64,000 nt of DNA from Nymphaea colorata. Taxonomy: Eukaryota > Streptophyta > Magnoliopsida > Nymphaeales > Nymphaeaceae. The notes under the pieces were generated by a model, which worked only from the letters and a program-made list of their open reading frames with translations, made no database searches and had not been told where the DNA came from. Where the stretch lies: positions 10,104,505 through 10,168,504 of the forward strand of contig NC_045140.1 of the NCBI RefSeq assembly GCF_008831285.2. The letters are read 5' to 3'. A program made the translations under genes and the position numbers. Positions within the stretch are counted from its first letter, which is position 1. Each line of letters begins with the position of its first letter. Shown here one piece after another: positions 1-64,000 of this stretch.

Positions 1-3000
1 ACACAGAAATCATTTTTTCCTCCACTTACAGAAAACTTTGTAACATCTTTGGTGTCTGTGACTACCAAAACATCCAAAATTGAACCAACCAAAAGACAAA
101 GTTGAAGCAAGGCAATCAGAGAACTTTGAAGACGAAATAGTATTTCCACATTGAATTCAGAAAAATATATCATCATCTTGCCTTGCAAATAAATCCCAAA
201 ATATTTTAGATACCAATGGAAATAAGGGGACTCTAAAGATCAAATCCTACTGCCTCATTGAATCCAGAAATTTTTTCCGTAATCTTGTTTTCTGACCAAG
301 ATATAAATTTTAAAATGCAAGAAAAGAAACATATGCATGCATACATACCCACATAAACATATAATGCATACATATTTGCACCAATAAATGCAGATATTTG
401 AAACTGCTTCAGCTAGAGATACTTAATTACATTGACAAAGCAAGTCAATTCTAGAACCACATTGAATTCATAAATTGACGTCAATATCCTGTCTTGCAAA
501 TGAAATCACAAAAATATTTCCAGAAATGAATCTAAAAAATTAAAAATTATAAAAAAAAGATAAGGTCGATTCAAATAATTAAGCAACAAAAGACACAAGT
601 AACATGCATTTACTGGTTATTTGAAATGTTTCTTCCCAAGCTGGTAATAGCCTCTTAAAATTTATTCATTATTTATTTGTTTATATTCTATAATAGCTCA
701 CATGGTATAAGATGATGGAGTTGTCACCTGCATGAGAAAAACACAAGATTTTTGAAATAAGCACATCGGGCTGCAAAAGTTAACAAGACATCACATGCAA
801 CAAAACGTAGAGCAAAAGCGACCTGACACATAAAAGCATAAAGCAAAAATTATCTGACGCAAAAAATGACAGACAAGTTAGAGAAAAGCTATGTTGGCAA
901 AGTAGACAAGTGGATGGGAAAGCTTGCCAGTCCAGAAGTGCTACATAATGCCTACTTAATTTTGCACCCAAAAGTACCATTTCTCTATGTTTCCTTGCAT
1001 TCAAACTTGTGAGCACAAGGGGCTTGTTGGTGCAACACTGCATAACCTTCTTGCATAAAAAAAACTGTGCAGTGTTTGTGAGAGAAAAAGACAATAATAA
1101 CATGAACTACAAAGCTTGCATAACACAGACGTGCCACCATTATGGATGTTAAAAAAGAGGGTCAATTCTTTTGCAGTGAATTACAAAAAGAAAAACAGAA
1201 GAATCAGGATTAGTAGGATAATTGGCTTCCCCTGTGACAGAATATCCAAGGTAGAACTATGGTCAACAATATCAGCAACATTTCAAAATATCCCAATAAA
1301 AATACCAAATACAAGTGAAACAAAAAAATGTGAAAACATTACCAGTTAAAAAATAAAACATAAAAAATAAAAAATATTTATGTGATATTTTTTGAAAAAA
1401 AAAATTAAGTCCTTTGTAAACTTTTTTGGGTTTCATTAAACATTTTAGTAACTACTTTGAATTTTTACCAACGCTTTTGTGAAAAAATTAGTACAAAACT
1501 GTAATTCATAATCTATTCTACTAAGTTGTACACCTTTTAGTTTGTTTAAACTGAGAATTTTCTGAGAGAATTCTTGCTAATAAAAACCTGACAAACATGC
1601 ATTTGTCATAAAAGTACAAGACGCTGACATTACATATGCAACTTTAACTCCATACAAGGTTTTCAAAATTAGTATAAAATTTTGAAAATTTAAACTAAGC
1701 CTAGGTCCCAAATCAACAACTTTCAATTACAACAAAATTTGTTTTTTATGAATAATATGCTTAACTACTCACAACAATAGTTTTATAGTTAGCATCAAAC
1801 ATCCCCAGTAACATGATAAATATGATTAAACCCTACCTACATTCACAAATACATTCTCAAGTTTTTGTCAATGAGCTTTCCGTCACATTTTTTGAGAATG
1901 TTGAGATTTTCGGGAAAATCTCAGGAAAATTTTCTGCAATATATAACACATAATAGAAGAAATTAAGAGTTTTACAATAATTTGTTTACAGACACACTCA
2001 TGAAGGTTCCAAATAGTATTTGATATCTTAAGACAAAGAAAAATAAAAAAAAGGTGCACATCAAAAGTACATTAAAGAAGAAATTTAATTGTAAATATCA
2101 CAACCATATCATGATATTACTACAAGAAATACCCCTGGTAATATTTTGAGAACATTCTCAAATTTCCCTTGGAGATTGCAAGAATCACCTACTTCTACTT
2201 GTGATCATGTTCCTCACATAGTGATGATTGGGCCATAACAATCTGTACAGTAAAATGGAATATTGTTCTGGCATTATATAGAAAAGCATCATAAGATGAT
2301 ATTAGACCATATTTTTTCTGCCTATGATCACCAAAAACTTTTTTATGTCATCGTTTGCATGATGGACAGGCTTCACTGCCCAATAGTGCCTTCTTACAAG
2401 GCTCTTTTTCAATATCTACAAAGGACAAGTTGAAAGCAGTGTCACAGAATACCCCTTTTTTAGCATGTTTTATATGTTAAAAATAGGTCAGCCAAAACAA
2501 CCCTGTCTTTTTGAAAATGATACCAAATAAAAAAGGTGCCAAAGAATGTGGAAAAAAGGTTTTTTTTGCATTCTTTTGGCATTTTTTCACATTTTTGATT
2601 TCTACATTTTATTTTTGAATTTTTTGCATTTTATTTTTAGGATTTCCTCTTTTTTTTTTTTCAAAACTTGCAGAGGTTTTTCAAACTCAAATTTACCATA
2701 TTATACCTCAAAAAATATCGCCATTTAAAACCCATAAACAATAATTGTGACAGTGCTACAAACAGTAAAATTAAGAAAAGAAGATGGCAGACACAAAAAT
2801 TAAAAGGTAAAATGTGTTGTAACCACAGTAAATGAGCCTTCTGAAATATGAGGATAAATGAGATAAGTCAAAGTTTCAGAGAATATACACTGATGACACT
2901 AGAAGTACAACATGCCACAGGCTCAAAGTTGCCATGGGAAGGTTTAAAGTTAAAATTGTTATCAGTTCCTTCAACTTGTACTGCAAGCAACAAAACATGG

Positions 3001-3240
3001 CTTGCACCTCATATTCTAAAATTAACTAATAGTCTAGTACAAAGGATCCATAAACTATCTGGTGCTTTCCATAACAAAGATGAATATACACATGCACAGA
3101 ATTTGAACATATAGCATAGTTTGTCATGGTTTTTCCTGTTTACTCATAAGATGGTCCAAAAACTTGTTAACGAAATTACAAAAAGAATTACCAAAAAGTA
3201 ATAAATCAAACAGCTTTTGACTTCTATAGTTATGGTGGAA
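1..3240. other. AT-rich stretch with no recognisable gene
   Basis: I see no convincing exon, RNA gene or transposon protein on either strand. Short open frames here have no family motif and unconvincing composition. Positions 2,540-2,720 are strongly T-rich. Because the WDHD1-like gene to the right runs leftward and stops abruptly after its fourth visible exon, this stretch could be a long intron of that gene, or foreign DNA that truncated it. I looked on the minus strand for the expected next exon and did not find it. Confidence 0.5.
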
Positions 3241-3255
3241 GCTACTAAAACAAAC

Positions 3256-5952
3256 CTGCAGGCCACCTTCAGTAAAAATGCGAAGAAAATTGAGACTGGT
3301 TACTGCTGCTATCCAACCAACACCAAGGGCCACGCTCCTTACTTCTTCATCCATGTCAAACCGCATGGACCACTAAAGGCAAAAAGAAGAGAGAGAGGGA
3401 AAGAGAAAGAGAGAGAGTCATTAACCAAAGTTGTGCTTCATGGTAAAAAAACAAAATGAGAAATTAAAGTATTTTGAATTTCTGCATATAAGAGAAAATC
3501 GATCTTGTTCATGATGCAAAAGGTGATATCCCAGTCAAACAAATGACAGTAAAATACCAACCTCACTGTTGTTAGCCCAGCTACTGAAGGGGCGATACAT
3601 AAGAGTGCTGGTATTTTTCTCACCCCTGCATGGATTGGCAAAGACACATCCATGATCATTTAAAGCAGCCATTGTAAATCCAAAGTAATCAGTCATTGAA
3701 GGAACTCTATAACCCCGGCCAGTGTCATGGAAATCTACCTGGAATGTTTAAAAAAGCTGAGTTAGTAGATGACAGAGAGAAGTGTTAACTGAGAATTCAA
3801 CAGATTTTATAAATGGCAATGACCGTCTTCAGAAAGAGCAAAAAAAGAAAATAAATAAAAGTATTCTCTAAACTATTTTATAGAATATGAATTAGCAACT
3901 AAGCAGGAAAAGAAGGCAGCCACGCACTTCCACTTTGTATTCCAAACGAAAGAGCTGCAAGAAGAGGCAAAGAAACATTATACCTCCACATGAGATGATT
4001 CCCCATTTTGAAGAGATGTTATACTTCCAATCATGTTATAGCAAAGAAAATGACGTTTTCCATCCTGAATTGGTGTAGAGCCTGGTTGAAAAGCTTCCTG
4101 CATGACCAACTTTGACCTTCCTGACCTGGAGCTGACAAGTTCTTCACTTCCAACTCTCTCTCTCCCTGCAGGTTTAGCATTAGGCTTCTTATGAGGCCTA
4201 CTCGTTGAATATGGGCCAAGATGGGTGCTGCTATCTTCATCAGAATCATCCTTGTAATAGGACCGCTTGTGTAATCTCTTTCTGTCGACTGGAGCATCCA
4301 AGTCATCATCATCCCCACCAATCTGACCTAGACTACCAGAACAACCTGTGCCATGATTCTCTTCCTCATCAGGAGCGAAAAGTTCGCTCACAAGGGAACG
4401 AACACTGGGGGAACCTTCAACAGGGGACTTCATATGAGAAGGAACAGCACCCTCCCAAACACCAAATTTACCCATAATATCAATTACTGCTAAACCATTT
4501 TCTTTAGGTCTCCATGCCATTGAGCAAATTCTGTTATCAAATTTCCGCTTATCGATATCTTGTTTCTGCTCTACATCCCAAATGAGTACCTGTCTGTCCA
4601 GTCCACAAGTAGCTAGATAGTTTCCATTGGGCGACCAAGACAAGAAAGTGACTTGTTCAAGATGGCCCCCTTTCAGGGTAAAAAGTTTCTCAGCAGTGTC
4701 TCTATCATACATTACGACCTCATTTTTCAGGCCAGGAACAGCAAGCATCTCTCCATCAGGCCTCCAGCTTAATCCATTCAAGATAGTCATGTCCAAGCCA
4801 TTGTTGGGTGCTTTTTTTTCAAGAATATTTACTGATTTCCCTGAAGAAAGCTCCCAAAATATAACAGTACCATACCCATCGACAGATGCTAAGTACTCAT
4901 CCTTTGGATCGAAAGAAAGACTAGTCACGGGACCCTTATGTCCCTTGAGTACCCTGACCACTGATCCATCAATTGCAGATATCAATTTGATGCCATCGTC
5001 ATCACCAGCCGCTGCTAATAAACTACCTGACTTATTAAAAGCAAGGGAACGGATGGGTAGGGTAAACCTAGAAACATCCCGTTCAAATTCCCCACCTGTG
5101 CATGGAAAGATTCACATAATAAGAAACGGATTAAACAAGATCCCAGCCTTTAGCGAATAGAACCAACTAAAAAACAATTACATCACACCCAACAACAGAA
5201 ACGGTAAAAAAAAAAAAGAAGGTTCTTGACCCCAAGAAACATAGGGAAAAGATATCCATAAGAAATAAGGAAATTTGTAGAGCACATTTTGCAAAGCTTA
5301 TCTTACAACAAACTTGATGAAATCCAATGTTGGGAAGCAGAGAAGAAGGATAGTCAAAATTTATGCTGAAGTTGGCAGCAAACGTATAAAATTTCATTAT
5401 TAAGCATCTGATACTCAAACTGCAAGTGAGCAACAGTAAAAATGCACAAACAGTTTGGAATGTGAATATAGACATGGGAATCATATGAGCGTATGGCATG
5501 CCAATACATCGCAGGAAAGACAAGAAAAGGTGGTGACGATTCATGTCAAGGGCTTACCATAAGCTTGAATAAGCAATTGGCGAGAGAGAAAGAAAGAGAG
5601 AGAATTGTGCTGATGAAGGCACAAACAAAACCCTAAAACCAGGAGACAAATGCAATCGGTTGCCTGATGAAAGCGCAGTACCTGGAAACGTGAAGAGTTT
5701 GACGGATCGAGAAGCAGAGGCCAGGGAGGTAGAGTTGGAGCTGACAGCGAGCGCCGTCACCGCATAATTGTGCTGACGAAGCGTCACAGAAGAGGAGGAG
5801 GAAAGTGGGTATGGGTGGATAATGACGGTAGAGTCAGGACCGGCAGTAACGATGTGCTGCTCACCATGGCCGTCCCAGACCAGGCAGCAGTGCGAAGGGG
5901 CGCCATCGACGCTCTTGTGAGCTTCCCTCAATTCCACTTTCCCTCCTTTCAT
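3256..5952 (-). CDS. WDHD1: WDHD1/CTF4-like WD40 replisome protein, 5' part (four exons)
   Basis: This is a homologue of WDHD1/CTF4, the nuclear replisome adaptor that links the CMG helicase to DNA polymerase alpha. Coding exons on the minus strand are 5952-5682, 5095-3984, 3738-3562 and 3372-3256. All visible junctions are GT/AG and the phases fit, giving 1,677 nt or 559 codons. Residues 1-90 hold the conserved start (KLREAHK-like, here VELREAHKSVDG) and the first WD repeat. Exon 2 holds further WD40 repeats (RVLKGHKGPVTSLSF, LAVPGLKNEVVMYDR, GLDRQVLIWDV), an acidic and basic linker with GGDDDDLDAP, and the start of the second propeller (AFQPGSTPIQDGKRHFLCYN). Exons 3 and 4 continue the SepB/CTF4 middle domain (VDFHDTGRG, RFDMDEEVRSVALGVGW). 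The rest of that domain and any C-terminal HMG region are absent from the window. The start is the first ATG, preceded by a GA-rich 5' leader. Family assignment rests on recalled homologues. Confidence 0.9.
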
Positions 5953-6011
5953 CTCTCTCTCTCTCCATTACTTTCTCCCCATTAGCTTTTATGCCGGGAC
6001 AACGCCCTAGG

Positions 6012-6033
6012 GCGCGAAAAGAATCGCGGGAAA
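6012..6033 (-). promoter_or_regulatory. Paired E2F-type sites upstream of the WDHD1-like gene
   Basis: Read on the minus strand, 6019-6012 is TTTCGCGC and 6033-6026 is TTTCCCGC. Both match the plant E2F/DP consensus TTTSSCGC exactly. They lie 60-81 bp upstream of the WDHD1-like ATG at 5952. E2F control is established for many replication genes, so regulation at G1/S is a reasonable inference. A pyrimidine/GA tract (5953-5966) sits between the sites and the start codon, in the presumed 5' leader. Confidence 0.65.
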
Positions 6034-6620
6034 CGTGACTGGCGGGATTAATTTCCCGTGAAGACATTTACTATAATACCCTCGAAGATTATTTTTACGA
6101 CGAAGAAAAAGAAGGAAGATTGCTGATTCTCAATCCGGGTCAGATACGCGATCCAAGAAACGCTAAATTAACGGTTCGGATCCCCTTAACTCCAATTTTC
6201 CAGATCCAGATTCACCCTTCAGGTCTCAGTCCGTTCTCCGATCTGTATTCCCCCGGCCCTCTGATCATTGACGAGAAGAAGGCTACCAGCGACTGACGAA
6301 GTCATTGAACTAAACCGGGTCCAAATCAGTCTTTTTTTTCCTTTTGTAGATCTTATTTGGAGCTGGTTTGGTAACTGAAATCTATCAGATGGCCTTTTTG
6401 CAACACCATATTTGAATTTTCCCATATTTCGTTTGGGTCCAGATAAATAGATTTGGAGAGAGTGAGTTGTAGCCGGATATGGATCCCATATTGGGATATA
6501 AATTCATATGTGAAGCCAAAGGGGTGGTGGGATGGGTTGGGAAATTCACTGCAGAGGGGTGGAAAATCCAGATTTTGAAAAACTTTCCGTCTCTCCGATG
6601 GCACGGCTTCGATGCCAAAG
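6034..6620. other. Intergenic stretch between WDHD1 promoter and LINE
   Basis: This holds the distal promoter of the WDHD1-like gene and a weakly AT-rich spacer. Another TTTCCCGT-like near-match to E2F lies around 6052. No coding frame here has a recognisable motif. Confidence 0.4.
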
Positions 6621-6624
6621 GAAC

Positions 6625-9600
6625 AAGTAAAAGCTTGCTTGGGGCTTAGGCCCCCTTCTTTTATTTCAAGAAAATAGATATGTACAAGAGAAGACCAAAA
6701 CAGACCTTAACAGTTAAAACAAAGGATTGGCCCTTCACTAAGAAATTGAAATCAAACATAGCCTCAAATTATGTCTATACATTGAAGTCAACAAAATAGT
6801 CATGAAAATTATGGGCATGTTCCATGATCAGACGTTCTAAATCAACTATTGCTTTACCTTGTTTGAAAGAAATTCTCCCTTAAATTTGGCCAATATACCT
6901 AGTCCAGCTTGCATTTGTCCTTTTACCTTCCAGCGTCTGCGTAGCTTTTCTCACCCACTCTTTCGTTGGAGAGACGATAAGATAGTCACCTCCATATTCC
7001 TTATAAAATCTGAGAATGCGCTTCAAAACTTTTATTTCTCCCTCATGGATCCTTCCTCAGTCTTTGATAATGACCACACAACCCATTTTCCCATTATCCT
7101 CATAGCTTAACCCAGCTATTTTAGGTCCATGTCTGGTTGGAGCTCTAACAGTGTTAATAACTATACCACTTCTATCGGAGCTAATAGTATCAACATTGTA
7201 CAGCCCAATTTCCATCCAAATTCTCAATTTAAGATCTACCTCAGGAGGCCATTTGGCAGAGGAAAAACTATTCATGCATTTCCTCCAAACTTATCTTTTG
7301 AGACTATTAATCTGGGGCTAAAGACTATCATGAAAACATTTGTTTATGAGGCACCACAAGTTCTAGCAAACAACTAAGAAGGACATCCTCCAGCACCGTT
7401 AAACGCCTCCACTTCCGTGAAATCCTAGCTTGTAGCCATCTTTTGAACTCAGGTACAATCTCACCTTGAGGAAACTTCACTCTACCAAACTTTGCAGCAC
7501 CATACCTCCATACTTACTTAGCTACTTTACATTTTATTAAGACATGGTCATTAATCTCCTCAACATAAAGGCACAAGGAACAACAATTGGCAAGATGAAT
7601 TACAGCCTTCTAAATTCTATCAAGTGTGGGAAGTCTGCCTTCGCAAGCAATGTAGGAGTGCCAGCAGCTCTTGGCCGGGGCGTAGCTAGCCCAAATCTTC
7701 TTCTACCACCACTCTTTAACACCCTGAGTTCCACACTTCTTGATTATCTCACCTGCTTTGAAAATTGCATTGCCATCCTCACACCAAACTAGCCTGTCCT
7801 CAGTATCCGTTAGCCGAATGTTATCAATGGACACTCCAAAAATCATAGCAATGGCAAAAGACTTACTTTCCTACCTACCACGAGTTACCTCTCGAATACT
7901 AATATTAAACTCCCTACAAAGCAACATACACCCATGTCCATCAACTTTATTTAAGAGGACTTGCCCCGACCAACGATCAGTCTAAAATCTGGTTCGTTCT
8001 CCATTGCCAATCTTCCACTCAACGTTGTCTTGGATCCAGCTCCATTCCCATCACTGTCATTTCCAGCCCCAACTTTGATTGGGAGCTCTTTTGAAGGTCC
8101 AAAGACTATGATAACTCATAAAAAAGTTGGCCCAAGGTGCCCCATTGATCAAAAGCCGACAACATCTGCTGACTAGCATTGCTCTATTCACTTCTTCTAG
8201 TTTCCTAATTCCAACTCCTTCTTCCTCAAATGGTAGGTACAATTGGTCTCATTTAACAAGATGCATGTGTCTTGAGCCGTCTTCCTCATTCTACATGAAT
8301 TTGATACAAGCTTGCTATATTTTCTTTAGTACGACATTTGGCAATCGAAACAACATCATCCAATAGTAAGGCAATGTCATCAACATATATCAGATGAGAC
8401 ATAACCGGCCAGCATAGGACAAAATCCGAGTCTTTCATCCAGCCAACCTCTTTTCCACCTTAGTGAGTAGTGGCAAGCAAAGATCTTCTGTAAGGTTTTC
8501 CAAAAACAAAGGGAGTCCAAGGTACTCTGAAGGGAGGTCCATATTAGGCCATTGTAAGATCCTCTGAATTTCCCACATGTGACATTCCACTATGGTTATA
8601 GCAAAAATATCAGACTTTTGCTTGTTTACCTTCATTCTAGCAAGACATTCAAAATCCTTCAAAATAACTTCTATAGTATTAATAGTTCTCTTGGTGGCCT
8701 TAACCAACATAATCACATCATCAGCCAACAACATAGCACAGTCATTCGGCCTCACACGTTGGATTTTAGGAACAAGAATATTTTTGCTGATCGTTCCTTG
8801 GTGAGTTGTCTATTGAACTATCTCCATTACAATAAGGAATAAATAGGGACACAAAGAATCACTTTGTCGCAGCCTGCGCCTCCCGTCGAATTTCTCGCAC
8901 ATCCTACCATTCACCAGTCTCTATACGACACAGAGGTAATATACTTCATGATAGTATCAATCCAACTAGTATGGAACCCCAAAAACTTCATATTATTAGC
9001 TAAGAAGGCCCACAAAACTCTATCATAAGCTTTCATCAAATCCAACTTTAAACAACAACCACCTTTATCCCAAAATTCTTTAGAGTTAATGGTCTCATTC
9101 ACCCACAAGATGTTCTCATGGATGTGTCTTCCTTTCAAAAAGGCTGCTTGGTTAACATTGATAATACAGCTAAGGATGCCCTCATCCTATTAACAATAAC
9201 CTTCGTAATGATTTTATAAATAGAGTTGCACAAGGAGATGGGTTTGAAATCTTTGACCTTCTTAGAATTTTCTTTCTTAGGGATGAGGCAAATCATGGTC
9301 TCATTGATACTCCTCACTATTTTGCTAGACAAGAAGAAGTCTTGCACTGCCTTTACCACATCAGTGCTTACCATCGCCCAACACTCCTGATAGAAGTAAT
9401 TAGGGAAGCCATCCGGACCAGCGGCACTATCCTTGTCCAAACTCTACATTGTTGTAGTCACCTCCTCATTCAAGTTAGGTTTTAAGAGCTGTTCATTGTC
9501 AGATTCTGTGACCTTAGGAATGCTATCAAAACTCTTGAATAACCTTCATTGCGTTTCATCTGTGGCTAGAACGTTTCAAAAATAGGCAGTGCACACTTCA

Positions 9601-9950
9601 AGAATCTGCCCACTTTGAACATATTCTGTGTCATCACATTCTAGGCTTGTAATCTTTCGTTTAGCTTGCCTAGATTTAGCCATCACATGTAAGGGTGTGT
9701 TTTTATCACTCTCTACAAGCCAACGAATATGAGACCTTTGTTTCCACAATACCTCTTCCATGAGGAGTGCCTGAGGTAACTGCTTTCTCACCCTATGCTC
9801 ATCATCTATCGCACCTTCAATTCCTTGTTCCACACGCTCCCTGCAACCCTCCAAGCATTTCTTATTTAATAATCTCCAAAAGAAAGCATTGTTATCATAG
9901 TCCACATACTCTACATGCTAAAATCACATAGTTCATCTCCTCCAAATGCC
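6625..9950 (-). mobile_element. Degenerate L1-type LINE, 5'-truncated
   Basis: This is a non-LTR retrotransposon on the minus strand. Its 3' end is on the left, where the sequence near 6,630-6,670 reads on the minus strand as a short GC-rich hairpin-like tail (GGGGGCCTAAGCCCC) typical of LINE 3' UTRs. The reverse transcriptase and a C-terminal region can be followed rightward to about 9,950. Endonuclease and ORF1 were not seen, so the copy is 5'-truncated. No clean poly-A tail or target duplication was identified, so the end points are approximate. Confidence 0.75.
7057..9905 (-). pseudogene. LINE ORF2 reverse transcriptase, frameshifted
   Basis: This is the L1-type reverse transcriptase, broken by frameshifts and stops. 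In transcription order: a pre-RT region (9905-9576), the RT N-terminal motif SAAGPDGFPNYFYQECW and the IPKKENSKKVKDFKPISLCN motif (9440-9135), a segment with LKLDLMKAYDRVLW (9138-8911), the catalytic LADD motif (8755-8435; PNDCAMLLADDVIMLVKA) and YLGLPL. A post-RT motif, GIRKLEEVNRAMLVSRC, follows at 8242-8057, and a possible RNase H-like tail lies near 7275-7057. It cannot make a functional protein. Confidence 0.8.
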
Positions 9951-10139
9951 CGATAAAACCTAGCACTCCCTTTTCAAGAGGCTATAAACAAATTTGATTG
10001 ACCAAATGATGCTGCTTCTTTCTGTCTTGAAGGTCAGCCTATGGGAATACACAGATATAGCATTCTGATTGCAAGATGATATATACGAGGATATGTAAGA
10101 AAACTTGCATCAGAACACTAAAATGGAAGCAATATTGTG

Positions 10140-10280
10140 TTTCAAATGTTGGGCATTCATCATATGACAAAAGATGTGTCTTCTAACCTGCCCAAATTTT
10201 ATCAAATTTATCTACATGCTTAAGCATCACACTCCATACCTTTTCTAAGTAAAAGGGAAGCCCTAAATATTGGGTTGGGA
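10140..10280 (-). pseudogene. Second short LINE reverse transcriptase fragment
   Basis: On the minus strand this reads PTQYLGLPFYLEKVWSVM followed by a residual KTHLLS. That matches the YLGLPL...KWKTHLLS block of L1 reverse transcriptases, which already occurs once in the adjacent LINE. It is therefore a separate fragment. It ends exactly where the duplicated block at 10,282 begins. Confidence 0.5.
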
Positions 10281-10553
10281 GATGGCCCACTATGTAATGA
10301 AGGACACTAGCCATAAGCCAACTGCTGTGCTTTTTCATTTGAGAATTGTAAAAGGAATATTTACTGTTTTATGTAGATTCTCCTTTCAACTTAGCTAAAC
10401 ATTTAATTTCCTCTAAAAAGGACTTTAATTCCTTTGATGCCTACCTTCTAGATATGGCCAATGCATAGTCTAACATCATAATAGACGCTGACCTGGTTAG
10501 AAATTGCTGTAGGAGCACCAACGAGTTGTTCATGTCTGGTCAATTTTGTCTCC

Positions 10554-10948
10554 CATAGTCACAAATAACGCTTTAGAGTTTTAAACGGGAGGTTTTTTCG
10601 GGTATAATACGACGAACTTGAGAAAAACAGACAAAAAAATGAAAAAAGCGGTAAATTTTTAAAATAAAAAAAAATGAAGGAATAATAAAATAAGAAACTA
10701 ATAACACAAATATCAAAATATAAGTAGACTTGCAACAAATAAAAATAAAAAATGAAAAAAAAATGTTTGGAAAAAATAAAAAAAATCAAAAACATGAAAA
10801 AACCATGAAAAAATGCATTAAAAACACATTTAAAATGCATTTTTTCAACATTTTTTTTAAAACATGTGTTTTATTAGTTTTAAACGGCCATTTAATTATC
10901 GCAGTTATTCGTGTTTTTTAAAAAAAAATCATGTTTTCTTTGACTATG
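10554..10948. mobile_element. MITE-like insertion with CATAGTCA terminal inverted repeats
   Basis: A 395-bp AT-rich insertion is bounded by CATAGTCA and its exact reverse complement TGACTATG. Units 1 and 2 read straight through the same place (about 25,088 and 40,450), so both give an empty site. The motif AGTTTTAAACGG occurs near both ends in direct orientation. The flanks TTGTCTCC and TTGCCTCT may be an imperfect 8-bp target duplication. There is no coding capacity. The superfamily is undetermined, with hAT or Mutator-like possible. Confidence 0.7.
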
Positions 10949-12420
10949 TTGCCTCTATCATAAATCCATGAATTTTCACAAGGCGCTCTTTATTCTGCTG
11001 GTTCGTGTCTTTTCATTCGGTTTCTGTTGTTTTCTCCTTTTCCTTTTTGTTTTTCGGGTGGTTACCTCGGGCTGGGGATTGTTGTGTGATGGGGCAATCC
11101 TATTGTTGGGTATTAGTTGTTGTGTTGGGGGATTCTGAGATTTGGGCTCCGGTGTGCAGTGCAGCCCTTAGAGGAGATATTCAACAAGATGATGTAGCAG
11201 CTGCAAGATGGGATGCCGAATTCACACGATGTTATCAAGGGTTGATGGTTAGTTACTTTGATGATCTTCTCGGGCGCTCCATGTTTTTTCTGTGCCCTCT
11301 TCATAAACCCTGCATTGTCACAGGGGCCTCTCTGTTTTGCAGCTTGGTGCTTTTTCATTTTCTTGCTGTTGAATTCTATTATTTTGATGCCAGCAAATGC
11401 AGCATCAGCAAGAGTTCTCAAAAAAATCAGCTTCAGCAGGAAGGTAGACTTGCATAAAACATGATCAACATGGCATGCAAATATAGTTTGTATACATACG
11501 AAAATTAAATGGTGTCTCTCACAATCAAGAGTCACTCAGCTCACTCATGAAAGCCATTCCATCTATCATGATAAAGAGTTGAGGAAAAAAAAGAGTGAAA
11601 AAGAATGATGGATATTTTTATCATTTGATATTAGTTCTGCTCACAAACGGGATCAGCCACCATATTAACAGTGTACTTCAAGGAGGCTTTAGAGAATAAG
11701 ACAAGTGCAATAATGCAGGGGAAGCTGAACGAGAACTAAAAGAAAAGCTCATGCTACATATAAGTGTACATAGACAATTCTGGAAGAATCAAGGAACATC
11801 ATGACAAATTACATATTATACCATTTACAAATAAGAAGGAATACTTAATTTATGTACTTCATACGTGTAAATAGTAGCACCCTTGAGCAAATATCCAAAC
11901 CAACTATCGTCTCTTGCTGAAACGGAATTAATTTGATATTTTCAGATTAATACTTGATAGGATCTTCATGCACACGAAACTTCAACCATTGAATCTGCAT
12001 CTTTTCCTTTCATGCCTACGATGTAGGAAAAGGAAGGCCTCTATCCTGCTCATCGGCGTCTTTGCCAACGCTGTCCTCCAGCATTGCATTTCTTTCCAAT
12101 TTCTTCCTCTTTTCCAAAGCCTCTGAAGGCCGCCATTAAACCTTTATGCAATGCATCTGACGGCCGCTCACCTTCATTCAACACCTAGCCTCTGTTTTCC
12201 ATCCTGCTCTTCGCCTTGTAGCTCCACGATTGCGGCTGCTTCAAAGCTTCAAGCCAAGGATTGAAGACGGACACCCTCAGATGTCACACTCCTTTATTTC
12301 TCTCTCTCTCCCTCCCTCTTGCAAAAGCGAACTCCGATTGGGCGCAGTCAGGTTTGGTCTTCACGATCATAGACACTTTCATCTCAGTTTTCTTGCGGGA
12401 GCTCATATGTTAATGCTTGT
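10949..12420. other. Conserved spacer of the shared block, no assigned gene
   Basis: This stretch recurs in unit 2 (about 40,450-41,960) and, with two deletions, in unit 1 (about 25,090-25,890). A plus-strand frame of 150 codons (11,005-11,457) and its 144-codon counterpart in unit 2 (40,504-40,938) are open, but they show no family motif and unit 1 lost most of it. I therefore do not call a gene. A CT-rich tract near 12,295-12,320 is present in all three copies. Confidence 0.5.
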
Positions 12421-12423
12421 TGA

Positions 12424-12530
12424 TCCAACTATCAGGTGCAACAGCATCCGTTGATATTTGGGTTTGTTCATTGTTCTTGTGAACCTGATTATATAGATAC
12501 AGGCCTGTGCATGCCACATACTCATAATCG
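12424..12530. repeat. LTR-like direct repeat, left copy (copy 0)
   Basis: This contains TATCAGGTGCAACAGCATCC followed by GATATTTGGGTTTGTTCA and GGCCTGTGCATGCCAC. A diverged direct copy lies at about 13,289-13,400. The pair flanks a gypsy integrase remnant and has the geometry of short LTRs of a deleted element. Termini and target duplication are not resolved. Confidence 0.45.
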
Positions 12531-12729
12531 GGGTTTATTCATTTAATGTTGCCTTCTGCTCACTAGTGGGTTCCACACGTGTTGTTCGCTTCTTAATGGG
12601 TGTCCATCCAATGCTCTTTAATGTGGGGACCGACCTCAGTTCTTGAGTTACCATGTTCACTGGACCCCTGACCAAGCTCAGTCAAACTCGATGGGTACGG
12701 CTCAATCTCTTGAAAAGGGACCGATCTTG

Positions 12730-13262
12730 CTTTATAATTAATTTTTCTTAGTTGAACTTGCTTTTGACTGTGCCAGAATATTGACTGATTTCTGTTGCCC
12801 TGTGGTAGCCTTCTCCTTCTCCTTTAACCCTTGACGTGCCCCATGGCGGCCTACTTTTGACAGAGTCCCTAGTTTGGGTCTTGATATGTTCGATTGACTA
12901 CTTGGACTTGTATTAGGTTCACCATCCTTAAAGATGTCTTTGTCCCAACTCAATGACCTCAATTTCATCTCGGTCTTCCCACGATGTCCCTTTCTCTCCA
13001 TCCCTTACAAACTGCTTGAGTGAAAACTGGTATCATAGGTCCACTCTCCCCAAGATAAGTACTGGATCCATATATTTGGTCTTTCACTAGAAAAGCATCT
13101 AAGGTAAGTTTCCAAGGTTCGGTTTGTGACTTCACTTTGGCCATTCGTTTGGAGTTGATTAGAACTACTAAGGTCAATCTTGGTTCCCATAAGCTTAAAA
13201 TATTTCCTTGAAAAGATACTTTAGAAAATGGTATCTCGTTCACAAGTGATACATTTGGGTGC
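12730..13262 (-). pseudogene. Ty3-gypsy integrase remnant
   Basis: In broken minus-strand frames the sequence reads MGTKIDLSSSNQLQTNGQSE, then a VTNRTLETYLRCF motif and WGEWTYDTSFHSS. This matches the end of the integrase core and following motif of Ty3-gypsy elements, where the E of QSEV is the catalytic glutamate of the DDE triad. Everything else of the element (gag, protease, RT) is missing. Parallel remnants lie in units 1 and 2. Confidence 0.7.
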
Positions 13263-13288
13263 CCTTGCTATATATATATATATATATT

Positions 13289-13400
13289 GAAGCGCTGGGA
13301 TGGGGTTGGTGGTGAAAGGCTAAATTCTATCAGGTGTAATAGTACCCATTGATATTTGGGTTTGTTCAACCTGGTTATAGCCAGGGGCCCAATGCAAGTG
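13289..13400. repeat. LTR-like direct repeat, right copy (copy 0), with empty hAT site
   Basis: This is a direct repeat of 12,424-12,530, preceded by a short TA microsatellite (about 13,270-13,288). The segment GGTGGTGAAAGGCTAAATTC (about 13,308-13,327) is uninterrupted here. In units 1 and 2 the same point after GTGAAAGG is occupied by a 3.5-kb hAT-type element. Confidence 0.55.
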
Positions 13401-13472
13401 GGCAAGAGGTACAGTTGGCTTCCCTTAAAGGCTCTGTAAGGTGCACAGCTGTGATAACTGCACATGATCTTT

Positions 13473-13604
13473 AAGTGCAGACAGGGTACCTATTAAGTGC
13501 AGATAGCAGTCAAGGTACCTATTAAGTGTAGACAGTCAAGGTACCTATTAAGTGTAGATAGCAGTCAAGGTACCTATTAAGTGCAGATAGCAGTCAGGGT
13601 ACCT
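13473..13604. repeat. Minisatellite, about five 22-29 bp units
   Basis: Tandem units follow the pattern AAGTGYAGATAGCAGTCAAG then GTACCTATT, with internal length variants of 22, 29, 26, 29 and 27 bp. Units 1 and 2 of the array carry only a single unit at the matching place, so the expansion is private to copy 0. Confidence 0.85.
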
Positions 13605-13891
13605 ACAGTCAGATCAAGTGGCACATCAAACAAAACAAAATCAGGAACTTGTGAATTGCTGCCTGCAGAGTTTCAAAATTTTGTGGAGCTTTAGATGCAA
13701 TTTCAAATGCACGCTTCTACTAAAGAAAACAATGAATAAAGGAGGCAAAAACCATTTGACATTGTTCAATTCTATACACAAAACTTATGTTCACGATGAA
13801 AGCGCTTTTGCTCTTGCTTGTTAAAATTTGATTTACAAAGATAGTAAAATAAATACAAAGGAATCAACGGGATTACAGGAGAAATTTAAGG

Positions 13892-15013
13892 AAAATGACC
13901 ATTATCGCTTATATCACAACCGTTGCCACTCTCCACAATATTGCCACAATTTGAATTCTCAATATTGACCCCTCAAACGAAGCTTGTTAATTAGGTTGGG
14001 TTTGTTTTGAAAAGCCAAAAATTTCTTTTTCCCTGACGGCATAGCGAAGAGATCAACGAGTTTTTTATGAGGTTGAACAATATTTTGGAACCAAACTGCC
14101 ATTTGCCACCATCTCTCACCCATAATGAAAATCAATTTGAATGTGTATCGACCGATTACAAAAAATGAGATTCTTGGTCATATGTAAAGTACTTATTTCG
14201 TCACAATATAGAACAGGAGGCTTCTTGATCATCACTCCAATATATTGAACTCGAAGAAGCCAAGTCAATTCGGCACCCATAGAAGCCATAGATCAATATT
14301 TGGCCTCTGTGCTTGACCTTGCCATAGTGCTTTGTTTCTTGGCTCTGAGATACAATTTGTGCCAAGAAAAGTGCAATAGCCAAAAGTAGATTGCCTTGAA
14401 AATTTAAAGCATGTAAGTCTAGAGAGCATTAAGCGAAGAATCCTCTTGACGAGTTGAAAATGAAAGTCAGTAGGTGAATGCATAAAGTGGCTAACAAAGT
14501 TGACAGTATGTGAGAGCTCGGGTCCAGTAATGGTCAAGTATTTCCCACAAGGGGCTTATATTTGGTGGCATTTTCTATTTCCTTTCCATTAAGAGAATCA
14601 ACATCTATATTGATGCCCATTGGTGTAGATATTTGTTCATAATGAAGCATTTTTGCTTTTCTAGAATATCTTGAGCGTATTTGGCTTGGTTTAGAAGTTC
14701 ATAAGGTGTATAAAGCACCTCAATTCCAACGATATATTGTAGCCTCCCCACATCCTCCACTCAAAATTCATTTTTAAAATCATATGAAAACTTAAAAATG
14801 AAATGAGAGCTGCTTTTGGTAAACACCATGTCATCCATGTACACATGGAGTGTAAGGCTATCACAACCATGGTGATAAGGGAACATAGACGGATCAGAGT
14901 AGTTGGAAACAGAGCCATATTGTAGAAGAAAATCACTTAACCTTTCAAAATAAGATCTTGAGGCTTGTTTGAGGCCATAAAGCGCAATTTTGAGTTTGCC
15001 AACATGAATCGGA
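13892..15013 (-). pseudogene. Copia-B reverse transcriptase/RNase H remnant (copy 0)
   Basis: The minus strand encodes decayed Ty1-copia RT and RNase H. From right to left the remnants are a QASRS-like RT motif near 14,960, an HVYMDDM variant of the YVDD catalytic box (about 14,840), a VEDVGRLQYIVGIEVL-like motif, SHTVNFVSHFMHSPT, and RNase H remnants ending near 13,892. Stops and frameshifts are frequent. The same remnant is found at 30,900-32,225 and 47,000-48,275. Here the N-terminal RT part is missing, since homology stops at 15,013. Confidence 0.75.
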
Positions 15014-15149
15014 TGCTCGTTAATTAGTGGCAGCTAGATGGAATAACTGGGCTTATTTCAGTCACTTTTGTTTTTTTTCTTTTTCTTTCAAATTTCCTCG
15101 TTACTCTGGTCAATTTCAGATGGTATATCTTTTCTGGTAATCAAGCTAT

Positions 15150-15497
15150 TGATAAGATCTATGGTTATAAATGAAAGGATATGACAAATACTCTTTCCAA
15201 ACAAGAAGAGTTATCTAAAGCTATAGAATTTTCTGTAGATAAGGAAGATAACATTTCCAATATAATCTTGTGTAATCTTGAAAAAATCTGCAATCACCCT
15301 GTGAATCTAGATCCTGAAATCAAGGATCTCAAATGTGTAAAAATGAGCACTAATAATATACTCTCTCTTGTGGCAATTTACAAAGTAAAAGGGGGAGTTC
15401 TCCATCATGAACGTAGGCTACGAAGCAGCTGAACCACGTTACATCTTTGTCATCTTCTTTCTCCTTAGATTGTGTGTGTGTGTTTTTTTTATTAACT
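15150..15497 (+). repeat. Copia-C left (5') LTR
   Basis: It begins TGATAAGATCTATGGTTATA and ends ATTAACT immediately before the primer-binding site. It aligns by eye along its whole length with 19,669-20,014. The end is not the canonical CA. Confidence 0.8.
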
Positions 15498-15510
15498 TGG
15501 TATCAGAGCC
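15498..15510 (+). other. Copia-C primer-binding site
   Basis: TGGTATCAGAGCC is complementary to the 3' end of initiator tRNA-Met, the usual Copia primer. It abuts the LTR with no spacer. Confidence 0.9.
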
Positions 15511-15525
15511 AAAGACTCACTTGTC

Positions 15526-16189
15526 ATGGCTGCATCATCTTCTTCTGCCGTCTCCCGAACTGCTTCTGCTGCACCAGGTACACAATGGAATGGCTTCTCA
15601 AGTCTGGTTTCAGTTAAGGTTGATCAATCAAATTACCTTCTATGGCATTTTCAAATTGAAAGTGTTATGAAGAGTCAAAACCTGATCAAGTACGTTAATG
15701 GGAAGTGTCCTGCTCCTCCTGAATTTCTTGATGAAGCACACACGAAGAAAATCTTGCTCATGATTTATGGTATCATGAACACCAACTTGCCTTAAGTTGG
15801 ATCAAAGTCACTGTGACTCAACCAGTTATGTCACAACTGGTTCGTGTTGGCACGACTAGAGATGTTTGGTGCATCCTTGAAAAATAGTATGCCTTGCAAA
15901 ATAATCTTCGTATTATTCAACTAAAAAGAGAACTATAAAACATCAAGAAAGGAGGAACATCTATGATTGATTACCTTCAACACATTAGTTTTTTAAATGA
16001 TTCTCTTAGCACCGTGCAACATTTTGTCTCAGATACAGATCTTGTTCTTTATACTTTGAATGGGTTGAGTTCTGAATATGAGTCTTTCATTACCACGATT
16101 ACTACATTTAAAGATATGCCTTCATGGTCTGAATTATATGATATGTTGATCACTCAAGAGCGGAGTCTTGGGATTCCTCATCCCAACTA
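15526..16189 (+). pseudogene. Copia-C gag, broken
   Basis: The gag start MAASSSSAVSRTASAAPG follows the primer-binding site. It continues into the UBN2-type capsid region (VKVDQSNYLLWHFQIESVMK and, after stops, MIDYLQHISFLNDSLS). A zinc knuckle further on (about 16,335-16,390) has the second cysteine replaced by tyrosine (CQYYRRRNHIARHC). Several internal stops make it non-functional. Confidence 0.75.
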
Positions 16190-16539
16190 ACCAAGGTTGA
16201 AGCCATAGCCACCGTCTGTGTTGCTGAACAGGGGCATGGGTGTAGTGGTTACAATTGTGGCAGGGAGAGAGGTCATAATGGAGGAAGAGGAAACTATGGT
16301 AGGAACAATAATAATAACAAGTTCCGCCAAGGAATGACCTGCCAATACTATAGAAGAAGAAATCATATAGCTCGACACTGCTATGATATTCCGAAGGCAT
16401 TCATGGCCATGGCACTCAACACGGGAAAAATGATAATGCATCTAGTAACCAAGAAATTGCCAACAATATTCAAGACTCAGACAAGCGCCTCCCACAATTT
16501 GATGTTCATATCAAAACATATAGGGTAGAGTCCTTTATC

Positions 16540-17748
16540 ATGGATCTAATTCTATTATTTTTGGTAATGGTAGTAAAATGCTAATTAAAACTATAGGGAA
16601 TGTGTCCCTTCCTAAAAAAGCATCATCTTTTGTTTTGAAAAATGTGCTGCATGCACCTGAGGCACACAAGAATCTTATGTCAGTTGCAAGGTTTACCAAA
16701 GACAATCAATGCTCTATTGAATTTTCCTCTAATGGCTTATTGTTAAGAATATGCAGATGGGCAAGATCCTTAACATAGGGCTGATTGAGAAATGAGGACT
16801 CTATAGATGGACGAGAGAGAGAAAGGACTCTAAAGGCAATCCAACTAACATTGAAGATGATGGTCAATTAAAGACTACTAATGGTTCTTTAGTTCACAAA
16901 ATTCTTGCTTAGATTTTTAGTTATTTCATTTGTGTCTAAGACATGCCCACTTTCACTTATTGAACTCCTTGAAAGTTGCTGGTTTGATTTCTATTGATGA
17001 CAAATATAAATTGGATTTTTAATCTTCATGTGTGCTTGGAAAGATGCATAAAATTCCTTTTTCTAAACCTGAATTTCATGCGACTAAACCACTTGAAGTG
17101 TTACTTGCTGATCTTTGGGGGCCAGCACCATGTGCTTCACGAGAAGGGTACATGTATTATCTTTTAATGGTCAACAACTATTCTCGCTTCTCATGGATCT
17201 TTCCCTTGTCCAAGAAAAATGATATGTTTCTGTATTTTAAAGCTTTTTTAAGCATAGTAGAGTGTCAACTTGAGAAAAAAATTAAAATTTTTCATTTAGA
17301 TGGAGGAGGGGAATTCATGAGGAAAGAGTTTACCAGATTCCTTGCAAACCAAGGTACTTGTCGATGGATGACATGTCTTTATACATCCCAGCATAATAGA
17401 ATAGTGGAAAGAAAACATAGACATTTAGTGGAAATGACACTTACCATGATTATTTATGCCAATATGCCACATAAATTCTGGTTTGATGCCTTTAAAATTG
17501 TTGTTCATCTTATTAATAGGTTGCCCATTACATACTTGCAAATGATGTCTTATGAGAAGCTCGTGCATGAAGTTCCCAAATATAATCACATAAGAACTTT
17601 TGGATGTACCATATACCCTTTGAATGGTCCTAGACATGCTTCACAATTAGAACCCAAAGCTGAAGCTTGCATCTTCATTGGCTATGAAAACTGCCACAAA
17701 GGTTATATATGTTATAATCCAGATTGCAATCGTGTTATCATATCTTGA
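16540..17748 (+). pseudogene. Copia-C protease remnant and integrase
   Basis: A protease/GAG-pre-integrase remnant (VLHAPEAHKNLMSVARFT) precedes a 238-codon open integrase segment at 17,032-17,748. The DDE core is recognisable: D in LLADLWGPAP, D in IFHLDGGGEF and E in NRIVERKHRH. It is cut off from upstream sequence by a stop. Confidence 0.8.
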
Positions 17749-18048
17749 CATGTCATATTTGATGAAGGAAATTTTCTATACTCTCAATTTGGTTCCTCCA
17801 TTACTGCCTCAAACATTTCAAGTTGGCTAAAGTTGTCTAGTTCTAAGTGCATTAAACCTAGACCTATTCTCGAGTCTAAGATGAGTTCACCCCTTATTGA
17901 GTTGCCTAGACTCATCTCTAGCCAACCAAGTTGATACCAAATCCCTCAAAATTCTTGCCCAGCAGTCCAAACTGATCCTAATCCCTTTGAGTCTCCTCCA
18001 AATAATGAATCTAATAACTAGTTAGTCGAGCCCACTAGATCCCATCAC

Positions 18049-18963
18049 ATGGTGACAAGCTCTCAAGATGAGACTCGTGGGCGTAGAGTCTTCACCCATT
18101 TGACCCAAACCATTCCTGAAACTGAACCCATCTCTCTTGAAGAGGCTCAATGGAATCCTAACTTGGTGAATGCTATGAACAGTGAGATGGATGTCCTCTA
18201 CAAAAATGAAACATGGGAACTTGTGCTAAGACAGTCTCACTTAATGTCATTGGATGCAGATGGGTCTACAAAATCAAGTGACATTTTGATGGAACTGTGA
18301 CAAGGCAGAAGGCCAGATTAGTGGCCAAAGGATATATCAAAGAAAAAGAGTGGATTATTTTGATACTTTCAGTCTAGTTATTAAACTGACTACTATTCGA
18401 CTTGTCTTCTCTATTGCCTTTAGTCATGAGTGGTGCATTCAACAACTTGACGTCAGTAATTTCCTGCTTCATGAGACTTGAAAGAAGAAGTCTTTATGAT
18501 CCAACCTCTGGGTTTTGAAGATTCAAAATTGCCTAATCATGTCAGCAAACTCAACAAATCTTTTTATGGATTCAAACAAGCTCCTTGAGCATGGTTTGAC
18601 AGCTTGAAGCAGTTTCTTATTAGTCAAGGATTTCATGAATCACAATTTTACTCATCACTATTTATCTATGATTCTGCTTCCTCCACTGTTTTTTTCTTGA
18701 TCTATGTCGATGACATTATTTTGACTGGCAATTCCAAGAAAGAGATACAATTTTTTTTAAAAAAGCTTTTACAACACTTCTCCCTTAAAGACTTAGGGCA
18801 AATCCACTACTTCCTTGGAATCAAGGTGCATTTCGACAAAGACCATCTTGTTCTTTCTCAAAAAAAAAAAAGTATATCCTTCACATTCTTAACAAGGCTG
18901 GGATGGACAAATGTAAAGTTGTTGTTATTCGTGTTGTTCCCAACTACCTCTCTCATGACATGA
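18049..18963 (+). pseudogene. Copia-C reverse transcriptase, frameshifted
   Basis: This holds the RT N-terminal region (LEEAQWNPNLVNAMNSEM, ETWELV), interrupted central motifs and the catalytic box in LIYVDDIILTGNS, then LKDLGQIHYFLGIKV. Frameshifts lie near 18,300-18,600 and after 18,890. Confidence 0.8.
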
Positions 18964-19177
18964 AGGGGAAAGACTTGTGGATGCCACTCTTTATAGGAGC
19001 ATTGTTGGAGCCTTGTAGTATGTCACCCTCACTCGACCCGATATTGCCTTTGTTGTTAATAAAACATGCCCATTTATACATGATCCTACAGATTTTCATT
19101 GGGGACACATCATATGCATTCTTCGGTACCTACAGGGCACGAGCACATATGGTCTTCAAATTCAAAGAAACAAGTTT

Positions 19178-19690
19178 ATGATGTTAGAAGCATATGCCAA
19201 TGCCGATTGGGCTGGTTGCCCAAATGATAGAAGATCAACCAGTGGATTTGTTACTCTTCTTGGAGGAAATATTATCTCTTGGGGATCAACTAAACAACAT
19301 ATTGTAGCCCATTCAAGCACCGAAGCTGAATATAAAGCTCTTGCAACAGCTGCTTCAGAACTTGTTTGGTTGAAATCACTTCTCAAGGAACTCAAGATTG
19401 ACATTATAGCACCACCATTACTCAGATGTGATAACCTTGAAGCCACTTACCTTGCCGCTAACCCTGTTTTTCTTGCAAAAACAAAATATATTGAAATCAA
19501 CTTTCACTTTGTTAGAGAGAATGTCACCAAAAAGGAGGTTCAAATTGAATTTGTCACATCAGAAGAACAATTGGCTGATATCTTGACCAAAGCATTGTTT
19601 GGACCATGGTTTACTTATCTAAGGAACAAGCTCCATCTTGTCGACAACAAGATTAGCTTGTGGGGGAATGATAAAAATCTACCGTTATAA
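19178..19690 (+). pseudogene. Copia-C RNase H, locally intact frame
   Basis: This 170-codon frame has the Copia RNase H motifs: ANADWAGCPNDRRSTSGF, the SSTEAEYKAL glutamate, the CDN aspartate and EQLADILTKAL. It is the best preserved part of the element, but it is detached from RT by upstream stops. Confidence 0.85.
19659..19668 (+). other. Copia-C polypurine tract
   Basis: TGTGGGGGAA lies directly before the right LTR, as expected for plus-strand priming. Confidence 0.75.
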
Positions 19691-20014
19691 GGGAAAAGAT
19701 ACGGCAGATACTCTTTCCATACAAGAAGAGTTATCTAAAGCTCGAGAGTCTTCTCTAGATAAGGACGATATCGTTTCCAATATAATCTCCTATAATCTTG
19801 TCAAACTCTGTAATCACCGTGTGAATCTAGATCCTGAAATCAAGGATCTCAAATGTGTAAAATGACCATAGATAATAGTACTCTCTCTTGTGGCAATGTA
19901 CATATTAAAAGAGAGAGTTCTCCATCGTCGACATAAGCTGCTTCTCAGCTGAACCATGTTACATCTTGTATCCTCTTCTTTCTCCTCAGTTTGTGTGTTT
20001 TTTTTTTAGTAATT
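19669..20014 (+). repeat. Copia-C right (3') LTR
   Basis: It begins TGATAAAAATCTACCGTTAT and ends AGTAATT. It matches 15,150-15,497 with many substitutions. Confidence 0.8.
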
Positions 20015-20019
20015 GTTAT

Positions 20020-20337
20020 TATGGACATTCCACCTTGCCTGCTGCCTGTTTTTCCTTTTTGTTCTTTCATTTTCATTTGCTATCAAGTTGGTGAACAAGA
20101 ATGCTGAGAGCTTGAAGATGATTGTAAACTGATGACCATCTAATTAAGCAGCTATCCTCTTAAACTTACATTGTACTCGCACATGCATGGTCGACGTCTC
20201 ATCATCTAATTGTATTGGCCAGTTATTCATTTTCCCCACTCCATTCTGAGGATTGTGGTTTGCATCTGTGTAGAGTGGTATAGAAACATGATATTGCAGC
20301 TGCTTTTGAATGCTTATTCAACTACAAAGTGTTGTTG
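20020..20337. other. Unassigned spacer
   Basis: I see no gene, repeat or recognisable element here. It lies between Copia-C and the inverted copy of the array tail. Confidence 0.4.
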
Positions 20338-21727
20338 ATACGGCTTGGTTCACTAGTTTGAGGAAGAAGACACCACAGTGTGTAAGCATCTTTTTTTGTT
20401 TTTCCTATTAACAATATTCGATAATTCTGGTTACGTCATAAAAGGAAAAAGACAAAAAACAAAATACAACCTATCCAATTAAAACAACCCCAGAAAGAGT
20501 ACACTCATAACTTTGCCACATGTTCCTCCACAATTCATGCCTAAACCTGATGAAGAAAGGCTTCCACCCGTCTTATAATTCTTCATTTATCTAGATAAAA
20601 TAAAGTTAAATGGCATTAATACATAACAGCTCAAGCCAAAAGATTAATTGTCCAGCAATAGGGCAATTTTTCAATCGGCTGTTCCCAAAAGAAATAAAAA
20701 AGAATGACAATTATACAAACTGCATGAAGAAAATTAAACATCAACTACATATATAAGATTCTTTTATCTGCACCTAAACCGACACTTTAAACATACCTTA
20801 CGTTCATCCTCTTCATTTCCAATGTCATCATCATAATGCTTTTCTCTTTTCCTATGCGAAGCAATGGCATGATCATAATCAATCAACAGTTGAAGCCAAA
20901 AATAGATAATGAAATTAAGCATAGGTTCCAAGTTTGTTGAAGTCAACAATGTTGGGTTTTCAGTAGTGGATCACACGCTAGAGTCCTTCAACCTCCTCAA
21001 CAGGATGGAGTCTCCATATTTGTTGTGCACCAAACAGGAGAAAGAAGTTTTCCACCGTTGTAGTAAAGAGCAGCAACAACAAGAAAAGAGAAAACAAAAG
21101 AAAGAAAGAAAGGTGAGTATCTCTCCAGGTTTGCTTCTTTGAGACCACAACATGAGTAACCAAATGATCAACTCTAAAACAGAAGGAGATAAGCAATCTA
21201 AAGCCAACCTCATAGGATTCCCTATAGGCCAGCTTGTGGTTCATGCTAGTGTGAGAAATCAGGAACCTAGTTTTCAAATCAAATATCATTAATGAGAATT
21301 ATTTATTCAAAAATACACTTCACAAAGGTTATCTTGTAACTGCGAGTGGACTTCTTCATAGTTACAAGTGAAAAGAGGACATGGTCCATAGCTATTACCC
21401 AATATCTCTCACTTGTACATGAGACTGCAACTAGTTTGCTCCCACTATTATGGACTTCCTCAATCTTAGTTAAGTAGTTTTTCATATTTGGCTTGTCTAA
21501 CATAACTTAATAATTAATACATTCAAGATTAGTGTCAATGTTTTCCTTAAAGAAATTTTTCCATTGCAACCTTTTATAAATGACTCAGGCCCATGTGCCT
21601 ACATTGCTTGGAAAATAAGTCTTTTGAAATTTCCTAATTAACAGATCAACTTCTATATCACTAGTAGACATATAAGCAACTAAAATTTCATTTTTCTCAA
21701 TCATTTCATATATATAATGGTATTCCA
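20338..21727 (-). repeat. Inverted copy of the array-unit tail
   Basis: The reverse complement matches about 32,245-33,605 (unit 1) and 48,285-49,655 (unit 2). Examples are GATACGGCTTGGTTCA at the left edge, and the minus-strand frame NYLTKIEEVHNSGSKL at 21,503-21,303, whose counterpart is on the plus strand in the units. Its right end runs into Copia RNase H sequence, so the block seems to be the 3' end of a Copia element (Copia-D) with its downstream LTR or flank. Confidence 0.75.
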
Positions 21728-22030
21728 GAATTATATACTTACTCTTTGAATTAATAGTTTCATTTTCTATTGCTGCCTAATTATCACAATATAATTGAAC
21801 AGGTTTGTGTGATTCATATTTAACGTTAAGTATTTTAATAACTAGTTTATCTAGACAACAAATGTAGCTAATATATTACATGCTACACACTCTGTTTCTG
21901 GATAATATTGAGCAATACATTCCTTTTTTGTTTTTGAGAACCAAACTATTGTCTACCTCCGAAAATATATATATATAGCCAGAAGTAAACTTACTATTCC
22001 CCATATAACCAGCAAAATTAAAATCAAAGT
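21590..22030 (-). pseudogene. Copia-D RNase H remnant
   Basis: On the minus strand, FAGYMGNSKFTSGYI-like and PVQLYCDN-like motifs with stops correspond to the start and middle of Copia RNase H. EKNEILVAYMSTSD corresponds to its C-terminal YVSTSDQIAD region. It continues on the far side of the GC-rich insert at 22,031-23,215. Confidence 0.65.
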
Positions 22031-23215
22031 ATCAGCCTCGGTCTAGAGGCGAGTTCTTCATCTTCTTCGTCAGCCATCGAGTTTCACCTTGTGAAATCTG
22101 CGGTGCCTCTCATCCCCTCGCGTCCCCTTGGCCTGTGACGCTTCCAAATCCAGCAAAAGCTTCGGGCATCGGAGACATTCCGGTGGTTATCTCAAAGCAC
22201 GAAGGCTTGCGGCGGATCCCTCCTACCGGCGGCGATCCCTCCCTCGTCCACGGCTGATTCCCCTTTCGGACTGCATTCCAGCAAGGTTGGTACCTTCTTC
22301 TCGACCCCGGTGAAGTTGAGAGGCTGTCCTTGCAACAGGGAAGGCTGAATTCGCCTTAGAATCCAGCAGCGACGGCTAAAGAATTTACTTTTGGTTCTCG
22401 GCTTTCTTCTTGATTTTTGTAGAGTTAATCTAGAACAGAAGTTGCTTAAGGGCGAGGTTTTCTTCTCGGCAAACCCGCGAGGAAGGTCTGTGCTAAACAG
22501 CGAATTCTGCCTTAGATTATTCCAAGATCTTCTCGAAGAAAGGCCCTGAAACTTTGGTTTAATCTAGCCAAACAATCAAAGAACGCTAGCGGTGGATTCG
22601 TTCGAGTTTTCACAAAGGAAAACTCGATTTCTGTCCTCCCCTTCGTTGGGAGATACAAGTCGCGGTTAACCCTTTCCAGAACCTAACTACGGATAGCCTA
22701 CTACAAAAAACTAATAGGGCTGACGAGGCCTTACAAAACGTGAGCGATACAATTGATAATCTCTCGCAACTCACTCACAAACCACGCAAACCACTACTAA
22801 CGGCCAATCCACACCCAACGAAAGCAAATAGGTGGTCGGCTCCTTGTAGTCGTGTCTCGGGCGCAGTGCCCTCGAGGTACCACAGTGAGGAGCAAGGCCG
22901 AAGCCAAGGCTAAAGCAAAAATGCAAAAATATCAAACTAGATGCTGTCCTAATGCAAAACCAAAACAAATCTCGCCCGCGGCTACAAGGGGGAGCAAGAA
23001 GTTACCGGCCAAGGGAAGCCCTTGGCGTAGCCGGATAAGCACCCGGGGTGAGAACCAACCCCCGGGTATTGCAGCTTGCTGATCGAGAAGCCCGCTTGCG
23101 GAGAGACTCCTCGGATGCCTGCTGCACTCGTCAGCCCGCTGGCCGAAGGACGATGGGCGAGGGGCTCGCCGTTGAAATCCTGGCCGACGCGCCCGAGAGT
23201 TTAATTCGTAAGCTT
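22031..23215. mobile_element. GC-rich insertion splitting Copia-D
   Basis: A 1.2-kb segment is clearly richer in G and C than its surroundings. It separates Copia RT-RNase H linker sequence (KGTKRIKVGIPS on the right) from RNase H (FAGYMGN on the left). It contains CT-rich leader-like sequence near 22,050-22,110 and no recognised protein. Terminal repeats and a target duplication were not resolved, so the class (solo LTR, non-autonomous element or gene fragment) is open. Confidence 0.5.
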
Positions 23216-23600
23216 GGTATGCCAACTTTAATCCTTTTTGTTCCTTTAATATATTGAAATATTTTTTCTACATTGTGTCAATGAGATCAATCCAAATTAC
23301 TTTGATGACTGACAAAACTAATAGGGAAACGTATATTAGGTCTTGTGCACAACATTAAGTATGTGCCAACAGTCTAAGCATAAGAAGCATTTAATTTCAG
23401 CTGCCTCTCATAGGGTAATCACTCTTAGATTAGCTTTATTTGCCATAGGAGTCCCAATTAGTGTATAGTCTAACATTCTAAACTTCTTTAAAGTGTAACA
23501 ATGTTATGCTTTGAGCTTAAACTCGAAGTGTTTGATTTTCTATCTCATGTGATTTTTATACTTATGATATAAAATGTCTAATTGATATCCTTCATTTCAA
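23216..23600 (-). pseudogene. Copia-D reverse transcriptase C-terminal remnant
   Basis: With frameshifts the minus strand reads KKFRMLDYTLIGTPMANKAN, an LMLCTRPNI-like block, ISFVSHQSNLD-like and IKGTKRIKVGIPS. These match the end of Copia RT and the linker to RNase H. It ends at the left breakpoint of array unit 1. Confidence 0.65.
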
Positions 23601-23912
23601 AGTTTTCATTTAGCAGATCAAGCGCACATGAGTGAGAAGTGATATGAGGACAAACGAGCATTGATCTCCAAGGGCATATCAAGCTCTTCACGGGAGAGAA
23701 AGATGAGGTTTTCTCCGTTATCACAATTTATTGAACAGATGGAATAATAGCTATGCGTTTAATTGGAGTACATGGGGCCATTTGCTTCGTTACTGCTACT
23801 GTTTTTAGTGGTTTTAGGAATTCGGATGGTAGTTATATATATTGGTTTGGTATCGTTTTCAGTGAGATGCATTGGAGACAAATTATCATAACAACGCAAG
23901 TGGTGAACAAGA

Positions 23913-23935
23913 GGGTATATATATATATATATATA
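23913..23935. repeat. TA microsatellite, unit 1
   Basis: A short (TA)n tract lies downstream of the secreted-protein gene. The matching tracts at about 39,292-39,309 (unit 2) and 58,446-58,482 (unit 3) differ in length, and unit 3 is longest. Confidence 0.9.
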
Positions 23936-24203
23936 GAAGCGATCCATCAGTTGGTGCATGCCTCGCCTGTCCGCCGGATGTAGAATGTAAAAATAGTCAA
24001 ATTTCATTTCGTTTATTAAAGAAAACATACAAGAAGAATGAATCTCCATGCCAAGAACAACAACCAATTAACATCTGCAGAGATCAAGCGCGTACGTATA
24101 GGAAGCTCTCTCTCTATATAGAACGAACACGTACAAGCTAGCAATGATCTCCTACATGGTCTCTTTAATTGGATTCTAATCAATTGATGAGGGCCTACAT
24201 GTA

Positions 24204-24581
24204 TCATGCCGCTTGAGGGGGAGGGAGTCCACATGCAGTGAAAGCTGCTCTGGTGATAAAGGATGGTAAGTGGAAAACGACTTGCACAACTTCAAGGCAT
24301 GAGTGGGGAAGGGCCCTGAGCAGCTCGCATAAGGCCTGACTGGGGGTCAATCCATTCTTCTCTACGTAGTGAACCACATCGGTGACAACTGAAGGCACGG
24401 ACCTCCCACATTCATAGAGCGTGCCAAATATGCCATGCAGGAAGTCAGTAAGGGCGTTTTCAGGGTCGACTGCTGCCTGTGCCAAGGCAAGGTCCATCAG
24501 CAGCGGAGCCAACGCCAACAACACCAACACCACCACCTTCCCGCTCCTCATCTTTGAGTGAGTTTCTCTGTTGAGCTTCAC
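24204..24581 (-). CDS. Small secreted four-cysteine protein, copy 1
   Basis: A single-exon 125-aa protein of no family I recognise. Residues 11-36 form a classical signal peptide (basic MRSGK, then a hydrophobic Leu/Val run) with a likely cleavage after ALAQA, at about residue 36. The mature protein of about 89 residues is predicted mainly helical and has four cysteines at 58, 85, 95 and 117 (C-X26-C-X9-C-X21-C), which could form two disulfides. It ends in a Pro-rich tail (GLPPPQAA). The pattern does not fit the eight-cysteine lipid-transfer proteins or the CC-containing prolamin-like ECA1 proteins. The first ATG is used, though Met11 would give the same mature protein. A TATA box lies 66-73 bp upstream. 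Two other intact copies share the window. Secretion is predicted and the function is unknown. Confidence 0.75.
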   Translation of the reverse strand: MKLNRETHSKMRSGKVVVLVLLALAPLLMDLALAQAAVDPENALTDFLHGIFGTLYECGRSVPSVVTDVVHYVEKNGLTPSQALCELLRALPHSCLEVVQVVFHLPSFITRAAFTACGLPPPQAA

Positions 24582-24646
24582 ACTTAGTTTGAAGCTTTGA
24601 ACGAGTCAGCCCACAACAACTGTTCCTGGCTATTCTCCGCCAAGAC

Positions 24647-24654
24647 ATATATAT
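24647..24654 (-). promoter_or_regulatory. TATA box of secreted-protein copy 1
   Basis: TATATATA on the minus strand within CATATATATACG, 66-73 bp upstream of the ATG. It is conserved at the same distance in all three copies. It implies a 5' leader of roughly 35-45 nt. Confidence 0.65.
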
Positions 24655-24810
24655 ACGCACCCTTCGTGAACAGGAACGCCAAAATTAATGCATTTTTGTT
24701 CCTTGATTCATTAAACAGATGGATCGTAATAATATATACGTTCGTTTAATTAATTTTAGTAAATGCATGGGGCCGTTTACTAATCGTTACTACTATTTTT
24801 TTATTGTAAA

Positions 24811-25892
24811 TGCATGGGGGAAACCGGCGATGGCCCACTATATAATGAAGGACGCTTGCCATAAGCCAACTGCTGCGCTTTTTCATTTGAGAATTGTCAG
24901 GACATAATTACTGATTTATGTAGATTCTCCTCTCAGCTAAGCTAAACATTTGATTTCGTCTAAAAAGACTTAAATTCATTTGATGCCTACCTTCTAAATA
25001 TGGCCAATGCATAGGCAATCATAATAATAGACTCAGACCTGGTTAGAAATTGCTCTGGGAGCAGGAACGAGTTGTTCATGTCTGGTCAATTTTGTGCCTC
25101 CTTCATAAATCCATGATTTTTCACATGAAGCTCTTTATTCTGCTGGTTGGTGTCTTTTCATTCGGTTTCTGTTGTTTTCTCCTTTTCCTTTTTGTTTTTC
25201 GGGTGTTTACCTCGGGCTGGGGATTGTTGTGTGATGGGGCAATCCTGAGATTTAGGCTTCGGTGTGCAGTGCAGCCCTTGGAGGAGATATTCAACTATCG
25301 TCTCTTGCTGAAACAGAATTAATTTGATATTTTCAGATTAATACTTGATAGGATCTTCATGCACACGAAACTTCAACCATTGAATCTGCATCTTTTCCTT
25401 TCATGCCTACGATGTAGGAAAAGGAAGGCCTCTATCCTGCTCATCGGCGTCTTTGCCAACGCTGTCCTCCAGCATTGCATTTCTTTCCAATTTCTTCCTC
25501 TTTTCCAAAGCCTCTGAAGGCCGCCATTAAACCTTTATGCAATGCATCTGACGGCCGCTCACCTTCATTCAACACCTAGCCTCTGTTTTCCATCCTGCTC
25601 TTCGCCTTGTAGCTCCACGATTGCGGCTGCTTCAAAGCTTCAAGCCAAGGATTGAAGACGGACACCCTCAGATGTCACACTCCTCTATTTCTCTCTCTCT
25701 CCCTCCCTCCTGCAAAAGCGAACTCCGATTGGGCGCAGTCAGGTTTGGTCTTCACGATCATAGACACTTTCATCTCAGTTTTCTTGTGGGAGCTCATATG
25801 TTAATGCTTGTTGATCCAATATCAGTGGCTATTTTAGATTTTTTTTGCCAAATTGTTACAGATCCAGTGTTCATTTGCCAAACCGGAGAATG
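24811..25892. other. Shared spacer of unit 1, deleted form
   Basis: This corresponds to 10,282-12,420 in copy 0 and 40,168-41,960 in unit 2. Relative to unit 2 it lacks about 30 bp near 25,247 and about 720 bp near 25,293. No gene is recognised. Confidence 0.5.
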
Positions 25893-26005
25893 ATGAAAGG
25901 CTAATCTTCTATCAGGTGCAACAGCATCCATTAATATTTGGGTTTGTTCATTGTTGTTATGAACCTGATTATATAGATACAGGCCTGTGCATGCCACATA
26001 CTCAT
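25893..26005. repeat. LTR-like direct repeat, left copy (unit 1)
   Basis: Begins TGAAAGGCTAATCTTCTATC. The partner (26,860-26,910 plus 30,402-30,500) is split by the hAT-type element. It flanks the gypsy integrase remnant, as in copy 0 and unit 2. Confidence 0.45.
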
Positions 26006-26209
26006 AATCGGGGTTGATTCATTTAATGCTGCCTTCTGCTCATTAGTGGGTTCCATACGGATGGTTCGCTTCTCAATGGGTGTCCGTGCAATGCTCTTTA
26101 ATGCGGGGACGAACCTCATGTCTTTAGTTACCATGTTGGTTAGACCCCTGACCAAGCTCAGTCACTCGATGGGTGCGGCTCAATCTCTTGAAAAGGGACC
26201 GATCTTGCT

Positions 26210-26840
26210 TTATAATTAATTTTTCTTAGTTGAACTTGCTTTTGACTGTGCCCAGAATATTGACTGATTTCTGTTGCCCTATGGCCTTCTCCTTCTCCTT
26301 TAACCCTTGACGTGCCCCATCGCGGCCTGCTTTTGATAGACTCCCTAGTTTGGGTCTTGATATGTTCGATTGACTACTTGGACTTGTATTAGGTTCACCA
26401 TCCTTAAAGATGTCTTTTTCTCAAAGACCTCAATTAATGTGGGGATCTCATAGCCATTTCATCTTGGCCTTCCCACGATGTCCCTTTCTCTTCATCCCTT
26501 ACAGGTTTTGCGGAGGCTCCTTAGGCAGCAAGATCTAGTGGTGGGCAGCTATAAATAGCCTCAAACAGGGTCACTTGGATACCTTAGTGAAAACGGGTAT
26601 TATAGGTCCACTCTCCCCAAGATAAGTGTTGGCTCCATGTATTTGGCCTTTCACTGGAAAAGCATCTAAGGTAAGCTTCCAAGGTTCGGTTTATGACTTC
26701 TCTTTGGCCATTAGTTTGGAGTTTATTAGAACTACTAAAGTTAATCTTGGTTCCCATAAGCTTAAACTATTTCCTTTAAAAGGTACTTTGGAAAATGGTA
26801 TCTCGATCACAAGTGATACTTATGGGTGCCTTGTATAGCT
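26210..26840 (-). pseudogene. Ty3-gypsy integrase remnant, unit 1
   Basis: In decayed minus-strand frames, ISITCDRDTIFQS corresponds to the second catalytic aspartate block (DRDPIF) of gypsy integrase, and LWEPRLTLVVLINSK is the frameshifted counterpart of the MGTKI block. It is parallel to 12,730-13,262. Confidence 0.6.
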
Positions 26841-27699
26841 TGCTAGTGTTCATATGTGTGTGTGTATATATATAAGAGTGAAACACAGGGATGGGGTTGG
26901 TGGTGAAAGGTAGGGCTGCACACGAGCCGAGTCGAGCTCGAGCTTGCCTAGCTCGAGCTCGACTCGGCTCACAAGCTCGAGCTCGAACTCGAGTTGAGCT
27001 GCCTAACACAAGCTCGAGCTCGACTCGATTATACAAAGTCGAGCTCAAACTCGACTCGCTTAACTCGATTAACTCGTTTAGCGCCACATAACTCTTCTTG
27101 CTCCCATTCTTAAACCAAACCAAATTAAGTTACGATTTTTTAATTAAAAGAGCGAAAACGATGTTCCATTGGATCATCAAGATTAAGCAGAAAGCACGCA
27201 AAGCGGTTAGTTGATAGAGTGCAACTCTTTTGATTAAGAAAAAGGCTATCAAACGTCAGTTGATAGAATGCATAATCATAACTAAGCCTTTCAATTTACT
27301 ATATTGTAAAATGCCTAATCTGCTAATCGACTTCATCTTTGTTCTTGTCCTCGGTAGTAAAATAAGGTCCATAAACAGACAAAGATACGAAGCGAAAGCA
27401 CACAAAGCTCATAGGCATCTGTGGCTGCTGCAGTGTTTGATGATTAGCTTAATCATGCCTTACTAAAACGTATCAGTATTAGAAGTTCATACACTTCCAG
27501 AACCTGTTTTACATTCACTAATGGACAGAAACTGCATCAGAAACATACAAGGTCACAATATTCCATTGGTCCTAATAGGTGGACCTCAATCGAACAAAAA
27601 TGCAGAACAACAAACATCAAAAAGGGAAAATAGATATTTAAGTATCCTTTGAATTGTGATGGTATGCAAGCAGAAGACTCGAATAATGCCTAAGGAAGA

Positions 27700-28845
27700 T
27701 GCAGGGGCTAATGTCTGGAATCTGGATAGCATCGTTCCTCAACATGAAATGCCCATATACCAATACTAAGATGCCCAAGAAGCATCACTCCAAGTCTGCA
27801 ACGTCCATACAGAAAACCATCAGCCAAATGAGGCAAGTTAGGTGAAAAGAAACTGGAGTTTTAGCCACAAGTGACAAGATTACCTGAAAGGATACCAGAA
27901 AGGCATGTGATACTTTTCAGTTCCTGGAGAAAAAAAAAAAAACAAAATATCAAGGACACCAGTGGTATACTGATATGGCAAACAGTTATCAATAGTTTCC
28001 AATCTTGCAAACAAACTAATGCCACAGAACTCAGTTGATTAGATATGTCAAAGTCTGAAATTTAGTACAGTATTCAGATTACCGTGCAATGTTTACAGCG
28101 AACACGAATACACGATCAAGGCACTCCATGAGTTGCATTTCTCTTTGAAATCTATAGGAAATGCTATCTATCTAAGTAACTCTTGCCTTACTTTGTCTGA
28201 TACACAAATACACCATCAGGTCTTCTACTCTTCTTACAAAGCCATCAATGTTAGGTTGCCCAATTATTTCTCTCCACATGTCTGACAAAAAAAATTCTGA
28301 ATTGTTAAACCCAACACAACTGAAAAAAATTGCATTGCTACCCATTATGAAAGCTTTTCATAGAATGTATTAGTGTGAACAATGCAAAAAACCAAATGGA
28401 ATATTATAAACAACGATGAAGCTACAATATCTGATATTTTGTTAGTTGTTACTGCATAATATGTTTGAGATGATGTTGAATCATGTCCTGCTATCTCATC
28501 TTCAGCAGTACCCTACAAAAAAACCAACAATAATGGATCAATAAACAACTTATATGACATATAAGCACGAATATATATTATATATATAGTTCAATAGTGC
28601 ACATCAAGCTACATAGAATCAATATTGCAGACTTTCAAGAATGGCCCTGGTACTTTCTTAATTTTTTGGAAAAGGAATCATAGTCTTTACCCCATTAGTC
28701 ACATTTATTTTATCACCACACGTCAATCAGATTGACAAAATCTTCTACCGTTTGAATATCTTTTCTTTTTCTGAGGCATTAACAGCAACCCTACCATCAT
28801 ATCCAGGGAATGATGCAAAATATTCTTCTGGTATTGTAACTAATA
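27700..28845 (-). pseudogene. Exon-like cargo inside hAT element, unit 1
   Basis: Several minus-strand segments read like exons of one unrecognised gene. They are EEYFASFPGYDGRVAVNASE (about 28,840-28,750), DMWREIIGQPNIDGFVRRVE plus DLMVYLCIRQSK (about 28,284-28,189), SISYRFQREMQLMECLDRVF (about 28,170-28,090), and EKYHMPFWYPF with RLGVMLLGHLSIGIWAFHVE (about 27,925-27,735). They lie in the same strand order with AT-rich spacers that look like introns. Some contain or abut stops. This suggests gene capture. The parental gene is unidentified. Confidence 0.4.
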
Positions 28846-29258
28846 AAAACCAACTTACAAATAACTACAGCTACAGGGAACACCAAAAGCTAGAACCAAG
28901 GGTGATACAACACCATATTGAACAAACTAAACAGGCCATTAGTGGCAAAAATAGGCTTCACAAGACAGGTAAAAGCATGCCTTGTCTCAGAGAATGGGAA
29001 CACACAGAAAAGCAAAACAGCATCAGCATCGACTTACTTTGACATGTTGCCAAAAAAGGAATGGTAAGTAATACTTTTACAAGGTAAAAGATTTTATTAC
29101 AAGTGAAGAGGAAGCGCTAGCAACTATATTCTTCAGCAGAAGATACTTAAGCCTCCACATATAAATCTGAAAAACGTTTTATGTAGCAAAGACAAATGAA
29201 AAACATCTAGTGCAACTTAAATGAAGTAAAGGAATCAAAACGTACTGGATATGAAATG

Positions 29259-30130
29259 CAAGCGTTGATGGCGTCTGAGGCAACAGTGGCAAGAGAAGGC
29301 AGCAGCAGTGATTTCTTGCGGCATTTGGGCAAAATCAGTTGGGAGGATGAGGAAGAAGAAGAACAACAAGGAGAAGAAGAAAGGAAGGCTGAAGGTACCT
29401 GGCGTTAATGCGGGAGCAGGAGTCCAGCAAGAGCGAGAGGGACACGTCATACATCTGAGGCTGTGAGGCAGCAGCTAGCGGCATTTGGGCAAAATCAGTT
29501 GGGAGGAGGAAGAAGAAGAACAAGGAGAAGAAGAAAGGAAGGCTGAAGTACCTGGCCTGAAGTCGGGATCAGAAGTCCAGCAAGAGCGCGAGGGACGCGT
29601 CACGCATCTGAAGCTGTGAGGCAGCAGCAGTGATTTCTGGAGGCATTTGGGCAAAATCAGTTGGGAGGAGGAGGAAGAAGAACAACAAGGAAAAGAAGAA
29701 TAGAAGGCTGAAGGGCTACCTGCCGTGAAGGCGGGAGCAGGAGTCCAGCAAGAGCGAGAGGGACGCATCACACATATGAGGCTTTGAGGCAGCAGCAGCA
29801 TGAGAAGGGGAAAGGCGACGATGCGTCTGAGGCAGCAACGGCGAGAGAAGGCAGCAACAGTGATTTCTGGCAGGTTTCATTTGGGCAAAATGAGTTGGGA
29901 GGAGGAGGAAGAAGAAGAACTGAAGAACAACAAGGAGAAGAAAGGAAGGCCGAAGGCGTACCTGGCGTGAAGGGGAGAGCAGGAGCTGCAGCAAGAGCGA
30001 GCGCCGAGACCCGAGAGGGACCACGGTCCACAGATGCGTTTGAGGATGTGAGGCAGCAGTAGTGAGAGAAGGGGAAAGGCGACGGAAGCGTATGAGGCAG
30101 CAGCGGCAAGAGAAGGCTGCATCAGTGGTC
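29259..30130. repeat. GA-rich minisatellite in hAT element, unit 1
   Basis: Tandem imperfect units of about 160-170 bp contain the anchors GTGATTTCTGG, CATTTGGGCAAAATCAGTTG and AACAACAAGGAGAAGAAG. Period and copy number were judged by eye. Unit 2 has the same array in better-preserved form at 45,407-46,290. Confidence 0.8.
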
Positions 30131-30401
30131 GACGGAAGAGGGGAAGACAACAAGATTCAAGAGAGAGAGCAGACGGGTCACGGGAAGAAGGAAGAGTGAA
30201 GACCGAACGGCGGAAAGGGAAGAGAAAAAAAAAATTACCCTAAACCGGTGAACCGGTTCATCTAATTCAATTGATTTAAAATAATGTGTCAAGTCGAGTT
30301 TAAACGAGTCAAGTTCTTGCAACTCGAACTCGACTCGTTTATAAATGAGTCAAGCTCGAGCCGAGCTTTTGCGAGCGAGTTCGAGTCGTTGTGCAGCCCT
30401 A

Positions 30402-30899
30402 GTGGAAGGCTAATATTCTATCAGGTGCAATAGTATCCACGGATATTTGGGTTTGTTCAACCTCGTTATATGTATAGGCCTGTGCATGTCACGTACTTAA
30501 AAAAGCAGGCCAGGGACCCAATGCAAGTGGGCAATGGGTACAGTTGGCCTTTCCTCAAAGGTTGTGTACCATGCACAGCTGTGATAATTGCACATGATCT
30601 TTAAGTGCAAATAGCAGTCAGGTACCTACAGTCAGTCAGATCAAGTAGCACATCAAACAAAACTTAATTGGGAACTTGTGAATTGCTGCCTGTAGAGTTT
30701 CCAAATTTTGTGGCGCTTTAGATGCAATATCAAATGCATGCTTCTACAAAAGAAAACTATGAATAAAGGAGGCAAAAATCATTTGACATTGTTCAATTCT
30801 ATACATAGAACATATGTTCACGATGAAAGTGCTTGTTAAAATTTGATTTACAAAGATAGTAAAATAAATACAAAGGAATCAGCAGTTACACAGGAATAC
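30402..30899. other. Shared block after the hAT element, unit 1
   Basis: This is the right part of the LTR-like repeat (30,402-30,500) and a spacer with a single unit of the minisatellite that is expanded in copy 0. No gene. Confidence 0.5.
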
Positions 30900-32225
30900 A
30901 GGAGAAATTTAAAGAAAATGACCATTATCGCTCACATCACAACCGTTGCCACTCTCCACAATATTGCCACAATTTGAATTCTCAATACTGACCCTCAAAC
31001 AAAACTTGTTAATTAGGCTGGGTTTGTTTCGAAGAGCCAGAAATTCCTTTTTCCCTAATGGCTTAGTGAAGAGATCAACAAGAGAGATCAACAAGCTTTT
31101 TATGAGATTGAACATATTTTGGAATCAAACTGCCACTTGCCACCATCAATCACCCATAACGAATATCAATTTGAATGTGTTTCGACCTATTATGAAAAAA
31201 GAGGTTCTTGGTCATATATAAAGTACTTACGTTTTTACAATATAGGACATCAGGTTTCTTGATCATCACTCTAATATCTTGAACTTGAAGAAGCCAAGTC
31301 AATTCGGCAACCATAGAAGCCATAGATCAATATTTTGCCTCTGTGCTTGACGTTGACATAGTGCTTTGTTTCTTGGCTATAAGATACAATTTGTGCCAAG
31401 AAAAGTGCAATATCCAAAAGTAGTTCGCCTTGAAAATTTACAGTCTGCCCAATCGGCATTTGAAAAAGCATGTAAGTACAGAGAGCAGTAAGCGAAGAAT
31501 CCTCTTGATGAGTTGAAAGTGGCTGACAAAGCTGTCGGTATATGAGAGCTTGGGTCCAGTAATGGTCAAACATTTCCCACAAGGGACCTATATTTGGTGG
31601 CATTTTCTATTTTGCTTTCCATTGAGAGAATCAAAATCTATTTTGATGGCCATTGGTGCAGATATTGGTTTATAATCAAGCATTTTTGTTTTTCTAGAAT
31701 ATCTTGAGTGTATTTGGCTTGGCTTACAAGTCCACAAGGTGTATAAAGCACCTCAATTTCAAGGAAATATTATAGCCTCCCCACATCCTTCACCCAGAAA
31801 TTCATTTTTTAAATGCTATGAAAACTTAAAAATGAGACGAGAACTACTTCTGCTAAGCAACATGTCATCCAGGTATACAAGAAGTGTAAGGCAATCACAA
31901 CCATGGTGATAAGGGGATATAGACAGATCATATTAGTTGGAAACAGAACCATATTGTAGAAGGAAATCACATAACCTTTCGAAACAAGATCTTGAGGCTT
32001 GTTTGAAGCCGTAAAGAACCATTTTGAGTTTCGAACATGAATCGGATGTCGAGAACTCTTGAAACCTAGAGGTCGAGCCATATATATGGTTCCTTGAAGT
32101 CCTCCATGAAGATTTTTTTATATCAAATTGTCTAATTTCCCATTTTTTGATGGTGACAAGAGATAAAATGATGCGACTACTTGATGGCCTTATAAGAGGA
32201 GAAAAAGTCTCCTTGAAATCTCATT
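30900..32225 (-). pseudogene. Copia-B reverse transcriptase/RNase H remnant, unit 1
   Basis: From right to left on the minus strand: an FSPLIRPSS-like RT start, IRQFDIKK, KMVLYGFKQASRS-like, the catalytic box variant YLDDMLL (about 31,870), an SSLTALCTYMLFQMP segment, and RNase H remnants ending in NSNCGNIVESGNG (about 30,950). It is more complete at its N-terminal side than copy 0. Frameshifts and stops are frequent. Confidence 0.75.
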
Positions 32226-32244
32226 CGTGTTGAGTCAAATACCA

Positions 32245-33856
32245 TTATGTACATGAAATGATTGAGAAAAATGAAATTTCAGTTGCTTATATGTCTACCA
32301 GTGATATGGTAGTTAATACCTTAATTAGGAAATTTCAAAAGACTTATTTTCCAAGCAAGTAGCCGCATGGACCTGAGGCATTTATAAAAGGTTGCAATGG
32401 AAAAAATTCTTTAAGGAAAAGATTGACACAAACCTTTGAATGCATTAATTATTAAGTTATGTTAGACAAGCCAAATATGAAAAACTACTTAACTAAGATT
32501 GATGAAGTCCATAATAGTGGGAGCAAACTGGCTGCAGTCTCATGTACAAGTGAGAGATATTGGGTAATAGCTATGGCTCTATCCTCTTTTCACTTGTAAC
32601 TATGAAGAAGCCCACTCACAGTTACAAGATAACTTGAACTGTATTTCAAAATAAATAATTCTCATTAATGATATTTGATTTGCAAACTAGTTTCCTGATT
32701 TTTCACAATAGCCCGAACCACAAGCTGGCTTATAGGGAATCCTATGAGGTTGGCATTAGATTGCCTAGCTCCTCTTTTACAGTTGATCATCTGGTTACTC
32801 ATGTTATGGTCTCAAAGAAGCAAACCTGAAAGATACTCACCTTTCTTTCTTTCTCTCTTTCTCTCTTTTGCTCTCTTTTCTTGTTGTTGATGCTTTCAGC
32901 TACATCGCTGGAAAACTTCAGCTGTTCGGTGCACAACAAATCTCCTGTTGAGGAGGTTGAAGGACTCTAGCGTGTGATCCACTACTGAAAACCCAATACC
33001 GTTGACTTCAAACAAAATTGGAACCTATGTTTAATTTCGTTATCTATTTTTGGCTTCAACTGTTGATTGATTATGATCATGCCATTACTTTGCATAGGAA
33101 AAGAGAAAATCATGGTGATTGATGACATTGGATATGAAGAGGATGAAGGAATGATACGTCTAAAGTGTCAGTTTAGGTGCTGATAAAAGATTCTTATAGA
33201 TGTAGTTGATGTTTAGTTTTCTTCATGCAGTTTGTATAATTGCCATTCCTTTTTTATTTCTTTTGGGAACAGCCGATCGAAAAACTGCCCAATTGCTGGA
33301 CAATTAATTTTTCTTTTGGCTTGAGCTGTTGTGTATTAATGCCATTTAACTTTATTTTATCAAGATAGATGCAGAATTATAAGACTTGGGTGGAAGCCTT
33401 TCTTCACCAGCTTTAGGCACGAATTGTGGAGGAACATGTGGAGAAGTTATAAGTGCACTCTTTCTAGGGTTGTTTTAATTGGATAGGTTGTATTCTTTTT
33501 TTTTCTTTTATGATGTAACCAGAATTATCGAATATCGTTAATAGGAAAGACAGAAAAAGATGCCTACACATTGTGGTGTCTTCTTCACTTAAACCAATGA
33601 ACCAAGCCGTATCAGCAAATAATATTGCTAATATGGTTGCCATTTGCCAACAAAACTAAAAGGATGCCGTTATCAGGAAAAAAATAAAAAAACAATATGA
33701 AAGCATATCGAATTTGTCCAAAAAAAAAAAGAAGATCAGACGCTGATCTAACCTAATACTGTGGTTTTCATACGTCCTGGTTCGATGAACTCTCAAGGCT
33801 AGGTTGCAGACCAGCCAATCAAGGAAGTCTCATCAATATGTAGCAACAGTCAGGAC
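32245..33856 (+). repeat. Copia-D tail block, unit 1
   Basis: This begins with a plus-strand Copia RNase H C-terminal remnant (EMIEKNEISVAYMSTSD) and continues into sequence of unknown nature. The part up to about 33,605 is present inverted at 20,338-21,727 and directly at 48,285-49,655. It joins the oppositely oriented Copia-B remnant at about 32,235. No intact gene is seen. Confidence 0.65.
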
Positions 33857-34501
33857 TAAAGAAGAAAAAGAGAACAAGGAGGAAGGAAAACCAGAATTAC
33901 GTGGTTCGGTTTTTGTAAACCTACATCCACGACCAGAAAGAAAACTCTTGCTTCTTTTTCTTATTTGGTTCCATGTTCATCACTACAATATATAGAGCAG
34001 AATGAAAACTGTAGAAATCATCGTGAGAGATTTCTGGACATGATGGTTATATCAGTTTCTCTCTTTTCCCTAACGTTTCAGTTTAAGAAACATGAGCAAG
34101 ATCTGGGTCATTATGACCTTTCTTCTTATCTTCTCTTCTTACGTTTCATTTTGAGAAACGTGAGCAGGATCATTTTCGTTTCCTCCTAACGTTGCAGGTT
34201 TAGAAGCATGGGCCAGATCAGAAGCATTATGGCTGACACGAGATTTGCAGTTTTCATTTGTTGAGGCCATAATTGAATGACGTTGCATCGGGACATCTTT
34301 CCTTTGCTGTTTTCATTAAATTGAGACATTGTCATCGACTTGAGCGTTGCAGCATAAAAACTTCCATGCTTGTCTTTGCAGCTGTCGATACCATAGTTGG
34401 ACGATGCAGTCGTTACAACATTTGAACTAAGACTTCCTTTTTGGCTGGATTGCTCATGATTGTTGTGGGCCACTTTAGGAAGATTAGAACAATTTCCTTT
34501 A
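33857..34501 (-). repeat. Copia-A element 1, 3' LTR
   Basis: 645 bp. On the plus strand it starts TAAAGAAGAAAAAGAGAACA and ends AATTTCCTTTA. The coding frame for the RNase H C-terminus runs close up to it from the right. Confidence 0.85.
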
Positions 34502-34509
34502 GTACGCCC

Positions 34510-34995
34510 CCGCAAACGAAAATGGCTGATGACGTTGAGTTTGTCTCGCAAGCTAAAGAATTGTTCTTTCCCCAAGGCCTTGGTGAGTATGTCTGCAATT
34601 TGGCCATGAGAATTGACGTATCTAATGATGAGGCGTCCTAAAGTGGTCATTTCTCGCACATAGTGATAATCGATCTGAATGTGTTTTGACCGATTATGGA
34701 AAACTGGTTTTCTTGCTAAATAAATTGCATTGATATTATCACAATGAAGGATGGGTGCTTTTGTAATGTATGCCAATATCTCGAAGGATTTGAAGGAGCC
34801 AAGTCAATTCTACAGCTATAGATGCCATAGAGCGGTATTCAGCCTCAGCGCTGGATCGAACAACAGTGGATTGCTTCTTTGCACTCCAAGAAATGAAATT
34901 AGCTCCTAGGAAGGTACAATAGCCTGTCGTGGTTCTTCTGGTGAGATGACATCCAGCCCAATCCGCATCGGAGAAAGCATATAGATCTAAGGTGC
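34510..34995 (-). pseudogene. Copia-A element 1 RNase H
   Basis: Motifs on the minus strand include a SAKKQSTVVRSSAEAEYR-like block (about 34,890-34,840), APILHCDNINAIYLARKPVF, HIQIDYHYVREM and GQIADILTKALGKEQF. A frameshift near 34,780 separates the first block from the rest. Confidence 0.75.
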
Positions 34996-35252
34996 TTTGA
35001 GAGAGGATCTGAATTCCATAGTCGGTAGTGCCTTTGATATATCAGAGAATACGAATGGCAATTTTGAAATGTGCTTGAGTTGGATTTTGCATAAATTGAC
35101 TGATGAAATTTACTGAAAAAGATATCTCTGGTCGAGTGATGGTCTGGTACTGTAATGATCCAACTATGGCACGATAAAAAGTGGGATCTAGATAAGGTGA
35201 AGTATCTAGAAGATCTAACTTAGTTGCCATAGGAGTGTTCATTGGTTTGCAA

Positions 35253-36170
35253 TCAAGCATTTGAGCTTTCTCCAATGTCTTGAGCACATTTTGTTTGAGT
35301 GAGAAAGAGGCCATCACGGGTGTGCAGAACTTCGATCCCAAGAAAATAGTTTAGCTGTCCCATATCTTTCACTGAAAATTTGACTTCAAGATTGGAGATA
35401 AAATTTTGAATTAGGCTGGAAGAGCTGCCTGTAAGGACCATATCATCAACATAGATTAAGAGAATAAGACAATCACCATTTTTATGAAATGTGAACATGG
35501 ATAGATCTGAATAACAACTCTGAAAACCGTAAGTGAAAAGAAAATCACTTAGTCTTTGAAACCAAGCTCTGGATGCTTGCTTAAGTCCATATAAAACTTT
35601 TCGAAGACGACAAACATGATGTGGTAGAAGAGGATCTTCAAACCTCGGTGGTTGAGTCATATAGATTGTTTCATGAAGCCATCCATGTAGGAAGACATTT
35701 TTGACGTCCAATTGTTAAATGCTCCAATGAAAGATGGTAGCAATAGAAAGTACAAACCGTATAGTAGTTGGTCGTATGACAGGAGAGAATGTCTCTTGAT
35801 AATCGATTCCTTCAACTTGAGTGAAAGCCCGAGCAACCAGGCATGCCTTTAGCCAATCAAGACTTGCATCGGGTTTGAGTTTAGATTTAAAAACCCATTT
35901 AGATCCAACGACGTTCATGTGTGGTTCTCTTGGAATTAAATTCCATGTGTTATTAGATCTCAATGCAGTCATTTCTTCTTCCATGGTTGCTCTCCACCCA
36001 TCATGATTTAGAGCTTGTTGTAGTCTTTTAGGCTCTTTTGGAATGCTGGAATAAGTGATATGAACATTGGCGTACTTGGGATTAGGTTTGTGGATGCCCG
36101 CCATAGCTCTAGTTATCATCGTTCGGTTTCCCCGAGATGTTGTCATCGGCAAGATTTTCCCATTTGACAA
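35253..36170 (-). pseudogene. Copia-A element 1 reverse transcriptase
   Basis: Two long frames carry the RT. The N-terminal frame (36,170-35,715) has WRATMEEEMTALRSNNTWNL and ETFSPVIRPTTIRFVLSIA. The central frame (35,711-35,253) has KQASRAWFQRLSDFLFTYGF and the catalytic LLIYVDDMVLTGSS. A stop or frameshift separates them at about 35,713. Upstream the frame joins directly to GAG-pre-integrase sequence, because the integrase core is deleted. Confidence 0.85.
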
Positions 36171-37697
36171 CTAGCACAAATCAAAAGAGAACCATTAGGT
36201 AAAACATCAATATATTTCTGGCTTTTTAAAAAAGAGAGAACACTAGATTGAGGATGTCCCAAACGAGCATGCCAAGACTCTTCCGTCGCCGGCCAGAATC
36301 GTGATGAAAAGAAGGCTTTATGATTGCTGGCATTGTTCACTGCATAGAGACCGCCTTGTTCGGTTCCTGTTGCCATTATCCTACCCGTCCGCCTATCCTT
36401 TAGGATGCATTGACCAGAGATGAATTCAAAGTCATATGGAGAGTCATTAGTCAATTTGATAACAGAAATCAGATCTTTAGTGATGCGCAAAACATAGAGA
36501 ACATTCTTAAGAGAAAGATTTGTGGAAATATCGGCTTGTCCAATGTGTGTGATTGGGATACGCTGTCTGTTCCCAACATTAACTGTATCGAAACCAAAAT
36601 AAGGAGAAATGTTTTTAAGTTTACCTGCATCCCCTGTCATATGTGTTGTAGCTCCAGTATCAACCAGCCAGCCGGAATCTTGCAAGTCATTAATAGTGAG
36701 TGCTGCGAGGGTTTGAATAGCATCTTCCGCTTGGAAGGAATGTTTTAAACGGTTGTAACACTTCATGGCAGAATGATTCCTCTTGTTACAAATTTGACAT
36801 ATGATACCTTTGGATGAATTTGAAGAGGTTGCTGCCACATCAAATTTTGGCGGTTGAGGTGGATTGGTGTTGTAGCCAGTCTGAGATGGGTTTGAAATAT
36901 AACCTCCACCATGAGAGGGATTAAAGTTGTATCCTCCTCCACGTCCCCATCTGTTGTGTCGTCCTCGCCCTTGTGAGAGATGGTAAGTACCCCGGGATTT
37001 GTTTTGACCTTCACGTTGAGCATAGAAGGCAACTTGGGGTGACGTATCGGAATTGAGAAATTTGTTTCTCACTTCTAAACTTTGAAGCAAGGAGACCAAT
37101 TCTTTGTAAGAAGGAACTAGTGGCTTGAGCATGGCCATAACGAAAGGCTCGTAGCCTTTACCCAGTCCTTGGAGAAGCCAAAAGGCTTTTTCTTTGTCTC
37201 CAACATATTTTCCTATGGCACCCAAGTCATCACATATGGCTTTGAACTTGGGGACATAGACTTCAAGGGCGTCGTTACCCTTTTTACATGTCGTAAGCAT
37301 GTGAGTAAGATGAAATGCCCATTCTTGGGATTCTTGGGCAAAAGCATCAACAAGAGTGGACCAAATTTCTTGAGAAGAATTAAGTCCAACAACCAAACCA
37401 AGGATGTTTTGAGACAACGTACCGGTAATCCATCCTTTTATAAGATGATCGGTTCTATTCATATTTGGGATTTGAGACCAACTATTGCGGATCTACAATA
37501 TGACTTGGTGGAGCAGGGGCTGAACCTATCAGAAAACCCTCCATGTCCTGGCTTTCAATGAGGGCTAGAATTTGTATTTTCCATAACAAAAAATTGTTGT
37601 GCATCAGCTTCAGGGAAACAGAATTAGACACGTTCAGATTCAGTGGATAGGGATAGAACGTGTTGAGAAATGAGGCTGCTGATGAGGAAGAGGCCAT
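36143..37697 (-). pseudogene. Copia-A element 1 gag and protease
   Basis: Gag starts MASSSSAASFLNTFYPYPLN. It is interrupted near 37,480, then reads open for 439 codons (37,462-36,143). That stretch holds the UBN2-type capsid (GWITGTLSQNILGLVVGLNS), a glycine-rich segment, an intact zinc knuckle (CQICNKRNHSAMKC), the protease active site (WLVDTGATTHMTG) and the GAG-pre-integrase motif (WHARLGHPQSSVLSFL, ending CASCQMGKS). The integrase that should follow is missing. Confidence 0.85.
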
Positions 37698-38051
37698 GGC
37701 ATGATCACCACCAGAAAGGTAGAAGAAAGCCACTCGACTACTAGTGTTTCAACTCTGTTTTAGCAGACGTTGATGGTAACACAAGCAGACAACAGCAGGA
37801 GGGGCGACCACAACTCAAGCTATTTTGGCCTGCTTCGATCACGAATTTGGTTGAGCGAGGGACCGCTGGATTCGCAGCAGACGAGAGATGGTTTGAGCAA
37901 AATATCTTAGTGGGAGATTGCTCGTGCAGACAACGACAAAAAAAAAAAATTGAAGGGCAGCGGAAAACAGTGGCGTTGCCCTATTTCTCCTGTTCCTTGA
38001 CTGATGATGCTTTGGTGGTGGTCACTTTCTGTTCTTCACATTTATTAACCT

Positions 38052-38064
38052 GGCTCTGATACCA
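38052..38064 (-). other. Copia-A element 1 primer-binding site
   Basis: On the minus strand TGGTATCAGAGCC directly abuts the 5' LTR end at 38,065. Primer: initiator tRNA-Met. Confidence 0.9.
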
Positions 38065-38692
38065 TAAAGAACAAAAAGAGAACAAGGAGGAAGGAAAACC
38101 AGAATTACGTGGTTCGGTTTTTGTAAACCTACATCCATGGCGAGAAAGAAAACTCTTGCTTCTTTTTCTTATTTGGTTCCATGTTCATCATTACAATATA
38201 TAGAGCAAAATGAAAACTGTAGAAATCATCGTGAGAGATTTCTGGACATAATGGTTATATAAGTTTCTCTCTTTTCTCTAACGCTTCAGTTTAGGAAACA
38301 TGGGTCATTATGACCTTTCTTCTTCTCTTCTCTTCTCAACGTTTCATTTTGAGAAACGTGAGTAGGATCATTTTCGTTTCCTCCTAGCGTTGCAGGTTTA
38401 GAAGCGTGGGCCAGATCAGGAGCATTATGGCTAACAATTTGCAGTTTTCATTTGTTGAGGCCATAATTGAATGACGTTGCATAGGTAGATCTCCTTTTGC
38501 AGTTTTCATTAAATTGAGACGTTGTCATCGACTTGAGCGTTGCAGCATAAAAACTTCCATGTTTGTCTTTGCAGCTGTCGATGCATAGTTGGACGATGCG
38601 GTCGTTACAGCATTTGAACTAAGACTTCCTTTTTGGCTGGATTGCTCATGATTGTCGTCAGCCGCTTTAGGAAGATTAGAACAATTTCCTTA
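38065..38692 (-). repeat. Copia-A element 1, 5' LTR
   Basis: 628 bp. It matches 33,857-34,501 with scattered substitutions and small deletions, including one T lost at the outer edge (CCTTA in place of CCTTTA). Confidence 0.85.
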
Positions 38693-39560
38693 AGGACCCT
38701 GCCCTTTATGATCGTAAAAGTCAAGCAAGTGTAGCGTGCCGGCATAAGCCTGTGTCCATGCATGTTTGTGTAGCTTATGTTGCAGATACACTCCATGGCG
38801 GATCTTCTTTCAACGAGGCGTACAATGGGGTCGAAGTTTCAACCAAGAAGAACTCAAATTATTTCCTTGTCAGATGGACTATGAAACTTAAAACCACCAT
38901 TTACTTTATTAGAGAAAACATGTGTATGAAGCATGAATATCTCAATCACATGCAGTAGTGAGGAGCAACAACAAACACAGATCAAGCGCACATGAGTGAG
39001 AAGTGATATGAGGACAAACAAGCATTGATCTCCAAGGGTATATCATGCTCTTCACGGGGGAGAGAGATGAGGTTTTCTCCGTTATCACAATTTATTGAAC
39101 AGATGGAATAATAGCTATGCGTTTAATTGGAGTATATGGGGCCATTTGCTTAGTTACTGCTACTGTTTTTAGTGGTTTTAGGGATTCGGATGGTAGTTAT
39201 ATATATTGCTTTGGTATGGTTTTCAGTGAGATGCATTGGAGACAAATTATCATAACACCGTAAGTGGTGAACAAGAGGGCTGAACTAATTGGATATATAT
39301 ATATATATTGGTGCATGCCTCGCCCGTCCGCCGGATGTAGAATGTAAAAATAGTCAAATTTCATTTCGTTTATTAAAGAAAACATACAAGAAGAATGAAT
39401 CTCCATGCCAAGAACAACAACCAATTAACATCTGTAGAGATCAAGCGCGCACGTATAGGAAGCGCTCTCTCTATATAGAACGAACACGTACAAGCTAGCA
39501 ATGATCTCCTTCATGGTCTCTTTAATTGAATTCTAATCAATTGTTGAGGGCCTATATGTA

Positions 39561-39938
39561 TCATGCCTCTTGAGGTGGAGGGAGTCCACATGCAGTGAAA
39601 GCTGCTCTGGTGATAAAGGATGGTAAGTGGAAAACGACTTGCACAACTTCAAGGCATGAGTGGGGAAGGGCCCTGAGCAGCTCGCATAAGGCCTGACTGG
39701 GGGTCAATCCATTCTTCTCTACGTAGTGAACCACATCGGTGACAACTGAAGGCACGGACCTCCCACATTCATAGAGCGTGCCAAATATGCCATGCAGGAA
39801 GTCAGTAAGGGCGTTTTCAGGGTCGACTGCTGCCTGTGCCAAGACAAGGTCCATCAGCAGCGGAGCCAACACCAACAACACCAACACCACCACCTTCCCG
39901 CTCCTCATCTTTGAGTGAGTTTCTCTGTTGAGCTTCAC
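39561..39938 (-). CDS. Small secreted four-cysteine protein, copy 2
   Basis: This is the 125-aa paralogue of copy 1, single exon, intact. It differs from copy 1 by Val for Ala at residue 23, Val for Ala at residue 32 (both in the signal peptide) and Glu for Ala at residue 124. The mature core with Cys58, Cys85, Cys95 and Cys117 is identical. The signal peptide cleavage is again predicted near residue 36 (LAQA). TATATATA lies at 40,011-40,004. The flanking noncoding DNA is also nearly identical, so recent duplication explains much of the identity. Function unknown. Confidence 0.75.
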   Translation of the reverse strand: MKLNRETHSKMRSGKVVVLVLLVLAPLLMDLVLAQAAVDPENALTDFLHGIFGTLYECGRSVPSVVTDVVHYVEKNGLTPSQALCELLRALPHSCLEVVQVVFHLPSFITRAAFTACGLPPPQEA

Positions 39939-40003
39939 GCTTAGTTTGAAGCTTTGAACGAGTCAGCCCACAACAACTGTTCCTGGCTATTCTCCGCCAT
40001 GAC

Positions 40004-40011
40004 ATATATAT
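40004..40011 (-). promoter_or_regulatory. TATA box of secreted-protein copy 2
   Basis: TATATATA on the minus strand, 66-73 bp upstream of the ATG, as in copies 1 and 3. Confidence 0.65.
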
Positions 40012-40167
40012 ACGCACCCTTCGTGAACAGGAACGCCAAAATTAATGCATTTTTGTTCCTTGATTCATTAAACAGATGGATCGTAATAATATATACGTTC
40101 GTTTAATTAATTTTAGTAAATGCATGGGGCCGTTTACTAATCGTTACTACTATTTTTTTATTGTAAA

Positions 40168-41960
40168 TGCATGGGGGAAACCGGCGATGGCCCACTATAT
40201 AATGAAGGACGCTTGCCATAAGCCAACTGCTGCGCTTTTTCATTTGAGAATTGTCAGGACATAATTACTGATTTATGTAGATTCTCCTCTCAGCTTAGCT
40301 AAACATTTAATTTCGTCTAAAAATACTTAAATTCATTTGATGCCTACCTTCTAACTATGGCCAATGCATAGGCAATCATAATAATAGACTCAGACCTGGT
40401 TAGAAATTGCTCTGGGAGCAGGAACGAGTTGTTCATGTCTGGTCAATTTTGTGCCTCTATCATAAATACATGAATTTTCACAGGAAGCTCTTTATTCTGC
40501 TGGTTGGTGTCTTTTCATTCGGTTTCTGTTGTTTTCTCCTTTTCCTTTTTGTTTTTCGGATGGTTACCTCGGGCTGGGGATTGTTGTGTGATGGGGCAAT
40601 CCTATTGTTGGGTATTAGTTGTTGTGTTGGGGGATTCTGAGATTTGGGCTTCGGTGTGCAGTGCAGCCCTTAGAGGAGATATTCAACAAGATGATGTAGC
40701 AGCTGCAAGATGGGATGCCGAATTCACACGATGTTATCAAGGGTTGATGGTTAGTTACTTTGATGATCTTCTCGGGCGCTCCATGTTTTTTCTGTGCCCT
40801 CTCCATAAACCCTGCATTGTAACAGGGGCCTCTCTGTTTTGCAGCTTGGTGGTTTTTCATTTTCTTGCTGTTGAATTCTATTATTTTGATGCCAACAAAT
40901 GCAGCATCAGCAAGAAGGTAGACTTGCGTAAAACATGATCAACGTGGCATGCAAATATAGTTTGTATACATAGGAAAATTAAATGGTGTCTCTCACAATC
41001 AGGAGTCACTCAGCTCACTCATGAAAGCCATTCCATCTACCATGATAGAGAGTTGAGGAAAAAAAAAGAGAAAAAGAATGATGGATATTTTTATCATTTG
41101 ATATTAGTTCTCCTCACAAACGGGATCAGCCACCATATTAACAGTGTACTTCAAGGAGGCTTTAGAGAATAAGACAAGTGCAATAATGCAGGGGAAGCTG
41201 AACAAGAACTAAAAGAAAAGCTCATGCTACATACAAGTGTACATAGACAATTCTGGAAGAATCAAGGAACATCATGACAAATTACATATTATGCCATTTA
41301 CAAATAAGAAGGAATAATTAATTTATGTACTTCATACGTGTAAATAGTAGCACCCTTGAGCAAATATCCAAACCAACAATCGTCTCTTGCTGAAACAGAA
41401 TTAATTTGATATTTTCAGATTAATACTTGATAGGATCTTCATGCACACGAAACTTCAACCATTGAATCTGCATCTTTTCCTTTCATGCCTACGATGTAGG
41501 AAAAGGAAGGCCTCTATCCTGCTCATTGGCGTCTTTGCCAACGCTGTCCTCCAGCATTGCATTTCTTTCCAATTTCTTCCTCTTTTCCAAAGCCTCTGAA
41601 GGCCGCCATTAAACCTTTATGCAATGCATCTGACGGCCGCTCACCTTCATTCAACACCTAGCCTCTGTTTTCCGTCCTGCTCTTCGGCTTGTAGCTCCAC
41701 GATTGCGGCTGCTTCCTAGCTTCAAGCCAAGGATTGAAGACGGACACCCTCAGATGTCACACTCCTCTATCTCTCTCTCTCTTCCTCCCTCCTGCAAAAG
41801 CGAACTCCGATTGGTCTCAGTCAGGTTTGGTCTTCACGATCATAGACACTTTCATCTCAGTTTTATGTTAATGCTTGTTGATCCAATATCAGTGGCTATT
41901 TTAGATTTTTTTTGCCAAATTGTTACAGATCCAGTGTTCATTTGCCAAACCGGAGAATGA
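40168..41960. other. Shared spacer of unit 2, fullest array version
   Basis: This matches copy 0 (10,282-12,420) without the MITE. An open frame of 144 codons (40,504-40,938) parallels one in copy 0, but it has no recognisable domain and is lost in unit 1. No gene is called. Confidence 0.5.
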
Positions 41961-41961
41961 T

Positions 41962-42120
41962 TGTGTGTGTATATATATATATATAAGTGAAAGGCAGGGT
42001 TGGGGTTGGTGGTGAAAGGCTAATCTTCTATCAGGTGCAACAGCATCCATTGATATTTGAGTTTGTTCATTGTTCTTGTGAACCTGATTGTATAGATAAA
42101 GGCCTGTGCATGCCACATAC
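41962..42120. repeat. LTR-like direct repeat, left copy (unit 2)
   Basis: It begins with a TG/TA microsatellite and GGGTTGGTGGTGAAAGGCTA. The partner is 42,980-43,036 plus 46,572-46,660, split by the hAT element. This copy shows that the TA tract and the GGTTGGTGGTGAAAGG segment belong to the repeat. Confidence 0.5.
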
Positions 42121-42339
42121 TCATAATCGGGGTTGATTCATTTAATGCTGCCATCTGCTCATTAGTGGGTTCCATACGGGTGGTTCGCTTCTCAATGGGT
42201 GTCCGTACAATGTTCTTTAATGTGGAGATCGACCTCAGTTCTTGAGTTACCATGTTGATTAGACCCCTAACCAAGCTCAGTCAAACTCGATGGGTGCGGC
42301 TCAATTTTTGAAAAGGGACCGATCTTGCTTTATAATTAA

Positions 42340-42960
42340 TTTTTCTTAGTTGAACTTGCTTTTGACTGTGCCCAGAATATTGACTGATTTCTGTTGCCCT
42401 ATGGTAGCCTTCTCCTTTTTAACCCTTGACGTGCCCCATGGCGGCCTGCTTTTGACAGACTCCCTAGTTTGGGTCTTGACATGTTCGGTTGACTACTTGA
42501 ACTTGTATTAGGTTCACCATCCTTAAAGATGTCTTTTTCTCAAAGACCTCAATTAATATGGGGATCTCATGGCCATTTCATCTGGGCCTTCCCACGATGT
42601 CCCTTTCTCTTCATCCCTTACAAACTATAGGTTTTGCGGAGGCTCCTTAGGCAGCAAGATCTAGTGGTGGGCAGCTATAAATTGCCTCAAACAGGGTCAC
42701 TTGGATACCTTAGTGAAAACTGGTATTATAGGTCCACTCTCCCCAAGATAAGTGTTGGCTCCATGTATTTGGTCTTTCACTGGAAAAGCATCTAAGGTAA
42801 GCTTCCAAGGTTCGGTTTATGACTTCTCTTTGGCCATTAGTTTGGAGTTTATTAGAACTACTAAAGTTAATCCTTGTTCCCATAAGCTTAAAATATTTCC
42901 TTTAAAAGGTACTTTGGAAAATGGTATCTCGATCACAAGTGATACTTATGGGTGCCTTGT
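42340..42960 (-). pseudogene. Ty3-gypsy integrase remnant, unit 2
   Basis: Parallel to 26,210-26,840 in unit 1, with the same decayed integrase motifs on the minus strand. Confidence 0.6.
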
Positions 42961-43799
42961 ATAGCTTGCTAGTGTTCATATGTGTGTGTATATATATATA
43001 AGAGTGAAACACAGGGATGGGGTTGGTTGTGAAAGGTAGGGCTGCACACGAGCCGAGTCGAGCTCGAGCTAGGAGCTCGAACCCGAACTCGAGTCGAGCT
43101 CGAGCTAGGAGCTCGAACCCGAACTCGAGTCGAGCTGCGAGCTGCCTAACACAAGCTCGAGCTCGATTCGATTATACAAAGTCGAGCTCGAACTCGATTA
43201 ACTCGTTTAGCGCCACATAACTCTTCTTGCTCCCATTCTTAAACCAAACCAAATTAAGTTACGATTTTTTAATTAAAAGAGCTAAAACGATGTTCCATTG
43301 GATCATCAAGATTAAGCAGAAAGCACACAAAGCGGTTAGTTGATAGAGTGCAACTCTTTTGATTAAGAAAAAAGCTATCAAACGTCAGTTGATAGAATGC
43401 ATAATCATAACTAAGCCATTAAATTTACTATATTGTAAAATGCCTAATCTGCTAATCGACTGCATCTTTGTTCTTGTCCTCCGTAGTAAAATAAGGGCCA
43501 TAAACAGACAAAGATACTAAGCGAAAGCACACAAAGCTCATAGGCATCTGTGGCTGCTGTAGTGTTTGATGATTAGCTTAATCATGCCTTACTAAAACGT
43601 ATCAGTATCAGAAGTTCATACACTTCCAGAACCTGTTTTACATTCACTAATGGACAGAAACTGCATCAGAATCAGACAAGGTCACAATGTTCCATTGGTC
43701 CTAATAGGTGGACCTCAATCGAACAAAAATGCAGAACAACAAACATCAAAAAGGGAAAATAGATATTTAAGTATCCTTTGAATTGTGATGGTATGCAAG

Positions 43800-44975
43800 C
43801 AGAAGACTCGAATAATGCCTAAGGAAGATGCAGGGGCTAATGTCTGGAATCTGGATAGCATCGTTCCTCAACATGAAATGCCCATATACCAATACTAAGA
43901 TGCCCAAGAAGCATCACTCCAAGTCTGCAACGTCCATACAGAAAACCATCAGCCAAATGAGGCAAGTTAGGTGAAAAGAAACTGGAGTTTTAGCCACAAG
44001 TGACAAGATTACCTGAAAGGATACCAGAAAGGCATGTGATACTTTTCAGTTCCTGGAGAAAAAAAAAAAAACAAAATATCAAGGACACCAGTGGTATACT
44101 GATATGGCAAACAGTTATCAATAGTTTCCAATCTTGCAAACAAACTAATGCCACAGAACTCAGTTGATTAGATATGTCAAAGTCTGAAATTTAGTACAGT
44201 ATTCAGATTACCGTGCAATGTTTACAGCGAACACGAATACACGATCAAGGCACTCCATGAGTTGCATTTCTCTTTGAAATCTATAGGAAATGCTATCTAT
44301 CTAAGTAACTCTTGCCTTACTTTGTCTGATACACAAATACACCATCAGGTCTTCTACTCTTCTTACAAAGCCATCAATGTTAGGTTGCCCAATTATTTCT
44401 CTCCACATGTCTGACAAAAAAAATTCTGAATTGTTAAACCCAACACAACTGAAAAAAATTGCATTGCTACCCATTATGAAAGCTTTTCATAGAATGTATT
44501 AGTGTGAACAATGCAAAAAACCAAATGGAATATTATAAACAACGATGAAGCTACAATATCTGATATTTTGTTAGTTGTTACTGCATAATATGTTTGAGAT
44601 GATGTTGAATCATGTCATGCTATCTCATCTTCAGCAGTAACCTACAAAAAAACCAAGAATAATGGATCAATAAACAACTTCTATGACATATAAGTACAAA
44701 TATATATTATATATATAGTTCAATAGTGCACATCAAGCTACATAGAAATCAATATTGCAGACTTTCAAGAATGGCCCTGGTACTTTCTTAATTTTTTGGA
44801 AAAGGAATCATAGTCTTTACCCCATTAGTCACATTTATTTTATCACCACTCGTCAATCAGATTGACAAAATCTTCTACCGTTTGAATATCTTTTCTTTTT
44901 CTGAGGCATTAACAGCAACCCTACCATCATAGCCAGGGCATGATGCAAAATATTCTTCTGGTATTGTAACTAATA
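43800..44975 (-). pseudogene. Exon-like cargo inside hAT element, unit 2
   Basis: These are the same exon-like minus-strand segments as in unit 1 (DMWREIIGQPNIDGF at about 44,420; QREMQLMECLDRVF at about 44,260), nearly unchanged. The EEYFASFPGYDG segment has minor substitutions. Parental gene not identified. Confidence 0.4.
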
Positions 44976-45406
44976 AAAACCAACTTACAAATAACTACAG
45001 CTATAGGGAACGACAAAAGCTAGAACCAAGCTTGATACAACACCATATTGAACAAACTAAACAGGCAATTGGTGGCAAAAATAGGCTTCACAAAGCAGGT
45101 AAAAGGATGCCTTGTCTCAGAGAATGGTAACACACAGAAAAGCAAAACAGCAACGAGCATCGACTTACTTTGACATGTTGCCAAAGAAGGAATGGTAAGT
45201 AATACTTTTACCAGGTAAAAGATTTTATTACAAGTGAAGAGGAAGCGCTAGCAACTATATTCTTCAGCAGAAGATACTTAAGCCTCCATGTATAAATCTG
45301 AAAAACGTTTTATGTAGCAAAGACAAATGAAAAACATCTAGTGCAACTTAAATGAAGTAAAGGAATCAAAACGTACTGGATATGAAATGCAAGCATTGAT
45401 GGCGTC

Positions 45407-46290
45407 CGAGGCAACAGCGGCAAGAGAAGGCAGCAGGCAGCAGCAGTGATTTCTGGCGGCATTTGGGCAAAATCATTTGGGAGGAAGAAGAAGAACAACA
45501 AGGAGAAGAAGAAAGGAAGGCTGAAGGGGTACCTGGCGTTAATGCAGGAGTAGGAGTCCAGCAAGAGCGAGAGGGACGCGTCACGCGTCTGAGGCTATGA
45601 GGCAGCAGCAGTGATTTCTGGCGGCATTTGGGCAAAATCAGTTGGGAGGAGGAGGAAGAAGAAGAACAACAAGGAGAAGAAGAAAGGAAGGCTGAAGTAC
45701 CTGGCCTGAAGGCGGGAGCAGAAGTCCACCAAGAGCGAGAGGGACGCGTCACGCGTCTGAGGCTGTGAGGCAGCAGCAGTGATTTCTGGCGGAATTTGGG
45801 CAAAATCAGTTGGGAGGAGGAGGAAGAAGAAGAACAACAAGGAGAAGAAGAATAGAAGGCTGAAGGGGTACCTGGCGTCAAGGCGGGAGCAGGAGTCCAG
45901 CAAGAGTGAGAGGGACGCGTCACGCGTCTGAGGCTTTGAGGCAGCAGCAGTGCGAGAAGGGGAAAGGCGACGGATGCGTCTGAGGAAGCAATGGCAAGAG
46001 AAGGCGGCAACAGTGATTTATGGCAGGTTTCATTTGGGCAAAATGAGTTGGGAGGAGGAGCAAGAAGAAGAACTGAAGAACAACAAGGAGAAGAAGAAAG
46101 GAAGGCCGAAGGCATACCTGGCGTGAAGGGGAGAGCAGGAGCTGCAGCAAGAGTGAGCGCCGAGACCCGAGAGGGACCATGGTCCACAGATGCGTTTGAG
46201 GCTGTGAGGCAGCAGTAGCGAGAGAAGGGGAAAGGCGACGGAAGCGTATGAGGCAGCAGCGGCAAGAGAAGGCAGCAGCAGTGGTCGACG
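45407..46290. repeat. GA-rich minisatellite in hAT element, unit 2
   Basis: About five imperfect units of about 165 bp. The anchor GTGATTTCTGGCGGCATTTG recurs at about 45,447 and 45,611, with a variant at about 45,780. Because the unit is close to a multiple of three, a minus-strand frame of 354 codons (46,430-45,366) stays open across it. That frame is Ser/Leu/Cys/Pro-rich and repetitive, and I read it as non-coding. Confidence 0.8.
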
Positions 46291-46999
46291 GAAGAGGGGA
46301 AGACAGCAAGATTCAAGAGAGAGAGCAGACGGGTCACGGGAAGAAGGAAGAGTGAAGACCGAATGGCTGAAAGGGAAGAGAAAAAAAAAATTACCCTAAA
46401 CCGGTGAACCTGTTTCGCGAACCGGTTCATTTAATTCAATTGATTTAAAATAACGAGTCGAGTTCTTGCAACTCGAACTCGACTCGTTTATACATGAGTC
46501 GAGCTCGAGCCGAGCATTTGCGAGCAAGTTCGAGTCGAGCCCGAGTTGGCTCGACTCGTTGTGCAGCCCTAGTGGAAGACTAATATTCTATCAGGTGCAA
46601 TAGTATCCACTGATATTTGGGTTTGTTCAACCTCGTTATATGTGTAGGCCTGTGCATGTCAAGTACTTAAAAAAGCAGGCCAGGCACCCAATGCAAGTGG
46701 GCAATGGGTACAGTTGACCATTCCTCAGGTTGTGTACCATGCACAGCTGTGATAATTGCACATGATCTTTAAGTGCAGATAGCAGTCAGGTACCTACAGT
46801 CAGTCAAATCAAGTAGCACATCAAACAAAACAAAATTGGGAACTTGTGAATTGCTGCCTGTAGAGTTTCCAAATTTTGTGGTGCTTTAGATGCAATATCA
46901 AATGCATGCTTCTACAAAAGAAAACTATGAATAAAGGAGGCAAAAATCATTTGACATTGTTCAATTCTATACATAGAACTTATGTTCATGATGAAAATG

Positions 47000-48275
47000 C
47001 TCACATCAGAACCGTTGCCACTCTCTACAATATTGCCACAATTTGAATTCTCAATACTGCCCCTCAAACAAAGCTTGTTAATTAGGCTGGGTTTGTTTCG
47101 AAGAGCCAAAAATTCCTTTTTCCCTAATGGCTTAGTGAAGAGATCAACAAGCTTTTTATGAGATTGAACATATTTTGGAATCAAACTGCCACTTGCCACC
47201 ATCAATCACCCATAACGAATATCAATTTGAATGTGTTTCGACCGATTATGAAAAAAGAGGTTCTTGGTCATATATAAAGTACTTAACCTTTTACAATATA
47301 GGACATCAGGTTTCTTGATCATCACTCTAATACCTTGAACTTGAAGAAGCCAAGTCAATTCGGCAACCAAAGAAGCCATAGATCAATATTTGGCCTCTGT
47401 GCTTGACGTTGACATAGTGCTTTGTTTCTTGGCTATAAGATACAATTTGTGCCAAGAAAAGTGAAATATCAAAAAGTAGTTTGCCTTGAAAATTTATAGT
47501 TTACCCAATCGGCATTTGAAAAAGCATGTAAGTACAGACAGCAGTAAGCGAAGAATCCTCTTGATGAGTTGAAAGTGGCTGACAAAGCTGTCAGTATATG
47601 AGAGCTTGGGTCCAGTAATGGTAAAGCATTTCCCACAAGGGACCTATATTTGGTGGCATTTTCTATTTCCTTTCCATTGAGAGAATCAAAATCTATTTTG
47701 ATGGCCATTGGTGCAGATATTGGTTTATAATCAAGTATTTTTGCTTTTCTAGAATATCTTGAGTGTATTTGGCTTGGCTTAGAAGTCCACAAGGTGTATA
47801 AAGCACCTCAATTTCAAGGAAATATTATAGCCTCCGCACATCCTTCACCCAGAAATTCATTTTTTAAATCCTATGAAAACTTAAAAATGATATGAGAACT
47901 ACTTCTGCTAAGCAACATGTCATCGAGGTATACAAGAAGTGTAAGGCAATCACAACCATGGTGATAAGGGGATATAGACAGATCATATTAGTTGGAAACA
48001 GAACCATATTGTAGAAGGAAATCACATAACCTTTCAAAACAAGATCTTGAGGCTTGTTTGAAGCCGTAAAGAACCATTTTGAGTTTCCAAACATGAATCG
48101 GATGTCGAGAACTCTTGAAGCCAAGAGGTCGAGCCATATATATGGTTCCTTGAAGTCCTCCATGAAAATTTTTTATATCAAATTGTCTAATTTCCCATTT
48201 TTTGATGGTGGCAAGAGATAAAATGATGTGACTACTTGATGGCCTTATAAGAGGAGAAAAAGTCTCATTGAAATC
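47000..48275 (-). pseudogene. Copia-B reverse transcriptase/RNase H remnant, unit 2
   Basis: Parallel to 30,900-32,225, with the same decayed RT (IRQFDIK-like start, LDDM catalytic variant) and RNase H tail. Contains a small deletion near 47,000 relative to unit 1. Confidence 0.75.
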
Positions 48276-48284
48276 TCATTCGTG

Positions 48285-49906
48285 TTGACTGAAATACCAT
48301 TATGTGCATGAAATGATTGAGAAAAATGAAATTTTAGTTGCTTATATGTCTACCAGTGATATGATAGTTAATCCCTTAATTAGGTAATTTCAAAAGACTT
48401 ATTTTCCAAGCAAGTAGCCGCATGGACCTGAGGCATTTAGAAAAGGTTGCAATGGAAAAAATTCTTTAAGGAAAACATTGACACAAACCTTTGAATGCAT
48501 TAATTATTAAGTTATGTTAGACAAGCCAAATATGAAAAACTACTTAGCTAAGATTGATGAAGTCCATAATAGTGGGAGCAAACTGGCTGCAGTCTCATGT
48601 ACAAGTGAGAGATATTGGGTAATAGCTATGGCTCTATCCTCTTTTCACTTGTAACTATGAAGAAGCCCACTCACAGTTACAAGATAACTTGAACTGTATT
48701 TCAAAATAAATAATTCTCATTAATGATATTTGATTTGCAAACTAGTTTCCTGATTTTTGACACTAGCCCGAACCACAAGCTGGCTTATTGGGAATCCTAT
48801 GAGGTTGGCATTAGATTGCCTAGCTCCTCTTTTACAGTTGATCATCTGGTTACTCATGTTATGGTCTCAAAGAAGCAAACCTGAAAGATACTCACCTTTC
48901 TTTCTTTCTCTCTTTCTCTCTTTTGCTCTCTTTTCTTGTTGTTGATGCTTTTAGCTACATCGCTGGAAAACTTCAGCTGTTCGGTGCACAACAAATCTCC
49001 TGTTGAGGAGGTTGAAGGACTCTAGCGTGTGATCCACTACTGAAAACCCAATACCGTTGACTTCAAACAAAATTGGAACCTATGTTTAATTTGGTTATCT
49101 ATTTTTGGATTCAACTGTTGATTGATTATGATCATGCCATTACTTTGCATAGGAAAAGAGAAAATCATGGTGATTGATGACATTGGATATGAAGAGGATG
49201 AAGGAATGGTACGTCTAAAGTGTCAGTTTAGGTGCTGATAAAAGATTCTTATAGATGTAGTTGATGTTTAGTTTTCTTCATGCAGTTTGTATAATTGCCA
49301 TTCCTTTTTTATTTCTTTTGGGAACAGCGAAAAATTGCCCAATTGCTGGACAATTAATTTTTCTTTTGGCTTGAGCTGTTGTGTATTAATGCCATTTAAC
49401 TTTATTTTAACAAGATAGATGCAGAATTATAAGACTTGGGTGGAAGCCTTTCTTCACCAGCTTTAGGCACGAATTGTGGAGGAACTTGTGGAGAAGTTAT
49501 AAGTGCACTCTTTCAAGGGTTGTTTTAATTGGATAGGTTGTATTCTTTTTTTCTTTTATGATGTAACCAGAATTATCAAATATCGTTAATAGGAAAGACA
49601 GAAAAAGATGCCTACACATTGTGGTGTCTTCTTCACTCAAACCAATGAACCAAGCCGTATCAGCAAATAATATTGCTAATATGGTTGCCATTTGCCAACA
49701 AAACTAAAAGGATGCCGTTATCAGGAAAATAATAAAAAAATAATATGAAAGCATATCGAATTTGTCCAAAAAAAAAAAAAGAAGATCAGATGCTAATCTA
49801 ACCTAATACTATGGTTTTCAGACGTCCTGGTTCGATGAACTCTCAAGGCTAGGTTGCAGACTAGCCAATCAAGGAAGTCTCATCAATATGTAGCAACAGT
49901 CAGGAC
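48285..49906 (+). repeat. Copia-D tail block, unit 2
   Basis: The direct counterpart of 32,245-33,856 and inverted counterpart of 20,338-21,727. No intact gene. Confidence 0.65.
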
Positions 49907-50553
49907 TAAAGAAGAAAAAGAGAACAAGAAGGAAGGAAAACCAGAATTACGTGGTTCGGTTTTTGTAAACCTACATCCACAACCAGAAAGAAAACTCTTG
50001 CTTCTTTTTCTTATTTGGTTCCATGTTCATCATTACAATATACAGAGCAGAATGAAAACTGTAGAAATCATCGTGAGAGATTTCTGAACATATTGGTTAT
50101 ATCAGTTTCTCTCTTTTCCCTAACGTTTCAGTTTAAGAAACATGAGCAAGATCTGGGTCATTATGACCTTTCTTCTTCTCTTCTCTTCTTAACGTTTCAT
50201 TTTGAGAAACGTGAGCAGGATCATTTTTGTTTCCTCCTAGCGTTGCAGGTTTAGAAGCGTGGGCCAGATCAGGAGCATTATGGCTGACACGAGATTTGCG
50301 GTTTTCATTTGCTGAGGCCATAATTGAATGACGTTGCATAGGGAGATTTTTCCTTTTGCTGTTTTCATTAAATTGAGACATTGTCATCGACTTGAGTGTT
50401 GCAGCATAAAAACTTCCATGTTTGTCTTTGCGGTTGTCGATACCATAGTTGGACGATGCAGTCGTTACAGCATTTGAACTAAGACTTCCTTTTTGGCTGG
50501 ATTGCTCATGATTGTTGTGGGCCACTTTAGGAAGATTAGAACAATTTCCTTTA
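49907..50553 (-). repeat. Copia-A element 2, 3' LTR
   Basis: 647 bp with TAAAG and CTTTA ends, matching the element 1 LTRs. Confidence 0.85.
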
Positions 50554-51060
50554 ATAAACGAAAACGGCTGATGATGTTGAGTTTGTCTCGTAAGCTAAAG
50601 AATTGTTCTTTCCCCAAGGCCTTGGTGATTATGTCTGCAATTTGGCCATGAGAATTGACGTATCTAGTGATGAGGCGTCCTAAAGTGGTCATTTCTCGCA
50701 CATAGTGATAATCGATCTGAATGTGTTTTGACCGATTGTGGAAAACTGGTTTTCTTGCTAAATAAATTGCACTAATATTATCACAATGAAGGATGGGTGC
50801 TTTTGTAATTGTAATGCCAATATCTCAAAGGATTTGAAGGAGCCAAGTCAATTCTACAACTGTAGATGCCATTGAGCAGTATTCAGCCTCAGCGCTGGAT
50901 CGAACAACAGTGGATTGCTTCTTTGCACTCCAAGAAATGCAATTAGCTCCTAGGAAGGTACAATAGCCTGTCGTGGATCTTCTGGTGAGATGATCCGCAT
51001 CGGAGAAAGCATATAGATCTAAAGTGCTTTGAGAGAGGATCTGAATTCCATAGTCGGTAG
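50554..51060 (-). pseudogene. Copia-A element 2 RNase H
   Basis: Broken RNase H with HIQIDYHYVREMTTLG-like and GQIADIITKALGKEQF motifs. A small deletion relative to element 1 lies near 50,990. Confidence 0.7.
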
Positions 51061-51073
51061 TGCCTTTGATATA

Positions 51074-52206
51074 TCAGAAAATACGCTTGGCAATTTTGAA
51101 ATGTGCTTGAGTTGGATTTTGCATAAATTGACTGATGAAATTTACTGAAAAAGATATCTCTAGTCGAGTGATGGTCAGGTACTGTAATGATCCAACTATG
51201 GTACGATAAAAATTGGGATCTGGATAAGGTGAAGTATCTAGAAGATCTAACTTAGTTGCCATAGGAGTGTTCATTGGTTTGCAATCAAGCATTTGAGCTT
51301 TCTCCAAAATGTCTTGAGCATATTTTGTTTGAGTGAGAAAGAGGCCATCATGGGTGTGCAGAACTTCGATCCCAAGAAAATAGTTTAGCTGCCCCATATC
51401 TTTCACTGGAAATTTGACTTCAAGATTGGAGATAAAATTTTGAATTAGGCTGGAAGAGCTGCCTGTAAGGACCATATCATCAACATAGATTAAGAGAATA
51501 AGACAATCACCATTTTTATGAAATGTGAACATGGATGGATCTGAATAACAACTCTGAAAACCGTAAGTGAAAAGAAAATCACTTAGTCGTTGAAACCAAG
51601 CTCTGGATGTTTGCTTAAGTCTATATAAAACTTTTCGAAGACGACAAACATGATGTGGTAGAAGAGGATCTTCAAGCCCTAGTGGTTGAGTCATATAGAC
51701 TGTTTCATGAAGCAATCCATGTAGGAAGACATTTTTGACGTCCAATTGTTTAATACTCCAATGGAAGATGGTAGCAATAGAAAGTACAAGTCGTATAGTA
51801 GTTGGTCATATGACAGGAGAGAATGTCTCTTGAATCGATTCCTTCAACTTGAGTGAAACCCCGAGCAACCAGGTGTGCCTTTAGCCGATCAAGACTTCAA
51901 TCGGGTTTGAGTTTAGATTTAAAAACCCATTTAGATCCAACGGCGTTCATGTGCGGTTCTCTTGGAACTAAATTCCATGTGTTATTAATTAGATCTCAAT
52001 GCAGTCATTTCTTCTTCCATGGCTGCTCTCCACCCATCATGATTTAGAGCTTGTTGTAGTCTTTTAGGCTCTTTTGGAATGCTGGAATAAGTGATATGAA
52101 CATTGGCGTACTTGGGATTAGGTTTGTGGATGCCCGCCATAGCTCTAGTTATCATCGTTCGGTTTCCCCGAGATGTTGTCATCGGCAAGATTTTCCCATT
52201 TGACAA
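51074..52206 (-). pseudogene. Copia-A element 2 reverse transcriptase
   Basis: A 223-codon frame (51,745-51,074) carries LLIYVDDMVLTGSS and VKDMGQLNYFLGIEVLHTHD. The N-terminal RT (52,206-51,985) is in another frame after frameshifts. Confidence 0.8.
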
Positions 52207-53750
52207 CTAGCACAAATCAAAAGAGAACCATTAGGTAAAACATCAATATATTTCTGGCTTTTTAAAAAAGAGAGAACACTAGATTGAGGATGTCCCAAAC
52301 GAGCATGCCAAGACTCTTCCGTCGCCGGCCAGAATCGTGATGAAAAGAAGGCTTTATGATTGCTGGCATTGTTCACTGCATAGAGACCGCCTTGTTCGGT
52401 TCCTGTTGCCATTATCCTACCCGTCCGCCTATCCTTTAGGATGCATTGACCAGAGATGAATTCAAAGTCATATGGAGAGTCATTAGTCAATTTGATAACA
52501 GAAATCAGATCTTTAGTGATGCGCAAAACATAGAGAACATTCTTAAGAGAAAGATTTGTGGAAATATCGGCTTGTCCAATGTGTGTGATTGGGATACGCT
52601 GTCTGTTCCCAACATTAACTGTATCGAAACCAAAATAAGGAGAAATGTTTTTAAGTTTACCTGCATCCCCTGTCATATGTGTTGTAGCTCCAGTATCAAC
52701 CAGCCAGCCGGAATCTTGCAAGTCATTAATAGTGAGTGCTGCGAGGGTTTGAATAGCATCTTCCGCTTGGAAGGAATGTTTTAAACGGTTGTAACACTTC
52801 ATGGCAGAATGATTCCTCTTGTTACAAATTTGACATATGATACCTTTGGATGAATTTGAAGAGGTTGCTGCCACATCAAATTTTGGCGGTTGAGGTGGAT
52901 TGGTGTTGTAGCTAGTCTGAGATGGGTTTGAATTATAACCTCCTCCATGAGAGGGATTAAAGTTGTATCCTCCTCCACCTCCCCATCTGTTGTGTCGTCC
53001 TCGCCCTTGTGAGAGATGGTAAGTACCCCGAGATCTGTTTTGACCTTCACGTTGAGCATAGAAGGCAACTTGGGGTGACGTATCGGAATTGAGAAATTTG
53101 TTTCTCACTTCTAAACTTTGCAGAAAGGAGACCAATTTTTTGTAAGAAGGAACTGGTGGCTTGAGCATGGCCATAATGAAAGACTAGTAGCCTTTACCCA
53201 GTCCTTGGAGAAGCCAAAAGGCTTTTTCTTTGTCTCCAACATATTTTCCTATGGCACCCAAGTCATCACATATGGCTTTAAACTTGGCGACATAGACTAC
53301 AAGGGCGTCGTTACCCTTTTTACATGTCGTAAGCATGTGAGTAAGATGAAATGCCCATTCTTGAGATTTTTGGGCTAAAGCATCAACAAGAGTGGGCCAA
53401 ATTTCTTGAGAAGAATTAAGTCCAACAACCAAACCAAGGATGTTTTGAGACAACGTACCGGTAATCCATCCTTTTATAAGATGATCCGATCGATGCCATG
53501 ATTCATATTTGGGATTTGAGACCAACTATTGCAGATCTGTATGATCGACAATATGACTTGGTGGAGCAGGGGTTGAACCTATCAGAAAACCTTCCATGTC
53601 CTGGCTTTCAATGAGGGCTAGAATTTCTGTTTTCCATAACAAAAAATTGTTGTGCATCAGCTTCAGGAAAACAAAATTAGCCACGTTCAGATTCAGTGGA
53701 TAGGGATAGAATGTGTTGAGAAATGAGGCTGCTGATGAGGAAGAGGCCAT
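52179..53750 (-). pseudogene. Copia-A element 2 gag and protease
   Basis: It starts MASSSSAASFLNTFYPYPLN at 53,750. A stop near 53,525 and another break near 53,180 interrupt it. A 331-codon frame (53,174-52,179) holds the zinc knuckle, protease site DTGATTHM and GAG-pre-integrase motif, ending at the same deletion point as element 1. Much of it is identical to element 1. Confidence 0.85.
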
Positions 53751-54093
53751 GGCATGATCACCGCCAGAAAGGTAGAAGAAAGCCAGTCGACTACTAGTCT
53801 TTCAACTCTGTTTTAGCATACATTGATGGTAACACAAGCAGACAACAGCACGAGGGGAGACCAGAACTCAAGCAATTTCGGCCTGCTTCGATCACGAATT
53901 TGGTCGAGCGAGGAACCGCTGAATTCGCAACATTGAGTAAAATATCTCAATGGGAGATTGCTCGTGCAGACAACGACAAAAAAAAAAAAAATTGAAGGGC
54001 GGTGGAAAACAGTGGCGTTGCTCTGTTTCACCTGTTCCTTGACTGATGATGCTTTGGTGGTGGTCACTGTCTCTTCTTCACAGTTATTAACCT

Positions 54094-54106
54094 GACACTG
54101 ATACCA
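54094..54106 (-). other. Copia-A element 2 primer-binding site, mutated
   Basis: The minus strand reads TGGTATCAGTGTC against TGGTATCAGAGCC in element 1. It is followed by foreign DNA instead of the LTR. Confidence 0.75.
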
Positions 54107-54849
54107 TAGGGGGTCGTTTGATGGCCTGGAAATATATTTCTGGAAATATAAGAAATGGAAAAATAGAATGGGAAAAATCTTTCCAATTCCAATTTTGGTG
54201 TGTGTGTGATGACTCAGAAATATATTTCCAATTCTATATTTCTGAGTTTGATGGTACAGAAATATATTTCCAGATTTCCAGAAAATTAATTCTTAGTTTG
54301 ATGATAAGGAAACATTTGTCCAGATTTACAAAAATTAGATAAATAACCACACCAAATACATAAATAACCGTCCATTGCGAGTCTTTTTCCTGCAAGAACA
54401 CAAATATCTGCAGTAAAGTTTGAAGAACATATCAACGCATCAAGCTCTCCAGCTTTACAACATAAAGAAGGATAACATCAAAAGCAAATAAGTAGCATGA
54501 TCCACGTCCAACATTGTGTGAATATACAAAGTCGCTTCTTGTAAACCTGAAAAAAATATGGACTTGTGATAAACAGTAATTACAGAACAAAATCAGCCCT
54601 GATATGCAACCCAGTGGAAAAAGGAAGGCTACAGGGCTATCCTATTAAGTCGAAGAAACCAAAGCAGTACACCTCCCTCAGTATCATATCGCGTATTCAA
54701 TAGTATCTCAAATACATTCAATGGAAATATGTTAATCTTGAAGGCAGTGGCTGAAGAATACGAGGGGAGCGACTGGAGTATTTGACAGAGTACTTGCAAT
54801 GGCGCTGTTGTTGATCATTGAAGCATTTAAATGGGAAGGAAAAAATGTC

Positions 54850-54926
54850 AACTTCCTCAGGATTTACAAACCCACATATATAACTCTGCTCAGAGCCTTA
54901 ACTTCCTCAGGATTTACAAACCCACA
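54850..54926. repeat. Direct repeat pair of about 26 bp
   Basis: AACTTCCTCAGGATTTACAA with CCCACA following occurs at 54,850 and again at 54,900, within the PPR-bearing insert. Confidence 0.85.
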
Positions 54927-55329
54927 AATCTTGTTGGTCATGCTTATGCTAGACCATGGGTTCAGGGCCATAACTGCCCAATTCATGCATGTGAGCTTTC
55001 TTCGCATCGTCTGTGGAAAAGAACATGCTTTAATCAGTTCCAAATCCTTCCGGAAAAAGAACAAGAGTTAAAAAGTTCCAACATATTCATAATAAATATT
55101 CACACCATAAACTGGACAATACTATCATCCACTCAAAAATGTTAAAAACTAGCATAAGCATGAGCTTCATATGGATAGTCAGCAAAGTTCAGCCAACAAT
55201 TATCCAATTTAAGGAAACATAAAACAGATATTTGCTCAATGGGTGCTATTGTAGTTGCAGATGTAGTCAGTTTTGAATAATGGCAAAATCATGGACCTTT
55301 TATTATTACTAAAACCACCTATTCTCGAA

Positions 55330-55383
55330 CATAGCCAGCCCAAACTTGAAGTCTTTCATAGCCAGCCCAAACTTGAAGTCTTT
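55330..55383. repeat. Tandem duplication of a 27-bp unit
   Basis: CATAGCCAGCCCAAACTTGA plus AGTCTTT occurs twice back to back (55,330-55,356 and 55,357-55,383). Confidence 0.9.
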
Positions 55384-56112
55384 CTTTTTTGTGTGAAAGA
55401 ACTCAGTATTCAGTTGGGTGTCTTCTCAGCCGATTCTACCCATTTGTCAGCTAAACGAAGGTTGGATCTTGCTGCAGCTAGAAGCAGTAATATCAGCCAT
55501 TTTGCAGCCACTTTGACCTGACAGGAAAAGGAGGAGACGATGGTTCCTATATTAACCAGTCATGCTTCAAACATATGCTGTATGTTTGAGTTATCTTAAA
55601 TGCATGCTGGGATGCAATCAAACCTGTAGCAAGTAGAGGTTTTGGTTACTTGAATGTGAACAGTGCAGGTGCAATTTTTACCTTTTTGAGGAAATCTGAT
55701 TTATTGTTTTTGGTTACTACTAGTGCAAAGTAAAAAAGACAGTTTCTGCAGCATTTCTGCCTGAAGCAGAAAGCCAAGAAACGACAACTACCCAACTAGT
55801 GACAAAAGCATAATGGAAGATCTAAGAAAACCCCTGACAGGCATCGAAGGGGTTATAACAAGGTATTCAAGAGATCATGAAAGAAACAGAACTCAGAACC
55901 AAGTGAAAAGATTGATGCCTAACAAAATGAAAAAGAAGTTTGACTGCATCATCTTATAGAAACAGGAATTGCAAAAAGAAATGATCATAAAATTAGAAGA
56001 GATACATGTACATGAAAAACAAAAACATTCATAAATAGCCGTTACCTGACTAGACAGAAGGGTGGCAGCCCCATAGCAGCATAAATCTCAGAGTATGATT
56101 ACCACAAGATAG

Positions 56113-56391
56113 CTACTGCTGATCCAGTACTCTGTATCTCCTATATGAATCAATCAGACGTGGGTTATATCCCTTCTGAAGCATTTCATCCATCCATACC
56201 TCAGCGTCCCTAAGCCTGCCATATCTCCGAAAACCATTTTTTAGTATGTCGTGCGTCCACATGTTGGGAGGATGTTCGCTTTCCCTCATTCTGTTTACCC
56301 AATTACAGGCATCCTCAACCTTTCCGTCTCTACAAAGAGCACGCAGCAACATGTTGTACGTGATGGTTGTTGACAGGGAAAAGGTGTTCAA
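56113..56391 (-). pseudogene. PPR protein C-terminal fragment
   Basis: A 92-codon frame holds about two pentatricopeptide repeats: ITYNMLLRALCRDGKVEDAC, then WTHDILKNGFRRYGRLRDAE with a degenerate third. It ends naturally (RVLDQQ, stop). PPR proteins are organellar RNA-binding factors and normally have many more repeats plus a targeting peptide, so this is a fragment. Just upstream (56,772-56,392) another minus-strand frame is Ser/Leu/Phe-rich and could be an unrelated first exon or targeting-like leader. Whether the fusion is transcribed cannot be told. Confidence 0.65.
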
Positions 56392-57245
56392 TTAACTCTC
56401 CCAAATTTTCCGAAAGTATTGGTAACCCCTCCCTACCATCCCCAGTAGCAAATGCACTAAATAATCGACCATTTTCTTCCGCTCGACGGGACCAAGCGGC
56501 AGGAAGGGGGGAACGATCTTGGGGAGCGTGGCAGGTGATGTATGGAGATAGAACGGGGGAGGGAGAGAGGAAGGAGGAAGGCTTCCGGCCAGTAGGGGTA
56601 GGAAGACGAGGAGAAATCCATGGCGGAGAGAGAAGGAGGAGGAGCTGCTCCGCCTGGTTGAGCGGAGCAATACCAACATGCTTTGACGCGTAGAGTCATG
56701 GGAGGAATGGAGAAAATGGTGCCAGAGGAAGCGAGATTGAAAGAGAGAGAGCGAGAAAAAAAGAGAGAACAACCGGAAAGAGATAAACAGAGAGAAATGG
56801 ATGTACCTTTCACCGGCGGCCGGCGATACATGCCCGACGCACCGAGAGTGGAAGAGAAGCCGTGGGAGAAATGAACCTCCTGCTTCACGGCGCGTGAGGA
56901 CGCAGACGCGTGAGGACGCAGAGTATGCGTTGCGTGAGGACGAAGACGAAGAGGGCTGCGTGAGGACGAAGACGAAGAGGACTGGGGCTGCGAGAGGCGA
57001 TTGAGGGAAGAGGCGATACGCGCGACCGTGCCCTAACGGTCCGTAAAAAATTTCCGGAAAATTATTTCCGTCTCTCCAGGTGGAGATTTTTTTCAGGAAA
57101 AAAATTTTGTGGAGATTTTTTTCCGGAAAAAAATTTTCGGAATCGACTTCAACGGTCGATTATTTTTTTCCGCGTTTGTTACGCAGGGAAAATTTTGAAA
57201 TTTTGAATTTTTTTTTTCGAGTAAACAGTATTTTTTCAGGCCGGA

Positions 57246-57817
57246 AAAAAGAGAACAAGGAAGAAGGAAAACCAGAATTACGTGATTCGGTTTTTGTAAA
57301 CCTACATCCACGGCCAGAAAGAAAACTCTTTCATGTTCATCATTACAATATATAGAGCAAAATGAAAACTGTAGAAATCATCGTGAGAGTCACTAACGCT
57401 TCAGTTTAAGAAACATGAACAAGATCTGGCTTATGACCTTTCTTCTTCTCTTCTCTTCTTAACGTTTCATTTTGAGAAACGTGAGTAGGATCATTTTCGT
57501 TTCCTCCTAGCGTTGCAGGTTTAGAAGCGTGGGCCAGATCAGGAGCATTATGGCTGACACGAGATTTGCAGTTTTCATTTGTTGAGGCCATAATTGAATG
57601 ATGTTGCATAGGGAGATCTTTCCTTTTGCTGTTTTCATTAAATTGAGACTTCGTCATCGACTTGAGCGTTGCAGCATAAAACTTCCATGTTTGTCTTTGC
57701 AGCTGTCGATACCATAGTAGGACGATGCCGTAGTTACAGCATTTGAACTAAGACTTCCTTTTTGGCTGGATTGCTCATGGCCACTTTAGAAAGATTAGAT
57801 TAGAACAATTTCCTTTA
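57246..57817 (-). repeat. Copia-A element 2, displaced 5' LTR
   Basis: It matches 38,065-38,692, with its first few bases replaced at the insert boundary and about 60 bp of internal deletions. The outer end is CCTTTA, followed by ATA and AGGAC. Confidence 0.8.
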
Positions 57818-58136
57818 ATAAGGACCCTGCCCTTTATGATCGTAAAAGTCAAGCAAGTGTAGCGTGCCGGCATGAGTCTGTGTCCATGCATGTTTGTGTA
57901 GCTTATGTTGCAGATACTCACCATGGCGCATTTGCTTTAACCCACTGAAGACAAATTATTGTAAAAGAGGCGTACAATGGGGTTGAAGTTTCAACCAAGC
58001 AAGATACTGAACTCAAATTATTTCCTTGTCAGATGGACTATGAAACTTAAAACCACAATTTACTTTATTAGAGAAAACATGTGTATGAAGCATGAATATC
58101 TCAATCACATGCCGTAGTGAGGAGCAACAACAAACA
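57818..58136. other. Right flank of Copia-A, start of array boundary
   Basis: Homologous to 38,693-38,977. Begins AGGACCCTGCCCTTTATGAT. No gene recognised. Confidence 0.6.
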
Positions 58137-58442
58137 CAGATCAAGCGCACATGAGTGAGAAGTGATATGAGGACAAACGAGCATTGATCTCCAAGGGCAT
58201 ATCATGCTCTTCACGGGGGAGAGAGATGAGGTTTTCTCCGTTATCACAATTTATTGAACAGATGGAATAATAGCTATGCGTTTAGTTGGAGTACATGGTC
58301 CATTTGCTTCGTTACTGCTACTGTTTTTAGTGGTTTTAGGGATTCGGATGGTAGTTATATATATTGCTTTGGTATCGTTTTCAGTGAGATGCATTGGAGA
58401 CAAATTATCATAACAACGCAAGTGGTGAACAAGAGGGCTGAA

Positions 58443-58445
<3 letters not shown>

Positions 58446-58482
<37 letters not shown>
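58446..58482. repeat. TA microsatellite, unit 3
   Basis: About 18 TA dinucleotides, the longest of the three parallel tracts. Confidence 0.9.
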
Positions 58483-58484
<2 letters not shown>

Positions 58485-58751
58485 TGCGATCCATCAGTTG
58501 GTGCATGCCTCGCCTGTCCGCCGGATGTAGAATGTAAAAATAGTCAAATTTCATTTCGTTTTATTAAAGAAAACGTACAAGAAGAATGAATCTCCATGCC
58601 AAGAACAACAACCAATTAACATCTGTAGAGATCAAGCGCGCACGTATAGGAAGCTCTCTCTCTACATAGAACGAACACGTACAAGCTAGCAATGATATCC
58701 TTCATGGTCTCTTTAATTGGATTCTAATCAATTGATGAGGGCCTATATGTA

Positions 58752-59129
58752 TCATGCCGCTTGAGGGGGAGGGAGTCCACATGCAGTGAAAGCTGCTCTG
58801 GTGATAAACGATGGTAAGTGGAAAACGACTTGCACAACTTCAAGGCATGAGTGGGGAAGGGCCCTGAGCAGCTCGCATAAGGCCTGACTGGGGGTCAATC
58901 CATTCTTCTCTACGTAGTGAACCACATCGGTGACAACTGAAGGCACGGACCTCCCACATTCATAGAGCGTGCCAAATATGCCATGCAGGAAGTCGGTAAG
59001 GGCGTTTTCAGGGTCGACTGCTGCCTGTGCCAAGGCAAGGTCCATCAGCAGCGGAGCCAACACCAACAACACCAACACCACCACCTTCCCGCTCCTCATC
59101 TTTGAGTGAGTTTCTCTGTTGAGCTTCAC
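58752..59129 (-). CDS. Small secreted four-cysteine protein, copy 3
   Basis: The 125-aa third paralogue, intact. It differs from copy 1 only at residue 23 (Val for Ala) and from copy 2 at residues 32 and 124. Several third-position differences from the other copies (for example near 58,809 and 58,994) leave the protein unchanged. Signal peptide to about residue 36, four cysteines at 58, 85, 95 and 117. TATATATA at 59,202-59,195. Downstream sequence matches the other units, but upstream of 59,358 the promoter-distal DNA is unique, so its regulation could differ. Confidence 0.75.
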   Translation of the reverse strand: MKLNRETHSKMRSGKVVVLVLLVLAPLLMDLALAQAAVDPENALTDFLHGIFGTLYECGRSVPSVVTDVVHYVEKNGLTPSQALCELLRALPHSCLEVVQVVFHLPSFITRAAFTACGLPPPQAA

Positions 59130-59194
59130 GCTTAGTTTGAAGCTTTGAACGAGTCAGCCCACAACAATTGTGCCTGGCTATTCTCCGCCATGAC

Positions 59195-59202
59195 ATATAT
59201 AT
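59195..59202 (-). promoter_or_regulatory. TATA box of secreted-protein copy 3
   Basis: TATATATA on the minus strand, 66-73 bp upstream of the ATG. Confidence 0.65.
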
Positions 59203-59358
59203 ACGCACCCTTCGTGAACAGGAACGCCAAAATTAATGCATTTTTGTTCCTTGATTCATTAAACAGATGGATCGTAATAATATATACGTTTGTTTAATTA
59301 ATTTTAGTAAATGCATGGGGCCGTTTACTAATTGTTACTGCTATTTTTTTATTGTAAA

Positions 59359-60356
59359 CTTTAGTGATTAATTTGGAGGGCTTATTTGCCAGTTATTAGT
59401 TAATTCCTCCTATCCATATGGTTTTATTTTCTGTAATAAGACGTATCATCAGTTAATATAGATATGTCATGCATGTGAGGGATCTGTTATACAAATTATT
59501 AATATATTCCCCTTTCAATATTTATTTACTGAGTCTTTTATTGAAGGTTATGACTACTTTAAAAACGTGGAAAAGAAAAATGTTCGATGACTCACGATGT
59601 CTCCATTTTATTTTTTAAGACGTGAAAATTCAATGTTCTTTTTTTTTTTTAATGTTGAAATGGTATAATGAGAATATCAATGTTTCTTCAAATAACAAAC
59701 CGTGTTCTATATATGTGAAGGCTGGTTGCAATACGTTAATTACTTACATATTTTTAGAACAGCATAGAATTGCTGCACTTATATTCACATAAATTTGAAG
59801 TAAATTAATTTCAAAACAAAAAAGATATATTTTATCCAGGAAAACGAGTATCTATACTTTTGAATTCTAAGAAACTTGAAATTGCGTGTGGAGATAAAAA
59901 TACTCTTAATTTATGTAACGTTTATAAGGTTTGAGGAAATGGTTATATTGTTTTAGTATCCAAAATGAGAAACATTTCCCTGACCATGTTGCTCCATCAA
60001 GCCGGTGGTCGATCGATGCTCATTTATTGAAGGAGTTTCTATTTTCTTTTTTCTTTTGTTGGCTCATATATAGCTGTTGGCAAATCTATTACGATTACTT
60101 CAGTATTCCAAATAAAACTGTTTTTAATTGAATGAAATAGATACACATATAAACCGTCAAATTTTGGGTTGAATATACATATAACTGCGGCAAGCTGCTA
60201 GTTGACCTTTGTAAGAATAAGAAAAGGCTGAATTTGTCTTAAAAATGCATATTTATTTCAATAATCATGGTGAAAAATCGCTACATTCTTTCAATTGTTT
60301 GGATGCTAGGTAATAAAATTCAGCAACATCAATAAAAGTAAGAAAATTTTCATTAA
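59359..60356. other. Unique AT-rich DNA, no gene seen
   Basis: This is the upstream flank of secreted-protein copy 3. AT-rich with T-runs and no coding motif on either strand. Confidence 0.45.
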
Positions 60357-60521
60357 GGGGATGTTTGCTTTTAGGAACAACCTGCGAGTATTCCTTGAAT
60401 CTACCTGAAAATTGGAGTTGATTCATAAGATACTTGTTCAAGTGTCCCATTGATCTACTCCAATTTTGAGGTAGCTAGGTTCATGGAACACTTGTACCTT
60501 GTTTCCAATGCCAAACAGCCC
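60357..60521. mobile_element. Fold-back MITE, 165 bp
   Basis: The left half GGGGATGTTTGCTTTTAGGA and the complement of the right end GGGCTGTTTGGCATTGGAAA pair along most of the element, including a shared AAAATTGGAGT at the centre. It is therefore an imperfect inverted repeat. The GGG...TGTTTGG ends resemble Harbinger-type MITEs, whose target is TTA/TAA. TAA is present on the left and AAA on the right, so the duplication is not clean. Confidence 0.6.
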
Positions 60522-62019
60522 AAAGGGTTTCTTCAGATATGAGGTCAAAATACATATTGAGTTTGTCCTCAAAATAAGGGTGCAACACCTCCAAATTCAC
60601 CCAGACATGGTCAACCTTTATATGATCAATTTTTCATCCCCAAAATTAGTTGAAATTAAAAAATTTACTGTAAAGGATATGATTTTTGTACCACTTTTAA
60701 CGTGAAAAAGTTCAGCTTGAAGGGTGTGTTAAGTTCTTTTTCTACCAATGAATGAGGTTCACCACATGTTTAATGAACTATATCAGTACATAGCAAAATG
60801 TTTGCTTGTTTTCCCAACCAAATTTGGTTGATCATTGAATACAAATGCATCTTGAGTTTCAATTGTGTGGAAAGCATTCCAAAATGACTAATATACTTCT
60901 TACAAAAAGCAAAGGCAATCAAAGAAAAGAGAAGAAAAAGCTTGTACAACATGATCAACTACAATTAGATGAAAAGGTTCCAACATTGAACTATTGCAAC
61001 ATGATCGTCGTATACTAACTTCAAAGATTAAATTAAACTAGCGTTACAATCAAAGAAACCGATATGGGGGTTTGAACGTACACCAGATGGATGGGAGCCA
61101 ACATTGAACTATTGCAATATTTTTTAATCTACTTGGATTCAAATGTGAATAATAAACCATATATATTCAAACCCATCACATGAAATTGGGTTCGGATCCC
61201 GAATTGGATACGATATTCAAACTCCATGACTGATCAAACATGGCATTTCTCTTTAAATTTGACCACTTGAATTCAGATTCACATCATATACTACATTATA
61301 TCTAAACCATGCAGCGACATGATCCCCAGCTTTGACTCTTGGAAGACGTTTCATGAAAATTGCTCGAGTTTCATATGCATCTCAAATGAGATCTACACCT
61401 CTAGATGACAAAAATAAGGTCATTCTTTAAATATATGTCACCTAAGTAGCAAGCTAGAAAACCAGTGAGACCGAATCACACCTAAGCTCCAGCTCCCGAA
61501 CAGTGGCTTCAATAGTGTTGGTGAGCTCACAAGACATGAGTCCCAAAGGGGTGGTTGCCGGTGCATTGGGCAATAATGCAAGTCTAGACCATCCCAATTG
61601 ACACCCACAACGTGTTTCCTGAACTGCAGTTACCTCTTCCTCTAGCAACAATGTTACCGTAGGAGCCAAAACCAAGGAGCCATGCTGCTTAGGTAACCCT
61701 GCATTGACTTCTCTAGTTAATCGTTTCCATTTATTGGAAGCAGAAGCCCTCTTGGGCATTGATTAGGCCCCTTTAGCTCGGAGGCCAAACAAAAAGAGGA
61801 GATTTAGATGACGGTATGTAAGGGCTACAAATCTCAAGCGACTATGGCTTCTTCGACTAATGGTACAACTAAAAATAATAATATTAGGAAATCGAAGAAT
61901 CTATAGTTGGAAAAGGCAGACAACACCTACAAGAGAAGTAGGACCTGAATATCCTTGTGGAAGGATGGCTTTCGGTGTAGATAGAGAGGGAAGGAAAGAA
62001 GGAAATGGAAGGGATGCAT
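60522..62019. other. Unique DNA with no confident gene
   Basis: The minus-strand frame at 61,759-61,454 (101 codons, PKRASASNKWKRLTREVNAG) vaguely resembles the end of a LINE ORF1, but not strongly enough to call. The rest is AT-rich. Confidence 0.35.
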
Positions 62020-62083
62020 CTAGGAAGGAAGGAGGAGAATCGACATGGTGGACCTAGGAAGGAAGGAGGAGAATCAACATGGT
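62020..62083. repeat. Tandem duplication of a 33-bp unit
   Basis: CTAGGAAGGAAGGAGGAGAA followed by TCRACATGGTGGAC occurs at 62,020 and 62,053. The second copy has a G-to-A change and a divergent end. Confidence 0.85.
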
Positions 62084-62339
62084 AATGGCGCTACCATGAC
62101 ACTAGGAGTAAAGGGAGAGGGGAAAACTTTTTTGGCCCATGCTTCTCCAGCCATAGCCCAGCGTGTTGTTATTGAACTTATAAGAGAGGTTAGACACAAT
62201 ATTAGTTTTTTTATTGATACTTTGGTTCAGTGACCGATTCATGTTAGTCTATCGAGGAAAGCAAACTTTGACCAGCTTGAGTCTAATATGGTAAAAGGAG
62301 GGGAAGTATCTAGGATCGCATGCATGTGAAATGAAGGTG

Positions 62340-63600
62340 ATTTGAAGGACTGGGAACAAGTGGGTGGCCTGTGGTTTTTTCCTGGTTTACAAATGGAATA
62401 ATATTCATGTTATTGGAGCCTATATATTAACACAACCACAAATAGGGATGTTAACGGATTGAATTCAAATTGGATATATCCTCCACTTTATCGGATATTC
62501 ATATATTCAGATTCAAATTCAGATTTGAATTTGAATAAGGAAAAGTCATATCCGAATCTGATTTTACAATATGAATCCGTTTTTCATATTTATATTCGAA
62601 TCCGAATCGGAATTTTGAACTAGATTTTGTCAATTTTCAAAATTTAATGGCATTAGATACATGATACTTGTTTAAAAATGAATTCAATCCGAATTGAATC
62701 CAATCGGATGCCATTTGTTAAACCCGAATCCGATCAGATGCAATTTATTAAATCTGAACCGGTTTCTTAATCAGATACTATTTTTTTTTCCACATCCGAT
62801 TTTTTTGGATCGGTTCTGTCGGATATCTGATTCAAATCGGATATATTGACATCCCTAACCACAAATGAGCTGTTTGTTTGGAGAGTTAATGGACTGTATA
62901 AAATAAGATGATGTCCTCACAGTTGTTATGAGGGACCTAAATGCTATGAAATCAGCCTTCAACAAAACTGGTAGGGCTTCCTCTTACCAATTGTGCAACA
63001 AGTTCTGTTTATTCTTGCAAGAATGCGGTTTGTGAGAGGTGGCTGATCTCAGAAGCCTCTATATTTGGACTAAACAAAGAAGAGGTGGAGTTTGGTGTGA
63101 GCTAGACTGATGTGTGACGAATGAAACTTGGGAAGATGATTATCTTGGGTATAAAAGTCTGAAAGCAAGAATAAGGGCTTTACTTGACCACAAGGCCCTT
63201 GTTTTTGGCACTAAAAGGATGCGACCCTTCCTATTCGGACCTCTAATGCTTCAAATTCTATATGTCATGACCCTCCATGATTCATGTAGTGGACATGATC
63301 AGGCACATATAAGAGGAGCTGTGATATGGTTGTCCCGTTCTCAAGGTCCTTATCAAGTTGGAGAAGGTGAAAACTAAACTTAAGTAATGAAGAAGAGAGA
63401 ACTATGATGTCGTGGCCGAGTGGGCGAAGGCTTTGTCAGACAGGCTATATAGGTTGCAAGCAGATATAAATTAAGGAAATTGGTGCCAATAAAAGGAAGT
63501 TGATAGAGTTAGAGAAGGGCTAAACAAAAGATTGCTCATGGAGAAAACTAATGGAGAGACATGGCCAAGATGAGATAGCTTAGGAAGCTCATGGACATCT
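62340..63600 (+). pseudogene. LINE ORF2 endonuclease remnant, split by a MITE
   Basis: Plus-strand frames read NIHVIGAYILTQPQ before the MITE. After it they read VVMRDLNAMKSAFNKTGRAS (the GDFNA block of L1 endonuclease), LQECGL, then SLYIWTKQRRGGVWCELD (the FTWTNNR block) and RALLDHKALVF (the SDHSPL block). The catalytic region is degenerate. The linker toward RT fades out by about 63,600. Confidence 0.6.
62443..62857. mobile_element. hAT-type MITE, 415 bp, with perfect 8-bp target duplication
   Basis: It begins TAGGGATGTTAACGG and ends TTGACATCCCTA, giving TAGGGATGT(T/C)AA terminal inverted repeats. ACCACAAA lies on both sides (62,435-62,442 and 62,858-62,865). The interior is built from GAATCCGAAT/ATTCGGAT-like motifs, largely self-complementary. 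It interrupts the LINE endonuclease remnant. Confidence 0.9.
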
Positions 63601-64000
63601 CATATTTCCAAAGGCACTACTAAACTACTTAATCGCTCACATTTCATCAAATATTTAGTAGTCGTGGAGTATGTACCATGTGGGTGGGTGTTATTAAAAT
63701 TTTCAGAAAACATGTTCTCAAGCATGAACAACCTTCACTACAATGGCTTTCTGCAAGACAAACACAAACATAAACTACGACGAAGAGTACAGAGAACTCA
63801 CCCCGTACAGGAAGCACCTAGATTGCTGTTCATGAATTGGTGCAGCCTTTCATTTGGGGTGCAATTCCTGATTGTTCTTCAATTTGTGCATTTTCTCTTC
63901 CATTGGGAGTTTTGGGAACATAAGGAACTTGTGATGGGCACAATTTTTTATTGCTTTTCAATTTGGGTGTTTGCTCGTCTTTAAGTTGGGGGTTTTGGAA
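63601..64000. other. Right edge, no gene recognised
   Basis: An open plus-strand frame of 106 codons (63,664-63,984) has no family motif. Nothing else is recognised. Confidence 0.35.

Follow-up and report, generated by a model that had tools for sequence, protein, structure and literature searches.

Three gene copies in a tandem array

The window, a 64,000-nucleotide stretch of Nymphaea colorata contig NC_045140.1 (C3), carries three open reading frames for one protein, all on the minus strand, at 24204–24551 (copy 1), 39561–39908 (copy 2), and 58752–59099 (copy 3). Each consists of 115 codons plus a stop in a single exon, and all three are intact, as the earlier note had proposed. The same note gave the protein a length of 125 amino acids, but the open frame ahead of the ATG, LVQSFKLSVKLNRETHSK, contains no methionine; the protein is 115 amino acids long, and the differing residues, previously numbered 23, 32, and 124, therefore become 13, 22, and 114. 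Relative to copy 1, copy 2 carries A13V, A22V, and A114E, and copy 3 carries A13V. Codons 35, 97, and 111, which lie in the mature part, do carry synonymous changes; in total, the copies differ at three nonsynonymous and three synonymous sites, and the mature parts are identical save for one residue in one copy. The N terminus is hydrophobic when the sequence is read by eye. The cysteine pattern C-x26-C-x9-C-x21-C was found as described and corresponds to C48, C75, C85, and C107.

A TATA-like sequence, TATATATAT, sits approximately 100 bases 5′ of the ATG of copy 1 (24647–24655, minus strand), in keeping with the TATA box noted earlier. Alignment of the upstream regions places GCGTATATA also in a sister subfamily on the same contig, and the proximal promoter including this box is recognizable in both subfamilies. 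An AATAAA at 24012–24017 on the minus strand is a possible polyadenylation signal for copy 1. The analysis supports a gene for a secreted-type cysteine protein whose frame has been kept in a transposon-rich tandem duplication.

Each gene copy lies inside a copied block (23614–25295, 38978–40687, and 58137–59358). The block around copy 1 matches the second at 94.3%, and its 23614–24810 part matches the third at 95.7%. The remainder of unit 1 (25292–38066) is represented in unit 2 by 41374–47001 (93.3%) and 46999–54108 (95.9%). Unit 1 includes a decayed Copia LTR element on the minus strand (33857–38697), whose LTR-like repeats at 33857–34505 and 38065–38697 are 91.8% alike; a primer-site-like TGGTATCAGAG adjoins the second repeat. 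The duplicate of this element in unit 2 (49907–57821, minus strand) has an LTR-like repeat at 57246–57821, 3.1 kb past position 54108, where the copied internal part ends. Structurally, the array consists of a tandemly duplicated unit of approximately 15 kb with a decayed Copia element inside. Older fragments of the unit occupy 10278–15015, with ten matches at 83.7–99.1% and one at 67.1%, and DNA-level and protein-level searches found no gene copy in them. A DNA-level query with 687 bases of the copy 1 block (3′ flank and gene end) recovered only the three copies and a 92–96-base piece on C3.

The array holds 37 open frames of at least 110 amino acids, 34 of them besides the gene copies, and eight of these 34 were scanned. 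For six of the eight, which are pieces of Copia polyprotein split over frames, the suggestion that all other coding regions are broken was borne out; the remaining two had no Pfam match. Tandem duplication of the unit with its dead Copia element has copied the window clade, probably by unequal exchange between repeats.

A four-cysteine family across the genome

The window protein had been called unassigned and of no recognized family. As far as Pfam is concerned, this stands: the three window proteins, as well as sets of 11 and 18 members (19 different), were searched at E values up to 10 and gave chance matches only, the best being a DREV methyltransferase (E 0.057), which we took as chance. 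However, the protein belongs to a gene family whose intact single-exon members number at least 19 in the 407.8-Mb genome, with one remnant besides (C3, 10202207–10202600), and this family shares cysteine spacing and a weak profile similarity with EC1 (EGG CELL 1)/prolamin-like proteins, the egg-cell signaling proteins of plant fertilization. Members are located on contigs C1, C2, C3, C6, and C7, with eight on C7 and six on C3. The C3 members form two subfamilies, and the sister subfamily also comprises three near-identical copies; its protein has 126 amino acids versus 115 for the window form, and the stop codons differ. All six C3 copies are open, and each has the four cysteines.

Each of the 19 members runs from its ATG to its stop in a single open frame, i.e., is intronless by sequence reading of the genes alone. 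Four aligned cysteines are present in all 15 distinct members examined, two of which have one extra. The first two are 25–27 residues apart, the middle spacing is 9 in 11 members and 8 in four, and the last is 21 in 14 of 15; the window and sister clades have 9 and 21. A search of PDB sequences with one window protein and an 11-member profile gave nothing under E 0.23, and among the papers listed in literature searches there was no report of the family.

Comparison with EC1 and other cysteine-rich proteins

Prolamin-like (EC1/ECA1) proteins are described, in excerpts of PMC8702097, as having six conserved cysteines and intronless genes. For the ECA1-type CRP3600 genes of Arabidopsis, excerpts of PMC3422182 report that all but one are intronless, that a tandem repeat block holds 32 of 57 genes, and that many of the promoters are active in egg or synergid cells. 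The four-cysteine family resembles this group (PF05617; CRP3600/DUF1278 in Arabidopsis) in being small, single exon, and multicopy with a hydrophobic N terminus; all 19 members share the intronless state on the evidence of their open frames (genes alone), and the window copies are in tandem, as Arabidopsis members often are according to the same excerpts (PMC3422182).

Formal membership of PF05617 fails. A search of the genome (cut-off 22 bits) gave ten matches, six above the cut-off, with no four-cysteine family member among the ten, and none of the 19 different family members matched PF05617 at E values up to 10. All 15 distinct members have four conserved cysteines, not six. An EC1-like set was picked from the PF05617 matches after frame reading and comprises L036, L037, and the broken L038. 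The two EC1 homologues of the genome scored 66.8 and 63.2 bits against PF05617, and both have the pattern C-x9-C-x18-CC-x9-C-x21-C (spacings 9-18-0-9-21). The last three cysteines of the family mostly follow the same C-x9-C-x21-C; aligned to EC1, the family would be missing C2 and C3. It differs further in having neither the CC nor the CW motif, and the 29 residues from C1 to C4 in EC1 compare with 25–27 between its own first two cysteines.

The family profile scored the two EC1 homologues at 12.3 and 9.5 bits, whereas the maxima for cysteine-fixed shuffles were 10.7 and 8.7 bits; for each homologue, none of 500 shuffles reached the real score. Controls with CC and CLC motifs, which we take to be LTP-like and DIR1-like, gave 6.6 bits (6/500 shuffles) and 3.0 bits (25/500). 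Among 654 ORFs, L036 was the top non-member for the family profile (E 0.0085), and an unrelated ORF (E 0.082) came just ahead of the second EC1 homologue (E 0.083). In the reverse direction, the three EC1 rows were followed by four C7 family members (E 0.0022–0.14; 654 ORFs). The EC1 profile reaches only C7 members of the family well: it ranked the window copies 50–54 and the sister form 83–93 of 529 (E 20–40), and member C1a 340 of 529. With hhalign, the comparison of the family with the two EC1 homologues gave a probability of 8% in local and 3% in global mode, with E values of 0.004–0.005 that apply to a single comparison. Pairwise searches retrieved no family member with an EC1 protein query and no EC1 with five family protein queries. 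An EC1 homologue had no solved relative among PDB sequences (best E 0.99).

Other groups share general features with the family. The nsLTPs and 2S albumins of the prolamin superfamily are helical, disulfide-bonded, and secreted, as predicted for the family, but the LTP-like control fell below EC1 with the family profile. Proteins of the nsLTP/prolamin superfamily have eight cysteines with CC and CXC motifs; the family has four or five cysteines and neither motif. Plant cysteine-rich peptides such as RALF and defensin-like proteins are small, secreted, and multigene, as the family is predicted to be, but their cysteine spacing differs from that of the family, and no Pfam match to any of them was obtained at E values up to 10. 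An AlphaFold model, for which the input was the three near-identical window proteins, is all helical with five helices and a poor mean pLDDT of 63.8. Foldseek on the PDB with this model gave 28 matches up to E 10 and none at 0.001 or better. VIA-align placed 47 of 136 chains at Z ≥ 2 (best 3.8), with designed proteins and unrelated helical ones at the top; the 2S albumin Ara h 2 (8g4p_E) was at rank 21 with Z 2.5 and rmsd 3.5 over 59 residues, which is not telling. No prolamin-like entry was prominent in either search, which does not argue against the fold.

Constraint on the genes and their possible origin

A dN/dS near 1 against orthologues would, according to the earlier note, count against its proposal; comparison of the window clade with its closest paralogues, the sister clade, gave such a value (omega 1.48 for the whole protein, p = 0.17 for a difference from 1). 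Positive selection was considered but not shown, this value being not above 1 by the test. For the mature part, window versus sister clade, omega was 1.29 by likelihood (p = 0.42) and 1.04–1.32 by counting, with P(dN>dS) 0.17–0.49. Elsewhere in the family, purifying selection is clear for C7a–C7b (0.23, p = 5e-6 by likelihood; 0.21–0.33 by counting). The pairs C7b–C7c, C7a–C7d, and C7e–C7g gave 0.69–0.72 and C7e–C7f gave 1.33, none different from 1, and for C1a–C6a the methods disagree (0.26 by likelihood versus 0.81–1.03 by counting). Quick change is thus not unique to the window clade.

These values bear on the proposal that transposon-rich duplication recently carried the window copies along as passengers, which are now unconstrained and becoming pseudogenes. 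An omega near 1 and the family remnant on C3 fit such a fate, and so few nonsynonymous changes among the three copies do not reject neutrality (P = 0.17), although their low divergence has little power because only three nonsynonymous and three synonymous sites are involved. In pairwise comparisons of the copies, divergence in the coding region was no lower than in the 5′ flank (P = 0.46, 0.11, and 0.75 for the three pairs), but relative to the 3′ flank it was lower in each pair (P = 0.0002, 0.010, and 0.030). Over the older window–sister split, start and frame survived in 51 of 10,000 neutral simulation runs, and start, frame, and four cysteines in 1 of 10,000. A version demanding the same stop codon (0.125–0.175% of 4,000 runs; none when frameshifts made up 5 or 10% of substitutions) was dropped, as the stops of the real pair differ. 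Start, frame, and four cysteines have been kept between the two clades, an outcome that neutral decay rarely gives. With six of six C3 copies open and carrying the four cysteines, and a TATA-box promoter recognizable in both subfamilies, we regard the passenger proposal as unlikely. Retention of three copies because extra secreted protein is beneficial, the dosage amplification raised earlier, would suit the near-identity of the mature parts and the three near-identical sister copies, but recent duplication alone gives such identity, and we consider it quite improbable.

The explanation we lean toward from sequence comparison, tentatively and at just short of even confidence, is that the gene is a disulfide-depleted offshoot of the prolamin-like (EC1/ECA1) secreted proteins, probably reproductive. 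The family would descend from them through loss of one disulfide (C2 and C3 of the six cysteines), and the window clade would be a quickly changing branch. It is also possible that this is an independent secreted cysteine family, e.g., antimicrobial, that became EC1-like by convergence on a helical two-disulfide frame. The missing Pfam match, the weak EC1 profile scores (8–12 bits), and the position of the window copies at only 50–54 of 529 with the EC1 profile are consistent with convergence, and quick change is usual in defense proteins as well. Against it stand the exact 9 and 21 spacings shared with EC1, the apparent similarity beyond the cysteines for each EC1 homologue (0/500 shuffles), the reciprocal ranking of EC1 and the C7 members, and the absence of just the two cysteines that one disulfide loss needs.

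For an offshoot of EC1/ECA1, removal of the signal peptide would leave a compact, mostly helical protein of approximately 91 residues with two disulfides, acting outside the cell. The EC1/prolamin-like spacing and weak profile similarity lean toward the reproductive option among those in the earlier note. By analogy with relatives elsewhere, the likeliest role would be that of a short-range flower protein that is produced within or next to the female gametophyte or pistil and may take part in the recognition of gametes or pollen tubes; a second option would be that it protects this tissue against microbes.

According to excerpts of PMC12069490, EC1 proteins are specific to flowering plants and serve as the trigger with which the egg cell readies sperm for fusion. 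A family with EC1 spacing minus one disulfide, missed by Pfam, would make the EC1 group wider and more changeable than annotated. More specifically, and as a doubtful proposition, the family may be a separate four-cysteine EC1-like fertilization branch that has lost the C2–C3 disulfide, has quick clades, and is spread by transposon-rich tandem duplication; if so, its quick diversification is what a contest over species recognition between egg apparatus and pollen would be expected to produce. The 19-gene set provides material for asking whether transposon-rich duplication is a route by which gamete-recognition proteins diversify.

Gene copies and transposon remains in the array

The window (C3:10104505–10168504) lies in a Nymphaea colorata genome of 407,766,735 bases in 783 contigs. 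The three intact gene copies reported in the earlier note were recovered as open minus-strand frames at 24204–24551, 39561–39908, and 58752–59099. Each has 115 codons and not the 125 residues first given, an upstream in-frame ATG being absent; the residue numbers were likewise ten too high, and the amino acid differences among copies fall at positions 13, 22, and 114. The cysteine spacing was described correctly and matches cysteines 48, 75, 85, and 107 of the window protein.

Self-comparison of the window resolved a repeated unit of about 15 kb. Unit 1 consists of a gene block (23614–25295) and the segment 25292–38066; it is repeated as unit 2 at 38978–40687, 41374–47001, and 46999–54108 (93–96% alike), and a third gene block at 58137–59358 is preceded by an LTR-like repeat (57246–57821). 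Inside the unit is a Copia element with LTR-like repeats at 33857–34505 and 38065–38697 (91.8% alike), and older, gene-less fragments of the unit lie at 10278–15015. A Pfam scan took in eight of the 34 other open array frames of at least 110 amino acids: six encode parts of gag, Pol_BBD/pre-integrase, and reverse transcriptase, broken up over different frames in both units, and two had no Pfam match. A simple assembly echo is an unlikely source of the copies because the repeats diverge by 4–7% and the window contains no N. As a structure, the array is unremarkable, a tandem duplication within transposon-rich DNA that may have arisen through unequal exchange between repeats.

A 354-amino-acid minus-strand frame at 45369–46430 contains internally repeated Ser/Pro/Arg-rich stretches and has no Pfam match; in its unit 1 counterpart (29478–30239) no frame exceeds 146 amino acids. 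Plus-strand frames at 16142–19687 resemble the remains of another Copia-type polyprotein, and the part scanned (17023–17745) encodes an integrase core and an SH3-like domain. Near the array, minus-strand positions 3981–5967 are likely exons of an ordinary cellular gene, a WDHD1/Ctf4-like WD40 gene (PF24817, 212 bits for 3981–5111, the part scanned).

A divergent family with a conserved frame

The window protein was used as a genome query, followed by the members found. Frame reading gave 19 intact family members: six on C3, eight on C7, three on C1, and one each on C2 and C6. Those on C3 are the three window copies and three copies of the 126-amino-acid sister form, the nearest subfamily, near 9594550, 10174101, and 10181655; a family remnant lies at C3:10202207–10202600. 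The window and sister forms pair with support of 100/99 in a tree built from 18 family proteins plus two EC1 (EGG CELL 1) homologues, where they occupy a long branch inside the family. The inner order of this tree is unsure, with several forks left open and long branches meeting.

The window and sister forms share 36 of 91 residues in their mature parts and 14 of 24 in their leaders, and pairwise codon likelihood gave omega 1.48 (p = 0.17 against 1). For nine other family pairs, four had omega 0.14–0.28 (p < 0.001), four had 0.69–1.33 with no difference from 1, and the remaining pair had reached saturation (0.02 at t = 10). Counting agreed with likelihood for one pair of C7 members (C7a–C7b, 0.21–0.33), whereas for a C1 and a C6 member (C1a–C6a) it gave 0.81–1.03 versus 0.26. 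Selective constraint is therefore clear in only part of the family.

Among the window copies, three nonsynonymous and three synonymous variable sites are compatible with neutrality (P = 0.17); within codons 25–113, none of three changes is nonsynonymous (P = 0.016, a post hoc count). In each of the three copy pairs, divergence is lower in the coding region than in the 3′ flank (P = 0.0002, 0.010, and 0.030), but no such difference holds against the 5′ flank (P = 0.46, 0.11, and 0.75). In 10,000 neutral simulations, run without indels to the observed synonymous distance, both frames stayed stop-free in 216, both starts were also kept in 51, and the four cysteines as well in one. Because neutral runs so rarely preserve these features, we conclude that the frame is maintained by selection while residues changed quickly.

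The C7 members (loci L033, L007–L010, L024, and L028) form two groups about 220 kb apart (4640442–4668873 and 4891026–4893328), some head to head. Sister-form copies 9594550 and 10181655 have identical coding sequences 0.59 Mb apart; the 400 bases upstream of 9594550 are 98% identical to copy 10174101 versus 78% to its coding twin, a mismatch that hints at gene conversion. One C1 member (L035:502–960) ends in a long Ser-Pro repeat tail, with a fifth cysteine as last residue. Ser-Pro repeat tails fit a wall or surface location, which would suit this member.

Likeness to EC1 proteins and a possible role

Pfam gave nothing above chance for the 19 members, and PDB sequence searches returned nothing for the window protein or an 11-member profile. 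PF05617 (Prolamin_like, EC1/ECA1) had 10 matches in the genome. Two of these, L036 (66.8 bits) and L037 (63.2 bits), are clear EC1 homologues; a third, L038, is broken. The EC1 homologues have the cysteine pattern C-x9-C-x18-CC-x9-C-x21-C, and the family C-x25-27-C-x8/9-C-x21-C in 15 distinct members, with one exception that has 19 at the end. Family cysteines would thus equal EC1 C1, C4, C5, and C6, with the first two 25–27 residues apart instead of 29, and with C2 and C3 missing; these two form one disulphide in the eight-cysteine fold of the prolamin superfamily.

Against a profile of the mature family proteins, the two EC1 proteins obtained 12.3 and 9.5 bits. Neither score was reached by any of 500 cysteine-fixed shuffles, the highest of which gave 10.7 and 8.7 bits; the LTP-like control obtained 6.6 bits (6/500 shuffles as high) and the DIR1-like control 3.0 bits (25/500). 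When 654 ORFs from the window and loci, each 60 amino acids or longer, were ranked with the EC1 profile, the four best matches after the EC1 rows were C7 family members (E 0.0022–0.14). The best non-member for the family profile was L036 (E 0.0085), and an unrelated ORF (E 0.082) came narrowly ahead of L037 (E 0.083). The PF05617 profile matched no family member, hhalign gave a probability of 3–8% for family against EC1, and pairwise searches crossed in neither direction. With the EC1 profile the window copies rank only 50–54, the sister form 83–93, and C1a 340 among 529; the tie to EC1 thus runs through the C7 members. The family is genuine and frame-conserved, and its tie to EC1 is plausible; judged at family level, sequence comparison somewhat favors descent from EC1-type proteins. 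Assignment of the window gene to PF05617 is withheld.

On the preferred reading, the protein would be extracellular and helical, with two disulphides, and would act in flower reproduction, a role for which all support comes from relatives. EC1 proteins are described as secreted by the egg cell at sperm arrival and as triggering sperm fusion competence (PMC12069490). One account of Arabidopsis ECA1-type CRP3600 genes describes them as intronless with one exception, places 32 of 57 within a tandem SAT5 repeat block, and reports transposon-like methylation in leaves for those studied, and CRP4 expression in synergids (PMC3422182); another assigns 124 Arabidopsis genes to the ECA1 group (PMC8585777).

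Two EC1-like pieces, at C4:26726426–26726635 (E 4e-25, internal stop) and C3:23272756–23273099 (weak, E 0.03–0.57, split over frames), are possibly EC1 pseudogenes.
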